A stretch of DNA of 53,245 nt. It comes from a virus. A program made the position numbers and the translations under genes. The DNA lies in the IMG/VR virus record IMGVR_UViG_3300032246_001650, positions 1 through 53,245 of that record. One strand, written 5' to 3'. Shown piece by piece: positions 1 through 53,245 of this stretch (positions within the stretch are counted from its first letter, which is position 1; the number at the start of each line of letters is the position of its first letter). The notes below the pieces were generated by a model. The model saw only the letters and a list, made by a program, of their open reading frames with translations, was not told the origin of the DNA and ran no database searches.

Positions 1-17
1 AATCCTGTCCTGACTAC
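1..17 (+). ncRNA. 3' end of a tRNA-like element (copy a, truncated by window)
   Basis: The window opens inside the T loop of an element whose last bases, CCTGT then CCTGACT-A-C, are identical to those of the tRNA-like elements at 142, 25728, 28698 and 28998. Only the T-arm 3' strand, acceptor 3' strand and discriminator A are visible. A small CDS begins 12 nt later. Confidence 0.6.
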
Positions 18-29
18 AAAATTAAAATT

Positions 30-134
30 ATGAAAAGACTTAAAGAACTTTTATTTCGTCCATACAGGTTAGATGAATTATTTATAATATCTGGATGTAT
101 TGGTATTGCGGTATTATGTATGTTAGCGATATAG
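30..134 (+). CDS. Small membrane protein, 34 aa
   Basis: An ATG 12 nt after the tRNA-like element opens a 34-residue ORF with a basic N-terminus (MKRLKELLFRPYR) and one hydrophobic segment over roughly residues 16-33. It stops 7 nt before the next tRNA-like element. No family is recognised. The A-rich leader and its place between two elements support it, but the short length keeps confidence moderate. Confidence 0.5.
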   Translation: MKRLKELLFRPYRLDELFIISGCIGIAVLCMLAI

Positions 135-141
135 TAAAAAT

Positions 142-228
142 AGTCAGGTGGCGGAATGGTAACGCAATGTTTCTAGACGAAGTTCAGCCGGGGGAGGCTG
201 TTGCAGGTTCGAATCCTGTCCTGACTAC
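142..228 (+). ncRNA. tRNA-like element b (Leu-type frame, aberrant anticodon arm)
   Basis: Acceptor AGTCAGG (142-148) pairs with CCTGACT (220-226). The D arm GCG/CGC (151-165), T arm GCAGG-TTCGAAT-CCTGT (203-219) and discriminator A227 are canonical. The centre (167-202) has a strong class-II-like variable hairpin, CAGCC/GGCTG at 185-200, but the anticodon stem pairs poorly (ATGTT/GAAGT with a G-A clash) and C replaces U33. It may be a degenerate tRNA-Leu or a processing signal. The next ATG is at 230, directly after it. Confidence 0.6.
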
Positions 229-229
229 T

Positions 230-907
230 ATGAAAAATAGACAAGCAGCATTATTGCTTATAGCAGTATTTGTATTTGGTTTTGTTTTAAGTTACGCGTT
301 GTGGGCTGAACCTAAACAAACCATTACAACACAGGTAAATACACCTGTTGTGGTTGATACAGTAGTATCAGTTAGAGGTAAAAAAGCATTGTTCATTGGT
401 GACTCGCATACCGCCTTTGCTTATGGTTGGCAAGACCAAGTATGTAAGAAAACAGGTATGACCTATTTAAATACATCAGTTGGAGGTAAACAAACGTATT
501 GGATGCTAGAGACAGCTAGAATGAATATGTCCTCAAATTATGATTATTGTTTTATATATGGAGGCGCTAATGATATGGCCGGCAATAGACCGCCTATAAG
601 GTCGGTTAAGAACATTCAACGTATTGTTGACTTGTGTAACATACATGGTGTTAAAGCCGTTGTAATAACTGGATTCGACCCAATTACATGTGTGAACGTT
701 GCTGGGAGGGATCAATATAAAGGTTATCCACAACGTTATGCTAGGTTTCAGCAAATGTTGATTGATTCAATTACTGGCGCGCAAGTAATTAAAACCCATT
801 GTATTTCAAGGACTGATTGTGGAGATTTTTTATGCCACATGACAGCCTCAGGTCATAGGAAAATGGCTGAGGCAGTGATTTCAGGTTGTAAGTTTAAGAA
901 GATTTAA
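230..907 (+). CDS. Membrane-anchored SGNH/GDSL-type hydrolase
   Basis: 225 aa. Residues 7-25 form an N-terminal membrane anchor or signal. The rest reads as an SGNH fold: block I FIGDSH with nucleophile Ser59, block III GGAND with Asn114, and block V around His203 (CHMTASGH) with Asp199 as possible acid; the D-to-H spacing is one residue longer than the usual DxxH. The family cleaves esters of lipids or polysaccharides, so an envelope or capsule target is plausible, but no substrate can be read. An in-frame extension upstream would run through the tRNA-like element, so I chose the ATG right after it. Confidence 0.7.
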   Translation: MKNRQAALLLIAVFVFGFVLSYALWAEPKQTITTQVNTPVVVDTVVSVRGKKALFIGDSHTAFAYGWQDQVCKKTGMTYLNTSVGGKQTYWMLETARMNMSSNYDYCFIYGGANDMAGNRPPIRSVKNIQRIVDLCNIHGVKAVVITGFDPITCVNVAGRDQYKGYPQRYARFQQMLIDSITGAQVIKTHCISRTDCGDFLCHMTASGHRKMAEAVISGCKFKKI

Positions 908-914
908 GGATGGG

Positions 915-946
915 TTTGGCTTTGTTAAACCTGTTTATTATATTTA
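915..946 (+). promoter_or_regulatory. Phage promoter (TTTGGC/TATTATATTTA)
   Basis: TTTGGC at 915 and TATTATATTTA at 936, exactly 21 nt apart. It is followed by an A-rich leader ending AAAAGTTATG at 967. Confidence 0.7.
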
Positions 947-966
947 TTATATAAGAAATAAAAGTT

Positions 967-1314
967 ATGTTTGTATACAATTTAAGTGAAACGGAGTATT
1001 TGACCTTTAAAACACAACGCGACCATTTTGAATTATATTCAGGTCATGAGGCTGGAGGTGATTTAAAGCGAATAGCTATTTATCGAGGTGGTAAGTGGTT
1101 GTTTGAGAGTTATGACCAACAAAAATTATTTTGGTTTTTGTTTAATATGTTTAAAAAACAATTTGGTAAGGCAATGAAGGCTTATGTTAGGTCTTTAAAT
1201 GAGAAACCTAAAACATATGTTATTGTTTGTGCTAAACGTAGAATTGATATTAAGGTACAGAAATTGAAACGTGATTGGGATAATTGGTTTTATAATTTCT
1301 TTTATAGTAGATAA
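967..1314 (+). CDS. Hypothetical protein, 115 aa
   Basis: Starts at an AAAAGTTATG context behind a good promoter. The product is rich in aromatic and basic residues (FWFLFNMFKKQFGK near the middle; C-terminus WYNFFYSR-like) with no clear membrane segment. Not recognised. It heads a short operon with the 1316, 1462 and 2276 genes. Confidence 0.65.
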   Translation: MFVYNLSETEYLTFKTQRDHFELYSGHEAGGDLKRIAIYRGGKWLFESYDQQKLFWFLFNMFKKQFGKAMKAYVRSLNEKPKTYVIVCAKRRIDIKVQKLKRDWDNWFYNFFYSR

Positions 1315-1315
1315 T

Positions 1316-1465
1316 ATGCCTTGGTACGATAGATATTTTTTCCCAATTTTTTATACGGGAGTAGCAGTTATTATAGGTTTGAGTGTTGGTTCTTATTTTA
1401 AGAAACCTAAACCAAAAAAAGCAAACTTTAAAGTTGAAATTAAATATAAAGATACAATAAAATGA
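1316..1465 (+). CDS. Small single-pass membrane protein, 49 aa
   Basis: Starts 1 nt after the previous stop (MPWYDRYFF). One hydrophobic segment lies at about residues 9-27, followed by a Lys-rich tail. An upstream ATG at 1271 exists but would overlap the preceding gene by 44 nt, so the nearer start is preferred. It overlaps the next gene by an ATGA. Function unknown. Confidence 0.6.
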   Translation: MPWYDRYFFPIFYTGVAVIIGLSVGSYFKKPKPKKANFKVEIKYKDTIK

Positions 1466-2283
1466 AAAAATTAATAATTATGTTAATGATGCTATTTACC
1501 GGAATGGTAAATGCTCAATGTGACTTTAGTAGTGTAAAGTTACAACAATGGAATCAAGGTGTTCAATACAAATGGTATTTGTCTGGATGGGATTATGATT
1601 CATGTAAAGACTATATGTTTATGGTTTATACAGCCAAAACTAAAAAAATTGATACTATTCAAGATATTAAAGGTATTGTTCAAATTAGTTTTAATGAACC
1701 AGGTGAGTATAAACTTTATGTTAAACTATGGGACAAATGTAATAAATGTGATACTGCTTTAGTTAGATGGGTAAATATTGTTGCTTGGGCGCCTAAAGCT
1801 AGCATGTGGGGTAAGAAAGTAACTTGTGATTCGGCTGTATTTGAATTGACTGCTATGAATTTAAAAGATACTTGTTGGAGTTATTATTATTATATTTATA
1901 ATGGACCTGAACTAGATAGTATAACTGATGGTAATTTTGATACTTTAACTGATTATCAGTTGTATATGTACTATGGTTTCTATGATTCAGACTTACAATT
2001 AAATGAGGAAACAAGAGTGTTAAGATATAAGTTTCCTAAAAATGGTAAATACTTAGTTATTGGACAATACTATAATAAATGTTTAAATCAAGATACAGTA
2101 TTCTTCCAACGATATAATATTAAATGTAATACTAACGCCGTAACACCGTTTATTAAATCAGAACCTAAATTAGTTGGTGTATATGACATTATGGGAAGAC
2201 CAGTCGCTTATATACGTAAAAATGAAGTATTGATTTATATTTACAATGATGGTACTACTCGTAAAATGATTATCAATGAATGA
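1462..2283 (+). CDS. Secreted protein with a T9SS-tail-like C-terminus
   Basis: 273 aa with a clear signal peptide (about residues 1-18, ending VNAQ), so it is exported. The mature part is rich in Cys, Trp and Tyr and reads as beta-sandwich or PKD-like repeats (INGSF-type strands, DTVFFQRYNIKC). The last 35 residues (GVYDIMGRPV, then YIYNDGTTRKMIINE) resemble the C-terminal sorting domain of Bacteroidota T9SS cargo. Surface display during infection is an inference. No enzyme motif seen. Confidence 0.65.
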   Translation: MKKLIIMLMMLFTGMVNAQCDFSSVKLQQWNQGVQYKWYLSGWDYDSCKDYMFMVYTAKTKKIDTIQDIKGIVQISFNEPGEYKLYVKLWDKCNKCDTALVRWVNIVAWAPKASMWGKKVTCDSAVFELTAMNLKDTCWSYYYYIYNGPELDSITDGNFDTLTDYQLYMYYGFYDSDLQLNEETRVLRYKFPKNGKYLVIGQYYNKCLNQDTVFFQRYNIKCNTNAVTPFIKSEPKLVGVYDIMGRPVAYIRKNEVLIYIYNDGTTRKMIINE

Positions 2284-2479
2284 TTTAGATAATGTAGATT
2301 TATTCTCTTTTATAGATGATTCAGTAAAAGAATTTTATGGAATTAATGAAGAGGAATATGTGTTTATTTTAGATAATGCTACAGATGAGGAAATTGATAT
2401 TTTATGTGAGTGTATTATAAGTGAAGAAGATATTAAAGATCAAGGTTTTCAAATAGTAAAAAAGTATATTAAAAAATGA
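2276..2479 (+). CDS. Small acidic hypothetical protein, 67 aa
   Basis: Overlaps the previous gene by 8 nt and the ThyA fragment by an ATGA-type junction, so it is probably translationally coupled. It is strongly acidic (EEEYVFILDNATDEEIDILCE) and probably helical. Acidic small phage proteins are often inhibitors or DNA mimics, but nothing specific supports that here. Confidence 0.6.
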   Translation: MNDLDNVDLFSFIDDSVKEFYGINEEEYVFILDNATDEEIDILCECIISEEDIKDQGFQIVKKYIKK

Positions 2480-2589
2480 ATCATTTAGATAAAGAATATC
2501 AACAATTACTTCAAGACATTATTGAGTTTGGAGTAGATAAAAATGATCGAACAGGGACTGGTACTAAGATTTCTTTTATTAACCACTAA
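2476..2589 (+). pseudogene. thyA: Orphan N-terminal fragment of thymidylate synthase
   Basis: 37 codons matching the start of ThyA: EYQQLLQDIIEFGVDKND followed by the phosphate-binding RTGTG motif, then a stop right after KISFINH. The intact ThyA at 3269 begins with a homologous but diverged stretch (YNNLLKDILENGIKKQTRNG). The fragment therefore looks like the original 5' end of thyA, cut off by insertion of the endonuclease gene between them. It keeps the canonical motif that the downstream gene has lost. Confidence 0.75.
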
Positions 2590-2618
2590 AAAAACAAGTC
2601 CTGTGTATATTTATAATC

Positions 2619-3290
2619 ATGATAGGAATATATAAAATCACAAATCCTGAAGGTAAAATATATATAGGACAATCTATTGATATAGATAGACGCTTTAAAG
2701 AATATAAACGATTACAAAAAAGAAGTGCTGGAAGAAAAATAATGAGTTCTCTTAAAAAATTTGGTTCTGAAAAACATACTTTTGAAATTATTGAAGAATG
2801 TCTAATAACACAATTACATGAAAGAGAATATTATTGGAAAAAATACTATGCATCAGTAGAAAATGGTTTAAATTGTGATTATTTTGATAATAGTGGAGGA
2901 CCTAGAAGTGAAGAAACAAAACGTAAAATTTCTGAAGGAGCTAAAGGTAAAAAACGGTCTGAAGAAACAAAACAAAAACTTAAAAAACCTAAAACAGAAG
3001 AACATAAACAAAATATAAGTAAATCAAAACAAAATATATCTGAAGAAACAAAACGTAAAATTTCTGAGGGTAAAAAAGGAAAAACACCTAATAGGGATTA
3101 TAAAAAATGGGCTAAAACAAGAACAAATCCTATTCTTCAATATGATTTAGATGGAAATTTTATTAGAGAATGGGAAGGAACAAAAGCTGCAGCTTTATAT
3201 TTAGGTTGTGATCCTACTACTATAACAGCAAATTTAAGAGGAATAACAAAAAAAGGATACGGTTTTATATGGAAAAGAAAAATAATTTAG
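2619..3290 (+). CDS. GIY-YIG homing endonuclease with NUMOD repeats
   Basis: 223 aa. The N-terminal GIY-YIG nuclease has GIY at residues 3-5, YIG at 15-17, and Arg24/Arg25 following. The middle holds repeated NUMOD3-type DNA-binding units (SEETKRKISEG, twice, with KQNISKSK). The C-terminus resembles NUMOD1 (PILQYDLDGNFIREWEGTKA). Such enzymes cut a specific site in an allele lacking them and spread by repair. It sits inside the 5' part of thyA and overlaps the intact thyA start by 22 nt. A weak TGTATATTTAT box lies just before its ATG. Confidence 0.9.
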   Translation: MIGIYKITNPEGKIYIGQSIDIDRRFKEYKRLQKRSAGRKIMSSLKKFGSEKHTFEIIEECLITQLHEREYYWKKYYASVENGLNCDYFDNSGGPRSEETKRKISEGAKGKKRSEETKQKLKKPKTEEHKQNISKSKQNISEETKRKISEGKKGKTPNRDYKKWAKTRTNPILQYDLDGNFIREWEGTKAAALYLGCDPTTITANLRGITKKGYGFIWKRKII

Positions 3291-4633
3291 ATCCACAATA
3301 TAATAATTTATTGAAGGATATTTTAGAAAATGGAATTAAAAAACAAACCAGAAATGGAGAAGTAATTTCAGTATTTGGAAGACAAATTCGACATAGTATG
3401 TCAGATGGGTTCCCTCTTTTAACAGGGAAAAAGATGTTTTTTAAAGGTATTATAACTGAATTATTATGGTTCTTGAAAGGTGAAACAAATATCAAATATT
3501 TAGTTGATAATGATTGTCATATTTGGGATGGTGATGCTTATAAGAACTATATGCAACAATACAATGTGGTAGATGCTGAGGAATATTCTAAAGGATATGA
3601 GGACCAATGTTGGGGATACCCTGTATTAGACCACGTTAAACCAACAACTGCTTCATATAAGCGAGGTCAAATAAATGCTTATTTAGAAGGTAAAGCTGAT
3701 AAACCTTTTTTTTATTTAACACAAGAAGAATTTATCAACAAAATTAAAACAGATGATAAGTTTGCTAAAAAGTGGGGTGAGTTAGGTCCTATCTATGGTA
3801 AGCAGTGGAGAAGTTGGGAGACTTTTACTTATGATGATTATGCAAATAGACCTAAATGGGTGAAGGATGATCCAATAGACCAAATTCAAAACCTAATCAA
3901 CGACCTTAAAACAAATCCAGACTCAAGACGATTGATGGTTAGTGCTTGGAATGTAGGTGAATTAGACCAAATGGTTCTCCCACCTTGTCATTATGGATTT
4001 CAAGTTTATACAAGAGAGTTGAGTTTGGATGAGAGAAATGAATTATTAAATAAAGTATTAAACCGCAACCATAAAAGAGAAAATTGTTTTAGTGATGAAG
4101 AATTTGAAAGGGAAACATTAAAAGATTGTAACACATTCAATATCCCAACACGAGCAATCTCTTTAATGTGGAATCAACGTTCAGTAGATACATTCTTAGG
4201 TTTACCATTCAACATTGCTTCTTATGGTTTATTACTTGAAATCATTGCTAAGGAAGTTAACATGGTTCCTGATCAGTTGATTGGTAATCTAGGTGATGTT
4301 CATCTGTATTCAAACCATATTGAACAAGCTAAAGAACAAATTGGTAGAGAATTAACAATCGATGAGAGAATGGATTGGTGGTTTGAAAATAAAAAACCAA
4401 ATAGAGATATTTGTGATCATGTTGACGAGCAATCACCTTACGGTAAAGGAGTTTATTTTGATTCTGTAGGAGTACCTAAAACAACAAGAGAACCATTCCC
4501 ATTACCTAAATTAATTATTAATTCCAATAATGAAATGAGAATAGGTGGAGGAATTTTTACTTATGTAAATACCGACTTTACTTTAGAAAATTATCAAGCA
4601 CATCCAGCAATTAAAGCCCCTTTATCTAACTAA
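3269..4633 (+). CDS. thyA: Thymidylate synthase (ThyA type), enlarged
   Basis: 454 aa against about 264 for E. coli ThyA; it methylates dUMP to dTMP with methylene-tetrahydrofolate. Visible motifs: YGKQWRSW (about 166-173), RR of SRRLMVSAWN (200-201), catalytic Cys240 in LPPCHYGF, and NQRSVDTFLGLPFNIASY. Extra length comes from insertions near 120-160, after Cys240 (KVLNRNHKRENC region) and near the C-terminus. The N-terminal phosphate-binding RTGTGT is replaced by KQTRNGEV. The start lies within the endonuclease gene and gives the homologous N-terminus, suggesting coupled translation. Confidence 0.93.
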   Translation: MEKKNNLDPQYNNLLKDILENGIKKQTRNGEVISVFGRQIRHSMSDGFPLLTGKKMFFKGIITELLWFLKGETNIKYLVDNDCHIWDGDAYKNYMQQYNVVDAEEYSKGYEDQCWGYPVLDHVKPTTASYKRGQINAYLEGKADKPFFYLTQEEFINKIKTDDKFAKKWGELGPIYGKQWRSWETFTYDDYANRPKWVKDDPIDQIQNLINDLKTNPDSRRLMVSAWNVGELDQMVLPPCHYGFQVYTRELSLDERNELLNKVLNRNHKRENCFSDEEFERETLKDCNTFNIPTRAISLMWNQRSVDTFLGLPFNIASYGLLLEIIAKEVNMVPDQLIGNLGDVHLYSNHIEQAKEQIGRELTIDERMDWWFENKKPNRDICDHVDEQSPYGKGVYFDSVGVPKTTREPFPLPKLIINSNNEMRIGGGIFTYVNTDFTLENYQAHPAIKAPLSN

Positions 4634-4635
4634 TT

Positions 4636-4869
4636 ATGAATTATACTAATGTTGCTACGATTGAAGAGTATAGTAGACCAATTGCTGCCTCATGTGATTG
4701 GGATGCGTTACTTGATTTGATAGATGATTATTTTGGTCCTGAAAGTAAACGATTAGGATGGTATGTTAATAATGCTAAGTACCCTGATGCTTATGTTGGT
4801 TACTTTGAGTATAGAGATAGTTATGGTGATGTTGTTGAAGTAAAAGTTTACGAGGTAGATTTTAAATAG
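4636..4869 (+). CDS. Hypothetical protein, 77 aa
   Basis: Starts 2 nt after thyA. Acidic and Tyr-rich (LLDLIDDYFGPESKRLGWYVNN; EYRDSYGDVVEVKVYEV). Compact alpha/beta appearance, no known domain. Probably co-transcribed with thyA. Confidence 0.6.
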   Translation: MNYTNVATIEEYSRPIAASCDWDALLDLIDDYFGPESKRLGWYVNNAKYPDAYVGYFEYRDSYGDVVEVKVYEVDFK

Positions 4870-4870
4870 G

Positions 4871-4902
4871 TTTGGCCCTCTAAATTCAAGATGTTATATT
4901 TA
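4871..4902 (+). promoter_or_regulatory. Phage promoter, leaderless configuration
   Basis: TTTGGC at 4871 and TGTTATATTTA at 4892. The next ATG (4907) is only 5 nt past the -7 box, so the transcript probably starts at or very near the start codon. Confidence 0.75.
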
Positions 4903-4906
4903 CGTT

Positions 4907-5125
4907 ATGGAAAAAGGTAATAAAAGTTCTGTTAGTCTAAGTTTAGGTACTATTGTATTTTTGATTTTTTTAACACTTAAATTATCCGGACTTGGGGTTG
5001 TTGCTACTTGGTCTTGGTGGTGGGTTACATCTCCTTTATGGATTGGTTTTGCTATTACTTTATTTATTATTGGATTAGCAAGTTTTATTTTAATGATGAG
5101 AGATATTTTTAATTTATTTAAATAA
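4907..5125 (+). CDS. Two-pass membrane protein, 72 aa
   Basis: Two hydrophobic segments (about 12-32 and 42-64) separated by WSWWWVTSPLW. Not recognised. It shares its last base with the start of the next gene, so the pair is probably coupled. Confidence 0.6.
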   Translation: MEKGNKSSVSLSLGTIVFLIFLTLKLSGLGVVATWSWWWVTSPLWIGFAITLFIIGLASFILMMRDIFNLFK

Positions 5126-5358
5126 TGACTAAAGTACCTGATTTAGATTTACATGGTGTTAAGCATGAGGATGCTATGATGATAGTAGAAGAATGGTCTG
5201 TGTTATGGGATTATCGAGTACCAGCATTTACTGGAAAAATCATTACAGGTAATAGTCAAAGAATGAGAGTATTAGCTGAGATGGCTTTACGTAAAAATAA
5301 ATTTGATTACAGATTACTAAATGAGAATGTAATTATTGTAGTAGGTAAATATAAATAA
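5125..5358 (+). CDS. Smr-domain-like protein
   Basis: 77 aa. LDLHGVKHEDA near the N-terminus matches the LDLHG signature of Smr domains, and KIITGNSQRMR matches their second block (usually TGxG). Smr domains bind or cut nucleic acids (MutS2 C-terminus, plant and human homologues). Length is close to a single domain. Assignment rests on these two motifs; the exact role in the phage is unknown. Confidence 0.65.
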   Translation: MTKVPDLDLHGVKHEDAMMIVEEWSVLWDYRVPAFTGKIITGNSQRMRVLAEMALRKNKFDYRLLNENVIIVVGKYK

Positions 5359-5361
5359 GTT

Positions 5362-5661
5362 ATGGCTAAAAGATTATCCAGAGAACAAAAAAAAGAAAAA
5401 GCAGTTGTTGATCTAATCAACCAAATGTTTATTATTGCCGGCCACGATGTTACCTATGATGATATTTTAGGTAAAGAAAAATGGTTTCAGGAATACTCAA
5501 TGACGGTTCAGCAAGCAGAAGAATTTAAAAAATGGGGTAAAAAATACCTTATGAAGGAACTTAGAATGTACGCTAAGGCAGCAGAAAGAGAAATGATGTG
5601 GTTTAATTTACAATATGGTTTAACTTATTCAAATTGGGAGGAATATGGAAAAGAAATATAA
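5362..5661 (+). CDS. Hypothetical protein, 99 aa
   Basis: AAGTTATG-type start. Charged, mostly helical, with Trp/Met-rich C-terminus (MMWFNLQYGLTYSNWEEYGKEI). It resembles small phage proteins adjacent to nucleotide-metabolism genes, but I cannot name it. Overlaps the next gene by 17 nt. Confidence 0.6.
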   Translation: MAKRLSREQKKEKAVVDLINQMFIIAGHDVTYDDILGKEKWFQEYSMTVQQAEEFKKWGKKYLMKELRMYAKAAEREMMWFNLQYGLTYSNWEEYGKEI

Positions 5662-6211
5662 CAATTGGTATTGGAAACTATACAGATGGTTCAAATGGGA
5701 TGCTAAACATTTCCATAGAGATATAGCTCAAGGATTTAGAAATCTTTGGAAATGGTTCCCTATTATTTGGAAAGATAGAGACTGGGATGATCATTTTATT
5801 TTTGAAGCATTAAAATTCAAACTTAAAAACACTGCTGATTACTTTCAAAAACATCAACGTTTTGTAGGTTGGGAGGATGAGGTTAAATATATTAGAATTT
5901 GTGAAAAACTAATTAAACGAATCCAAGATGATTATTACCAAATGGAATATCTTGATGAAAAGTATTTAATCGAAAAAATGAGAATTGGAGAGGATGGTAT
6001 ACTTAAATTTGATACAATTAAAGATAACTTAGAGGAATACATTAATCAACATCCAAAAACAAAAGAAAAAGTATTATCATCTGAGAAATATAAAACATAC
6101 TTACATACAAATAATGGAATTGCTTTAGCTATAGGAATTGAGCGTCATTTAAAAGCCCGTAAGTTGTTATTTAAAATTATGGAAGAGAAAATTGAGTCGT
6201 GGTGGGACTAG
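5645..6211 (+). CDS. Hypothetical protein, 188 aa
   Basis: The N-terminal 50 residues are extremely rich in Trp, Phe and Lys/Arg (NNWYWKLYRWFKWDAKHFHRD), suggesting an amphipathic membrane- or nucleic-acid-binding surface. The rest is charged and helical. No family recognised. Last gene before the NAD operon promoter. Confidence 0.6.
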   Translation: MEKKYNNWYWKLYRWFKWDAKHFHRDIAQGFRNLWKWFPIIWKDRDWDDHFIFEALKFKLKNTADYFQKHQRFVGWEDEVKYIRICEKLIKRIQDDYYQMEYLDEKYLIEKMRIGEDGILKFDTIKDNLEEYINQHPKTKEKVLSSEKYKTYLHTNNGIALAIGIERHLKARKLLFKIMEEKIESWWD

Positions 6212-6243
6212 TTTGGCTCATTAAAAAATTATTATTATATTAA
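6212..6243 (+). promoter_or_regulatory. Phage promoter
   Basis: TTTGGC at 6212 and TATTATATTAA from 6233. Leader AATATAAATAAATAAGTT leads to the PRPP-synthetase-like gene. Confidence 0.7.
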
Positions 6244-6259
6244 TATAAATAAATAAGTT

Positions 6260-7114
6260 ATGTTACATTTAAATTTAGTAAACCAAGAAAAATCAGACAT
6301 CAAATACAAAATCAGTAAGTTTCCTGATGGGCAACAATCAGTTGATTTAGTGAGAGGTACAGTAAATGTTATAAATTATATTAGAATTGAAACCAGATTA
6401 AATTCATTTTCTGATTTAGAAATTTTAATTTGTGCTACTAAAGCACTTAGGAATATGACAACTAAACCAATTTCACTTTATGTTCCTTATTTCTTGGGTT
6501 CACGTTCAGATAGAAAGTTTGTTGAAGGTGGAGTTAATTATTTAAAAGAGGTAATTTGTCCTATTATTAATTCATTAGATTTTGCAACTGTTGAAGTATT
6601 AGATCCTCATTCAGATGTATTAGAGGCATGTCTAAACAATTACGTTAAACATTCAAACTTTTATTTAGTTAAACAAGCTTTAACCCAAATTGATAATAAA
6701 GATGGAGCTAGAGATAGAGTATGTTTAGTAAGTCCTGATGCGGGAGCATACAAGAAAATATTTGATGTGGCCCAAAAATTTAACATTAACAATGTTGCTA
6801 CAGCTACTAAAGTTAGAGATTTAAAAACAGGACAAATTTTACATACTGAAGTTCCTAATCTACCAGTTAGTACAACTGATGAAGAATTAAAGTATGTTAT
6901 CATAGATGATATCTGTGATGGTGGTAGAACATTTGTTGAATTAGCTAAAGCAATTCAAAATCAAAGACCAAATGCTAAACTTTATTTAGTTGTTACTCAT
7001 GGTATTTTTAGTGCTGGATTTGATGAACTAAGTAAATGGTTTGAAGGTATTTATACCACTGACTCATATAAAGATATTGATAACGAATTAGTAAAACAAG
7101 TAAGCGTATTTTAA
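6260..7114 (+). CDS. prs: PRPP-synthetase-like phosphoribosyl enzyme (Prs or Adps)
   Basis: 284 aa, slightly short for bacterial Prs (about 315). Family features: KFPDGQ near residue 20, the YFLGSRSDRKF flexible-loop region, LDPHSD, and the PRPP-binding loop VIIDDICDGGRTF (about 213-225). Prs transfers pyrophosphate from ATP to ribose-5-phosphate. In the phage NARP1 pathway a Prs homologue (Adps) instead pyrophosphorylates ADP-ribose. It is the first gene of a three-gene set with a deoxyribosyltransferase-like and a NAMPT-like gene, so either activity feeds NAD+ synthesis. The two cannot be separated by eye. Confidence 0.88.
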   Translation: MLHLNLVNQEKSDIKYKISKFPDGQQSVDLVRGTVNVINYIRIETRLNSFSDLEILICATKALRNMTTKPISLYVPYFLGSRSDRKFVEGGVNYLKEVICPIINSLDFATVEVLDPHSDVLEACLNNYVKHSNFYLVKQALTQIDNKDGARDRVCLVSPDAGAYKKIFDVAQKFNINNVATATKVRDLKTGQILHTEVPNLPVSTTDEELKYVIIDDICDGGRTFVELAKAIQNQRPNAKLYLVVTHGIFSAGFDELSKWFEGIYTTDSYKDIDNELVKQVSVF

Positions 7115-7115
7115 C

Positions 7116-7589
7116 ATGAATATAATTAAACCAGACTCAGGATATGATGCTATTTATACTGATACAAAAGTATTTTTAGCCGGATCAATTGAAATGGGGG
7201 TTGCTGAGGATTGGCAATCAGTAGTACCTAAACATTTTGAAGACAAAGCAAACTTAGTATTTTATAATCCTCGTAGAGATGATTGGGATTCATCTTGGGA
7301 ACAAAAAGAATCAAACCCACAATTCAATCATCAAGTTAATTGGGAGTTAGATAAATTAGGCAAATCAAATTATATTTTTATGTATTTCTCTCCAGAAACT
7401 AAAAGCCCAATTAGTTTATTGGAATTAGGACTATTTTTACGTAAAAATAATATGATAGTTTGCTGTCCTGAAGGATTTTGGAGAAAAGGAAATGTAGACA
7501 TTGTATGTACTAGAGCAGGGGTACGTGTTTCTAATACATTAGAAGAAGCAATAGGTAGACTTAGAACATTTTTAAGAAATGTAGAATAA
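7116..7589 (+). CDS. Nucleoside 2-deoxyribosyltransferase-like protein
   Basis: 157 aa, 1 nt after the Prs-like stop. VFLAGSIEMGVAEDWQ near the N-terminus and ELGLFLRKNNMIVCCPEGFWRKGNVDIVC fit the Nuc_deoxyri_tr2 group of N-glycoside-handling Rossmann-like enzymes; Glu in LLELGLF is a candidate catalytic residue. The family exchanges or hydrolyses bases on (deoxy)ribosides. In this operon it may recycle nicotinamide or a nucleoside, which is inference. Confidence 0.75.
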   Translation: MNIIKPDSGYDAIYTDTKVFLAGSIEMGVAEDWQSVVPKHFEDKANLVFYNPRRDDWDSSWEQKESNPQFNHQVNWELDKLGKSNYIFMYFSPETKSPISLLELGLFLRKNNMIVCCPEGFWRKGNVDIVCTRAGVRVSNTLEEAIGRLRTFLRNVE

Positions 7590-7592
7590 AAA

Positions 7593-7624
7593 TTTAATTT
7601 TTTAAAAAATTATTCGTATATTAA
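7593..7624 (+). promoter_or_regulatory. Weak promoter-like site
   Basis: TCGTATATTAA at 7614 resembles the -7 box used at 16250; the -33 position reads TTTAAT rather than TTTGGC. It could allow internal transcription of the NAMPT-like gene. Confidence 0.35.
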
Positions 7625-7645
7625 GGTTATAAAAAAAATAGAAAT

Positions 7646-9097
7646 ATGAATCCACTATTATTAACGGATGGCTATAAAACAGGCCACCACCAACAATACC
7701 CAAAAGGAACCACTTTGGTTTATTCAAACTTCACTCCACGTTCAAATAAATATGCTCCTAAAGGATGTAATGAAGTAGTTGTGTTTGGCACACAAATGGT
7801 AATGCAACAATTACATGAAGCGTTTCAAAATGATTTCTTTAGTAGACCTAAAGATGAAGTGTGTGGAGAAATGAAACGTGAGTTGTCTATGTATTTAGGT
7901 ACTGATTATGATGTTTCACATTTTGAAGCATTACATGATTTAGGTTATTTGCCTATTTGTGTTAAAGCATTACCTGAAGGTACTAAAGTGCCTATGAAAG
8001 TTCCTGTATTAACTATCTATAATACAGTACCTGAGTTTTATTGGGTTACAAATTATTTAGAGACTATCTTGTCTAACTTGTTGTGGAAGCCAATGACATC
8101 AGCTACTATTGCTCATCAATATAGAAAAGTATTGACTAAATGGATGGAGAAAACAGACGCTGAAAGAGCATGGTTTATTGATTGGCAGGGCCATGACTTC
8201 TCAATGAGGGGTATGGATTCAGTTGATGCTGTTATTAGTTCAGGTTTAGGTCACTTAACTTCATTCTTGGGATCAGATTCATTACCTACTATTTATGGTG
8301 CTAGAAAGTATTATAATGCTGAAGGTATGGTATGTGGTTCTGTAAACGCTACTGAACATAGTGTAATGTGTGCTGGTGGTAAAGAAGATGAAGTAGAAAC
8401 ATTCAGAAGATTGTTAGAAACTTATCCAACAGGTATTTTATCAGTTGTATCTGATACTTGGGACTTATGGAAAGTATGTACTGAGCATGTAGTTACTTTG
8501 AAAGAAGAAATTATGGCTCGTAATGGTAAGTTGGTTATTCGTCCTGATAGTGGTGATCCGGTTGATATTATTTGTGGTGAATCTAATTCAAATGTAGCTA
8601 CCACACCACAAAATAAAGGTGTTATCCAATTACTTTGGGATGCATTTGGAGGAACAGTTAATGAACAAGGTTATAAAGTTCTTGATAGTCACATTGGAGC
8701 TATTTATGGTGATTCAATTACTATTGATAGAGCAGAAGAAATTTGTAAGCGTTTAGAAGCTAAAGGATTCGCTTCAACAAACGTAGTATTAGGTATTGGT
8801 TCATTTACTTACCAATATAACACTAGAGATACATTTGGATTTGCTATGAAAGCAACTTATGTAGAGGTAAATGGTGAAGGTAGAGAGATTTTCAAAGATC
8901 CTATTACTGATGATGGAACTAAAAAATCAGCAACTGGTTTGTTAGCTGTGTTTAGAGATGACAATAATGGTGCCTACCAGTTACATGACCATTGTGATTG
9001 GAATACTGAAGAAAAAGGTGAGTTACAAGTTATTTACAATAACGGTCATTTTAAAAATGTAACCACATTAGAGGAAATTAGAAACCGTTTGAAATAA
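7646..9097 (+). CDS. nadV: Nicotinamide phosphoribosyltransferase-like enzyme (NAMPT or Namat)
   Basis: 483 aa, matching NAMPT length (about 490). Family blocks: LLTDGYKTGHHQQYPKGT at the start, YSNFTPR, GMDSVDAVISSGLGHL, VVSDTWDLWKV, VIRPDSGDP (PRPP/phosphate binding), GIGSFTYQ and FAMKATYVEV. NAMPT joins nicotinamide and PRPP to give NMN. In NARP1 phages the homologue Namat joins nicotinamide to ADP-ribose-pyrophosphate and makes NAD+ directly. Its neighbour is the Prs-like gene and no NMN adenylyltransferase is seen in the window, which makes the NARP1 reading attractive but unproven. Confidence 0.92.
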   Translation: MNPLLLTDGYKTGHHQQYPKGTTLVYSNFTPRSNKYAPKGCNEVVVFGTQMVMQQLHEAFQNDFFSRPKDEVCGEMKRELSMYLGTDYDVSHFEALHDLGYLPICVKALPEGTKVPMKVPVLTIYNTVPEFYWVTNYLETILSNLLWKPMTSATIAHQYRKVLTKWMEKTDAERAWFIDWQGHDFSMRGMDSVDAVISSGLGHLTSFLGSDSLPTIYGARKYYNAEGMVCGSVNATEHSVMCAGGKEDEVETFRRLLETYPTGILSVVSDTWDLWKVCTEHVVTLKEEIMARNGKLVIRPDSGDPVDIICGESNSNVATTPQNKGVIQLLWDAFGGTVNEQGYKVLDSHIGAIYGDSITIDRAEEICKRLEAKGFASTNVVLGIGSFTYQYNTRDTFGFAMKATYVEVNGEGREIFKDPITDDGTKKSATGLLAVFRDDNNGAYQLHDHCDWNTEEKGELQVIYNNGHFKNVTTLEEIRNRLK

Positions 9098-9117
9098 GAT
9101 ACATACTTGACAATGAG

Positions 9118-9152
9118 GGGTTTGGCTATCCAAACCCTTCTTGTTATATTTA
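9118..9152 (+). promoter_or_regulatory. Terminator-promoter hybrid
   Basis: GGGTTTGG (9118-9125) and CCAAACCC (9130-9137) form an 8-bp hairpin with a CTAT loop, followed by T-rich sequence. The same bases supply TTTGGC (9121) and TGTTATATTTA (9142) of the phage promoter, 21 nt apart. It would end NAMPT-operon transcripts and start the CCA-enzyme transcript. Confidence 0.7.
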
Positions 9153-9175
9153 TCTCATAATAAGAAATAAAAGTT

Positions 9176-9898
9176 ATGCCAAGAATTTATAAAGTAGGTG
9201 GTTGTGTTAGAGATAGATTATTAGGGATTGAATCTAAAGACATTGATTTTACATTTGTAGTTGATGATGTAAAAATGAGTGTTGATGATGGTTTCGTTTC
9301 AATGTACAAGTATTTGTCTGATGAAGGATTTACTATTTTCTTATCAACACCTGAATGTTTTACTATTAGAGCTAAGTTTCCTATGAACCACCCAAATGAA
9401 GGTATGGTAGCTGATTTTGTATTAGCTCGTAAAGAAGTAGGATATGTTGAAGGCACTAGGAGACCAATTTTAGAATTAGGTACTTTAGAAGATGATTTAA
9501 GACGTAGAGACTTTACCTTAAATGCTTTAGCTGAAGATGAAGATGGAAACATTATAGATTTGTTTGGTGGAATTGAAGATTTGAAACGTGGTTATTTAAG
9601 AACTCCACTACCATGTACTGATACTTTTAATGATGATCCACTTAGAATTTTAAGAGCAATTCGTTTTTGTATTACTAAAGGATTTTGGATTGGACCAGCA
9701 ATGGATGGCATTATTCAAGATTATGATTATGAAACTAAAATGCATGTAGTGTCTATGCAGCGTATTAGAGAAGAATTGTATAAGTGTTTCAAACATGATA
9801 CTCTAAAAACACTTAAAACACTACATGAGTATCCAGCATTGAGAAATTATATTTTCCAATCATGTGAGTTGTGGTTGAAGCCAACTTTTGAACAATAG
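9176..9898 (+). CDS. cca: CCA-adding enzyme / tRNA nucleotidyltransferase (class II)
   Basis: 240 aa, shorter than bacterial enzymes (about 400) but complete through the catalytic and neck regions: VGGCVRDRLLG (7-17), metal-binding DIDF (22-25), RRRDFTLNALA (about 109-119) and DPLRILRAIRF (about 147-157), RIREEL. It adds or repairs the 3' CCA of tRNAs. The tRNA genes at 38.9-45.3 kb do not encode CCA, so they need this activity from phage or host. The tail and body domains are reduced. Confidence 0.9.
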   Translation: MPRIYKVGGCVRDRLLGIESKDIDFTFVVDDVKMSVDDGFVSMYKYLSDEGFTIFLSTPECFTIRAKFPMNHPNEGMVADFVLARKEVGYVEGTRRPILELGTLEDDLRRRDFTLNALAEDEDGNIIDLFGGIEDLKRGYLRTPLPCTDTFNDDPLRILRAIRFCITKGFWIGPAMDGIIQDYDYETKMHVVSMQRIREELYKCFKHDTLKTLKTLHEYPALRNYIFQSCELWLKPTFEQ

Positions 9899-9899
9899 G

Positions 9900-9932
9900 T
9901 TTGGCTTCATCACCCTCAAATGTTATATTAAT
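9900..9932 (+). promoter_or_regulatory. Phage promoter
   Basis: TTTGGC at 9900 and TGTTATATTAA at 9921; serves the phosphoesterase gene. Confidence 0.75.
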
Positions 9933-9945
9933 ATAAATAAGAGTT

Positions 9946-10605
9946 ATGAAAATCGTATTAGAAAAAGGACAAAGATTATTTTTTACTAGTGATACTCATT
10001 ATGGTCACTCTAATATTTGTAGTGGTACTACAAAATGGGTTGGCGCTGAAAATATGACTCGTAAATTCAGTTCATTAGATAGAATGAATGATGAATTAGT
10101 ATTTTGGATTAATCAAAGAGTAGGTGAGAATGATATTTTATTTCATTTAGGTGATTGGTCATTTGGTGGGTTTGAAAATATTGAAGAATTCAGAAACCGT
10201 ATAGTATGTAAGAACATTCATTTGGTACTCGGTAACCATGACCATCATATTGAGCGTAATAAAGACGGTATACAACGTTTATTTTCATCAGTAAACCATT
10301 ATGTTGAATTAGATGTTAGACGTCCATCTGAATTTGCTAAAGGTAGAATGGATAAGTTTAACTTTGTTTTAATGCATTACCCAATCGCTAGTTGGAACAA
10401 TATGAATAGTGGAGTAATGCATTTACATGGTCACGTTCATTTACCTCCACACCAAAGAATTGCTGAAGGTAGAGCAATGGATGTAGGTGTAGATGGTAAT
10501 GGTTTAGAGCCTATTAGTTTGAATGAAGTTTATGCCTTACTTAATGATAGACCAATTGACAAACTTTGCCTTCCTCGTGACCATCATGTTAAAAGGTTAA
10601 ATTAA
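9946..10605 (+). CDS. Calcineurin-like metallophosphoesterase
   Basis: 219 aa with the full motif order: FFTSDTHYGH (D-x-H, about 14-22), FHLGDWSFGG (GDxxxxG), LVLGNHDHH (GNHD), MHYP and GHVHLPP (GHxH). The HEG-like start DTHYGHSNI is typical of phage phosphoesterases. Such enzymes hydrolyse phosphomonoesters, diesters or 2',3'-cyclic phosphates. Placement between the CCA enzyme and the kinase/ligase genes hints at an RNA-end function, which is inference. Confidence 0.88.
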   Translation: MKIVLEKGQRLFFTSDTHYGHSNICSGTTKWVGAENMTRKFSSLDRMNDELVFWINQRVGENDILFHLGDWSFGGFENIEEFRNRIVCKNIHLVLGNHDHHIERNKDGIQRLFSSVNHYVELDVRRPSEFAKGRMDKFNFVLMHYPIASWNNMNSGVMHLHGHVHLPPHQRIAEGRAMDVGVDGNGLEPISLNEVYALLNDRPIDKLCLPRDHHVKRLN

Positions 10606-10615
10606 TTGATATTTA

Positions 10616-10714
10616 TTACCGAATGCCGGGTCGCAGCGGTAATAATTTATTAAAAAAACTAAATACCCAAGCGTAAGTAAGGAACTGCGACCCTGAAAGC
10701 GTCTTGGGTTTTTT
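10616..10714 (+). ncRNA. Structured RNA with predicted kissing loop, ending in an intrinsic terminator
   Basis: Hairpin 1 is TTACCG (10616-10621) with CGGTAA (10637-10642); its 15-nt loop contains GGGTCGCAG (10628-10636). Hairpin 2 is ACCCAAG (10665-10671) with CTTGGGT (10703-10709), followed by six T; its loop contains CTGCGACCC (10685-10693), a perfect 9-nt complement of the hairpin 1 loop. This can be a kissing-loop/pseudoknot RNA or two alternative folds controlling the terminator. No known riboswitch class was recognised. It lies between the phosphoesterase and an HNH gene. Confidence 0.7.
10665..10714 (+). terminator. Intrinsic terminator
   Basis: ACCCAAG/CTTGGGT stem (7 bp) with a long loop, then TTTTTT at 10709-10714. 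It is the 3' part of the kissing-loop element. The HNH gene starts 5 nt later with no visible promoter of its own. Confidence 0.65.
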
Positions 10715-10718
10715 ATTT

Positions 10719-11282
10719 ATGAAAAAATGTAGTAAATGTCAAGTTGAGAAATCTTTATCTGAATTTAAAGGAAAAAGTTATTATTGTACCCCATGTAATC
10801 AAGAATATAGGAAACAATACAGAATTAATAACCCTTCATATATGAAAGAGTATTTTATATCTAATAGAGATAAAATTACTATCAAAGAAAAAGAATGGAG
10901 GGAAAACAATAAAGACAGATTTAATACATATCATAATAGTTATCATAAAGAAAGAAGAAAAAACCCTTTACATAAATTACATAAATTTATAGCAAGTGGA
11001 ATTTATCGAGGTATAAAATTTGGAAGTAAAGACACCACCAGCTTAGAAATTTTAGGATTAAACTCATGGGAAGAATTTAAAATATATCTTGAGAACCAAT
11101 TTGTTGAAAACATGAGTTGGAATAATTATGGGAAAGGTAATAACAATAACGTATGGCATATTGATCATATTATCCCTATTAGTTCGGCAACTACCTTAGA
11201 AGAAATAAAAAAATTAAATCATTATACTAATTTAAAACCAATGTGGTGTAGTGATAATATAAGAAAAGGAAATAAATTCTAA
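10719..11282 (+). CDS. HNH homing endonuclease
   Basis: 187 aa. The N-terminal zinc finger CSKCQVEKSLSEFKGKSYYCTPC is common in phage HNH enzymes; basic linker follows; the HNH core is near the C-terminus (WHIDHIIPISS, then NLKPMWCSDNIRKGNK). The start at 10719 is preferred over an ATG 15 nt upstream that lies in the terminator T-run. Free-standing, probably mobile; no split gene is apparent next to it. Confidence 0.88.
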   Translation: MKKCSKCQVEKSLSEFKGKSYYCTPCNQEYRKQYRINNPSYMKEYFISNRDKITIKEKEWRENNKDRFNTYHNSYHKERRKNPLHKLHKFIASGIYRGIKFGSKDTTSLEILGLNSWEEFKIYLENQFVENMSWNNYGKGNNNNVWHIDHIIPISSATTLEEIKKLNHYTNLKPMWCSDNIRKGNKF

Positions 11283-11290
11283 AAAACAGA

Positions 11291-11322
11291 TTTGGCTTTT
11301 TAAAAAATAAATATTATATTAA
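11291..11322 (+). promoter_or_regulatory. Phage promoter
   Basis: TTTGGC at 11291, TATTATATTAA at 11312; leads to the AGAGTTATG start at 11337. Confidence 0.7.
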
Positions 11323-11336
11323 TATAAATAAGAGTT

Positions 11337-11546
11337 ATGAAAGCACATTTAAAAACAATAGGAATATTAACAGCAATGGTATTATTTATTTACATTGGGT
11401 TTTTATTTCCAAAAGTAATAGCAGCATTGGGGGCATTGATTGCTTTAACAGCAGTATACTTAATAATTTATCTTTATATAAAAGATAATGATGATGAAGA
11501 TGAATTATCAGGTCCATTTAATGCTGGCGGAAGGGAAAGAGACTAA
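11337..11546 (+). CDS. Two-pass membrane protein, 69 aa (paralogue pair, first)
   Basis: MKAHLKTIGILTAMVLFIYIGF then a second hydrophobic stretch, ending in an acidic/Gly tail. The N-terminal pattern MKxHLK and the spacing of the two segments match the next gene, so the two look like a tandem duplication. Function unknown. Confidence 0.65.
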   Translation: MKAHLKTIGILTAMVLFIYIGFLFPKVIAALGALIALTAVYLIIYLYIKDNDDEDELSGPFNAGGRERD

Positions 11547-11547
11547 T

Positions 11548-11718
11548 ATGAAAAATCATTTAAAAGCAATAATAGCATGTTTGTTAATTTTAGGATTTAT
11601 TTACTGTGCTGTTATATACACAATATTAACCTTAACAATTGTAGTATGTACATTTATAGGGATAATGTTTTATGGTTTTGTTTATGAATGGGTAAATGAT
11701 ACTAGGGGAGATGATTAA
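11548..11718 (+). CDS. Two-pass membrane protein, 56 aa (paralogue pair, second)
   Basis: Starts 1 nt after the previous stop with MKNHLKAIIACLLILGFIY, parallel to its neighbour. A longer in-frame start upstream would lie inside the previous gene. Two hydrophobic segments. Function unknown. Confidence 0.6.
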   Translation: MKNHLKAIIACLLILGFIYCAVIYTILTLTIVVCTFIGIMFYGFVYEWVNDTRGDD

Positions 11719-11719
11719 T

Positions 11720-12118
11720 ATGAAAACACTTATAATTTTAAGAGGATTACCAGGTTCAGGTAAGTCAACATTAGCTAAAATGTTAGTTGGTGATAAAGAA
11801 TATCGCCACAAAGAAGCTGACATGTATTTTATTGATGGGGAAGATAATTATAAATTTGAACCTTCAAAAATAAAGGATGCTCATAAATGGTGCCAAGAAG
11901 AAGTTGATTTTCTTATGAAATACTCACATTCCCCTGTTGTAGTATCAAATACATTCACTCAAGAATGGGAAATGGAAGTATATTATAAATTAGCTGAACA
12001 ATATGGTTATAGAGTTCATTCATTGATAGTGGAGAATAGACATAAAGGTATTAATGAACATAATGTGTCTGATGAGACTATGGAAAAAATGAGAAAAAGA
12101 TTTGAGATTAAATTATGA
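11720..12118 (+). CDS. P-loop kinase, polynucleotide-kinase-like
   Basis: 132 aa. Walker A GLPGSGKST at residues 9-17; EADMYF and FIDGEDNYKF resemble the substrate-side DxD/E region; NRHKGINEHNV near the C-terminus matches the lid motif of T4-Pnkp/NEDD4BP2-like kinases. These enzymes phosphorylate 5'-OH polynucleotide ends. An RNA ligase follows 1.4 kb downstream, so a 5'-end healing role is likely. The start is 1 nt after the previous stop. It could also act on another small substrate. Confidence 0.78.
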   Translation: MKTLIILRGLPGSGKSTLAKMLVGDKEYRHKEADMYFIDGEDNYKFEPSKIKDAHKWCQEEVDFLMKYSHSPVVVSNTFTQEWEMEVYYKLAEQYGYRVHSLIVENRHKGINEHNVSDETMEKMRKRFEIKL

Positions 12119-12291
12119 CACCAAAAGAAAAAGCAGAAGAGCTATTTGACAATTTCTTTAATTTATACCCAAACCAAGATGCTTATTTTATTGCCAAGCA
12201 ATGTGCATTGATTGCAGTTGATGAGATAATAAAAATACTACCTCACCCTGATTATTGGCAAGAAGTAAAACAAGAAATAGAAAAATTATGA
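12115..12291 (+). CDS. Small conserved phage-type protein, 58 aa
   Basis: Coupled by ATGA overlaps on both sides. MTPKEKAEELFDNF followed by AKQCALIAVDEII and YWQEVKQEIEKL is a pattern I recognise from many uncharacterised Bacteroidota phage and prophage ORFs. Helical; function unknown. Confidence 0.7.
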   Translation: MTPKEKAEELFDNFFNLYPNQDAYFIAKQCALIAVDEIIKILPHPDYWQEVKQEIEKL

Positions 12292-12554
12292 GCGAAGATT
12301 ATTCACCATATTGTCCTATATGTTCAGGTTGTGGAGAGGATGGGTGTTGTTCAGCAGTACATTGTGAACAACATCCTGATGGTAGTTACTGCCAAACCTA
12401 CCTACAAGATTTAAAACATGCTTACATGATGAATGAATGGTGGTATGAAAATGTTTATGATACTTTATCACCTGAACTAAAAGCTAAATGTGATGAGGAG
12501 TTTGATAAGGCTTATGATTATTGTTACAAAGAGCTTGGCTCCTCAGAACAATAA
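12288..12554 (+). CDS. Cys-rich, probably zinc-binding protein, 88 aa
   Basis: The start ATG overlaps the previous TGA. The N-terminal half has CPICSGCGEDGCCSAVHC, enough ligands for one or two zinc sites; the C-terminal half is helical. The promoter for the next gene lies within its last codons. Not recognised. Confidence 0.6.
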   Translation: MSEDYSPYCPICSGCGEDGCCSAVHCEQHPDGSYCQTYLQDLKHAYMMNEWWYENVYDTLSPELKAKCDEEFDKAYDYCYKELGSSEQ

Positions 12555-12565
12555 TGTTATATTTA
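12534..12565 (+). promoter_or_regulatory. Phage promoter overlapping a coding end
   Basis: CTTGGC at 12534 and TGTTATATTTA at 12555; the -33 box is inside the preceding CDS. Confidence 0.65.
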
Positions 12566-12581
12566 ATGTATAATAAAAGTT

Positions 12582-12842
12582 ATGAAAAAGATATTATTAG
12601 TACTAAGCATTGTAGCATTAGTTTCATGTAACAAACGAGGTGAAACGTATTACGAACCTCAAGATTTTATTGAAATAAATGGTAAAGTTTACAAACTTGT
12701 AAGTGTTGTACCTGCAGATAACTGTCATCCTATTTGGATAATGTATCCAAAAGACACAGCAGAAAAAATGCCTACAGTGTTAAACTATGAAGTACAAGAA
12801 GGTAAAACAACCAGAAACCAATCACTAATTAAAATTGATTAA
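12582..12842 (+). CDS. Small lipoprotein, 86 aa
   Basis: Signal peptide MKKILLVLSIVALVSC with lipobox LVSC (Cys16), so it is lipidated and probably envelope-located. The mature part is about 70 residues with no known domain. Envelope lipoproteins of phages sometimes act in superinfection exclusion; this is only a possibility here. Confidence 0.7.
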   Translation: MKKILLVLSIVALVSCNKRGETYYEPQDFIEINGKVYKLVSVVPADNCHPIWIMYPKDTAEKMPTVLNYEVQEGKTTRNQSLIKID

Positions 12843-12848
12843 CAAGGT

Positions 12849-12941
12849 ATGGAAAATCAAAACAGCTGTTGCTTTATAGCAAGAATAGGAGAAGTTAAAC
12901 CAATTGAAGGAGCAGATTTTGAAATTCCGCAATATTTATAG
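12849..12941 (+). pseudogene. Orphan N-terminal fragment of the RNA ligase gene
   Basis: 30 codons (MENQNSCCFIARIGEVKPIE...) parallel to the first 25 residues of the intact ligase at 13511 (MENNNSVCFVARINEVKEIQ), then a frame loss and stop. An HNH endonuclease gene lies between the fragment and the intact copy. It is the same arrangement as the ThyA fragment at 2476. Confidence 0.72.
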
Positions 12942-12954
12942 GAAAATAAGAAAT

Positions 12955-13521
12955 ATGAATCCTATAAAAAACGAAATTGGAAATAAATACGGAAAGTTAA
13001 CTGTTATTAAACAAGGAACAACTACTAAAAATGGAACTATAAAATGGTTATGTTCATGTGAATGTGGAAATGAAACTGAAGTTATTGGTTATTCTTTAAG
13101 AAGTGGAATTACTACTTCATGTGGGTGTAATAGAGGAAGAAAAGAAGAATTTGAAGGTTCTCATGTTTATAAAAGATCATATGGAATATTAAAAAGATCA
13201 TCTAAACAAAATAATAGAACTTTAGAATTATCTTTTGAAGAATGGAAGAAAATTGTACAACAAAATTGTTATTATTGTGGTTCTGATCCTTATAATAAAC
13301 GTTATGCTTATAGTAGTAAAAGATATAATAAGGGTATAGAACAAGATAATATAGAAATTTTTAATGGAGTAGATAGAATAGATTCATCTAAAGGTTATAC
13401 TAAAGAAAATGTAGTATCATGTTGTGTAATGTGTAATAGAATGAAATCAGATTTCAATCAACAAGATTTTTTTAAACAAATTAAATTAATTTATAATAAT
13501 ATATTAAATAATGGAAAATAA
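12955..13521 (+). CDS. HNH homing endonuclease
   Basis: 188 aa. The N-terminal part (IGNKYGKLTVIKQG, then CSCECGNETEV and TTSCGC) is the DNA-binding module typical of phage HNH/AP2-like endonucleases. The core has CYYCG, GVDRIDSSKGYTKENVVSCCVMCN as the HNH region. The ATG at 12955 gives the canonical N-terminus; a longer frame overlaps the fragment. It overlaps the ligase gene by 11 nt. Confidence 0.88.
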   Translation: MNPIKNEIGNKYGKLTVIKQGTTTKNGTIKWLCSCECGNETEVIGYSLRSGITTSCGCNRGRKEEFEGSHVYKRSYGILKRSSKQNNRTLELSFEEWKKIVQQNCYYCGSDPYNKRYAYSSKRYNKGIEQDNIEIFNGVDRIDSSKGYTKENVVSCCVMCNRMKSDFNQQDFFKQIKLIYNNILNNGK

Positions 13522-14689
13522 TAACTCAGTGTGTTTTGTAGCACGTATTAATGAAGTAAAAGAGATTCAAGGAGCAGACAATATCGAATTAGGTGTTATT
13601 GGAGGCTGGAATTGTATTATCAAGAAAGGTAGTTATAAAGTAGATGATTTAGTTATTGTAGCAACTACCGATGCTGTGATTCCTCAAGAATTATCAGATG
13701 CAATGAACGTAACTAATTACTTACGTAAAGGTCAACGTGTACGTACTGTTAAGTTGAGAGGTGTTTATTCTGAATGTTTAATCATTCCTATTGGTTTTAT
13801 TCCTGACAAATATCGTTATGAAGGAGCTGATTGTATGGAGTTGATGAATATCTTCAAATACGAACCACCAGCAGTTCAAGTACAATTAGCATCAGGTCGT
13901 AAAATGAAATACCACCAAAATCCTAACTTTGGTATTTACTATAAGTTCCCAAACATTAAAAATGTTAATGGAATGTTTAATGAAACTGATGAAGTAGAGG
14001 TAACACGTAAAATACACGGCACCAATAGCCGTTACGGTATTGTTAAAAAACGTAAGTTATCTATTTGGGATAAAGTAAGACGTTTCTTTGGAGACAAATG
14101 GGTTGAGTATGAGTATGTTTATGGTTCACATAATGTAGAAAAAGGATCTGATTCACAAGGTTTCTATGATACAGATGTATGGAGAACAGTAGCTGAAAAA
14201 TACCAAATCAGAGAACAATTATGGGACTTATTTAAACGATACAAAGAATACTACGGTATTGAAGAAGGAATTGTTATCTATGGAGAAATTTATGGCCCAG
14301 GTATTCAAAAGAACTATGATTATGGTTTGAAAGAAATTAAATTTGCTGGATTTGATGTTACTATTAATGGTGATTATTGTAGTGTTGGTAAACGTCTTGA
14401 TATTATTAAAAATGTTATGCAATTACCTCATGTACCTATTTTGTATGGAGGTTTATGGTCACAAGAAATACAAGATAAATTTGTGTTTAATAACTTTATT
14501 GAAGTACAAGAACTAACCATCACAGATTTTAGGGAAGAAAATATAGTAGGTGTTTTAAAAACAACTAAAGTACCTCATGAAGGAATTGTTATTAAAGCAC
14601 TTGATGGTAGTAGAAAGAAAGTAGCAAAAGTAATTAATCCGGACTACTTAATCTACGGAGAAAAACACAACGTAGGAGATTCACACTAA
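13511..14689 (+). CDS. RNA ligase (DRB0094/Rnl5-like) with N-terminal OB-type domain
   Basis: 392 aa. Nucleotidyltransferase motif I KIHGTN at 167-172 (Lys167 is the adenylation site), motif III/IIIa EEGIVIYGEIYGPGIQ near 251-266, motif IV HEGIVIKA near 361 and a motif V lysine in KVAKVI. The first 110 residues (CFVARINEVKEIQGADNIE) resemble the OB/tRNA-binding-like domain seen before some ligase cores. It would seal nicked RNA, and with the kinase, CCA enzyme and receiver-like protein forms a candidate tRNA-repair set. Confidence 0.88.
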   Translation: MENNNSVCFVARINEVKEIQGADNIELGVIGGWNCIIKKGSYKVDDLVIVATTDAVIPQELSDAMNVTNYLRKGQRVRTVKLRGVYSECLIIPIGFIPDKYRYEGADCMELMNIFKYEPPAVQVQLASGRKMKYHQNPNFGIYYKFPNIKNVNGMFNETDEVEVTRKIHGTNSRYGIVKKRKLSIWDKVRRFFGDKWVEYEYVYGSHNVEKGSDSQGFYDTDVWRTVAEKYQIREQLWDLFKRYKEYYGIEEGIVIYGEIYGPGIQKNYDYGLKEIKFAGFDVTINGDYCSVGKRLDIIKNVMQLPHVPILYGGLWSQEIQDKFVFNNFIEVQELTITDFREENIVGVLKTTKVPHEGIVIKALDGSRKKVAKVINPDYLIYGEKHNVGDSH

Positions 14690-14712
14690 AATATAAAAAA
14701 CATTTGAAGAAG

Positions 14713-14747
14713 GGGCTTGGCTTTGCCAAGCCCTTTTGTTATATTTA
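14713..14747 (+). promoter_or_regulatory. Terminator-promoter hybrid
   Basis: GGGCTTGGC (14713-14721) pairs perfectly with GCCAAGCCC (14725-14733) around a TTT loop and is followed by TTTT; the same segment continues as TGTTATATTTA at 14737. Ends the ligase transcript and starts the next. Confidence 0.75.
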
Positions 14748-14765
14748 ATGTATAATAAAAATAAG

Positions 14766-15377
14766 ATGATCGATAATTTAGAACTAATTAAACCGTTACT
14801 TAACTTTGAAGATAAAGGTGACTTTTATATGCTTTATGTATTAAAACGTAAAAAAGATCAACCTGAAGGTGAAAAAGATAATCATCAATCAGTAAGAACT
14901 ATTCGCACTTATTGTATTCGTTCAATTGAACAGTTAGAGAAACGTTATGATGAAATTAAAATGATGTGTGAAATGTTTAAAGCAAGAGCTTATATTCATG
15001 TTCAAAAACAAAATCATAGAGACGTTTCATTAAATATGATGATTGCTTTAGCTCAACGTATTCAAGATGGTAATTTAGAACAACAATCATTATTTGATTC
15101 AGTAGTAGGTCAATTAAAAACATTAGAGAAAAGATGGATTGTTGATGTTGATATGAAAGATATGGAAGTGGTTATGAAAATTGCAAAATTAATTTATCAT
15201 TTACGACCTGAAGGTCCTAAAGTTGAGACAATTATTCCTACTAAAAATGGTTATCATTTAATCACTAATAGGTTTGATGTAAAGGAGTTTAATAAGATTA
15301 TGTCATTACAAGGTGATGTACCTGATATAGTTAAAAAGAATCCTACTCTTCTTTATTTACCATCTAGTTTAGATTAA
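14766..15377 (+). CDS. Conserved phage-type protein, 203 aa, function unknown
   Basis: The ATG at 14766 follows the leader; an ATG 30 nt upstream lies in the promoter region. Helical N-terminal half (SIEQLEKRYDEIKMMCEMF), then WIVDVDMKDMEVVMKIAKLI and IIPTKNGYHLIT...FDVKEF, KNPTLLYLP. The VDVD and TKNGYHLIT blocks recall primase-like (AEP) phage proteins, but I cannot confirm that. Confidence 0.65.
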   Translation: MIDNLELIKPLLNFEDKGDFYMLYVLKRKKDQPEGEKDNHQSVRTIRTYCIRSIEQLEKRYDEIKMMCEMFKARAYIHVQKQNHRDVSLNMMIALAQRIQDGNLEQQSLFDSVVGQLKTLEKRWIVDVDMKDMEVVMKIAKLIYHLRPEGPKVETIIPTKNGYHLITNRFDVKEFNKIMSLQGDVPDIVKKNPTLLYLPSSLD

Positions 15378-15394
15378 CTGATATTTGAAAAGTA

Positions 15395-15425
15395 AATTTT
15401 AATTTCCTAAAAATTCATATATTTA
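15395..15425 (+). promoter_or_regulatory. Weak promoter-like site
   Basis: TCATATATTTA at 15415 with only T-rich sequence in the -33 position; may express the endonuclease gene. Confidence 0.3.
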
Positions 15426-15441
15426 TAATAAAATATAGAAT

Positions 15442-16221
15442 ATGAATTATAAATTACATTATGATAAGTTAATAGAAAAAGCTAAAAACAGAGTCCTAAA
15501 TAAACATGAATATAATGAAAAACACCATATTATTCCTAGATGTTTAGGAGGAACAAATGATAAAAGTAATATAGTAAAATTATTACCTAAAGAACATTAT
15601 ATAGCTCATTTATTATTATTTAGAGAATATCCTTCAAACCAAAAATTGGCTTATGCTTTTTGGATGATGTGTAATGGAAATAAAAAAGATAAAAGAACTT
15701 ATAAAATCTCAGGAAGATTATATGAAGAAGTACGAACTAAATTTATAGAAATTCTTAAAGAAAGAGAACCTACATTTAAAGGAAAAAATCACACTATTGA
15801 AACTAAAGAAAAAATTTCTAAATCAAAAAAAGGAAAATTACCTCCAGTAACAGGAAAAAAATATTCTCAAGAGTCTAAAGATAAACAAAGTAAAGCTAGA
15901 TTAGGTAAAAAAGATAGTTTAGAAACAAGAATGAAAAAATCTAAATCAATGACTGGGATAAAAAAATCAAAAGAACATGCTTTAAAAATATCTTTAGCTC
16001 AAAAAGGAGAAAATAATAACATGTATGGTGTAACTGGATATAATAATAAAAGATCAAAAATAGTATTTCAATATAACACGGATGGGGATTTTATTAAAGA
16101 ATGGCCTAATGCTAGAATAGCTGCTCAAGAATTAAATTTAAATTACACTGCTATAAATGATTGTTGTAGAGGAAAACAAAAAACATCTCAAGGTTTTATT
16201 TGGAGATACAAAGAAATTTAA
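15442..16221 (+). CDS. HNH homing endonuclease with NUMOD modules
   Basis: 259 aa. N-terminal HNH-like core (NEKHHIIPRCLGGTNDKSNIVKLLPKEHYIAHLLL), middle NUMOD3-like repeats rich in Lys (TKEKISKSKKG, SKDKQSKARLG), C-terminal NUMOD1-like segment (VFQYNTDGDFIKEWPNARIAAQEL). Same module order as the GIY-YIG enzyme at 2619 with a different nuclease head. Free-standing between two operons. Confidence 0.88.
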   Translation: MNYKLHYDKLIEKAKNRVLNKHEYNEKHHIIPRCLGGTNDKSNIVKLLPKEHYIAHLLLFREYPSNQKLAYAFWMMCNGNKKDKRTYKISGRLYEEVRTKFIEILKEREPTFKGKNHTIETKEKISKSKKGKLPPVTGKKYSQESKDKQSKARLGKKDSLETRMKKSKSMTGIKKSKEHALKISLAQKGENNNMYGVTGYNNKRSKIVFQYNTDGDFIKEWPNARIAAQELNLNYTAINDCCRGKQKTSQGFIWRYKEI

Positions 16222-16228
16222 AAACAAA

Positions 16229-16260
16229 TTTGGCTTTTTAAAAAACTATTCGTATATTTA
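16229..16260 (+). promoter_or_regulatory. Phage promoter
   Basis: TTTGGC at 16229 and TCGTATATTTA at 16250; AGAGTTATG start follows at 16283. Confidence 0.7.
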
Positions 16261-16282
16261 AGTATAATAAAAAATAAGAGTT

Positions 16283-16528
16283 ATGACAAACGAAACACAA
16301 CAAACAGCAGTTGAGCAATTGGCTCAAGAGTTATTAACTAAGTATCATATTAAAATAGATGCTTATCCTGAATTTAAACAAGCCAAAGAAATGGAGAAGG
16401 AGCAAATGATTGAATTTTATGTAAAAGGATGTGATGATACTCGTAAGATTAATGAAAATTATGGATTAGAATATGATAAAACATATGGGTTACACTTTTA
16501 CAACGAAACATACGGAGATTTAAAATGA
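16283..16528 (+). CDS. Member of the QAKEMEKE small-protein family, 81 aa
   Basis: MTNETQQTAVEQLAQEL...QAKEMEKEQMIEFY...YNETYGDLK. The same plan recurs at 16525, 23968 and 27672. I recognise the pattern from uncharacterised Bacteroidota phage and prophage ORFs. Helical; function unknown. Its stop overlaps the next start (ATGA). Confidence 0.7.
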   Translation: MTNETQQTAVEQLAQELLTKYHIKIDAYPEFKQAKEMEKEQMIEFYVKGCDDTRKINENYGLEYDKTYGLHFYNETYGDLK

Positions 16529-16890
16529 AAATTTATCAGCACAAACATACAAAAGTATTTATGAGTCAAAATGATTACAACCACTTATCAACACGAGAAA
16601 AAGATGAAATGGTATTGTACAATTCAAACTACAAATTCAATAAAATGACAAACGAAACAAAACAAACAACATTAGAACTATTCGCAATAGCACTTTATGA
16701 AAAAGGATTGCTAAAAGGTAATGGTGATGAAATTCAAGCATTATTACAAGAACATAAAGAAATAGATATGAGGCAACACTTAGATACTTGGCTTCAAGGT
16801 AGAGTAGAAATGAAGCGTAATTTTGATGTTATAAGTAAAGGGAAAACATTTGAAGAATTTTGGGAAGAAACATACGGAGGTAACAAATGA
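16525..16890 (+). CDS. Fused member of the same family, 121 aa
   Basis: Residues 1-40 (MKIYQHKHTKVFMSQNDYNHL) form an extra module; residues 41-121 start again with MTNETKQTTLELFAIAL and end ETYGGNK like the family members. An internal ATG at 16645 could give the short form. The last codons contain GGAGGT, a Shine-Dalgarno-like stretch. Confidence 0.65.
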   Translation: MKIYQHKHTKVFMSQNDYNHLSTREKDEMVLYNSNYKFNKMTNETKQTTLELFAIALYEKGLLKGNGDEIQALLQEHKEIDMRQHLDTWLQGRVEMKRNFDVISKGKTFEEFWEETYGGNK

Positions 16891-16900
16891 AAACCTCCTG

Positions 16901-16932
16901 TTTGGCTCTCGTATATCCAGATGTTATATTTA
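16901..16932 (+). promoter_or_regulatory. Phage promoter with CCTC upstream element
   Basis: TTTGGC at 16901, TGTTATATTTA at 16922, preceded by AACCTCCTG. Nearly the same sequence (GTATATCCAGATGTTATATTTA) occurs at 29112-29133. Confidence 0.75.
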
Positions 16933-16959
16933 TCAGGTAATAAAAAATAAATAAAGGTT

Positions 16960-17211
16960 ATGTATAGAATTAACGAAAATTTAAGTAAAGAAGGAATACT
17001 ATCATTAAATATAAATGAATCTCAAACAATTATATTTAAAGATAGAAAATATTATATTGAAAATCCTAAAGGAAAAGAAAAAGTATTTGCTTTTTCAGAT
17101 CCAGAATTAAAACAAATAGTTAAAATAAATAATAAAACATTAATGTTTAATATTAAAGATTTAGAAGATATTTTAATAAATAAACAGTTATATTTTAAAA
17201 ATGAAAAATAA
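16960..17211 (+). CDS. Hypothetical protein, 83 aa, with duplicated N-terminus
   Basis: The first 11 residues (MYRINENLSKE), its leader and its promoter match those of the 29157 gene, after which the two proteins are unrelated. The remainder is beta-rich and Lys-rich (ESQTIIFKDRKYYIENPKGKEKVF). Looks like an expression cassette placed on a different body. Function unknown. Confidence 0.65.
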   Translation: MYRINENLSKEGILSLNINESQTIIFKDRKYYIENPKGKEKVFAFSDPELKQIVKINNKTLMFNIKDLEDILINKQLYFKNEK

Positions 17212-17243
17212 GCTTGGGAAACTAAGTTTTTTTGTTATATTAA
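17212..17243 (+). promoter_or_regulatory. Terminator-promoter hybrid
   Basis: CTTGG-GAAA-CTAAG hairpin (about 17213-17226, one G-T pair) followed by seven T that run into TGTTATATTAA. The -33 box is only CTTGGG, so promoter strength is uncertain. Confidence 0.55.
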
Positions 17244-17267
17244 CCTTATAAAAAAAAAAAATTATCT

Positions 17268-17480
17268 ATGGAAAGATTTGCAATTAAACACAAACCAACA
17301 GGAAAGTTCTTACATGAAGATGAAGGAGGTACATGGTTAATAGAAGAATCAGATAGTTTTATTACCTTTGGTGATAAAAAACAAGCTGATGAAATATTTA
17401 GTTATTATTGTGAAAATGATGTTATTGAAACAGAAAATGGTGATTTTAACATCAATGAATTTGAAGTAACAAAATTATAA
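17268..17480 (+). CDS. Hypothetical protein, 70 aa
   Basis: MERFAIKHKPTGKFLHEDEGGTW... then DKKQADEIFSYYC; the pattern recalls small phage proteins that describe a residue-rich beta/alpha fold, not named. Acidic. Confidence 0.6.
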   Translation: MERFAIKHKPTGKFLHEDEGGTWLIEESDSFITFGDKKQADEIFSYYCENDVIETENGDFNINEFEVTKL

Positions 17481-17486
17481 AAACAG

Positions 17487-17519
17487 TTTGGAAGACTAAG
17501 AAATAGATGTTATATTAAT
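17487..17519 (+). promoter_or_regulatory. Phage promoter
   Basis: TTTGGA at 17487 and TGTTATATTAA at 17508. Confidence 0.65.
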
Positions 17520-17542
17520 ATTATAAGAAAAAATAAAAAGTT

Positions 17543-17725
17543 ATGCCTCCAGAAGATTATTATGTAACAACAATCCATATTTCAATGGATGAATTTCAAA
17601 ACATTTTTCCATGGTTTGAAAATCTAACAGACGGAATGCCTGTTGAAGAACCTAAAGCAAAACGTGGTAGAAAACCTAAAGCACATCGTGTGACAGAACA
17701 AACAATTGAAATGAAACAAGCTTAA
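17543..17725 (+). CDS. Small protein with AT-hook-like motif, 60 aa
   Basis: Acidic/aromatic N-terminal half, then KAKRGRKPKAHR at about 39-50, which matches the AT-hook core GRKP flanked by basic residues. Binding to AT-rich DNA is plausible in this genome. Otherwise unrecognised. Confidence 0.6.
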   Translation: MPPEDYYVTTIHISMDEFQNIFPWFENLTDGMPVEEPKAKRGRKPKAHRVTEQTIEMKQA

Positions 17726-17728
17726 AAT

Positions 17729-17947
17729 ATGATAAAAAATATATTATTAGTAACTTTATTCTTGATGATTGTTGTGTTAACTGTATATTTTAATATATTT
17801 GGTGTACAACTTATTGTTAGTTTATTAAATGCGGCGGATAATTTTCAATTATTAGTAGGAGCTGTTATTATGATTATAACAGTTGCTGTTGATGTTTATG
17901 CTTCATTGTTTATTATTAAAGAAATTAAAGAAATTATAAAATGGTAG
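17729..17947 (+). CDS. Two-pass membrane protein, 72 aa
   Basis: Starts 3 nt after the AT-hook gene. Hydrophobic segments at about 3-24 and 42-66. Overlaps the next gene by 7 nt; the pair precedes the SPFH gene and may form a membrane complex with it. Confidence 0.6.
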   Translation: MIKNILLVTLFLMIVVLTVYFNIFGVQLIVSLLNAADNFQLLVGAVIMIITVAVDVYASLFIIKEIKEIIKW

Positions 17948-18372
17948 TACTATTTATTTTAATTATAATGGCAGCATCAATCGCTGGGTTAATATATTGG
18001 ATGCAGTTTGATGTGCATCTAAATAGTAAAAAAGAACTTATTATTAAAGATGGATTGGTTAAAGAATTGATTGAAAAAGCAGTTAATAATCCTGATCCTG
18101 ATTCAATTATTATTCATGATGATGGTAAACATATTACTATGGGTAGAACATTAATAAAAGGTGAAGGATATAATGTATGTTTTTGGTTTCCATATAAAAT
18201 AACTATTTTATCTAAAGATTTTAATGACCGAGTAACAAATGATGATTGGGGATATGATGTAGGTTATATCAAACGTTACAGTAAAGATTATGCTTTAGTT
18301 AAAAAACTAATGGTACCAAAAGCAGATAACATTGAACAAAAACAAAGACAAAAATTAAATCTAAATAAATAA
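17941..18372 (+). CDS. Membrane-anchored hypothetical protein, 143 aa
   Basis: One N-terminal membrane segment (about 3-22), then a soluble domain (ELIEKAVNNPDPDSIIIHDDGKHITMGRTL, YNVCFWFPYKI). No family recognised. Immediately upstream of the SPFH gene (4 nt gap), suggesting a shared function. Confidence 0.6.
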   Translation: MVVLFILIIMAASIAGLIYWMQFDVHLNSKKELIIKDGLVKELIEKAVNNPDPDSIIIHDDGKHITMGRTLIKGEGYNVCFWFPYKITILSKDFNDRVTNDDWGYDVGYIKRYSKDYALVKKLMVPKADNIEQKQRQKLNLNK

Positions 18373-18376
18373 AAAA

Positions 18377-19228
18377 ATGAGTACATTTTCAAGAGTAGCA
18401 ATCGCGTTCGGAGTAATTGCGTTGTTAGTATTATCAGTAATTGGAGTTGAGCCTATTGATGCCGGTCACGTAGGTGTTAAAGTAAATTTGATCGGAACAG
18501 GTAAAGGAGTAGACAATGCTACTGAAGTTACTGGTTGGGTGTTTTACAATCGTTTTACTACTAAGGTAGTTGAGTTTCCAACTTTTATTCGCCATAAGGA
18601 ATATAAGAAAGAAGGTGAGATTGATGAGTCATTTGTAATTAACTCTAAAGACGGTTCAGAGTTTCACGTATCACCTTTACTAAACTATTCAGTTAAGCGT
18701 GAAAAAGTACCTTATATCTTTACTAAATACAGAGTTGAATTAGATCAAATTGAACAGGGTTTCTTAAAAACAGCAGTTTATGATGCGTTTAGAGTAGTAG
18801 CTAATAGTTATACAGCTGATGAATTGATTAGTAATAGAGAATTGTTTGAAAATAAAGTTAGATTGAATCTAGAAAAACATTTGACTCCTGAAGGATTTAT
18901 TTTAGCTCAATTTACTTCAAATCTAATTTATCCAGAAACATTTAAACGCGCTATTGAAGCTAAAAACAACGCGGTTCAAACAGCATTAACTGCCGAGAAT
19001 CAAGTTAAAACAGCTGAAGCACAAGCACGTATTAAAGTAGCAACTGCTGAAGGTAACGCACAAGCAATGTTGACAAGTGCTAAAGCTGAAGCTGAATCAA
19101 ACAGATTGAGACAACAAACATTGACACCTATGTTGTTACAACAAATGTGGGTTGAAAAATGGAATGGTGAATTGCCAAGTACAGTGTTAGGTCAAGGTAG
19201 TAATACATTCTACGGATTAAATAAATAA
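18377..19228 (+). CDS. SPFH/prohibitin-like membrane protein
   Basis: 283 aa. Membrane segment at about 7-25, SPFH/band 7 domain from about 30 to 200 (VGVKVNLIGTGKGV, VEFPTFIRHKEY, VINSKDGSEFHVSPLLNYSV), then an Ala/Glu/Gln-rich coiled coil (AENQVKTAEAQARIKVATAEGNAQA) and conserved tail. Family members form cage-like membrane oligomers that organise domains or regulate proteases. In a phage it could stabilise membranes or block host proteases; unproven. Confidence 0.85.
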   Translation: MSTFSRVAIAFGVIALLVLSVIGVEPIDAGHVGVKVNLIGTGKGVDNATEVTGWVFYNRFTTKVVEFPTFIRHKEYKKEGEIDESFVINSKDGSEFHVSPLLNYSVKREKVPYIFTKYRVELDQIEQGFLKTAVYDAFRVVANSYTADELISNRELFENKVRLNLEKHLTPEGFILAQFTSNLIYPETFKRAIEAKNNAVQTALTAENQVKTAEAQARIKVATAEGNAQAMLTSAKAEAESNRLRQQTLTPMLLQQMWVEKWNGELPSTVLGQGSNTFYGLNK

Positions 19229-19236
19229 TAAATAAT

Positions 19237-19512
19237 ATGAGAAACGAAATAGTAATGGAACCAACTGTTGAAAGAGTATCAATGGAACAAGAAGAAAAAA
19301 TGGTTGAAAAAGAATATAGACCATCTAAATCAGAATTGTTAAGAGATTATGAAATCAATATTCAATTTCTAAACAGAGGATGTGTTGTGAGAGTAGGATG
19401 TAAGTCAATCGCTTTTACAGATATTAATGAAGCAATGGCTGAAATTAATGAGTATGTAACTGGTGATACTTATGAAGTACAAAAAAGATGGCGTAAGCTA
19501 TTAGATATGTAA
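19237..19512 (+). CDS. Hypothetical protein, 91 aa
   Basis: Charged N-terminal helix followed by a small domain ending with FLNRGCVVRVGCKSIAFTDINEAMAEINEYV, a pattern common in uncharacterised Bacteroidota phage ORFs. Function unknown. Confidence 0.65.
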   Translation: MRNEIVMEPTVERVSMEQEEKMVEKEYRPSKSELLRDYEINIQFLNRGCVVRVGCKSIAFTDINEAMAEINEYVTGDTYEVQKRWRKLLDM

Positions 19513-19537
19513 AAAAATAATTAAAACATTTTCAAAT

Positions 19538-19573
19538 GAGGCTTGGTTATCCAGGCCTCTTTTGTTATATTAA
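19538..19573 (+). promoter_or_regulatory. Terminator-promoter hybrid, leaderless
   Basis: GAGGCTTGG (19538-19546) pairs with CCAGGCCTC (19551-19559, one G-T pair) around TTAT, then TTTT and TGTTATATTAA. The next ATG (19579) follows the -7 box within about 8 nt. Confidence 0.75.
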
Positions 19574-19578
19574 CATAG

Positions 19579-20001
19579 ATGAAAAAGTTTATATATTTGG
19601 ATGATGTGAGAACACCTAATGATCAATTTTGGGTTGTAGTTAGAAACTATGATGAGTTTGTAAATACAATTACTGAAATTGGTTTAGAAAATATTGAGCT
19701 TATATCTTTAGATCATGATTTAGGAGATACAGCTATGATGGAATGGCACACTAATGTTGCTCGTAATTTTACTTTGAATTATGATAATATTAAAGAAAAA
19801 ACAGGTATGGATTGTACTAAATGGTTAGTTGAGCAATGGATGAATGGTGCTCCAGTTTGTAAAGTAATGGTTCATTCAGCTAACGCAATTGGTTCTGCCA
19901 ATATGATGGGCTATATTAACAATTATAAACATGTTAGTCGTTTAGTACAGGATTGTGCTAGATGGATTGTACCGCACACTATAGAAACTCAAATTGGTTA
20001 A
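19579..20001 (+). CDS. Cyclic-phosphate-processing receiver-like protein (cREC)
   Basis: 140 aa. YLDDVRTP (5-12), LISLDHDLGD (about 41-50) and VMVHSANAIGSANMMGY (about 96-112) match the cREC family, a receiver-like fold predicted in the literature to process cyclic-phosphate RNA ends. It lies in the same window as the kinase, ligase and CCA enzyme, which supports an RNA-repair role. Activity of the family is predicted, not shown here. Confidence 0.75.
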   Translation: MKKFIYLDDVRTPNDQFWVVVRNYDEFVNTITEIGLENIELISLDHDLGDTAMMEWHTNVARNFTLNYDNIKEKTGMDCTKWLVEQWMNGAPVCKVMVHSANAIGSANMMGYINNYKHVSRLVQDCARWIVPHTIETQIG

Positions 20002-20004
20002 GTT

Positions 20005-20139
20005 ATGATTTGGTTAGCAAGAATATTTACTTTTTTAGCAACAGTATTAATAATGTGGGCTATAATTGCTGTTATAGTTATAGCTCAAGATAAATGGTAC
20101 ACTTATAAAATAAATAAAAAATATAAAGATAAAAAATAA
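20005..20139 (+). CDS. Single-pass membrane protein, 44 aa
   Basis: AAGTTATG start 3 nt after the receiver-like gene. Hydrophobic segment at about 6-27, basic C-terminal tail (KINKKYKDKK). Confidence 0.5.
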   Translation: MIWLARIFTFLATVLIMWAIIAVIVIAQDKWYTYKINKKYKDKK

Positions 20140-20144
20140 AAATC

Positions 20145-20495
20145 ATGTCAGAAAAACAAGTTATAATGTCAAAGGTTGAATTTGACAGTATGGAAGAAGA
20201 ATTAACTAACCTAAGACAAATTGTTAAAGATAAGACAATCTCTATAATCAAGACACCCCATTTAGCTTGGAATTATCACTCTACTTATGTAGATAGTTAT
20301 ATCCAACAATATGTTTTTGGTGTTGAAGAAAGTGAAGTTGTAAAAACAATAGCAGAAGAACTTGAGAAAGTAAGAAAAGAGAGGGATGAAAATTACCAAC
20401 AAATTAGCAATTTAGAACTTAGTAACAATTGGTTAAAAGAAGAAAAAGATAAGTGGAAAAACTTACCTTGGTATAAAAGATTATTTATAAAATAA
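20145..20495 (+). CDS. Coiled-coil hypothetical protein, 116 aa
   Basis: Two helical, heptad-like stretches (about 8-30 and 66-105) flanking HLAWNYHSTYVDSYIQQYVFG. Ends LPWYKRLF. Not recognised. Confidence 0.6.
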   Translation: MSEKQVIMSKVEFDSMEEELTNLRQIVKDKTISIIKTPHLAWNYHSTYVDSYIQQYVFGVEESEVVKTIAEELEKVRKERDENYQQISNLELSNNWLKEEKDKWKNLPWYKRLFIK

Positions 20496-20496
20496 A

Positions 20497-20679
20497 ATGA
20501 AAATAACACAAGATTTAATTGAATGTTTAGATAAAAATAAAATAACTTTAGACTCATCTTATACTGAATTTAGTGAAATATTAGAACAATATGAATTTGA
20601 AAATAATATTGAATTTGAAGAAGAAGAGGTGATAGACCTAATGTTTGAATACCAAAAGATTATAAGAAAAAGACAGTAA
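20497..20679 (+). CDS. Small acidic protein, 60 aa
   Basis: 1 nt after the preceding stop. Glu-rich centre (EFENNIEFEEEEVIDLMFEY). Function unknown. Confidence 0.55.
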   Translation: MKITQDLIECLDKNKITLDSSYTEFSEILEQYEFENNIEFEEEEVIDLMFEYQKIIRKRQ

Positions 20680-20683
20680 AATT

Positions 20684-20890
20684 ATGGAAGTACTTTTTAT
20701 AATAAGTTACATAATAAGTTTTTTAATTTCTTTTGGAGTTATAATTTTATCATGGGTGAATAGGGATAAAAATATACTAAATCTTGGAATTGTATTACTA
20801 ATAACAAGTATATTAGTGGGATTCATTTCAGGTTTTGTGATACTAGGACTTATTGGTATATTAGTAATAGATTATAGATATAATAAATAA
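20684..20890 (+). CDS. Two-pass membrane protein, 68 aa
   Basis: ISYIISF at the N-terminus, a WVNRDKN loop, then SILVGFISGF. The same layout occurs in the 24864 protein, so they look like paralogues. Function unknown. Confidence 0.6.
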   Translation: MEVLFIISYIISFLISFGVIILSWVNRDKNILNLGIVLLITSILVGFISGFVILGLIGILVIDYRYNK

Positions 20891-20904
20891 AAATACAAAA
20901 ATAA

Positions 20905-20937
20905 TTTGGAATTTAAAAAATAATTAATTATATTAAT
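20905..20937 (+). promoter_or_regulatory. Phage promoter, leaderless
   Basis: TTTGGA at 20905 and AATTATATTAA from 20926; the phosphatase ATG is at 20941. Confidence 0.6.
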
Positions 20938-20940
20938 ATT

Positions 20941-21732
20941 ATGAAAACAGTAATTCTTGGTGATTCGCATGGAAGAGATTTGTGGAAACAAATCGTTGAA
21001 ATTGAAAATGATGCTGACCGCATTATATTTTTAGGAGATTATTTTGACTCATTTGACATACCAGGTGTAGTTCAATTACAAAATTTTCTAGACATAGTTG
21101 AATTTAAAAAGAATTCAGATAAGGAAGTAATATTGTTGTTTGGTAATCATGATTATCATTACATGCCTGGTTTTACAGGTTATGGTTATTCAGGTTATCA
21201 ATCAGGAATGGCTTATCAGTTTAGAGATGCTATTGAACAAAACTTAGAACATTTTCAAATGGTTTATTTATTCAATGATGTTTTATGTTCGCATGCGGGT
21301 ATTAGTCCTGAATGGTTAGAAATGTCATTTGGTAAACCTAATGATGAATCCGGACATAACTGGAATATTGATATAATAGATGGTATCAAACATGTTGTTG
21401 AATTAATTAATGATCATTTTAAATATAAACCATCAATATTTGAATTTAATGGTTTTAATGGTTATGGTGATAACACATGGCAAACACCTATTTGGATTCG
21501 TCCTAATTCATTATTGAAAGCAAATAAAAAAGATCCTAGGTTGAAAGACCAAATAATTCAAGTAGTAGGTCATACAGGTGTTAAAGATATCTTCAGTTCT
21601 GTTTTAGCAACTGAAAAATCAATGGGTGGTAGATATTATTTGAATGATGCTATTGAATCAAGAGGTTATTTAGTTCATGAGAATGGTAAATTTATCCCTA
21701 AAGAAGTAAGTAATGACACAGCAGGAGTTTGA
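20941..21732 (+). CDS. PPP-type metallophosphatase
   Basis: 263 aa. ILGDSHGRD (DxH, 6-14), FLGDYFDSFD (GDxxD), LFGNHDYHY (GNHD), CSHAGISPEW and VVGHT give the complete set of metal ligands of serine/threonine- or ApaH-type phosphatases. Substrate unknown; second phosphoesterase in the window. Overlaps the next gene by 20 nt. Confidence 0.85.
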   Translation: MKTVILGDSHGRDLWKQIVEIENDADRIIFLGDYFDSFDIPGVVQLQNFLDIVEFKKNSDKEVILLFGNHDYHYMPGFTGYGYSGYQSGMAYQFRDAIEQNLEHFQMVYLFNDVLCSHAGISPEWLEMSFGKPNDESGHNWNIDIIDGIKHVVELINDHFKYKPSIFEFNGFNGYGDNTWQTPIWIRPNSLLKANKKDPRLKDQIIQVVGHTGVKDIFSSVLATEKSMGGRYYLNDAIESRGYLVHENGKFIPKEVSNDTAGV

Positions 21733-21886
21733 ACTAAATAGACAAAAATGGATCAAAGAATGGGCTGATAAATGGAGATTACTTGATATTGATTTTGAAG
21801 CTTATATGCTTATGCAAGGTATGAGTCCAGATGAATATAAAAAAATGAATGAAGAAAGTTGGAAAGTAAATAACAATGAAAAATAA
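21713..21886 (+). CDS. Small protein, 57 aa
   Basis: MTQQEFELNRQKWIKEWADKWR; helical, Trp-rich; start inside the end of the phosphatase gene. Function unknown. Confidence 0.5.
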   Translation: MTQQEFELNRQKWIKEWADKWRLLDIDFEAYMLMQGMSPDEYKKMNEESWKVNNNEK

Positions 21887-21974
21887 AATTGATTGGGATA
21901 AAGTTAAAACAACTATTTACTTAGTTGTATGGTTGGTTTTAATGATAGGTATTCCTTATTTATTCCTTTTGTAA
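21876..21974 (+). CDS. Tiny membrane protein, 32 aa
   Basis: Short charged N-terminus (MKNKIDWDKVK) and one hydrophobic helix. Overlaps the preceding ORF by 11 nt. Confidence 0.45.
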   Translation: MKNKIDWDKVKTTIYLVVWLVLMIGIPYLFLL

Positions 21975-21983
21975 CAATAGATT

Positions 21984-22003
21984 GGATCCTCGAAAGAGGA
22001 TCC
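21984..22003 (+). other. Perfect hairpin with GAAA tetraloop
   Basis: GGATCCTC / GAGGATCC, 8 bp, around GAAA. No T-run follows (ATATATTAAAT), so termination is uncertain; it may be an RNA-stability or processing hairpin at the head of the 22025 operon. Confidence 0.55.
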
Positions 22004-22024
22004 ATATATTAAATAAAATAAGTT

Positions 22025-22243
22025 ATGACAAAATTAAATAAAGAAACAGTATTGCCTTTAGCAGCAATGATGACAGGTAATGTTTACACGGAGGCGTTGA
22101 AACAATCTATGGAATCATTTGATTGGAGTGAAACAATGTATGCTAGATCATCTACACCAAATAGTCCAATGACTAAAAAGCAAGTTAAAGCAAGAGCTAA
22201 AAATAAAGCCGCTCGTAAAGCAAGAAAGAAAAATAAAAAATGA
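22025..22243 (+). CDS. Small protein with basic tail, 72 aa
   Basis: AAGTTATG start. The last 20 residues are almost all Lys, Arg and Ala (KQVKARAKNKAARKARKK), suggesting nucleic-acid binding. First of a coupled run (22240, 22448, 22699). Confidence 0.6.
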   Translation: MTKLNKETVLPLAAMMTGNVYTEALKQSMESFDWSETMYARSSTPNSPMTKKQVKARAKNKAARKARKKNKK

Positions 22244-22455
22244 GCAATCAATATAAAATCACAATCACATTGTTGGATAAAGACGATAATACTCTTGTAT
22301 CAACAGACGCTAAAATGACTCAAGACATCATTTTACATTTGGCTAAAATGCATAAAATAGATGGTTTGCAAGAACTATTTAGTATTGTTAAGGAACAATT
22401 CTTTGAACAAATGCAACAAAATCAAAAAGACCAAATAAATAACTACAATGAATAA
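22240..22455 (+). CDS. Hypothetical protein, 71 aa
   Basis: ATGA-coupled start. Beta-rich start (KITITLLDKDDNTLV) then helices and a Gln-rich tail. Function unknown. Confidence 0.6.
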   Translation: MSNQYKITITLLDKDDNTLVSTDAKMTQDIILHLAKMHKIDGLQELFSIVKEQFFEQMQQNQKDQINNYNE

Positions 22456-22702
22456 TCAAGCAGAACCATCATTACAAGCATCACAAATGTTTGACTTACA
22501 AGTTGAACTATTTTGGAAAACAATTTATAAAGGTCAAGATCTTGATTATGTTGATTGGGAATTACAAAAACATATTAAAAAGTTTGTCCACAAAGAAATC
22601 AATACAGTAATAAAAGCATTATCAAATGTTTTAGAAGGAGAAGAATTTAGCAATGCTTTAAAATATTGGAATGAAGTAAAAGAAGAAGTAGAAAAGTTAT
22701 GA
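22448..22702 (+). CDS. Hypothetical protein, 84 aa
   Basis: Overlaps its neighbours by 8 and 4 nt. Helical, Trp-containing (VELFWKTIYKGQDLDYVDWEL). Function unknown. Confidence 0.6.
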   Translation: MNNQAEPSLQASQMFDLQVELFWKTIYKGQDLDYVDWELQKHIKKFVHKEINTVIKALSNVLEGEEFSNALKYWNEVKEEVEKL

Positions 22703-23046
22703 GACGTGAATTAGGTTTATTTGCTAGATGGATATTAAAACACTATGAAACATCTGATGTTGGTGGTTATTTTTGTTGGAGGGATCCAATGGGTAATATT
22801 GTAACTGAACAAGATATAGTTAACCACTACATAAAAGAGCAAAAACCAGAGGTAGTAGAAACAGAAGAACTACTAGAGAAGTTTGCAAACAAGATTAATA
22901 ACATGCAAGACTTAGATCCAGAGTATAATGAGATTATCTCTCAAAACTTTGATTATCTAACTAGTAGTAAAAAACTTCCTCCACCTCCTCCTCCTAGTAG
23001 AGTTATGGTAAATGGTCAATGGATGGAATTACCTAAGAGCAAATAA
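22699..23046 (+). CDS. Hypothetical protein with polyproline run, 115 aa
   Basis: N-terminal LGLFARWILKHYET is a pattern seen in small Bacteroidota phage ORFs. Near the end KLPPPPPPSRVMVNGQWMEL has six prolines, likely an exposed linker. Function unknown. Confidence 0.6.
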   Translation: MRRELGLFARWILKHYETSDVGGYFCWRDPMGNIVTEQDIVNHYIKEQKPEVVETEELLEKFANKINNMQDLDPEYNEIISQNFDYLTSSKKLPPPPPPSRVMVNGQWMELPKSK

Positions 23047-23048
23047 CC

Positions 23049-23468
23049 ATGTTCAGTAAAGAAGTAGCTGGGAATAGAGAAAGGTATTTTGCTCTACAAG
23101 AAAAATACAAACAAATCATTGATGAGGCCTATAATGATTATTGTAGCACTTTTAATGATTCTATTGTGGAACCAAATACAAAAGAAGTGTTTATTGATAA
23201 ATGTAAACATAGTATAGAGTATTCAACAAAGTGGGGGTTGAAAATTGAAGAAAAGAATTTAACCCGAGATGAACGATACGACTTAATGCCTTCTTTAATT
23301 GGCCATCATCCAGGAAATATTGCTATGAGAAAACAAATAAATAACTTTGAAAGTAACACCCCAGGGGTATCTTATCATGAAGAATGGTTAGACTCATTCT
23401 GGATGCCAACTAAATTAATCACAGTAACATACAACAATGAAATGATTGAAGCTTATGTTTATGAATAA
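23049..23468 (+). CDS. Hypothetical protein, 139 aa
   Basis: Mixed alpha/beta, charged (LQEKYKQIIDEAYNDYC; DLMPSLIGHHPGNIAMRKQINNF). No domain recognised. Followed by an overlapping gene. Confidence 0.6.
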   Translation: MFSKEVAGNRERYFALQEKYKQIIDEAYNDYCSTFNDSIVEPNTKEVFIDKCKHSIEYSTKWGLKIEEKNLTRDERYDLMPSLIGHHPGNIAMRKQINNFESNTPGVSYHEEWLDSFWMPTKLITVTYNNEMIEAYVYE

Positions 23469-23880
23469 AGCAAGAGAATATTCATCACCATTAATAAATG
23501 AATTATTGAATGAAATAACACCTGAGGAAATGGAGAAAACAAGACTGGAAATGGAAGCAATGATACCTAAGTTTAAAGTAGGTGATAAACTAAAGGCAAT
23601 TGATTATGATAGAGAAGAATATGGTTTAGAATATGTAACCATTACTTCTATTAATGAGGAAAAACAAGTGTATCATTGGGAAGCAGATGAGGTAATGTTT
23701 GATATAGGAGGTAAAATTAGTTCAGGATATTTCTTTCACGAGGCAATAGAATATAAAGATGAAGTTGATATAGGTGAGATGATTAATGTTTGGATTGAGT
23801 ATCATGGTTATCTTGATTTAGATACAGATGAGCAAGTGATTATTAATTTTTACAATAAAATAAAAGGAGATGTAAAATGA
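23461..23880 (+). CDS. Hypothetical protein, 139 aa
   Basis: ATG at 23461 chosen (MNKAREYSS); a TTG further upstream would also be in frame. FKVGDKLKAIDYDREEYGLEYVTITSINEE looks like a small SH3/KOW-type barrel. Function unknown. Confidence 0.55.
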   Translation: MNKAREYSSPLINELLNEITPEEMEKTRLEMEAMIPKFKVGDKLKAIDYDREEYGLEYVTITSINEEKQVYHWEADEVMFDIGGKISSGYFFHEAIEYKDEVDIGEMINVWIEYHGYLDLDTDEQVIINFYNKIKGDVK

Positions 23881-23963
23881 ATGGACTGACAGTATGGTTA
23901 TTGGGATTTTGGAGTGGAATTTTAATTAGTAAAGCAATTAACAGTAATAAAACACGGAGGTAA
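23877..23963 (+). CDS. Tiny membrane peptide, 28 aa
   Basis: ATGA-coupled. One hydrophobic helix (LTVWLLGFWSGILISKAI). Its last codons ACGGAGGTAA supply a Shine-Dalgarno for the next gene. Confidence 0.5.
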   Translation: MNGLTVWLLGFWSGILISKAINSNKTRR

Positions 23964-23967
23964 GTAA

Positions 23968-24249
23968 ATGACAAATAATAAACAACAAACACCATTAGAA
24001 TGGTTTGTAGAAAGAATACAAAGTGATAAAATATTCAACTTTGAAAATGTTTTACAACAAGCCAAAGAAATGGAGAAGGAGAGAATGATTGATTTTGTTT
24101 CTTGGATAGCAAATGCTGAATGGATGAGTATTTGGGTAGTTGACAAATGGATGTGGGAATGCCAAAAAGAAAATTCAAATACAACTTACAAAACACATAA
24201 AGAACTACTTGATATATACTACAACGAAACATACGGAGGTAACAAATGA
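23968..24249 (+). CDS. Member of the QAKEMEKE small-protein family, 93 aa
   Basis: MTNNKQQTPLEWFVERIQ...QQAKEMEKERMIDF...YYNETYGGNK, the most typical copy here. Preceded by GGAGGT 8-12 nt before the ATG and itself ending in a GGAGGT-containing tail that overlaps the next start. Confidence 0.7.
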   Translation: MTNNKQQTPLEWFVERIQSDKIFNFENVLQQAKEMEKERMIDFVSWIANAEWMSIWVVDKWMWECQKENSNTTYKTHKELLDIYYNETYGGNK

Positions 24250-24503
24250 AAGTAATAGAAATTAAAACGCTAAAAGATTTACCACTATATGGAAAATATG
24301 TTCTGGTAAATGGTATTGATGAATTACAATACGGGACAAGACAATGGCATGTATGTGAAATGAACGACCTTGAGGATGGAGTTGATTTTGAAAAAAATGG
24401 TAGTTTTTATTGGCTTACCGAAAGGGGGACTAAGATTACGCAAGTAACACATTGGGCTGAGTTGCCTATTTTAACTAAATTAACATACGGAGGTAATAAA
24501 TGA
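24246..24503 (+). CDS. Hypothetical protein, 85 aa
   Basis: Beta-rich, W/C-containing (YVLVNGIDELQYGTRQWHVCEM), ending THWAELPILTKLTYGGNK. HWAELP is a common C-terminal block of DUF551-like phage proteins. Ends in the same GGAGGTAA/ATGA junction. Confidence 0.65.
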   Translation: MKVIEIKTLKDLPLYGKYVLVNGIDELQYGTRQWHVCEMNDLEDGVDFEKNGSFYWLTERGTKITQVTHWAELPILTKLTYGGNK

Positions 24504-24592
24504 TAATATTAGCAGCAGTACTTGTATCTTGTCCTTTATGGTTAATAGCATCATATTTAAAAGACATAGTTAAACAAGGATATAACAAATGA
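24500..24592 (+). CDS. Tiny membrane peptide, 30 aa
   Basis: MIILAAVLVSCPLWLIASYL then a short polar tail; good Shine-Dalgarno (GGAGGT) in the upstream gene. ATGA-coupled to the next. Confidence 0.55.
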   Translation: MIILAAVLVSCPLWLIASYLKDIVKQGYNK

Positions 24593-24744
24593 AATCTCAA
24601 TTAATGCAATTTAGATTGTATCGTAAATGGATAGGTGGTACTTATTATCTAATAGATACTTGGATTACACTTCCATTTTGGTCTGACAAACTAATAACAA
24701 GTTGTGGAGGTAAAGTACTTAAAATAGAAACATACAGACAATAA
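24589..24744 (+). CDS. Small protein, 51 aa
   Basis: Basic/aromatic (MQFRLYRKWIGGTYYLIDTW...). Coupled to the preceding ORF. Function unknown. Confidence 0.5.
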   Translation: MKSQLMQFRLYRKWIGGTYYLIDTWITLPFWSDKLITSCGGKVLKIETYRQ

Positions 24745-24762
24745 ATCATATCAAAAATTTGA

Positions 24763-24867
24763 ATGAGGGGGATGTGGATGAAGAAGAGGATGACGATGAG
24801 GAAAAAAACAATAACAGATAATAACAATAATAATAATCCAGGGACAATAACAATAACAACAACATGA
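24763..24867 (+). CDS. Low-complexity ORF, 34 aa (doubtful)
   Basis: Met/Lys-rich start, then Asn and Thr runs produced by AAT and ACA repeats. Its stop overlaps the 24864 start (ATGA), the main reason to consider it real; otherwise simple-sequence DNA. Confidence 0.3.
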   Translation: MRGMWMKKRMTMRKKTITDNNNNNNPGTITITTT

Positions 24868-25082
24868 TAACATTAATCATAATCAGTTACATCATCAGTT
24901 TCATATTTACTGCTAGCACCATCCATCAGGGATGGAGTGAAAAGGACAAAGACCAATTCAACAGTGGATTAACATTTTTATTAGCGAGTGTGTTGATTGG
25001 ATTTATAGCAGGATGGATAATAGTAGTAATGTACATCTGGTATAAAATTAAAGACCATTTTGATGAACACTTTAATGAATAA
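24864..25082 (+). CDS. Two-pass membrane protein, 72 aa
   Basis: ISYIISF start, WSEKDKDQ loop, SVLIGFIAGW second helix; paralogue of the 20684 protein. Charged C-terminus (KIKDHFDEHF). Confidence 0.6.
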   Translation: MITLIIISYIISFIFTASTIHQGWSEKDKDQFNSGLTFLLASVLIGFIAGWIIVVMYIWYKIKDHFDEHFNE

Positions 25083-25089
25083 AGTAACA

Positions 25090-25248
25090 ATGAATAAAAT
25101 AGCATTTGTCCGTGTATTAACAATGTTAGATACATTAATGATGGTCTTGACTGATGATGAATTGGAGGCGTTAATAGACGAGTTAACAGTGTTATATGAG
25201 GTGTATAGTGATAAGGTGGACATGCGAATGGGTGACCAATCCGAATAA
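25090..25248 (+). CDS. Small helical protein, 52 aa
   Basis: MNKIAFVRVLTMLDTLM then acidic DDELEALIDELTVLYEVY. ATG at 25090 preferred over one 30 nt upstream that overlaps the preceding gene. Function unknown. Confidence 0.5.
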   Translation: MNKIAFVRVLTMLDTLMMVLTDDELEALIDELTVLYEVYSDKVDMRMGDQSE

Positions 25249-25307
25249 TATGGATATCCAAATATTAGAATATAAATATGGTATGTGACCTGTTATGTAA
25301 TATGGAT

Positions 25308-25341
25308 GGGGTTTGAGAGATGGTGTGGTCTAACCCCTTTT
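25308..25341 (+). terminator. Intrinsic terminator
   Basis: GGGGTT (25308-25313) pairs with AACCCC (25332-25337), followed by TTTT. It closes the 22-25 kb operon and precedes an unusually GC-rich spacer (CCGCGCGCGGCC). Confidence 0.6.
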
Positions 25342-25398
25342 CCGCGCGCGGCCAAGCCCTCGTACAGATAAAGAAGGATATACCTCTCGCGCAGAACG

Positions 25399-25430
25399 TT
25401 TGGCTCTCCGCGCCTGGGATGTTATATTAA
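25399..25430 (+). promoter_or_regulatory. Phage promoter, leaderless
   Basis: TTTGGC at 25399 and TGTTATATTAA at 25420; ATG at 25435. Confidence 0.75.
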
Positions 25431-25434
25431 CGAT

Positions 25435-25614
25435 ATGGAAGAACAAGTTGTATACGAAAAAGAATATGGAGAGGAAACATACGGTGAGGTTAGATTGAGA
25501 GATGGCATTTACAGATGTTATGCAACATCACAATTCGGAGGTGAGTTTAATCAAGAAGGTGGTGAATATGACAATATAGAAGAAGCAATTAAATTTATTG
25601 AATCATTAACTTAA
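25435..25614 (+). CDS. Small protein, 59 aa
   Basis: MEEQVVYEKEYGEETYGEVRL...FGGEFNQEGGEYDNIEEAIKFI; an acidic beta-alpha fold typical of tiny phage ORFs. It starts directly at a strong promoter. Function unknown. Confidence 0.6.
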   Translation: MEEQVVYEKEYGEETYGEVRLRDGIYRCYATSQFGGEFNQEGGEYDNIEEAIKFIESLT

Positions 25615-25620
25615 AACAGA

Positions 25621-25652
25621 TTTGGCCTCCCAGGATCAAGATGTTATATTTA
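25621..25652 (+). promoter_or_regulatory. Phage promoter for an RNA-only transcript
   Basis: TTTGGC at 25621 and TGTTATATTTA at 25642. The next 400 nt hold no credible CDS, only the RNA elements at 25682 and 25728. Confidence 0.7.
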
Positions 25653-25681
25653 CGGAGTAATAGGAAATAAAAACAAAATCT

Positions 25682-25724
25682 TAACCAACGTATTGGGGTT
25701 TAAATCCCGTTAGGCTCTGGTTAG
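25682..25724 (+). ncRNA. T-arm-like minihelix
   Basis: TAACCA (25682-25687) and TGGTTA (25719-25724) enclose GGGG-TTTAAAT-CCC, which looks like a tRNA T arm. It immediately precedes tRNA-like element c. Possibly a remnant tRNA 3' half or a second structured unit. Confidence 0.4.
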
Positions 25725-25727
25725 GAC

Positions 25728-25817
25728 AGTCAGGTGGCGGAATGGTAGACGTATTAACTCACTGAGATGACTTCAATTCGAGAAAAGATTTGCAGGTTCG
25801 AATCCTGTCCTGACTAC
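25728..25817 (+). ncRNA. tRNA-like element c
   Basis: Same acceptor AGTCAGG/CCTGACT, D arm and T arm as element b. The centre (25754-25791) differs: anticodon stem TTAAC/GATGA has one mismatch, loop TCACTGA has C at position 33, and a variable hairpin AATT/GATT follows. A formal anticodon would be ACT, which is atypical. Transcribed from its own promoter. Confidence 0.6.
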
Positions 25818-25990
25818 AAACATGTAAGAAATTTATCTTGCATATATTTATTATCGTACAACAGGTACAATCAGTAGCCCCAGACCCGCTAGATGCGTAT
25901 AAGAATGTCGACCGTGGAGCCCTCAGTATTAAGCCTTGAGTACACAACCACATACAAAAACAAAAAATATGCCCGTAAGGGCTTTCGGTG
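25818..25990 (+). other. Non-coding stretch, possible small RNA
   Basis: No credible CDS. It contains a CATATATTTATT box near 25841, a GC-richer segment with hairpin potential, and a short hairpin GCCC-GTAA-GGGC followed by TTTC at about 25972-25985 that could terminate an RNA of about 130 nt. Confidence 0.3.
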
Positions 25991-26008
25991 TCTCTCCTTA
26001 ACCTCTTG

Positions 26009-26040
26009 TTTGGCTCTGTGGGACACAGATGTTATATTTA
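26009..26040 (+). promoter_or_regulatory. Phage promoter
   Basis: TTTGGC at 26009, TGTTATATTTA at 26030, with ACCTCTTG upstream element. CTGTG/CACAG inside the spacer can pair. Confidence 0.75.
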
Positions 26041-26066
26041 TGTCATAATAAAAATAAATAAAGGTT

Positions 26067-26468
26067 ATGAAAAAAGTTATTATTGCTCCTGGAAATCGTG
26101 ATTTGAGAATTTTGATGGATGAAAATTTTAAAGCAGGTAAAGGTACTTACCGCGTCATCACCAAATGCCAAGCCGGGTTTATGGTTTCAAGTGATATTGA
26201 AGCCGATAGCGCCATTGGAGCATTCAGACGTTTCAAGCCTAAAGCTATTCAATCGATTGCCTTTATAAGCCATGGTTACCCAATCACTGTTTATGCTCGT
26301 GCCGGTAAGAAGGTTTGGGCGAGTGAATGTTTCTTGAGTGAGGTGACTGTAGGTGATATTAATCAAGAATTATATAACACAGCATTATATGGCCCAGGCC
26401 AATATAAGTCAGTTAATGCTAAAACATGGGCCGATAAAGCTTATGTAATGAATGAGGAGGTTAAATAA
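26067..26468 (+). CDS. Hypothetical protein, 133 aa
   Basis: AGGTTATG start. KVIIAPGNRDLRILMD, then YRVITKCQAGFMVSSDIEADSAIGAFRRFKPKAIQSIAFISHGYPITV. Basic, alpha/beta. The spacing of codons and slightly higher GC differ from neighbours. No family recognised. Confidence 0.65.
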   Translation: MKKVIIAPGNRDLRILMDENFKAGKGTYRVITKCQAGFMVSSDIEADSAIGAFRRFKPKAIQSIAFISHGYPITVYARAGKKVWASECFLSEVTVGDINQELYNTALYGPGQYKSVNAKTWADKAYVMNEEVK

Positions 26469-26470
26469 TG

Positions 26471-26502
26471 TTTGGCCTCCCCAATCCAGGATGTTATATT
26501 AA
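26471..26502 (+). promoter_or_regulatory. Phage promoter
   Basis: TTTGGC at 26471, TGTTATATTAA at 26492. Confidence 0.75.
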
Positions 26503-26523
26503 CATTATAAGATAATAAAGGTT

Positions 26524-26637
26524 ATGAAAATGATAATGTATAAAGATTTGATTAAACAAGCTCATCAGCTAGGTATTCACACCAAAGGATTAACTTATTC
26601 ACAAATACTTAAACACGTACAAAATAAACAAAAATAA
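26524..26637 (+). CDS. Tiny basic protein, 37 aa
   Basis: AGGTTATG start behind a strong promoter; YKDLIKQAHQLGIHTKGLTYSQILKHVQ looks like a small SAP- or HTH-like helical unit. Function unknown. Confidence 0.5.
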   Translation: MKMIMYKDLIKQAHQLGIHTKGLTYSQILKHVQNKQK

Positions 26638-26642
26638 AGGTT

Positions 26643-26819
26643 ATGATGAAAAAAATTGATTTTAGATTTGTATTAGGAGCCATAGCATGCTTTGGATTAT
26701 GTTATAGCTTAGTTATGGGTAAGACAGGAATTGAATTCCAGGATGCCATAGCTGAAATGTTAATGTTCATTATATCATTTATAGGTGGATTGGTTTGTTT
26801 ATCATTAATTAGAAAATAA
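26643..26819 (+). CDS. Two-pass membrane protein, 58 aa
   Basis: AGGTTATG start; hydrophobic helices at about 8-24 and 39-56. Function unknown. Confidence 0.55.
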   Translation: MMKKIDFRFVLGAIACFGLCYSLVMGKTGIEFQDAIAEMLMFIISFIGGLVCLSLIRK

Positions 26820-26823
26820 TAAA

Positions 26824-27054
26824 ATGGAACATTTAGCATATGTAGAAAAACGAGCAATGGAATTATCATCTGCTGTTGGTTACCTTAGAGGATTTATGAA
26901 TGGACATTTGTTATATAACAATCTTACACCATCACAATTTAAACTTGGATATGAAACATTGACACGATCATATGAATTGGGAGGTGATTATATGGACCCG
27001 TTTGATATGGAACGATTGAAAAAACGCGCCGAGGAATTGGGTGTGGAAATTTAA
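26824..27054 (+). CDS. Helical hypothetical protein, 76 aa
   Basis: MEHLAYVEKRAMELSSAVGYLRGFMNG...; coiled-coil-like, then DMERLKKRAEELG. Starts 4 nt after the preceding stop. Function unknown. Confidence 0.6.
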   Translation: MEHLAYVEKRAMELSSAVGYLRGFMNGHLLYNNLTPSQFKLGYETLTRSYELGGDYMDPFDMERLKKRAEELGVEI

Positions 27055-27342
27055 CACGAACCTTTATTTTATTATTATAATATGGTGGTACACCTGGTGG
27101 TGTACTGCCTATGTACAACATGTATATGTACGTACAACTTACCCACTATATACCACGTGCGTTATTATCCATACCGGTGTGGCTATATGGGAAAAGGGAC
27201 TTAGATCGCCCTTCACATAGTATATAACTATAGCAGGTCGACAGATATATACTTATATCCCCCCCAAAATGAATCACAAAGTCCATATATGGGAAATTTT
27301 TTAAAAAGCCAAAGGACCAAAAGAAGATCTCTTAAAAAGAAG
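27055..27342 (+). other. Non-coding spacer with inverted repeats
   Basis: No credible gene. It holds hairpin GTACACC-TGGT-GGTGTAC near 27089-27106, alternating GTAC/TATATA stretches, a C7 run near 27261, and the palindrome CCATATATGG near 27284. Sequence texture differs from the coding flanks; purpose unknown. Confidence 0.4.
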
Positions 27343-27374
27343 TTTGGCTACCCAAGAATATATACGTATATTTA
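27343..27374 (+). promoter_or_regulatory. Phage promoter
   Basis: TTTGGC at 27343, ACGTATATTTA at 27364. Confidence 0.7.
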
Positions 27375-27398
27375 TGTCATAATAAAGGTTATAGAATC

Positions 27399-27629
27399 AT
27401 GAAAAAATCACAAATAGAAAAAGTAAAAGTAGGAGAAGTATTTATAGTTTCACCTCATCATAGTTTATCAAATCCAATACCAATATACGGAATTGTTATT
27501 GCTATTAAATGGTATATAAAAACAAACGCTTATGTTCATATGCATTATTGTGATGCAGATGGCAACCGTATTGGTAGTGGTGCAACAGTTAAAACTTTGA
27601 GTAAATTAGTAAAATTAAACAATTTGTAA
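27399..27629 (+). CDS. Hypothetical protein, 76 aa
   Basis: Beta-rich (VKVGEVFIVSPHHSLSNPIPIYGIVIAIKWY) with HMHYCDADGNRIG; perhaps a small barrel. Unrecognised. Confidence 0.6.
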   Translation: MKKSQIEKVKVGEVFIVSPHHSLSNPIPIYGIVIAIKWYIKTNAYVHMHYCDADGNRIGSGATVKTLSKLVKLNNL

Positions 27630-27671
27630 ACAAATAACAATCAATAGATTTATAATATACGGAGGTAACAA

Positions 27672-27929
27672 ATGAGCAACAATAAACAACAAACGGCAGT
27701 AGAGAAAGCAAAAGAACTGGTTGAAAAATTCGAACAACTATACAATTACACATCACAAGCCAATATGTTATGCGAATCAACCGCTAAGCAATGTGCGATA
27801 ATTCATGTCAATGAAATGATAAAAAAATTAGTAGAGTTGTCTGATAATAAATTCACATATCTTAATGATGTGATGCATTATCAAGAAGTAAAACAAGCAA
27901 TAGAAGCCTACGGAGGAGATAACAAATGA
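27672..27929 (+). CDS. Member of the QAKEMEKE-related small-protein family, 85 aa
   Basis: MSNNKQQTAVEKAKELVEKFEQL...CAIIHVNEMIKKL...EVKQAIEAYGGDNK. The pattern also resembles the 12115 protein (AKQCALIAVDEII). GGAGGT lies upstream and another GGAGG in its tail serves the next gene. Confidence 0.7.
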   Translation: MSNNKQQTAVEKAKELVEKFEQLYNYTSQANMLCESTAKQCAIIHVNEMIKKLVELSDNKFTYLNDVMHYQEVKQAIEAYGGDNK

Positions 27930-28186
27930 AACTATACACAGAAGAAGAAGTAAAGCAAATGCTAATCAAAACAGATATGTTCACACCACTGCATATTGAC
28001 CATATTATGAATGAAACAACACCCATTGAACTACCAAGTGATGAGGATATAGAATCAGAGGCAAGATTTTATGAAAATTATAATGAATGTATGGATGAAT
28101 TAGAATCTGAAATAGCATCAGGAAGATATGGGTTTGTAGATGGTGCAAAATGGATGCGTGATAAAATACAAGGAGGTAACAAATAA
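27926..28186 (+). CDS. Acidic hypothetical protein, 86 aa
   Basis: MKLYTEEEVKQMLIKTDMFTPLHIDHIMNETTPIELPSDEDIE...GFVDGAKWMRDKIQGGNK; GAKWMRDKIQGG is a recurrent C-terminal block of Bacteroidota phage ORFs. SD-like GGAGGT at its end. Function unknown. Confidence 0.65.
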   Translation: MKLYTEEEVKQMLIKTDMFTPLHIDHIMNETTPIELPSDEDIESEARFYENYNECMDELESEIASGRYGFVDGAKWMRDKIQGGNK

Positions 28187-28452
28187 TGGAAATATTTTTT
28201 TTAGGATTAGGAGTAGTTGTAGCAATGGGAATGGTTACAATTGGTTATGCTACAAAAAGACAAGACGGTAATTCAACTGCAGTTGTGTTTAGCATAGGTT
28301 TAGCTTTACTTTTCTTTAGTTTGCTTGGATTAGGAATTTGTCTTGGTAATCTTCCACATGTGGTGAAAAAGAAAATTGAGCCTACTGTTAGGGTAGAATG
28401 TGTTAACGGTACATGTGATACAATTTACATGTATGAATTTAAAGAAGATTAA
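28186..28452 (+). CDS. Two-pass membrane protein, 88 aa
   Basis: Shares one base with the previous stop. Hydrophobic segments at about 2-22 and 33-55, then a C-terminal domain with Cys pair (VRVECVNGTCDTIYM). Function unknown. Confidence 0.6.
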   Translation: MEIFFLGLGVVVAMGMVTIGYATKRQDGNSTAVVFSIGLALLFFSLLGLGICLGNLPHVVKKKIEPTVRVECVNGTCDTIYMYEFKED

Positions 28453-28460
28453 ACCTCTTG

Positions 28461-28492
28461 TTTGGCCTTCCAAATTCAGGATGTTATATTTA
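28461..28492 (+). promoter_or_regulatory. Phage promoter
   Basis: TTTGGC at 28461, TGTTATATTTA at 28482, AACCTCTTG just upstream. Confidence 0.75.
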
Positions 28493-28516
28493 CCGAGTAA
28501 TAAAGGTTATAAAATC

Positions 28517-28690
28517 ATGAAAAAAGAAGAAATTTTAGAAAGTTTAGAATCACTTAAAAAAATGTTAAACAAAATGTTAGTTGAAGGTGAAGCTAAAGGT
28601 AAAGAAGTTAGCGTCGCTTACGAATGTGGTATCTACATAGGAACTATTAAAGCTACAATTAACGAACTAGAAAATATTTTAGGAAAATAA
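28517..28690 (+). CDS. Small helical protein, 57 aa
   Basis: KKEEILESLESLKKMLNKMLVEGEAKG then YECGIYIGTIKATINELENIL. The start at 28517 follows the promoter; a longer frame would cross it. Function unknown. Confidence 0.6.
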   Translation: MKKEEILESLESLKKMLNKMLVEGEAKGKEVSVAYECGIYIGTIKATINELENILGK

Positions 28691-28697
28691 AATATAT

Positions 28698-28789
28698 AGT
28701 CAGGTGTCGGCAGTCCTATCTATCGGGGTTCGAATCCCACTAGAAACGGTGATAGAACGGATAACAGGTTCGAGTCCTGTCCTGACTAC
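28698..28789 (+). ncRNA. tRNA-like element d (rearranged centre)
   Basis: Acceptor AGTCAGG/CCTGACT and T arm ACAGG-TTCGAGT-CCTGT are intact. The D arm is lost and the centre contains a second T-arm-like piece, GGGG-TTCGAAT-CCC, enclosed by CTATC/GATAG. It cannot decode in this form. A CDS starts 14 nt after its end. Confidence 0.6.
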
Positions 28790-28802
28790 AAAAATAAAGA
28801 TT

Positions 28803-28988
28803 ATGATAAAACATATTAAACGTTTTTTATTTTCATTTACTAAAGAAGGAATTGAACAACAGAGAGTCCAAATGTTACAACAAAATTGTAAACATGAAAG
28901 ATGGAATATGGATAAACAAATTAGAACGATAGAATGTAAATCCTGTGGTTTAAGAGCATGGGTTGATGATTATACCAATCTATATTAA
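28803..28988 (+). CDS. Small zinc-ribbon-like protein, 61 aa
   Basis: Basic N-terminal helix; CKHERWNMDKQIRTIECKSCG has two Cys/His pairs that fit a zinc ribbon. AGATTATG start just after tRNA-like d, and tRNA-like e follows 9 nt after its stop. Confidence 0.6.
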   Translation: MIKHIKRFLFSFTKEGIEQQRVQMLQQNCKHERWNMDKQIRTIECKSCGLRAWVDDYTNLY

Positions 28989-28997
28989 AATAAAAAT

Positions 28998-29083
28998 AGT
29001 CAGGTGGCGGAATTGGTAGACGCAGTAGGGAGAGCCAAAGAGGTATCTACGAAAGTTATAGGTTCGAATCCTGTCCTGACTAC
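28998..29083 (+). ncRNA. tRNA-like element e
   Basis: Acceptor AGTCAGG/CCTGACT, D arm GCGGAATTGGTAGACGC and T arm ATAGG-TTCGAAT-CCTGT look like tRNA-Leu. The centre (29025-29057) has no canonical anticodon stem; GTAG/CTAC can pair over a long loop. Confidence 0.6.
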
Positions 29084-29101
29084 AAAATGAAGCCTCTCCT
29101 G

Positions 29102-29133
29102 TTTGGCTTCCGTATATCCAGATGTTATATTTA
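29102..29133 (+). promoter_or_regulatory. Phage promoter
   Basis: TTTGGC at 29102, TGTTATATTTA at 29123; near-copy of the 16901 promoter. Confidence 0.75.
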
Positions 29134-29156
29134 CCGTATAATAAGAAATAAAGGTT

Positions 29157-29780
29157 ATGTATAGAATTAATGAAAATTTAAGCAAAGAAGAAAATTTAGA
29201 GTTAGCTAAAGCTTACCAAGAACAAGCCAAAGATATCGTAGAACGATTTGATGCTATTGTAAAAGAAGCTAATAAGTTTTGCCCCGGAAATACTTATGGA
29301 TTAAGTAAATCACAATTAGTTAAACACCAATCACCAACTGAAACTAGAAATAGATTATCTAATTGTGTTACTGCTGAATGGTATGTTAAATCTGTTTTTT
29401 CAAACAGAGAAAGGGAAGCCAAAGAAAAAGCCGAAAAGGAAGTCGCTATTGAACGCACCAAAAAATTGGAAGCCGAAAAATCACAGTTGCTAAACGAAGC
29501 TATTGCATTTTGTTTAGGCAACGGTAAGTTGTTTGGAACTGATTTCATTGTTGAAAATGCCATCCAAGTAGCTAATGACATTGCTTTCCAAGCTAAAATT
29601 AAATTACGCAACGAGGAAATCGGAGATGGTTACATTGGCTTTAGTGGCCAAAACTGTGAAGATGAATGTGCAGGATGGAATCCACAAGACAGAAGATGTG
29701 AATGTGGTAACAGAAGAGTATCTTGGACTAATGAATATTCTGATTTTAGGAACATGGAAATTTATGCTGAAGCTTGGTAA
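29157..29780 (+). CDS. Hypothetical coiled-coil protein with Cys-rich tail, 207 aa
   Basis: N-terminus MYRINENLSKE is shared with the 16960 gene. Long charged coiled coil (REREAKEKAEKEVAIERTKKLEAEKSQ, about 80-120), then a C-terminal segment with CEDECAGWNPQDRRCECGNRRVSW, a likely zinc site. Unnamed, but this coiled coil plus CxWxGxxRRCxCGxRR ending is familiar in phage ORFs. Confidence 0.7.
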   Translation: MYRINENLSKEENLELAKAYQEQAKDIVERFDAIVKEANKFCPGNTYGLSKSQLVKHQSPTETRNRLSNCVTAEWYVKSVFSNREREAKEKAEKEVAIERTKKLEAEKSQLLNEAIAFCLGNGKLFGTDFIVENAIQVANDIAFQAKIKLRNEEIGDGYIGFSGQNCEDECAGWNPQDRRCECGNRRVSWTNEYSDFRNMEIYAEAW

Positions 29781-29784
29781 GGGG

Positions 29785-29816
29785 TTTGGCTTTACCAAGT
29801 TCGGATGTTATATTTA
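29785..29816 (+). promoter_or_regulatory. Phage promoter
   Basis: TTTGGC at 29785, TGTTATATTTA at 29806. Confidence 0.75.
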
Positions 29817-29839
29817 CCGTATAATAAGAAATAAAGATT

Positions 29840-30025
29840 ATGACAAGAGTTAGTGTAATTATTAAAAGCCACTTAAATGATGCAATGGTTGAAATGGATT
29901 CTAATCCAATTTTAGCACAAAAACGTTTACGTTTTGTAAAGTATTTGGTTCATATGTTTCCTGACACCAATACTAGAATTGATGAGGATATTGTTTATCA
30001 ACAATTTAAATTAGGAGATAAATAA
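29840..30025 (+). CDS. Small helical protein, 61 aa
   Basis: MTRVSVIIKSHLNDAMVEMDSNPILAQKRLRFVKYLVHM; AGATTATG start. Function unknown. Confidence 0.55.
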   Translation: MTRVSVIIKSHLNDAMVEMDSNPILAQKRLRFVKYLVHMFPDTNTRIDEDIVYQQFKLGDK

Positions 30026-30026
30026 T

Positions 30027-30362
30027 ATGAAAGATTTTATACTATTTGAAGAAGCATTAGAGTTAAAGCAACTTGGATTTGACGAACCTTGTTTTACTGT
30101 CTACAACAATAGTAATTTAGTTAATTGGTGGGAAGACGCTGAACCTGTAAATAATAGTCAAATAGTTGAAGGATTTATCACAGCACCAACCTACTCACAA
30201 GCATTTAGATGGTTTAGAGAGAAGTACGATTTATTTATAAGCATTTTCCATTATGAAAATGGTTACTCTATAAACGATTTAAGAAGATTTGATACCTACG
30301 AAGAAGCAGAACTTGCTTGTCTCAAGAAGTTAATTGAAATAGTAAAAGAAAATGCAAACTGA
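30027..30362 (+). CDS. Conserved Bacteroidota phage-type protein, 111 aa
   Basis: EEALELKQLGFDEPCFTVYNN, APTYSQAFRWFREKYDLF and TYEEAELACLKKLIEIVK are a pattern I recognise from many Bacteroidota phage and prophage ORFs without function. Overlaps the next gene by 11 nt. Confidence 0.75.
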   Translation: MKDFILFEEALELKQLGFDEPCFTVYNNSNLVNWWEDAEPVNNSQIVEGFITAPTYSQAFRWFREKYDLFISIFHYENGYSINDLRRFDTYEEAELACLKKLIEIVKENAN

Positions 30363-30624
30363 TCTAATCACCTTAGATGATGAGATGTATCAACAGCTTA
30401 AATCCATGTGGCAAAGCAAGGATGATGGTGATAAGGCCTTATTTAAAGGTATTATTGTAAATCAACTTAACCATAAGGATCTACTAACAGAATATTATGC
30501 TCATTTATTAGTTGGTGTTATACACCCATCATTAACAAACCAAGAACATTGGATTATGAAAAGATTTAATTTACAAATGAAATTATGGAGCCAAGGAATT
30601 ACACCCAAGACGCTATCAATATAA
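30352..30624 (+). CDS. Hypothetical protein with SxDxxxxxLxxxII unit, 90 aa
   Basis: LDDEMYQQLKSMWQSKDDGDKALFKGIIVNQLNHKDLLTEYY. This helical unit recurs at 30882, in the middle of the 33593 protein and at 36120. Function unknown. Confidence 0.6.
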   Translation: MQTDLITLDDEMYQQLKSMWQSKDDGDKALFKGIIVNQLNHKDLLTEYYAHLLVGVIHPSLTNQEHWIMKRFNLQMKLWSQGITPKTLSI

Positions 30625-30782
30625 TTAAAAAATGCCCCCAATGTATGGCATCTGTTAAACAAAAACCATGTGATGACTATCAAGCGCGGTTTGGAGCGTT
30701 TATACGCGTTAGACATGGTATTATAACCACTAACTTGATTGATTGGGCAACTGTGGCGCAAACCATAAACTCTCAATTATAA
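30585..30782 (+). CDS. Small protein, 65 aa
   Basis: Overlaps the previous gene by 40 nt. CPQCMASVKQKPC could bind zinc. The overlap and lack of a strong start signal lower confidence. Confidence 0.4.
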   Translation: MEPRNYTQDAINIIKKCPQCMASVKQKPCDDYQARFGAFIRVRHGIITTNLIDWATVAQTINSQL

Positions 30783-30881
30783 ACAAATATAGTAAATATT
30801 TGGTTAGTTTCAATAGACGGTATATGTGGTATATGTGTATATACGGATAGATAGATAATAGTAGGGCAAGCAAACTTTGCA

Positions 30882-31178
30882 ATGGATAAAGGATTAGTTA
30901 TAGATGCAACAATGTGGGCTCAATTAGAAGAAATGTTTTTCTATGGAACTAAAGAAGATGTTCATCTAGCTGTAGGTATTATTGCTGAATGTGAACTTGA
31001 AAGTTTTGGTCCAATAGGATGTTGGTATATGAAACAAATTCATGATTATGTTTTAAGTAGTGAATTTGAAAATGATGTTCATATTTTTATAATTAGGACT
31101 GTCCAATGGCTTAAAGATACAGAAGCTTGGAAGAAGATGCGTAAAGAGGAAGAACTGGTTTGGCCTCCGAGGATGTAG
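30882..31178 (+). CDS. Hypothetical protein with the recurrent helical unit, 98 aa
   Basis: MWAQLEEMFFYGTKEDVHLAVGIIAECELESFGPIGCWYMKQI matches the unit in the 30352, 33593 and 36120 products. The next promoter is embedded in its last codons. Confidence 0.6.
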   Translation: MDKGLVIDATMWAQLEEMFFYGTKEDVHLAVGIIAECELESFGPIGCWYMKQIHDYVLSSEFENDVHIFIIRTVQWLKDTEAWKKMRKEEELVWPPRM

Positions 31179-31190
31179 ATGCTATATTTA
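31159..31190 (+). promoter_or_regulatory. Phage promoter overlapping a coding end
   Basis: TTTGGC at 31159, TGCTATATTTA at 31180. Confidence 0.7.
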
Positions 31191-31214
31191 TGTCATAATA
31201 AAGAAATAAAGGTT

Positions 31215-32030
31215 ATGCAAAACGTAGAAATTAAAAGAAAAAAAGGTCGTCCAAGTACTAAAAATGTAACTTACACTCCATCATTGATCGACTTTTCAAA
31301 AGTAACTAAACTGAATAGATTAGATATCGATCCTAGAATGATGAACACCTTCAAATCAGGATTAAAAATTGATCATTTGATTTCACATGAAGGAGGTATT
31401 CCAGCCGCAACTAACATTATGATGATTGGTGATCCAGGAGTTGGTAAAACAACTGTATTGTTAGATGTTTTAGCATCTGCTCAAAATAAAGGAGCTAAAT
31501 GTTTGTTTATTTCTGGTGAAATGGGTAAAAAACAAATGTTTAAATACACTCAAAGATTCCCACAATTTGGTGTTATTAATACTTTGTTTATGCAAGATTA
31601 TTTAGAGTTCAATACTAAAGATGTTATTGAACAAGTTTTGGATGGTGGTTATGATATCGTTTTGATTGATAGTGCTGCCGAAATTATTGATGGTGTTAGA
31701 GACGATAATAATTGGGATCGTAAAATGGCTGAATCATGGTTAGTTGATGTTTGTTCTAAAAACAATAAAGGCGAAAATAAATCAAAGGCTTATACTTCGT
31801 TTTTATTAATTCAACAAGTTACTAAATCAGGTGTATTTGCCGGTTCTAATAAATTGAAACACTTAACTGATGCAATGGGTGAAATGAGAAGAGAAGCAGA
31901 AAGAGATGGTGGTGCTACTTATATTAATTTCACCAAAAACAGAAATGGTGTTGTAGACACTAAAATGTATTATGAATTGAGTAATAATAAAATTATTTAC
32001 GGTTCTGTAGTAATTAATAAGGAGGCTTAA
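31215..32030 (+). CDS. RecA/KaiC-like ATPase (RadA- or DnaB-type fold)
   Basis: 271 aa from the AGGTTATG start. Walker A GDPGVGKTT at 72-80, then CLFISGEMGKKQMFKYTQRFPQF (RadA-like), Walker B VLIDSAAEIIDG, and sensor-like LLIQQVTKSGVFAGSNKLKHL-DAMGEM. A KKGRPS AT-hook-like patch lies at 9-14. Could be a recombination mediator or helicase-type protein. Family within the RecA superfamily is uncertain. Confidence 0.85.
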   Translation: MQNVEIKRKKGRPSTKNVTYTPSLIDFSKVTKLNRLDIDPRMMNTFKSGLKIDHLISHEGGIPAATNIMMIGDPGVGKTTVLLDVLASAQNKGAKCLFISGEMGKKQMFKYTQRFPQFGVINTLFMQDYLEFNTKDVIEQVLDGGYDIVLIDSAAEIIDGVRDDNNWDRKMAESWLVDVCSKNNKGENKSKAYTSFLLIQQVTKSGVFAGSNKLKHLTDAMGEMRREAERDGGATYINFTKNRNGVVDTKMYYELSNNKIIYGSVVINKEA

Positions 32031-32034
32031 TCTG

Positions 32035-32066
32035 TTTGGCCTCCCAAATTTCCAATGTTATATTTA
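32035..32066 (+). promoter_or_regulatory. Phage promoter
   Basis: TTTGGC at 32035, TGTTATATTTA at 32056. Confidence 0.75.
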
Positions 32067-32082
32067 TGTCATAATAAAGGTT

Positions 32083-32319
32083 ATGAAAAACGATATAAAC
32101 ACTACAATCAAACAATTTTTAAAAATTACTTTCCCTAAACAATTTATTTACTACAACAATCCAAAATCAATCAAAATTCAATTACCAAATTCAATTTCCG
32201 AATCTTTAATTACTTTTTTACAATCTCAAAATATTGAATTTACTTCTACCCAACCCGAATATATTATTAAAAATTTGTTTTATATAAAAAATATGACTCA
32301 AATTGTAATTAAAAAATAA
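32083..32319 (+). CDS. Hypothetical protein, 78 aa
   Basis: MKNDINTTIKQFLKITFPKQFIYYNNPKSIKIQL; Ile/Asn/Lys-rich, alpha/beta. AGGTTATG start. Function unknown. Confidence 0.55.
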   Translation: MKNDINTTIKQFLKITFPKQFIYYNNPKSIKIQLPNSISESLITFLQSQNIEFTSTQPEYIIKNLFYIKNMTQIVIKK

Positions 32320-32352
32320 AACATTATATTAATCAAATAAATAATAAAAGTT

Positions 32353-33528
32353 ATGAGTAAAAAAGATCTTATTTCAATCAACGTAAACGAACTTAAAGAA
32401 TTTTTAGGCCACATTATTTCAAATAATCAATTTTTGCAATCTCAGGGTAAGTCACCTGTTAGTGTAGAGGTTATTGGTGAAAGTGGTATTGGTAAAACAT
32501 CTGCTATTATTCAATTAGCAAAAGAACAAAATTTAAATTTTGTTAAACTAAACTTAGCCCAAATTGAAGAAATTGGTGACTTGGTAGGTTTTCCAATTCG
32601 TCAATTTGAAGTAGAAATGAATAATGAAAAAACTTGGGTTGACGAACATGCTTTTGATGAGTATATGAAACTTGGTTATAATTCAACTGGTTTGAATCGT
32701 ATGAGTTATTGTCCGCCTGAATGGATTTCTGGTAAAGAAGAAGGTGGTATTCTATTATTGGATGACTGGAATAGAGCTGATGTTAGGTTTATTCAAGCTG
32801 TAATGGAACTAATTGATAGACAACAATATATTAGTTGGACATTGCCTAAAAATTGGCATATTATTTTAACTGCCAATCCTGATAATGGAGATTATTTAGT
32901 TAATAGTATCGATAATGCTCAAAAAACTCGATTTATTAGTGTTCAATTAAAATATGATATTGATTGTTGGGCTAAATGGGCTGAGGAGAACCATATTGAT
33001 GGTAGATGTATTAACTTCTTATTAATGCATCCAGAATTAGTTACTACTGAAGTAAATAGTAGAAGTGTATCTATGTTCTTTAATAGTATTTCATCTATTA
33101 AATCGTTTGATGAGAGTTTACCTTTGATTCAGATGATTGGAGAGGGTTCAGTTGGTTCTGAGTTTAGTAGTTTGTTTACTATGTTTATTAATAATAAACT
33201 AGATAAAATGATTACTCCTGAGAATATTATGAAACAGGATGAAAAGTATGTTACTAATACTTTAAAGTCTTTAGTTGGTAAAGATAGTAAATATAGAGCA
33301 GATATTGCATCTACTTTATCTACTAGGATTGTAAACTATTTAGATATTTTTGCTAAGAATAATCATGTTGAGAAAGATATTATTGATAGAATCTCAACTT
33401 TAGTAACTGAGGAAATTTTTACAACCGATATTTGTTATAATATGGTTAAATCTATTTATAATAATAATATGAATAAATTTAAACCTATGATTATGAATAA
33501 AGATTTGGTTAAATATATAATGAAATAA
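32353..33528 (+). CDS. MoxR-type AAA+ ATPase
   Basis: 391 aa. Walker A GESGIGKTS at 42-50; Walker B with GGILLLDDWNRAD at 131-143; sensor 1 HIILTANPDNGDY; arginine/sensor region KTRFISVQL. MoxR ATPases work with VWA-domain partners to remodel or activate protein complexes. A VWA protein lies 1.2 kb downstream, supporting a functional pair. Confidence 0.87.
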   Translation: MSKKDLISINVNELKEFLGHIISNNQFLQSQGKSPVSVEVIGESGIGKTSAIIQLAKEQNLNFVKLNLAQIEEIGDLVGFPIRQFEVEMNNEKTWVDEHAFDEYMKLGYNSTGLNRMSYCPPEWISGKEEGGILLLDDWNRADVRFIQAVMELIDRQQYISWTLPKNWHIILTANPDNGDYLVNSIDNAQKTRFISVQLKYDIDCWAKWAEENHIDGRCINFLLMHPELVTTEVNSRSVSMFFNSISSIKSFDESLPLIQMIGEGSVGSEFSSLFTMFINNKLDKMITPENIMKQDEKYVTNTLKSLVGKDSKYRADIASTLSTRIVNYLDIFAKNNHVEKDIIDRISTLVTEEIFTTDICYNMVKSIYNNNMNKFKPMIMNKDLVKYIMK

Positions 33529-33539
33529 GATCGACATTG

Positions 33540-33575
33540 GGGGTTTGGCTATCCAAATCCCCTTTGTTATATTAA
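33540..33575 (+). promoter_or_regulatory. Terminator-promoter hybrid
   Basis: GGGGTTTGG (33540-33548) pairs with CCAAATCCC (33553-33561, one G-T) around CTAT, followed by TTTG and the box TGTTATATTAA (~33565). Confidence 0.75.
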
Positions 33576-33592
33576 AATAAATAATAAAAGTT

Positions 33593-34696
33593 ATGATAGT
33601 AAAAAATAGTATTTCTCCTAGATTCTCCCGTTATAATAATCATGGGTATTTTTATCTTTCTTATAATGATGTTGATAGTTATAATTTTTATAATGAGGAA
33701 GAGTTAGAATTTCATAAAAATAAATTAGTTACTCTTTTAAATAATGAAGGGAAAGGAACAATAAAAAAAGTTCTTTATGTAGGTAAAGCCTCAAATATTC
33801 CTCGTCATAAAATCAAAGCATTCATTTCAGAGAATAAAATCAAAAAAACATCCTTAATTGAAAGTTCAGATACTGTCATCTTTGATAAAAAAGTTATTAA
33901 AGATGTTTATGATTGGTTTAATAAATCTGTTGAAAAAAAAGTAGCTATTGTGCCTCTTACACAAAAAATAATAGATGGCATGCTTCAAAATAATAAAGAG
34001 TTTGCTCAAACCACCGGTAGAAATAGTAGTACTCCTGATTTGAGAAATAAATTTAAAAATAAAGAAAATGTTGTTATATATGAGCAGGAGTATAATAATC
34101 TTACTTTACAAGCTCAAGCTATTTTTGGTAATTTAAATTGGGAAAATTATTATGAACAATCTAATTACCGTGTTAAAAATTTAAGAGAAATTTATGAAAC
34201 ACTTGAATATTATTTTAAAAATCCCCACGGTAATGTTATTTGGGATGATGTTGTTTTAGATACTCTTAATAATGATGGTATTGATTTAAATGAAGAGTAT
34301 TTAAGTACATTAGATAGTATGTTCAATAGTGGAGATAAAGAACATATTCAATTAGCATTAGAAATGTTAAATAATGTTAATTTAGAAAAACATGGTTTAA
34401 CAGTAGCTCTTCTTTTAAACAAATATAAAGACACTTCAGGACTAAGTAAAAGTAATAGTAGTAATAATGCTTTTAGAACTTTAGATCGTTATTTCTTAAA
34501 TAAAGAAATTGATTGGAGAAGTGATTATAGACATTTTAGTGCTGGTTTATATAAAAACTATTCTAATAATACAGAACAAAAAGAAATAATTGAAAAATTT
34601 GTTTTAGAAAATATTAACACATACTTAAATGACTTTAAAGGAGGAGTTATAAGTATACAAATAGATAATTTTGAAATTAGTTTAAAAAACAAATAA
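33593..34696 (+). CDS. Hypothetical protein, 367 aa
   Basis: Lies between the MoxR and VWA genes. KKVLYVGKASNIPRHKIKAF near residues 62-80 faintly recalls the YIG half of GIY-YIG domains but lacks a matching GIY half. The middle carries the recurrent unit LDSMFNSGDKEHIQLALEMLNNVNLEKHG seen in three other proteins. Probably connected with the ATPase/VWA module, by position only. Confidence 0.65.
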   Translation: MIVKNSISPRFSRYNNHGYFYLSYNDVDSYNFYNEEELEFHKNKLVTLLNNEGKGTIKKVLYVGKASNIPRHKIKAFISENKIKKTSLIESSDTVIFDKKVIKDVYDWFNKSVEKKVAIVPLTQKIIDGMLQNNKEFAQTTGRNSSTPDLRNKFKNKENVVIYEQEYNNLTLQAQAIFGNLNWENYYEQSNYRVKNLREIYETLEYYFKNPHGNVIWDDVVLDTLNNDGIDLNEEYLSTLDSMFNSGDKEHIQLALEMLNNVNLEKHGLTVALLLNKYKDTSGLSKSNSSNNAFRTLDRYFLNKEIDWRSDYRHFSAGLYKNYSNNTEQKEIIEKFVLENINTYLNDFKGGVISIQIDNFEISLKNK

Positions 34697-34702
34697 CAGA
34701 TT

Positions 34703-34733
34703 TGGCCTTTGGGCCATTTTTTGTTATATTAAT
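34703..34733 (+). promoter_or_regulatory. Terminator-promoter hybrid
   Basis: TGGCC (34703-34707) and GGCCA (34712-34716) form a short hairpin followed by six T, which run into TGTTATATTAA at 34722; TTTGGC starts at 34701. Confidence 0.68.
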
Positions 34734-34744
34734 ATAAATAGGTT

Positions 34745-35920
34745 ATGAATAATACATACGAAGAAATTGCTAAGTGTTCTAAGCAACTAATGCTTAAAGA
34801 ACCATTTTATGGTTTGTTTTTAATAGGTCTAAATAAAGAATTAGATAAAAGTATTTTAACAGCTTGTGTTACTCCTGATAAGATTAATGTTAAATTAAAA
34901 GTTAATCCTGATTTTTGGAATACATTAGATGATAAAACTAAATTAGGAGTATTAAAACATGAATTGCTCCATATTTGTTTTTTCCATTTAATTAATTGGG
35001 ATCGTTTTGAGAATAAGAAAATATATAATATGGCTGCTGATTTAGAAATCAACCAGTATATTAATAACGATATGAAAGGAGATATGTGGGATGGTTTAGA
35101 AATTTTTAATTCTCCATTTAAAGAACTTAATTTAAAAGAAAGACAAGGTACAGAGTATTATTATAAGGCCTTAATGCAAGATATTCAGGATAATCCAGAA
35201 GGAGATATAGCTAAAATGGCTAATGATAATGGTTTTGAGATGGATTTAGAAGGATTGATGGAGGGTATGAGTGAGGCAGAAAAGAAATTAATTGCTAAAC
35301 AAATTGATCACCAATTAAAAGAAATTGCAGAGAATAATAAAGGTAAAGGTAGAGGATTTGTACCAGGTGAAATGCAAGATTATATTGATAGTTTATTTGA
35401 AATTGTTGAACCTGTTATTGATTGGAAATCATATTTAAGACGTTTTAATAGTATGTCTACTATGATTTATACTAAAAAAACAAGACGTAAACCAAATAGA
35501 CGATTTGGAGTTGGTCCTGCTTTAAAAATTAAACAAAAGAAAAGAACATTAGTAGCTATTGATACTTCAGGTTCAGTTAGTAATGAAGATTTATTAGAAT
35601 TCTTTAATGAGATTTACCACATATATAAATCAGGTACTTATGTTGATATTATAGAATGTGATGCTTGTATTCAAAGAGTATATGAGTATAAAGGTGAAAG
35701 AAATGAAATTAAAGTACAAGGTAGAGGTGGTACTGATTTTGAACCAGTAATGGTTTATTTAGCCGAAAATAAAGATAAATATGCTAATTTAATTTATTTA
35801 ACTGATGGTGAATGTACTGCTCCTAATACTCAACCAATGAAACCTATGTTATGGGTTCATAGCTCAGGCCATAATATAAATGAATCATTACCTGGTGCTA
35901 AAATTAGAATTATAAGGTAA
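34745..35920 (+). CDS. VWA domain protein with HExxH metallopeptidase-like region (DUF2201-like)
   Basis: 391 aa. HELLH at 72-76 within LGVLKHELLHICFFH is a zinc-binding HExxH. The C-terminal third is a VWA domain with MIDAS DTSGS (VAIDTSGSVSNEDLLEF), the later GRGGTDFEPV threonine and LIYLTDGE. Proteins with both features are the usual partners of MoxR-type ATPases such as the one at 32353. Confidence 0.85.
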   Translation: MNNTYEEIAKCSKQLMLKEPFYGLFLIGLNKELDKSILTACVTPDKINVKLKVNPDFWNTLDDKTKLGVLKHELLHICFFHLINWDRFENKKIYNMAADLEINQYINNDMKGDMWDGLEIFNSPFKELNLKERQGTEYYYKALMQDIQDNPEGDIAKMANDNGFEMDLEGLMEGMSEAEKKLIAKQIDHQLKEIAENNKGKGRGFVPGEMQDYIDSLFEIVEPVIDWKSYLRRFNSMSTMIYTKKTRRKPNRRFGVGPALKIKQKKRTLVAIDTSGSVSNEDLLEFFNEIYHIYKSGTYVDIIECDACIQRVYEYKGERNEIKVQGRGGTDFEPVMVYLAENKDKYANLIYLTDGECTAPNTQPMKPMLWVHSSGHNINESLPGAKIRIIR

Positions 35921-36139
35921 ATGGAAGATAAATACTTTGGTAAAACAAAAGAAGAATTTATTGATTTTATAACTGATATGCTTATGACAGATAATGCTTT
36001 AGCTAATAATATATTAAATGAATATTTTAGTGATGAAACAACAGAATGTTGGAATTTTAGAACCTCTATTGTTGTTGAATATTATATTAAAAAACAAAAA
36101 AAAGAAAAAAAAAAAATAAATGGAAAAATTTATAATTGA
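35921..36139 (+). CDS. Small acidic protein, 72 aa
   Basis: Starts on the base after the previous stop. FIDFITDMLMTDNALANNILNEYF, ending in a Lys run (KKQKKEKKK) that reflects an A-rich tract. Overlaps the next gene by 20 nt. Confidence 0.55.
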   Translation: MEDKYFGKTKEEFIDFITDMLMTDNALANNILNEYFSDETTECWNFRTSIVVEYYIKKQKKEKKKINGKIYN

Positions 36140-36578
36140 AAAAGAATTAGTTGATGGCTTTGCCGACGTCATTAAAAGTGCTGATAAAGATGGTATTAAA
36201 ATGGCCTTAGATATTATCTCTAATAGAGACACTGAACATAAAGAAAGTGAAAAAAACTTTCTAGAAATAATGAATAAAATCATTAAAGATACAGAGTTAT
36301 TTCCTGTAACTGAAGTATGGATTATTAAATTAGGAGGCCGTATTCTGACTTGTAAAGGCCAATCAGGATTCGTTTCAGAATCAGATGCTAAAAGACAATT
36401 GTCTCTCCATCTAACAAGACTAATAGGTTCTAAAAGTAAACATTATGATAATGAAAGTTACAGTCGTAGGTTTACTCCTTACCAAATTGCTTTGAGACGA
36501 ATTTTTAAATCAGGAAATGATTTGAGAAATTTTTTAATTAAAAATGGTTTAGTAGAAGTTGTTAGTATTAAATACTGA
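36120..36578 (+). CDS. Hypothetical protein with the recurrent helical unit, 152 aa
   Basis: GFADVIKSADKDGIKMALDIISNRDTEHKESEKNFLEI matches the unit of the 30352, 30882 and 33593 products. A second half (VTEVWIIKLGGRILTCKGQSGFVSESDAKRQL) looks like a separate small domain. Function unknown. Confidence 0.65.
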   Translation: MEKFIIEKELVDGFADVIKSADKDGIKMALDIISNRDTEHKESEKNFLEIMNKIIKDTELFPVTEVWIIKLGGRILTCKGQSGFVSESDAKRQLSLHLTRLIGSKSKHYDNESYSRRFTPYQIALRRIFKSGNDLRNFLIKNGLVEVVSIKY

Positions 36579-36579
36579 T

Positions 36580-37296
36580 ATGAAAGAAATAATAGAATTA
36601 AATAGATTACCTGGAAAATATGAGGATGTAATTCTACCAATGATGTTTACAAATCCTAAATTAACTTTAGGAGGCAGTTTAGCATTATATATTTTAGGTT
36701 TAATAAAGTATAATTTTTCAGGTCGCACTCCAGATATAGATTTTAGTTTAACTGAAGCTTTAGATGAAGAAGATTTGACTTGGTTAATGAATTTTTTTGA
36801 ATTAAAACCAGCATCCAAACCAGCATATGATAATGTGGAATTTAATACTGAGAATTTAATAGATCATGAATTAATTTTATTAGAAAAAGATATAGAAATA
36901 GATTTTATTAATTCAGATAGTAGTTGGGAAAAATATTTTAAAGTAGATATATTTAATAAAAATTATTTACCTAAAAAAGATTGGTTTGAATTAGATTATT
37001 TTGGAACTAAAATAAAAATGACTCACCCAAGTGTTATTTTTGCTGCTAAAATGAAATATGCTACTGATCTTAAAGTAGGTAAACAACGTAAACATTTTGA
37101 TGATATTCAAAATATAGATTGGGATAATTATTTTAAAACTATCAGACATATTAAAACAGAAAATGAACAATATAAAGAAATTAGTAGTGATGCTTCTATT
37201 CAAGATGTTTTTAGTTTTAGAATAAAAAAATACTATTTTGATCCAGTAATGGACATATATACACCTATTAGTAATTCTGTAGATTTGCCTTTTTAA
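36580..37296 (+). CDS. Nucleotidyltransferase-like protein (AbiEii/MNT-type)
   Basis: 238 aa from an ATG 1 nt after the previous stop. LTLGGSLALYILGLIKYNFSGRTPDIDFSL gives the GGSxAL and DxDF pattern of polymerase-beta-type nucleotidyltransferases, with IEIDFIN as a possible third acidic residue. Phage copies may be antitoxin- or modification-related. No partner toxin is evident. Confidence 0.65.
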   Translation: MKEIIELNRLPGKYEDVILPMMFTNPKLTLGGSLALYILGLIKYNFSGRTPDIDFSLTEALDEEDLTWLMNFFELKPASKPAYDNVEFNTENLIDHELILLEKDIEIDFINSDSSWEKYFKVDIFNKNYLPKKDWFELDYFGTKIKMTHPSVIFAAKMKYATDLKVGKQRKHFDDIQNIDWDNYFKTIRHIKTENEQYKEISSDASIQDVFSFRIKKYYFDPVMDIYTPISNSVDLPF

Positions 37297-37310
37297 TATA
37301 TTTATAACAT
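37294..37310 (+). promoter_or_regulatory. ATATTTATAAC box before a leaderless start
   Basis: ATATATTTATAACAT ends directly at the 37311 ATG. No TTTGGC at the expected spacing. Similar boxes precede the 51942, 45738, 41484 and 2619 starts. Confidence 0.4.
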
Positions 37311-37793
37311 ATGGCGAATATCGTACTTTTAAGTTGTACTAAATCAAAATTAGACAAACCAGCTCCAGCTAAAGATATGTATTCACCTTCTCCTATGTTC
37401 CAAAAAACAAAGGCGTATGGTGAAGCACTTAAGCCTGATAAAATGTTTATTTTATCTGCTAAATATGGTTTATTACCTATGGATAAACAGATTGAACCTT
37501 ATGATTTGACTTTGAAAACTATGAAAAAAGATGAAAAAGACAAATGGGGTGAAATGGTAAAACAACAAATGGGTAAAGCGGGAGTTAATCCTCAATCAGA
37601 TAAATTTACTTTTCTAACTGGTTCCGAATATATGAAACCTCTTGAATCATTTATTCCAGAAGGTAACATTGAAAAACCTATGGAAGGTAAGAGAATGGGT
37701 GAAAGATTATCTTGGTTAAACTCACAAGCTCAAAAATTAAAAGAATTTATTCAAAATTTAAAGAAAACTATTTATGAAATTATCCGCAAATAA
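37311..37793 (+). CDS. DUF6884-like protein
   Basis: 160 aa. VLLSCTKSKLDKPAPAKDMYSPSPMF, YGEAL, MFILSAKYGLLPMDKQIEPYDLTLKTM is the family pattern (CxKxK...SAKYGLL...PYDxTL). These proteins occur in phages and near nucleobase-modification genes, but their reaction is unknown. Confidence 0.75.
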   Translation: MANIVLLSCTKSKLDKPAPAKDMYSPSPMFQKTKAYGEALKPDKMFILSAKYGLLPMDKQIEPYDLTLKTMKKDEKDKWGEMVKQQMGKAGVNPQSDKFTFLTGSEYMKPLESFIPEGNIEKPMEGKRMGERLSWLNSQAQKLKEFIQNLKKTIYEIIRK

Positions 37794-38010
37794 TTTACAC
37801 GAGTACATTCAGCTATATTTAAACGATGTTGAAGACTATGATTCTTCAGAACAATACATGTTGGCTGAAAACGTACTTAATCCGGTTAAAAACCTTATAT
37901 TAGAGTCAAATACTGATCCTATGACAATGTTATTAGAAATGAGAAACGTGGCTAATAACGCTGATAAGGCGGTTATAGAAGACTTTATATTGTATTTAGG
38001 TAACGTTTAA
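37774..38010 (+). CDS. Small acidic protein, 78 aa
   Basis: Overlaps the DUF6884 gene by 20 nt. Helical (EYIQLYLNDVEDYDSSEQYMLAENVLNPVKNLI). Function unknown. Confidence 0.55.
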   Translation: MKLSANNLHEYIQLYLNDVEDYDSSEQYMLAENVLNPVKNLILESNTDPMTMLLEMRNVANNADKAVIEDFILYLGNV

Positions 38011-38039
38011 AAACCTCCCTTCACCTCTTTAACCTCTTG

Positions 38040-38071
38040 TTTGGCTCACCAGGAACCAAATGTTATATTTA
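38040..38071 (+). promoter_or_regulatory. Phage promoter
   Basis: TTTGGC at 38040, TGTTATATTTA at 38061, with ACCTCTTG upstream. Confidence 0.78.
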
Positions 38072-38097
38072 TGTCATAATAAAAAATAATAAGAGTT

Positions 38098-38901
38098 ATG
38101 TTAGACATTAGAAACACAAATTTCATCACTAAATCAGAAATTAAAAATCGCGCTAAATCAATTTTTACAGAAACAGGCGCTCCAAATGTAAGTGATAAAT
38201 ACGCTCACATTTCAACTGAAAAAATCATTGATGATATGGAATTGTTAGGTTGGGGAGTAGTAGATGCTAAAGAAGTTAAAGCACGTAAAGGTATTGGTTT
38301 CCAAAAACACTTAGTTGTGTTCCGTAATAATGAAATTCAGATCACTTCAGAAGATGGTGATAATGTTTATCCACAAATTCTATTAACAAATTCACATGAC
38401 GGTAAAAATGCATTTACTTTCACAGCTGGTTTGTTCCGTATGGTTTGTGAAAATGGTTTGGTTGTTTCAAGCCGTGAATTTGAAAATATGAAAATTCGTC
38501 ATTACGGTTACACGTTTGAAGAATTACAAGAAGTGATTAAAACAATGGTTGAAAAATTACCATTGACAGTTGAATCACTTAACAAATTCCGTTCTGTAGA
38601 ATTAGGTCAAGAACAAGCACTTGATTTTGCTAAAAAAGCTTTGTTAACTCGTTTTGATGAAAATGAATTAGAAAACATCAAAATTGATTTTAATGATTTA
38701 CTTACACCAGTTCGTAAAGAAGATAAAGGTTCTGATTTATGGTCTGTGTATAATGTAATTCAAGAAAAATTAACGCATGGTATGTTTAACTATGGTTATG
38801 GTAATAAAGTTCGTAAAGCTCGTAAAATTAAAAACTTTAATAAAGATTTAGAATTGAACGAGAAATTATACGATTTGGCACTTGAATACGTTCCCGCATA
38901 A
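38098..38901 (+). CDS. DUF932 family protein
   Basis: 267 aa. SDKYAHISTEKIIDDMELLGWGVVDAKEVKARKGIGFQKHLVVFRN and FTAGLFRMVCENGLVV are the DUF932 pattern found in phage and plasmid proteins, thought to be linked to replication or restriction evasion but not defined. Strong promoter and AGAGTTATG start suggest high expression. Confidence 0.8.
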   Translation: MLDIRNTNFITKSEIKNRAKSIFTETGAPNVSDKYAHISTEKIIDDMELLGWGVVDAKEVKARKGIGFQKHLVVFRNNEIQITSEDGDNVYPQILLTNSHDGKNAFTFTAGLFRMVCENGLVVSSREFENMKIRHYGYTFEELQEVIKTMVEKLPLTVESLNKFRSVELGQEQALDFAKKALLTRFDENELENIKIDFNDLLTPVRKEDKGSDLWSVYNVIQEKLTHGMFNYGYGNKVRKARKIKNFNKDLELNEKLYDLALEYVPA

Positions 38902-38917
38902 AGGGAATGTATTTAAG

Positions 38918-38950
38918 TTTGGCAATTTGGAAGTTCTTTTATATATTTAT
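38918..38950 (+). promoter_or_regulatory. Promoter of the tRNA array
   Basis: TTTGGC at 38918 and TATATATTTA around 38941-38950, with GTTCTTTTATATA overlapping the spacer. tRNA-Leu starts at 38965. Confidence 0.65.
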
Positions 38951-38964
38951 ATCAATAAATAATT

Positions 38965-39050
38965 GCCGCGGTGGGGAAACAGGTAGACCCGCAAGACTTA
39001 AAATCTTGTTCGCCGAAAGGTGAGTGCCGGTTCGATTCCGGCCCGCGGTA
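38965..39050 (+). tRNA. tRNA-Leu(TAA)
   Basis: Acceptor GCCGCGG/CCGCGGT, anticodon loop CTTAAAA between CAAGA/TCTTG, long variable arm, T loop TTCGATT, discriminator A; no encoded CCA. Confidence 0.93.
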
Positions 39051-39081
39051 CAAAAATAAAAAATTATAATATTTATACAAA

Positions 39082-39234
39082 ATGAAAAAAGTTATTTTAG
39101 CGATCGCAGTAATGTTTGTTTTAGCTTCTTGTGCTAACAACACTTCAGAATCAATTGATATTGATTCATTGTCAGCTGATTCTATCACCGTTGATACGAT
39201 TTCAGTGGACACTACAGGCACGGACAGCCTTTAA
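39082..39234 (+). CDS. Small lipoprotein, 50 aa
   Basis: Signal peptide MKKVILAIAVMFVLASC with lipobox LASC (Cys17), then an acidic Ser/Thr-rich tail (DSLSADSITVDTISVDTTGTDS). It sits inside the tRNA array between Leu and Thr tRNAs. An envelope role such as blocking superinfection is possible but unsupported. Confidence 0.65.
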   Translation: MKKVILAIAVMFVLASCANNTSESIDIDSLSADSITVDTISVDTTGTDSL

Positions 39235-39244
39235 TTGTCCTTTA

Positions 39245-39318
39245 AGCTTCTGTAGTTTAGCAGGTAAAACTTCGGATTTGTAACCCGACGTCCCCAGTTC
39301 GACCCTGGGTGGAAGCTC
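39245..39318 (+). tRNA. tRNA-Thr(TGT)
   Basis: Acceptor AGCTTCT/GGAAGCT, anticodon loop TTTGTAA (stem TCGGA/CCCGA, last pair A-C), T arm CCCAG-TTCGACC-CTGGG. Confidence 0.85.
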
Positions 39319-39324
39319 AATAAT

Positions 39325-39397
39325 GCGATAGTAGCTCAGTTGGTAGAGCATCACCTTGCCAAGGTGAGGGTCGCAGGTTCGAACCCTGTCTATCGCT
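39325..39397 (+). tRNA. tRNA-Gly(GCC)
   Basis: Acceptor GCGATAG/CTATCGC, anticodon arm TCACC-TTGCCAA-GGTGA, T loop TTCGAAC. Confidence 0.94.
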
Positions 39398-39417
39398 CAG
39401 AATGTTGAGAATGGGAG

Positions 39418-39452
39418 CTTATTCCACAACAACCACTGCAGTGGTAAATAAG
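39418..39452 (+). ncRNA. Inter-tRNA hairpin
   Basis: CTTATT/AATAAG (39418-39423, 39447-39452) encloses the 14-nt palindrome ACCACTGCAGTGGT (39432-39445). Purpose unknown; it fills most of the Gly-Gly spacer. Confidence 0.5.
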
Positions 39453-39457
39453 TGCCT

Positions 39458-39531
39458 GCGGGTGTCGTATAATGGTTTTATTATATTAGACTTCCAATCT
39501 AAGGATGAGAGTTCGATTCTCTCCACCCGCT
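39458..39531 (+). tRNA. tRNA-Gly(TCC)
   Basis: Acceptor GCGGGTG/CACCCGC, anticodon arm TTAGA-CTTCCAA-TCTAA, T arm GAGAG-TTCGATT-CTCTC. Confidence 0.93.
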
Positions 39532-39569
39532 CCAAAAAGAAAAAAAAAAGAAAAAAAAATTTAATATAG

Positions 39570-39601
39570 TTTGGCATTTTGAAATTCCTTACATATATTT
39601 A
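39570..39601 (+). promoter_or_regulatory. Phage promoter
   Basis: TTTGGC at 39570 and ACATATATTTA at 39591; leader TAACATATT follows. Confidence 0.68.
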
Positions 39602-39625
39602 TAACATATTAAAAAACATAAAAAA

Positions 39626-39721
39626 ATGAAACATTGTCAGTCATATCAATTTAGTCTTAAAGCCGCTTGGATGAATCGTCCGGTGTCTGAAGATATTAGA
39701 TTGAATGGGCTTATGATGTGA
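39626..39721 (+). CDS. Possible leader peptide, 31 aa
   Basis: ATG after an A-rich leader behind a promoter, product MKHCQSYQFSLKAAWMNRPV...; an intrinsic terminator follows 30 nt later, so this ORF plus terminator could be an attenuator ahead of the Phe tRNA, or simply a small gene. Confidence 0.4.
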   Translation: MKHCQSYQFSLKAAWMNRPVSEDIRLNGLMM

Positions 39722-39751
39722 TGTTTTTGAAACATATTGAAACACAAAGTA

Positions 39752-39779
39752 AGCCCGGTTCACAAGATCGGGTTTTTTT
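39752..39779 (+). terminator. Intrinsic terminator
   Basis: GCCCG / CGGGT stem around GTTCACAAGAT, then seven T. Confidence 0.55.
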
Positions 39780-39780
39780 A

Positions 39781-39793
39781 GTTCTTTGACATA
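39781..39793 (+). promoter_or_regulatory. boxA-like motif 1
   Basis: GTTCTTTGACATA, close to the rrn boxA core CTCTTTAACA. Just downstream of a terminator and upstream of tRNA-Phe. Confidence 0.5.
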
Positions 39794-39804
39794 TGAGAAG
39801 CAAT

Positions 39805-39877
39805 GCGACGGTAGCAAAGATGGTCAATGCGCTGGACTGAAAATCCAGTCATGCAGGTTCGAGTCCTGCCCGTCGCA
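39805..39877 (+). tRNA. tRNA-Phe(GAA)
   Basis: Acceptor GCGACGG/CCGTCGC, anticodon arm CTGGA-CTGAAAA-TCCAG, T arm GCAGG-TTCGAGT-CCTGC. Confidence 0.94.
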
Positions 39878-39887
39878 CAAATAATAT

Positions 39888-39963
39888 CGTGGGGTAGAGG
39901 AGGCAGGTTTATCTCATCCGCCTTGGACGCGGAGGCACGTGGGTTCGAATCCCACCTTCACGA
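39888..39963 (+). tRNA. tRNA-Pro(TGG)
   Basis: Acceptor CGTGGGG/CTTCACG (G-T pairs), anticodon arm TCCGC-CTTGGAC-GCGGA, T arm GTGGG-TTCGAAT-CCCAC. Confidence 0.92.
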
Positions 39964-39999
39964 CAAAAAAAATCGTATAATGTGAAATGCGCAATCACA

Positions 40000-40020
40000 G
40001 CAGGTTAAGCGATATCCTGC
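40000..40020 (+). ncRNA. Inter-tRNA hairpin
   Basis: GCAGG / CCTGC around TTAAGCGATAT in the Pro-Lys spacer (39964-40025). Confidence 0.45.
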
Positions 40021-40025
40021 ATTAT

Positions 40026-40099
40026 GACTTCGTAGCTCAATAGGTTAGAGCACCTCACTTTTAATGAGGGGGTTTCGAGTTCGAGTCTCGACGGGGTCA
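40026..40099 (+). tRNA. tRNA-Lys(TTT)
   Basis: Acceptor GACTTCG/CGGGGTC, anticodon arm CCTCA-CTTTTAA-TGAGG, T loop TTCGAGT. Confidence 0.93.
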
Positions 40100-40100
40100 C

Positions 40101-40186
40101 AAGCTGTTATGCTTCAGAAGTGCTAGTTAGTGAAACACCTAATTGATGAGCCCATCAAAAAGTGAGTAGTTTTTGTAGTAACTACT
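40101..40186 (+). ncRNA. Structured Lys-Val spacer
   Basis: Four successive hairpins: AAGC/GCTT (40101-40114), AGTTAG/CTAATT (40125-40144), GATG/CATC (40145-40156) and AGTAGTT/AACTACT (40165-40186). No ORF. Possibly a small RNA or a processing scaffold. Confidence 0.45.
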
Positions 40187-40206
40187 TAAAATTAAACTAC
40201 AAAGTT

Positions 40207-40279
40207 CTTTCCTTAACTCAATTGGCAGAGTGCTCTCTTTACATGGGAGGAGTTATTGGTTCGAGTCCAGTAGGAAAGA
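40207..40279 (+). tRNA. tRNA-Val(TAC)
   Basis: Acceptor CTTTCCT/AGGAAAG, anticodon arm CTCTC-TTTACAT-GGGAG, T arm ATTGG-TTCGAGT-CCAGT. Confidence 0.92.
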
Positions 40280-40287
40280 CAAAAAAT

Positions 40288-40369
40288 GCCAGTATCGCAT
40301 AGCGGCAATTGCAAGGGACTGTAAATCCCTCCTCTTCGGAGTTCGTAGGTTCGAGTCCTACTGCTGGCA
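40288..40369 (+). tRNA. tRNA-Tyr(GTA)
   Basis: Acceptor GCCAGTA/TGCTGGC, anticodon loop CTGTAAA, long variable arm as in bacterial tRNA-Tyr, T arm GTAGG-TTCGAGT-CCTAC. Confidence 0.94.
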
Positions 40370-40380
40370 CTAATTAGATG

Positions 40381-40440
40381 AAAGACACTTCAGAGATGGT
40401 TGACAGGAATCGGCGTTAGCGGTTCTAATAAGTGTTTTTT
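40381..40440 (+). ncRNA. Structured Tyr-Ile spacer with 10-bp closing stem
   Basis: AAAGACACTT (40381-40390) pairs with AAGTGTTTTT (40430-40439, one G-T). Inside, GAATCG/CGGTTC (40407-40425) makes a 6-bp arm with a 7-nt loop GCGTTAG, like an anticodon arm, and GAGATGGTTGAC resembles a D arm. It may be a decayed tRNA-Ser or a terminator-like RNA. Confidence 0.5.
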
Positions 40441-40476
40441 AGTATGAAGTACAAATACTAAATAGTCTGATTATTT

Positions 40477-40550
40477 GGAGATATAGCTCAATTGGTTAGA
40501 GCACTTGCCTGATACGCAAGGGGTTATAGGTTCAAGTCCTGTTTTCTCCA
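40477..40550 (+). tRNA. tRNA-Ile(GAT)
   Basis: Acceptor GGAGATA/TTTCTCC, anticodon arm CTTGC-CTGATAC-GCAAG, T arm ATAGG-TTCAAGT-CCTGT. Confidence 0.93.
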
Positions 40551-40559
40551 CAACTAAAT

Positions 40560-40632
40560 GGTGTATGTAGCTCAGAGGAAGAGTATCCGCTTGTGACGCG
40601 GAAGGTCGGGATTTCGAAATTCCTCATACACC
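40560..40632 (+). tRNA. tRNA-His(GTG)
   Basis: Acceptor GTGTATG/CATACAC, anticodon arm TCCGC-TTGTGAC-GCGGA; G at -1 (40560) faces discriminator C, as expected for tRNA-His. Confidence 0.93.
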
Positions 40633-40639
40633 CCAAATT

Positions 40640-40723
40640 GGAGAGTAAAACAGTAAGGTTGCTGTCACCGCCTGCTAAGCGAGTGGTACTTTCGGGTATG
40701 AATTTCGACTATTCTGCTCTCCG
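40640..40723 (+). tRNA. tRNA-Ser(GCT)
   Basis: Acceptor GGAGAGT/GCTCTCC, anticodon loop CTGCTAA on a CGC/GCG stem, long variable arm, T arm GAAT-TTCGACT-ATTC with one weak pair, discriminator G. Confidence 0.82.
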
Positions 40724-40753
40724 CTATGTAAAACTATTTATAAAAAACAGATT

Positions 40754-41206
40754 ATGAACTTCAGGACTCTATCAAACAGAAAAACAGTTGACTTAGTTGA
40801 CTATGTTAAAGCGTATTTAAACGACAATCCCGACACAGAATTGTTAGTTGGGTGCGATTCGCAAAACTATGCATATAACACGACATATGCAACTGTAGTT
40901 GCACTTTATAAACCAAAGGGCGGCGCGCATGTTTTATTTAATAAGGAAATTTTACCTATTGAAAGAACAAGACAAGTACGTTTAATGAATGAAGTTTGGA
41001 AATCTATTGAAGTAGCAGAATTATTAAAAAATTCAGGTTTACCTCAAGTTAAATATATTGACATAGACATCAACCCAGACAAAAAATATAAATCAAATGA
41101 AGTGTTAAGAGCAGCAGTTGGTTTAGTTGAAGGTATGGGTTATACAGTTAGATACAAATCAATGGGTGTAGCTGCAACTTACGCCGCAGATATGTTAGTA
41201 AAGTAA
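40754..41206 (+). CDS. YkuK-like (DUF458) RNase H-fold protein
   Basis: 150 aa, the usual size. LLVGCDSQNYAYNTTYATVVALY near 31-53 carries the first catalytic Asp; KYIDIDINPDKKYKSN supplies a second acidic cluster; a final Asp near the C-terminus (AADMLVK). The family is predicted to have an RNase H-like nuclease fold. Its location inside the tRNA array suggests RNA processing, by inference. Confidence 0.8.
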   Translation: MNFRTLSNRKTVDLVDYVKAYLNDNPDTELLVGCDSQNYAYNTTYATVVALYKPKGGAHVLFNKEILPIERTRQVRLMNEVWKSIEVAELLKNSGLPQVKYIDIDINPDKKYKSNEVLRAAVGLVEGMGYTVRYKSMGVAATYAADMLVK

Positions 41207-41213
41207 CTAACAC

Positions 41214-41287
41214 GGTTCCTTAGCTTAATGGATTAAAGCACTTCGCTACGAACGAAGAGAGTATAGGTTCGAGTCCTATAGGAACCT
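41214..41287 (+). tRNA. tRNA-Arg(ACG)
   Basis: Acceptor GGTTCCT/AGGAACC, anticodon arm CTTCG-CTACGAA-CGAAG, T arm TATAGG-TTCGAGT-CCTATA. A34 would need the host TadA deaminase to read CGN. Confidence 0.93.
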
Positions 41288-41295
41288 CAAAATAT

Positions 41296-41366
41296 GGTCA
41301 GTTGTCCGATTGGTAAGGTGTGGCTCTGCAAAAGCCTTTATATAGGTTCAAATCCTATACTGACCT
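41296..41366 (+). tRNA. tRNA-Cys(GCA)
   Basis: Acceptor GGTCAGT/ACTGACC, anticodon loop CTGCAAA on GGCT/AGCC, T arm ATAGG-TTCAAAT-CCTAT. Confidence 0.92.
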
Positions 41367-41373
41367 CAAAAAT

Positions 41374-41444
41374 ACGAGTGTGGTGAAATGGTATCATTTT
41401 GCTCTCCAAAAGCAAAGTTGAGGGTTCGAATCCTTCCACTCGTG
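41374..41444 (+). tRNA. tRNA-Trp(CCA)
   Basis: Acceptor ACGAGTG/CACTCGT, anticodon arm TTGCT-CTCCAAA-AGCAA, T loop TTCGAAT, discriminator G. Confidence 0.92.
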
Positions 41445-41460
41445 CTCGAATGTTTTTTAT

Positions 41461-41478
41461 GTTCTTTGACATATTTAT
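41461..41478 (+). promoter_or_regulatory. boxA-like motif 2 / ATATTTAT box
   Basis: GTTCTTTGACATATTTAT combines the boxA-like string with an ATATTTAT box 6 nt before the HNH ATG, so it could act as antiterminator or as a leaderless promoter. Confidence 0.45.
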
Positions 41479-41483
41479 TATTG

Positions 41484-42137
41484 ATGGTAGATATCAAAAA
41501 TAATTTAGAAAAAATTTTATCTGGAGAGATAAAATTACAATATTGTGCTTCTATAAGAAAACATATATTATTAAATAATATATTTGATTATAAATGTAAT
41601 AAATGTGGAATTCATGAATGGATGGGACAAAAAATTACATTGGAAATAGAACATAAAGATGGAGATAATTGGAATAATAAAAAAGAAAATTTAGAGTTTT
41701 TATGTCCTAATTGTCATTCATTAACATCTACTTTTAGAAAAAAGAAAAATAAAAAACAAAAAAATATAATAAGTGATGAAGAAATAATAGAAGCATTAAA
41801 AAACAATAAAAACATAAATCAAACATTGGTATCTCTAGGAATGGACAATTCAGGAGGTAACTATAAAAGGGTAATCAAAATATGTCAGAACAATAAAATA
41901 GAAATACCTAAAATAAAAAGAGAAAAAATAAAAAAAGAATCAGAATATGATAAAAAATTAACTGAAAGAATCAATAATATATTAAAAGCTAATATTGATT
42001 TTACTCAAAGAGGATGGAGATTGAAAGTAGAAGAAGTAACAGGAATCCAACCTCAAAGAGCAGATAAGTTTATTGTAAGATATTTTCCAGAATTAAAAGA
42101 TATTTTATATAAACATAAAGATAAAAAAGAAGGTTAA
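41484..42137 (+). CDS. HNH endonuclease inside the tRNA array
   Basis: 217 aa from the ATG at 41484; a longer frame would start within tRNA-Trp. Zinc-binding CNKCGIHEW, HNH core LEIEHKDGDNWNNKKENLEFLCPNCHS, then a basic helical C-terminus. Probable mobile gene inserted between tRNA-Trp and the next promoter. Confidence 0.87.
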   Translation: MVDIKNNLEKILSGEIKLQYCASIRKHILLNNIFDYKCNKCGIHEWMGQKITLEIEHKDGDNWNNKKENLEFLCPNCHSLTSTFRKKKNKKQKNIISDEEIIEALKNNKNINQTLVSLGMDNSGGNYKRVIKICQNNKIEIPKIKREKIKKESEYDKKLTERINNILKANIDFTQRGWRLKVEEVTGIQPQRADKFIVRYFPELKDILYKHKDKKEG

Positions 42138-42153
42138 AAGTTTTTAAAACAGG

Positions 42154-42185
42154 TTTGGCCTTCGTAAAACATGATGTTATATTTA
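42154..42185 (+). promoter_or_regulatory. Phage promoter restarting the tRNA array
   Basis: TTTGGC at 42154, TGTTATATTTA at 42175. Confidence 0.75.
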
Positions 42186-42209
42186 CGTCATAATAAAAAG
42201 AAATAAAAA

Positions 42210-42222
42210 GTTCTTTGACATA
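42210..42222 (+). promoter_or_regulatory. boxA-like motif 3
   Basis: GTTCTTTGACATA, placed 25 nt after the promoter and 12 nt before tRNA-Leu(TAG), the position expected for an antitermination signal in a stable-RNA leader. Confidence 0.58.
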
Positions 42223-42234
42223 CGAGAAACAAAT

Positions 42235-42317
42235 GCCGAGGTGGTGGAAATGGTAGACACACCGGTCTTAGAAACCGGAGCCTTAAAAGCATGCGAGTTC
42301 GACTCTCGCCCCCGGTA
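42235..42317 (+). tRNA. tRNA-Leu(TAG)
   Basis: Acceptor GCCGAGG/CCCCGGT (one A-C mismatch), anticodon arm CCGGT-CTTAGAA-ACCGG, variable arm, T arm GCGAG-TTCGACT-CTCGC. Confidence 0.9.
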
Positions 42318-42326
42318 CAAAAATAT

Positions 42327-42398
42327 TCACTCATAGCTCAGCGGTAGAGCAAGCGGCTGTTAACCGCTAGGTCATAGGTTCGAATCCTATTGAGTGAG
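42327..42398 (+). tRNA. tRNA-Asn(GTT)
   Basis: Acceptor TCACTCA/TGAGTGA, anticodon arm AGCGG-CTGTTAA-CCGCT, T arm ATAGG-TTCGAAT-CCTAT. Confidence 0.93.
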
Positions 42399-42407
42399 CC
42401 AATAAAT

Positions 42408-42480
42408 GCTCCTGTCGTCTAATAGGTTAGGACGCCTCCCTTTCACGGAGATAACGCGAGTTCGAATCTCGTCGGGAGTA
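42408..42480 (+). tRNA. tRNA-Glu(TTC)
   Basis: Acceptor GCTCCTG/CGGGAGT, anticodon loop CTTTCAC on CTCC/GGAG, T arm GCGAG-TTCGAAT-CTCGT. Confidence 0.92.
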
Positions 42481-42499
42481 CCAAATCATGGGCAGTCGA

Positions 42500-42578
42500 T
42501 TAATTAGCGGCAACTAATTTAAGTACTGTATGTGATCTGATATGTATGAGTAACTTGCCGGTGAAAGTATGTAACAGT
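42500..42578 (+). ncRNA. Structured Glu spacer
   Basis: AATTAG/CTAATT (42502-42519) hairpin, then ACTGT (42525-42529) pairing with ACAGT (42574-42578). No ORF; precedes the aberrant tRNA. Confidence 0.42.
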
Positions 42579-42579
42579 T

Positions 42580-42652
42580 TTTCTTAAATGGTGTAAGATG
42601 GGTTAGCACACCGCGCGTAGCGGAGGCCGAGGTTCAAGTCCTCATGAGAAAC
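42580..42652 (+). tRNA. Aberrant tRNA with altered anticodon loop
   Basis: Acceptor TTTCTTA/TGAGAAA, D-arm-like GTG/CAC and T arm GAGG-TTCAAGT-CCTC are present. The anticodon arm is CCGC-GCGTA-GCGG (5-nt loop) or CACCG-CGCGTAG-CGGAG with one mismatch and G at position 33; the latter would read CGT (Thr). Either way it is non-standard, so function is doubtful. Confidence 0.55.
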
Positions 42653-42663
42653 AAAAAATATAT

Positions 42664-42738
42664 TGCGGGGAAGATGAGCCGGTGCACACACGAGTCTCAT
42701 AAGCTCGGACTAGGTGGGTTCAACTCCCACTCCCGCAA
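42664..42738 (+). tRNA. tRNA-Met(CAT)
   Basis: Acceptor TGCGGGG/TCCCGCA, anticodon arm CGAGT-CTCATAA-GCTCG, T arm GTGGG-TTCAACT-CCCAC. Whether elongator, initiator or lysidine-modified Ile cannot be decided by eye. Confidence 0.88.
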
Positions 42739-42746
42739 CTATAAAT

Positions 42747-42817
42747 TGTCCTTTAGAATAATGGCAGTTCACCTGACTTTGACTCAGGGCGTGTTGGTTC
42801 GAATCCAGCAGGGACAA
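42747..42817 (+). tRNA. tRNA-Gln(TTG)
   Basis: Acceptor TGTCCTT/AGGGACA, anticodon arm CCTGA-CTTTGAC-TCAGG, T arm GTTGG-TTCGAAT-CCAGC. Confidence 0.93.
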
Positions 42818-42829
42818 CAAAAAATAAAT

Positions 42830-42904
42830 GGGCTTGCATGTACCAAGGCTAGGCGATTCTCCTTTGCACGGAGAGTGTGGTGAGTTCGATTCTCACCGGG
42901 TCCA
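42830..42904 (+). tRNA. tRNA-Ala(TGC)
   Basis: Acceptor GGGCTTG/CGGGTCC, anticodon arm TCTCC-TTTGCAC-GGAGA, T arm GTGAG-TTCGATT-CTCAC. The acceptor lacks the canonical G3-T70 context only in neighbours; G3-T70 itself is present. Confidence 0.92.
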
Positions 42905-42908
42905 CAAA

Positions 42909-43021
42909 AACATAATATGGGTAGGTAGGATGTTAGTAGTCGTTCCCTAAATCACGGACTAACAAGGTAAAGCGTTCAGATTAAAAATTAGGTAAACGTT
43001 ATTAAAGTAGTATTATGTTTT
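42909..43021 (+). ncRNA. Structured Ala-Asp spacer with 9-bp closing stem
   Basis: AACATAATA just after tRNA-Ala pairs perfectly with TATTATGTT near 43011-43019, followed by TTTATTT. The interior has GGGTAGGTAGG, also seen (AGTAGGTAGG) in the next structured spacer. Possible small RNA with terminator. Confidence 0.5.
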
Positions 43022-43026
43022 TATTT

Positions 43027-43100
43027 GGCTCGTTAGTAGAGATGGTTACAATGTCGCCCTGTCACGGCGAAGGTCACGGGTTCGAGTCCCGTACGAGCCG
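43027..43100 (+). tRNA. tRNA-Asp(GTC)
   Basis: Acceptor GGCTCGT/ACGAGCC, anticodon arm TCGCC-CTGTCAC-GGCGA, T arm ACGGG-TTCGAGT-CCCGT. Confidence 0.94.
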
Positions 43101-43102
43101 CC

Positions 43103-43225
43103 AAGAAAAGCAGTGAAGCTGTAATTGAGAGGTAGAGTGTTTTAAATACCAAAAAAGGGTTAATAGTAGGTAGGCGTCACTCATTGCACTCAATCAGTAA
43201 CCCCGAAAGACCCGAAGCTTTTCTT
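43103..43225 (+). ncRNA. Structured Asp-Ser spacer with 9-bp closing stem
   Basis: AAGAAAAGC (43103-43111) pairs with GCTTTTCTT (43217-43225). Inside, ATTGAG/CTCAAT and GGGTT/AACCC can also pair, giving a branched 123-nt RNA. No ORF and no known RNA family recognised. Confidence 0.55.
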
Positions 43226-43230
43226 ATTAC

Positions 43231-43318
43231 GGAAGTTTGGCAGAGATGGATGATTGCACCGGTCTTGAAAACCGGCATACCAGAAATGGTATCGGGGGTT
43301 CGAATCCCTCATCTTCCG
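43231..43318 (+). tRNA. tRNA-Ser(TGA)
   Basis: Acceptor GGAAGTT/ATCTTCC (one T-T), anticodon arm CCGGT-CTTGAAA-ACCGG, variable arm ATACCA...TGGTAT, T loop TTCGAAT, discriminator G. Confidence 0.92.
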
Positions 43319-43325
43319 CAACTAT

Positions 43326-43397
43326 GGTTCCATAGTTAAATGGATATAACAAGACTCTTCTAAAGTCTGGTTCGTGGTTCGATTCCACGTGGAACTA
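43326..43397 (+). tRNA. tRNA-Arg(TCT)
   Basis: Acceptor GGTTCCA/TGGAACT, anticodon arm AGACT-CTTCTAA-AGTCT, T arm CGTGG-TTCGATT-CCACG. Confidence 0.93.
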
Positions 43398-43403
43398 CAA
43401 AAA

Positions 43404-43471
43404 GGGATGCTTACAGCAATTTTTTTAACTATCAAACTTTTAATTTGAAAACAGTAAAAACACAGCATCCC
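43404..43471 (+). ncRNA. Y-RNA-like element 1
   Basis: Basal stem GGGATGCT (43404-43411) / AGCATCCC (43464-43471), 8 bp. ACAGCAAT at 43413-43420 follows the 5' strand; an apical CAAA/TTTG (43433-43447) caps an A/T-rich loop. GTAACTTCTT follows. First of four copies before the Ro60-like gene. Confidence 0.65.
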
Positions 43472-43483
43472 GTAACTTCTTAA

Positions 43484-43549
43484 GGGCTTCTAACAGCAAC
43501 TATTAAAAACTCAAATTCCAAAATCATTTGACCGATAAAATAGAAGCCC
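43484..43549 (+). ncRNA. Y-RNA-like element 2
   Basis: Basal stem GGGCTTCT (43484-43491) / AGAAGCCC (43542-43549), 8 bp perfect. ACAGCAAC at 43493-43500, then TATTAAAAACT; apical CAAAT/ATTTG (43512-43530). The stem sequence differs from element 1 while pairing is kept, a covariation-like sign. Confidence 0.65.
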
Positions 43550-43578
43550 GTAAATTTTAAAAATCTCTTTTAATATAG

Positions 43579-43611
43579 TTTGGCTATGTAAAAGATTTAT
43601 ATTATATTAAT
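43579..43611 (+). promoter_or_regulatory. Phage promoter inside the Y-RNA-like array
   Basis: TTTGGC at 43579 and TATTATATTAA at about 43600. It lies between elements 2 and 3, so elements 3-4 and the Ro60-like gene can share a transcript. Confidence 0.72.
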
Positions 43612-43629
43612 ATTATAAAAGAAATTAAA

Positions 43630-43684
43630 AGGATTCAGACAGCAATTTTAAAAACTTTCATTGGTAGAAAAAATACGGAATCCT
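43630..43684 (+). ncRNA. Y-RNA-like element 3
   Basis: Basal stem AGGATTC (43630-43636) / GAATCCT (43678-43684). ACAGCAAT at 43639-43646 then TTTAAAAACTTTC; TTTC/GAAA can form the apex. GAAACTTCTT follows, matching the tail after element 1. Confidence 0.65.
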
Positions 43685-43693
43685 GAAACTTCT

Positions 43694-53245: not shown

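Follow-up and report, generated by a model that had tools for sequence, protein, structure and literature searches.

The window, by which we mean the whole stretch of DNA analyzed here, is a virus record of 53,245 nt (IMG/VR IMGVR_UViG_3300032246_001650, positions 1 to 53,245) in which nearly all of the likely genes are on the + strand. These include genes for NAMPT, thymidylate synthase, tRNA nucleotidyltransferase, RNA ligase, an ATPase, and HNH endonucleases, together with 25 tRNA genes identified by ARAGORN. One window protein contains a Por secretion-system C-terminal sorting domain, a signal known from Bacteroidota, and 11 of 12 related contigs (100–181 kb) encode a T4 gp23-type capsid protein. 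Taking the capsid gene of the relatives, the sorting domain, and the gene set together, the window is most likely a piece of a T4-like phage infecting a Bacteroidota host. Megablast with 25 kb of the window gave no DNA-level match to any phage record, and named phages are distant matches only by tblastn.

A scan of the window identified ~26 promoters corresponding to TTTGGC-N17-TTATATT and close variants, all of them on the + strand and at gene boundaries. In 1.38 Mb comprising the window and its relatives, TTGG-N19-TATATT is present 409 times on the gene strand and nine times on the opposite strand, whereas neighboring spacings of the same two boxes occur only 3–26 times each on the gene strand. 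A logo constructed from 298 sites reads gTTTGGCyyy...TnTATATTTA, and a weight matrix applied at a score of 12 gives 461 sites in the forward and 12 in the reverse orientation. Four long relatives carry such sites almost exclusively on one strand, and in relative G399 19 of the 20 precede the capsid gene, which is at 127 kb, so that they look like early or middle promoters. Bacteroidota primary-sigma promoters have a -33 TTTG and a -7 TAnnTTTG. The phage sites have the same -33 TTTG, a separation of 19–21 nt, and a -7 TAnnTTTG, agreeing with this class in both boxes and spacing (TTTG-N20-TATATTTA, with TATCTTTG and TACCTTTG found as variants), although in the window group the -7 box reads TATATTTA and not TATATTTG. 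By boxes and spacing, the predicted window promoters are thus of the Bacteroidota primary-sigma type.

At six gene junctions in the window a promoter of this set is overlaid by a hairpin (Table 1). The Bacteroidota primary-sigma consensus does not include a terminator hairpin, and the fusion is a feature of the phage sites. A first-pass annotation, made from the window sequence, had proposed that terminator hairpins are fused to promoters at 9118, 14713, 17212, 19538, 33540, and 34703, with the T-run of each leading into the -7 box; all six are present, and the T-run does run into the -7 box at all six junctions. Other parts of that description require adjustment. The hairpins are GC-rich at four strong sites (-17.9 to -21.3 kcal/mol) but weak at 17212 and 34703 (-7.9 and -9.3), and the GC-rich stem with a short loop of an intrinsic terminator is accordingly found in strong form at four window sites and in weak form at two. 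The promoter spacing, described as constant, is TTGG-N19-TATATT at five of the six sites and N18 at 17212. The -7 box is literally TTTTGTTATATT at four sites, with TCTTGTTATATT at 9118 and CTTTGTTATATT at 33540. The -33 box, placed by the annotation in one strand or the center of the hairpin, is in the 5′ arm at all six sites, and the central form is found in relatives (GGGAGG-CTTGG-CCTCCC). The weakness of two sites, the spacing shorter by 1 nt, a second register of terminator and promoter, and recurrence with sigma70 promoters (see below) were not part of the annotation.

Table 1. Coordinates of fused elements and comparison sites in the window.
Feature	Coordinates	Strand	Components	Neighboring genes	RNA hairpin energy (kcal/mol)	Hairpin z-score
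Fused element 1 (9118)	9115..9150	+	Hairpin 9115–9140 with TTTGG -33 box in 5′ arm; TTGG at 9122; T-run; -7 TATATT 9145–9150	Between NAMPT-like gene (stop 9097) and tRNA nucleotidyltransferase gene (start 9176)	-17.9	-5.6
Fused element 2 (14713)	14709..14745	+	Hairpin 14709–14737; TTGG at 14717; T-run; -7 TATATT 14740–14745	Preceded by RNA ligase gene (stop 14689)	-21.3	-4.4
Fused element 3, weak (17212)	17212..17241	+	GCTTGG-GAAA-CTAAGT 17212–17227; T-run; -7 TATATT 17236–17241	Abuts stop codon (17211)	-7.9	-3.5
Fused element 4 (19538)	19538..19571	+	Hairpin 19538–19559; TTGG at 19543; -7 TATATT 19566–19571		-19.1	-5.9
Fused element 5 (33540)	33539..33573	+	Hairpin 33539–33562; TTGG at 33545; -7 TATATT 33568–33573	Preceded by ATPase-like gene (stop 33528)	-18.6	-4.3
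Fused element 6, short stem (34703)	34701..34730	+	TGGCC-TTTG-GGCCA 34703–34716; T-run TTTTTT; -7 TATATT 34725–34730	HNH-endonuclease-like gene (34745) downstream	-9.3	-2.3
Second register	38886..38911	+	Hairpin ATACGTTCC..GGGAATGTAT then TTTAAGTTTGGC; terminator adjoins -33 box of next promoter			
Possible weak fused element	915..944	+	GGGTTTGGCTTTGTTAAACCTGTTTATTATATT			
Ordinary promoter of the same set, without terminator	25399..25428	+				+0.5
Stand-alone ordinary terminator, no promoter (comparison)	45684..45710	+				

At the six sites the end of the 3′ arm is within about 10 nt of TATATT, and the gaps between one stop codon and the next start are about 48–80 nt. The U-tract is interrupted by a G (TTTTGTT), and termination efficiency may be lowered as a result. 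By a strict census, four of the eight strong terminators in the window are fused with a promoter. Most of the other window promoters lack a terminator-like hairpin, and two hairpin-free promoters that were tested have z-scores of about 0; fusion to a hairpin is thus a property of a subset of the promoters.

The association is well above that expected by chance. Strong hairpins, defined as those with a score of 21 or more, are present at 16 of 205 non-redundant promoters, compared with 1.0 +/- 0.9 expected (maximum of four in 200 half-swaps) when the upstream and downstream halves are exchanged between the 205 sites, which keeps the logos and breaks the pairing; redundancy was removed by clustering at 80%, and sites of related phages are still not fully independent. 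A strong fused hairpin is therefore carried by only about 8% of the non-redundant promoters of the group. Viewed from the terminators, there are 146 distinct strong examples on the gene strand and 53 on the other strand, with none in locally shuffled sequence. Among the 146, 48 end 0–13 nt before TATATT, two at 14–20 nt, 11 at 21–40 nt, and one at 41–100 nt, and none ends within 100 nt after TATATT. The -13..0 register is thus strongly preferred over other nearby placements.

A palindrome over a -33 box could reflect several functions, and the variation among sites and among relatives discriminates between them. The stem does not keep one place relative to the promoter but slides by about 10 nt, between -39..-15 and -29..-5, and the T-run shifts along with it. 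At nearly all fused sites the T-run is immediately 3′ of the stem, providing the U-run directly after the stem that typifies intrinsic terminators, and the 7 nt after the stem contain 5.4 T residues on average, whereas the corresponding positions in promoters lacking a hairpin contain 2.6, a comparison in which control sites are re-used. Within the stems, which for this count were chosen by Watson-Crick pairs only, there are 18 G-T oppositions and three A-C oppositions, whereas base composition predicts a ratio of about 1.3:1. The proposal that the arms differ between sites but keep their pairing is borne out by covariance across relatives: in ten elements of one type (type A, below) sharing one geometry, five of the 11 pairs are changed on both sides, and the covariation score of 0.392 (0.236 in shuffles) is reached by none of 500 shuffles. 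One of the covarying pairs (T-A to C-G) includes promoter position -24.

Comparison of the junction behind the ATPase gene shows that the hairpin has been rebuilt in different ways. Three hairpin types are present among the relatives at this location, type A (GGGGGTTTGG/CCAAATCCCC), type B (GGGGAGG-CTTGG-CCTCCCC), and type C (GGCCTCTCCGGAGG), and most relatives have neither promoter nor terminator here. The relatives likewise differ at the junction behind the RNA ligase gene, and at these orthologous junctions promoter and terminator are often missing together. The sliding stem with its T-run, the excess of G-U over A-C, the covariation, and the rebuilt junction together point to terminators overlaid on promoters rather than to operators or to hairpin promoters of the type used by phage N4.

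The operator reading, in which the palindrome over the -33 box binds a repressor or activator and any termination is incidental, does have parallels, as other viral contigs contain many palindromes over -35 boxes that have no T-run (e.g. GGTTGACAATTAGTCAACC + TATAAT) and that are probably operators; a palindrome alone thus proves nothing. However, an operator would have conserved arms in a fixed register, and at the fused sites the sequence, length, and register of the arms vary even within one genome. With T-runs that track the stem, G-U favored over A-C, and compensatory changes besides, we consider an operator very improbable. The virion RNA polymerase of phage N4 recognizes a DNA hairpin itself at a fixed place, and a virion or phage polymerase acting on an extruded DNA hairpin would also account for a hairpin overlapping a phage promoter. 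In contrast to the fixed and recognized N4 hairpin, the one described here is optional and sliding: most promoters with the same boxes have none (the strong form being at 16/205), its position relative to the promoter varies, and the boxes are of the host primary-sigma type. This explanation is extremely unlikely.

A terminator is also not the only RNA structure to be expected at the end of a gene, and strong GC stems placed shortly after stop codons could protect or process the 3′ end of the upstream mRNA with little termination. Sequence alone does not distinguish termination from protection of ends made elsewhere, but a protector needs no T-run, and one is present right after the stem at nearly all sites, such that a role solely in stabilization or processing seems improbable. 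The reading of the first-pass annotation, a terminator fused to a promoter, is thus the best-supported one, with its double function deduced from these patterns. We conclude that each fused element is probably (at roughly 0.8) an intrinsic terminator and a host-type promoter occupying the same 35–45 bp, both active in vivo. Some large phages appear to use one segment of ~35–45 letters both to end the message of one gene and to start that of the next.

How widely the arrangement is distributed was examined by pattern searches. The pattern GGTTTGG-N4,6-CCAAACC-N4,8-TATATT has 36 matches in IMG/VR contigs, including several near-copies, and 35 of them have exactly N19; the single exception is in part of a contig that has no such promoters. 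Searched for in 84,980 bacterial genomes, this pattern yields 16 matches, with mixed spacing and no phage-like T-run. Viral contigs contain 33 distinct GGTTTGG..CCAAACCTTTTT terminators, in 23 of which TAnnTT follows at exactly N19, with TATCTTTG and TACCTTTG among them, and no such terminators are present in 395 Bacteroidota genomes. The Bacteroidota-type fused form is thus a phage feature, judging from the bacterial matches that lack a T-run and the empty Bacteroidota genomes. Blastn with an element of this type returns mostly noise. A match in Agrobacterium phage Atu_ph07 was set aside, having a terminator and T-run but no evident embedded promoter.

Window site 14713, used as a blastn query, matches a segment of the Klebsiella jumbo phage K64-1 in which the element (GGGGTTGACTTTGGTCAGCCCTTTTGTTATTATATTTG) has TTGACT in the stem, a T-run, and TATTAT at 17 nt. 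Similar elements recur in RaK2, which like Munch and Sharanji (below) is a cultured jumbo phage unrelated to the window group, and where 11 of the 36 + strand sigma70-type promoters between 200 and 250 kb have a strong terminator ending 2–6 nt before the -10. When the criteria are relaxed, fusion is seen at 18 of the 58 strong terminators in 150 kb of RaK2 and at 11 of 21 in 32 kb of phages Sharanji and Munch, compared with two of 53 (both with poor promoter matches) in a 158 kb E. coli K-12 control. No fused terminators were found among 119 in 400 kb of a Bacteroidota chromosome, nine in 50 kb of T4, or 21 in 147 kb of crAss001, phi14:2, and FCL-2. Phage records from Salmonella, Escherichia, Pectobacterium, Vibrio, and other hosts contain relatives of the RaK2 element, with 279 records in all, of which the weakest are noise; enterococcal records, with E-value 8 matches, were not counted as cases. 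In the depositors' record for Munch the hairpins are annotated as terminators and no promoter is annotated.

The boxes, the arms, and the host phyla all differ between the two settings, and the sigma70-type and Bacteroidota-type fusions would most simply have independent origins. Both groups of phages that carry fused elements are large and T4-like, a caution on such an interpretation. The fused design is one of known parts in a new arrangement, and is wider than the first-pass annotation suggested.

We envisage that a polymerase arriving from the upstream gene would transcribe the -33/-35 box and its complement, that the RNA would fold as a hairpin, and that the U-run after it would release the upstream transcript around the -7/-10 box. 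In double-stranded form this stretch of DNA would be a normal promoter, using the Bacteroidota TTTGG/TATATTTA code in the window group and TTGAC/TATWAT in RaK2-like phages, with the next mRNA starting a few bases further on. The outcome would be a compact insulator and relay between co-directional genes, in which upstream read-through is removed and the downstream gene gets its own level and timing.

The overlap could also reflect economy and no coupling of the two activities, with terminator and promoter superimposed to save space in gaps of 50–80 nt, an account that is compatible with the double function and has a slightly better than even chance of being right. The gaps of 48–80 nt at the six window sites, the loose position of the hairpin (as expected if each part merely must work), and the existence of the second register at 38886, in which the T-run is itself the TTTGG box, all fit with this. 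Against it, the compact T4, crAss001, phi14:2, and FCL-2 segments do not have any fused element, and the -13..0 register is strongly favored over other nearby placements. A more elaborate and speculative possibility is that a polymerase freed at the U-run is retained on its template and begins a new transcript from the embedded promoter. In its full form, host polymerase would be kept over the -7/-10 box, re-initiate, and be handed on from each gene to the next through the early region, in a design that two unrelated groups of large phages, differing in sigma consensus, arrived at independently; we regard this combination as doubtful.

Terminators and promoters are normally annotated separately, and here one segment would serve as both, repeatedly, in two large-phage groups whose promoter codes differ. 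The elements offer compact insulator parts, and also a natural zero-distance test of polymerase recycling in vivo after termination, a question arising from single-molecule studies (PMC6978380, PMC11347151). Fused elements are present in Escherichia phage Sharanji, for which E. coli K-12 MG1655 is the recorded host, so that recycling could be tested without a new organism. A search of a limited body of literature, with few subscription journals, found no published description of terminator-promoter fusion in phages.

The closest bacterial parallel is at tufB-secE of Salmonella, where an overlap of terminator and promoter between operons has been described whose interruption is reported to lower fitness and change expression (PMC7055797, citing Brandis, Cao and Hughes 2019, Mol Biol Evol 36:1990). 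As that account presents it, one transcription unit ends in a terminator that overlaps the promoter of its co-directional successor, as in the phage elements, and by sequence the fused sites also have an upstream terminator overlapping a downstream promoter. Unlike the fused elements, the tufB-secE overlap is not of phage and is not repeated through the genome. In the E. coli tufB-secE gap, the nearest TATAAT-like boxes come ~50 nt or more downstream of the hairpin and T-run, a distance that places the -35 box outside the stem and the -10 outside the U-run; terminator and promoter are thus neighbors there, whereas they are superimposed in the phage elements.

Studies of polymerase recycling provide the second comparison. 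After intrinsic termination bacterial RNA polymerase, including that of E. coli, mostly stays on the DNA and can re-initiate at a near promoter, and terminators are usually <1000 bp from promoters, whereas the T7, T3, and SP6 polymerases do not recycle (Kang et al. 2020, PMC6978380; Song et al. 2024, PMC11347151). The enzyme acting at the phage elements would be a host-type polymerase and not of the T7/T3/SP6 type. In those studies the terminator and promoter are separate, whereas in the fused elements the distance between them is effectively zero, which would be the extreme case.

Terminator and promoter also overlap in an alternative register, in which the terminator T-run enters the TTTGG -33 box of the following promoter or stops just short of it. 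A set of terminator-free window promoters shares the spacer arrangement TTTGGC-CTC/CTTCC-...-CCAGGATG-TTATATT, whereas others have A-rich spacers unlike this pattern, and the two types are perhaps separate promoter classes that differ in the factor used or in timing.

About 20 tRNA genes are arrayed in the window; small ORFs and a gene for an HNH endonuclease lie between them. A further tRNA is reported by Rfam but is missing from the ARAGORN list. Genes for an RNA ligase and a tRNA nucleotidyltransferase, present in the genome that carries this array, suggest tRNA repair. The array is followed by a gene whose product matches phrog_850 (RNA-binding protein) and DUF2828/DUF7788. Another phage ORF carries a cohesin domain together with a C-terminal sorting domain of the Por secretion system, which suggests export of its product via the host type IX system.

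Positions of promoters, overlap sites and genes (L-numbers denote sequence loci)
Feature	Sequence	Position
Second-register sites	L046	5790
	L047	13866
	L087	7439
	window	38886
Terminator-free promoters, CCAGGATG spacer	window	4871, 16901, 25399, 25621, 26471, 28461, 29102, 29785, 42154
Promoters, A-rich spacer	window	6212, 11291, 20905, 43579
tRNA nucleotidyltransferase gene	window	9176-9898
RNA ligase gene	window	13511-14689
tRNA (Rfam)	window	28998-29082
tRNA array	window	38965-43398
phrog_850 match	window	43866-45242
Cohesin/Por sorting-domain ORF	window	46184-48085
GGTTGAC..GTCAACC with TATAAT	L183, L190, L198, L206, L213, L221, L222	

Several contigs have in common a GGTTGAC..GTCAACC palindrome that covers the -35 box and is accompanied by a perfect TATAAT, without a T-run; this looks like an operator common to phage promoters. 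Further viral contigs of up to 416 kb (L181, L192, L195, L201, L208, L225) contain GGTTGACnnnnGTCAACCTTTTTATTATATT, an additional family of apparently fused elements with sigma70-like boxes. A sigma70-box version of the terminator-promoter fusion is present in Klebsiella phage RaK2 (JQ513383, 200001-250000; L179), Salmonella phage Munch (L249) and Escherichia phage Sharanji (L247).

Follow-up and report, generated by a model that had tools for sequence, protein, structure and literature searches.

The window, a virus record of 53,245 bases, carries an RNA ligase gene whose 5′ end is present twice, with the gene for an HNH endonuclease set between the two copies. Very probably the HNH protein is a free-standing homing endonuclease with the RNA ligase gene as its target, and its gene moves as a cassette together with a new 5′ end for that target. 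An earlier note on this DNA had described the order of ligase fragment, HNH gene and intact ligase, with an overlap of 11 nt between the last two. The order and the overlap are confirmed, with the corrections that the fragment is diverged (68% nucleotide identity) rather than recent, and that its homology to the ligase covers 23 of its 30 codons. The locus is composed of the following features:

12282..12578, + strand: left flank, comprising the end of the gene called at 12255-12554 and a promoter-like repeat; 89% nucleotide identity to L004:4345-4641 and L034:4344-4640
12582..12842, + strand: 86-aa lipoprotein-like ORF, directly before the stub
12849..12917, + strand: RNA ligase codons 1-23, read as the resident 5′ end remaining as a stub; 21/23 amino acids identical to the ligase start of L001
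12918..12954, + strand: end of the stub ORF (stop codon 12939-12941) plus the nuclease leader; matches no ligase significantly
12955..13521, + strand: HNH homing endonuclease gene, 188 aa, with its stop codon inside the ligase start
13511..13579, + strand: RNA ligase codons 1-23, read as the imported 5′ end; similar to another ligase clade
13580..13750, + strand: ligase codons 24-80; bootstrap shows no clade preference
13751..14689, + strand: RNA ligase body, read as resident; Q-clade-like in every bin, Pfam RNA_ligase E 3.7e-15

The stub ORF (12849-12941, MENQNSCCFIARIGEVKPIEGADFEIPQYL and a stop codon) consists of 23 ligase codons, 7 unrelated codons and the stop. Its tail (GAD|FEIPQYL) was considered as an internally deleted remnant of the native D-AVIPQEL codons, a candidate that was rejected because the match is not significant. 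The nuclease is a separate ORF with its own start and stop, beginning most likely at the ATG at 12955, 14 nt past the stop codon of the stub, while a longer, TTG-started version runs from 12904. It overlaps the intact ligase (13511-14689, 392 aa) by exactly 11 nt (ATGGAAAATAA), placing the nuclease stop codon within the first 11 nt of the ligase. The protein combines an N-terminal CxCG zinc-finger-like module with a C-terminal HNH or endonuclease VII-like domain, and is a member of a homing family by its matches to phrog_374 (HNH, E 4.2e-22), to phrog_1035 (endonuclease VII, E 8.6e-17) and, over residues 87-167, to the PacI chain 3ldy (E 2.3e-5). The neighboring gene encodes a phage RNA ligase with PHA02142 OB fold and RNA_ligase domains. 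Homology between this ligase and the stub is confined to codons 1-23, where 17 of 23 residues and 47 of 69 nucleotides are identical. A tblastn search of the ligase against its own record recovers the stub at E 2.2e-5, and among all ATG-anchored same-strand repeats scanned in the window the stub scores 91, against 49 for the next repeat and 35 for the highest null. The resemblance is therefore beyond chance.

Comparison with relatives indicates which of the two 5′ ends is native to the locus. A search of IMG/VR returned 34 loci, in 33 of which the ligase start is present. L004 and L034 lack the nuclease, and in both the ortholog of the gene at 12255-12554 (89% nucleotide identity) is followed by one small gene and then the ligase, so that the left flank of the window (12282..12578) corresponds by orthology to the stretch two genes before the ligase in these loci free of homing endonuclease genes (HEGs). 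An unrelated 113-aa ORF there occupies the position of the 86-aa ORF of the window. The stub sits at the position of the ligase start in L004 and L034, and the match to L004 extends 15 nt before the ATG. Its residues are of the type found in one group of ligases, the Q group (L001, L002, L003, L024 and others). In contrast, codons 1-23 of the intact start lean towards a second group, P (L005, L007, L018 and others), with 79% identity to the P clade versus 71% to the Q clade (bootstrap 0.93), while codons 81-392 are Q-like in all bins, with a bootstrap fraction for P of at most 0.001. This combination of a Q-type stub, a P-leaning start and a Q-type body indicates that stub and body are resident and that the start lying between nuclease and body is foreign. 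The difference in P/Q affinity between stub and intact start (bootstrap 0.014, sign-flip 0.037) is modest, since the comparison has no more than 69 nt to draw on, and its p values are descriptive, with the two groups picked post hoc from the alignment. Co-conversion of the target sequence beside the nuclease is nevertheless supported in the window (p 0.014-0.037), and the right crossover most likely falls within ligase codons 24-80 (13580..13750). The earlier note had proposed an endonuclease that ends in a fresh 5′ end of its target; the 5′ end now in use, distinct from the first, is indeed joined to the nuclease, both here and at thyA. What needed stating was the polarity, with the stub as the resident end and the intact start as the imported one. 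The principle of replacing one end of the target is known from fungi, with 3′ polarity (PMC3630166, PMC7282813).

The strongest support for joint movement of the nuclease and a substitute 5′ end for its target comes from isolated phages. Among named relatives, gp160 of Arthrobacter phage Mimi is by a wide margin closest to the window HNH protein (41.6% identity, E 7e-42; next match 2e-26), and the gene after gp160 also encodes an RNA ligase, with an overlap of 14 nt. The sibling phages Racecar and Talia1610 share the gene order of Mimi without the HNH gene. On the left, Mimi is 90-97% identical to both siblings as far as the insertion point. Within the ligase, identity to these nuclease-free siblings is 53-55% over codons 4-23, 73-85% over codons 24-43, 92-98% over codons 44-63 and 93-100% in all bins from codon 64. 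The GC content of the HNH gene and ligase codons 1-30 is 43-46%, as opposed to 55% in the remaining gene. As the divergence is limited to the 5′ end of the ligase next to the HNH gene, and is accompanied by this lower GC content, the HNH gene and the ligase 5′ end arrived jointly in Mimi, a clear case of co-conversion with the nuclease. Mimi has no stub, its left junction lying in intergenic DNA. Mimi and Racecar form a cultivable pair suited to a direct test of homing with 5′-end replacement.

The same window contains a second case, at thyA:

2476..2589, + strand: stub (MNHLDKEYQQLLQDIIEFGVDKNDRTGTG...) read as the resident 5′ end of thyA, including a degraded remnant of FPLLTTKK; 84% nucleotide identity to the intact thyA start of L044
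2619..3290, + strand: GIY-YIG homing endonuclease gene with NUMOD3 and NUMOD1 motifs (Pfam)
3269..4633, + strand: intact thyA with a 5′ end read as imported, overlapping the nuclease gene by 22 nt (Pfam Thymidylat_synt)

The cassette of nuclease and thyA start is conserved at 84-90% nucleotide identity in L045, L046, L085 and L050 and at about 82% in L048 and L049, and the same 22-nt overlap is found in at least three distinguishable lineages. L050 has a stub of its own, whereas the other five loci carry the cassette without an N-terminal stub, the FPLLT remnant being kept in L048 and L049. Between the window and L050 the cassette is 90% identical up to position 3545 and thyA beyond that point 74%, and the cassette has therefore moved independently of the remaining gene. 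L050 comes from the same contig as L004, in which the thyA cassette is present and the ligase cassette absent, so that the two cassettes were acquired independently. Native thyA reads FPLLTTKK and the cassettes read FPLLTGKK, FPLLTCKR or FPLLTCKK, with a degraded copy of the native site persisting to the left of the thyA nuclease. This codon change would fit a recoded target, by analogy with the WHO elements of yeasts considered below; no obvious recoding of the ligase target was seen in the window. The two cassettes are also joined to their targets in different ways. The thyA ATG lies inside the WKR codons of the nuclease, so the new start codon was seemingly donated by the nuclease gene, while at the ligase the ATG belongs to the target itself, relatives conserving MEN, and the stop codon of the nuclease is borrowed from the target. 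These start and stop anatomies are probably related.

Two copies of a gene start on either side of a nuclease could also have arisen if the ligase 5′ end had simply been duplicated in tandem and an unrelated nuclease gene had then landed between the copies. The earlier note had named the discovery of stub and ligase start together, without the HNH gene, as the observation that would point to this. Such an arrangement was sought in relatives without success: each of the 33 HEG-free IMG/VR loci has a single ligase start, without the window's HNH gene in front of it, and no stub occurs among the 79 ligase loci of a second, overlapping search. Further, the two copies are just 68% identical in nucleotides and each is nearer to a different clade, the arrangement is repeated at thyA and in L031 (described below), and the second 5′ end of Mimi clearly came with the nuclease; duplication is therefore quite improbable. 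Replacement of the whole gene, in which the nuclease was inserted with a complete foreign ligase and the stub is the sole remainder of the resident gene, would account for a resident-type stub and an intact gene behind the nuclease. It would not account for ligase codons 81-392 being of the resident clade in all bins, nor for the 93-100% identity of the Mimi ligase to its nuclease-free siblings from codon 64, and we regard it as unlikely, if less so than duplication.

Phage nucleases of this kind are often located in group I introns (PMC3943268), which would make the stub exon 1 and the nuclease intronic, with the beginning of exon 2 lying inside the ligase. However, a cmscan of window positions 1-20000 found no Rfam intron at E values up to 1, leaving the nuclease gene without recognizable intron RNA around it, and the ligase reading frame has a complete 5′ end of its own, which makes an intron the least probable of these alternatives. 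Because the stub-bearing ligase cassette is known from one contig only, with no further IMG/VR carriers of a window-type HNH gene 5′ of a ligase found, this particular case might be a private event or an assembly error, and in a metagenomic contig a chimera of two related phages has to be considered. We think a chimera highly improbable, given that the same architecture is present in the independent contigs L050 and L031 and, without a stub, in the isolate genome of Mimi, and that the left flank is colinear with L004 and L034.

The preferred reading is thus a cassette composed of the nuclease and a new target 5′ end, with the nuclease stop codon within the first ligase codons. The arrival of the nuclease together with the 5′ end (Mimi, thyA), the resident stub, the lack of a detectable intron and the interlocked stop and start can be read from the sequences. 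The proposed route is as follows. Cutting or nicking by the nuclease would take place in the 5′ coding region of a ligase allele that lacks the nuclease, probably close to the conserved codons GADNIE...GWN. A co-infecting phage would then supply the cassette as repair template, the right crossover falling within the ligase, so that the recipient acquires the donor 5′ end; this acquisition is shown by the Mimi alignments and supported by the mosaicism in the window. The left end could be joined in either of two ways: by homology upstream of the gene, in which case the resident 5′ end is lost, as may have happened in Mimi, or inside the coding sequence, in which case a stub would remain, as in the window ligase, thyA and L031. 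The new 5′ end would restore the reading frame without splicing and presumably escape recutting; the imported thyA codons differ at the conserved site, with TGKK or TCKR in place of TTKK. Because the nuclease stop and the gene start overlap, loss of the nuclease would be expected in most cases to harm the target gene. A selfish nuclease can in this way invade the 5′ coding end of a useful gene with neither an intron nor destruction of the gene, since it brings the missing piece with it. This may explain some of the short gene stubs beside phage nucleases, mosaic enzyme N-termini and overlapping nuclease and target genes.

To gauge how widespread the arrangement is, HEGs were surveyed as samples of best-matching relatives, not as a census. 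Among GIY-YIG and other HEG relatives (106 testable) the two window cases were recovered together with L050, a new and clear case in L031 and a weak one in L144; two surveys of HNH relatives (79 and 32 testable) returned only the window case. L031 provides a third target gene, with a stub (MRKYVDRLVQEWQSHGKIIIGVDFD), a GIY-YIG nuclease and a 148-aa gene overlapping it by 25 nt (score 103), and no other relatives of this target gene were found. In L144 (2873-4409) the stub MSNRHSALQ...QRSNEWYK and a GIY-YIG nuclease precede a YqaJ recombinase gene starting MSNRHKVLE; its score of 49 is at about the 99th percentile of the null, and it is retained as a plausible, weak case. Two further candidates were rejected, L123 as tandem NTase-like paralogs and L177/L178 because the score is at null level and the stretch is part of the nuclease ORF itself. 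Of the roughly 200 HEGs that could be tested, 4-5 represent distinct cases. The arrangement of stub, nuclease and gene thus recurs, involving two families of nuclease and three or four targets, yet it is a minority route. The earlier suggestion of two cases with different nuclease families is borne out, with HNH at the ligase and GIY-YIG at thyA, and of the proposed general, intron-free strategy the second adjective holds and the first does not. Whether these cases form a distinct, recurrent class of phage cassette seems to us slightly less than an even proposition: such a class would combine a nuclease with a replacement 5′ end through an interlocked stop and start, would have arisen independently in the HNH and GIY-YIG families, with RNA ligase, thyA and further genes as targets, would repeatedly swap the N-termini of phage enzymes between lineages, and would protect itself in that deletion of the nuclease beheads the target.

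Intronless homing by free-standing nucleases is established in phage T4, where SegF (gene 56), SegG (gene 32) and MobE (nrdB) bring about cutting and co-conversion of neighboring genes (PMC2988022, which also mentions mobE of Aeh1). The window nuclease resembles these in its position beside the target, its lack of an intron, its presence or absence between close phages, the co-conversion of target sequence, the overlapping reading frames and the polycistronic setting. The T4 examples are located between genes and cut at a distance of hundreds of bases or more (PMC2988022), whereas the window nuclease lies against or within the coding start of its target and the resident 5′ end can persist as a stub. 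In belonging to a homing family, lacking an intron or intein, being present in some relatives and absent from others, and co-converting its target, it matches a free-standing phage homing endonuclease.

Replacement of one end of a target is known from fungi. Mobile ORFs of fungal mitochondria (Allomyces atp6; Glomus atp6, atp9, cox2 and nad3) carry a foreign 3′ end of their target (PMC3630166), and share with the phage cassettes the resulting hybrid gene and a native remnant that clusters with the resident lineage. WHO elements at FBA1 of yeasts likewise home without splicing, bringing a replacement 3′ end, leaving fragments of the old end and making the allele resistant (PMC7282813). Both fungal systems replace the 3′ (C-terminal) end, with LAGLIDADG nucleases in the Glomus cases and an intein-zinc finger protein in WHO, and reside in mitochondrial and nuclear genomes respectively; the phage cassettes replace the 5′ end with HNH or GIY-YIG nucleases. 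Cleavage has been demonstrated for WHO. The window carries a foreign target end at both ligase and thyA and a native end as a remnant (12849-12917), but neither the 3′ polarity nor the LAGLIDADG or intein-derived nuclease of these elements. By analogy, then, the phage cassettes would work like the fungal mobile ORFs and WHO elements without being members of either. They combine both known themes, free-standing phage nucleases and target-end replacement, here at the 5′ end. No report of a 5′-end version in phages was found in the literature searched, which excluded most subscription papers, so that absence is not proven.

Nuclease genes may also be inserted in phage coding sequences without an intron, as with mobE in nrdA of Aeh1 and in other split phage genes, where the target stays split. 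The window case shares the intronless insertion in coding sequence and differs in that the target is restored by the imported end. A split RNA ligase of the same group occurs in L032 (3193-6971), where about 2.6 kb separate ORF 3193-3888, directly followed by a GIY-YIG nuclease gene, from ORF 6456-6971, and where no restored gene is present. At thyA, the gene is interrupted or split at several positions in L071, L081, L082, L083, L088 and L089, and L061, L063, L064 and L074 (1757-1864) contain a second stretch resembling thyA codons 130-169, about 1.2 kb upstream of the intact gene.

Other nuclease genes are found near RNA ligases. The window has two more free-standing ones close to the ligase, an endonuclease VII-like gene (10704-11282) and a NUMOD3/HNH gene (15442-16221), for the latter of which no target stub stood out in the survey. 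In L354, L355, L357, L358, L359 and L363 an RNA ligase gene is followed, 61-88 nt downstream, by a nuclease-like gene or ORF piece with the same CxCG-type of N-terminal module, that of L355 continuing into a domain unlike HNH, and the CxCG module may be linked to ligase targeting. Finally, in the GIY-YIG loci L091-L170 and the window, 44 of 111 nuclease genes have ATATTTAT in the 70 nt before them, as against 41 of 413 other genes; this sequence may be a promoter that the nuclease gene brings along.
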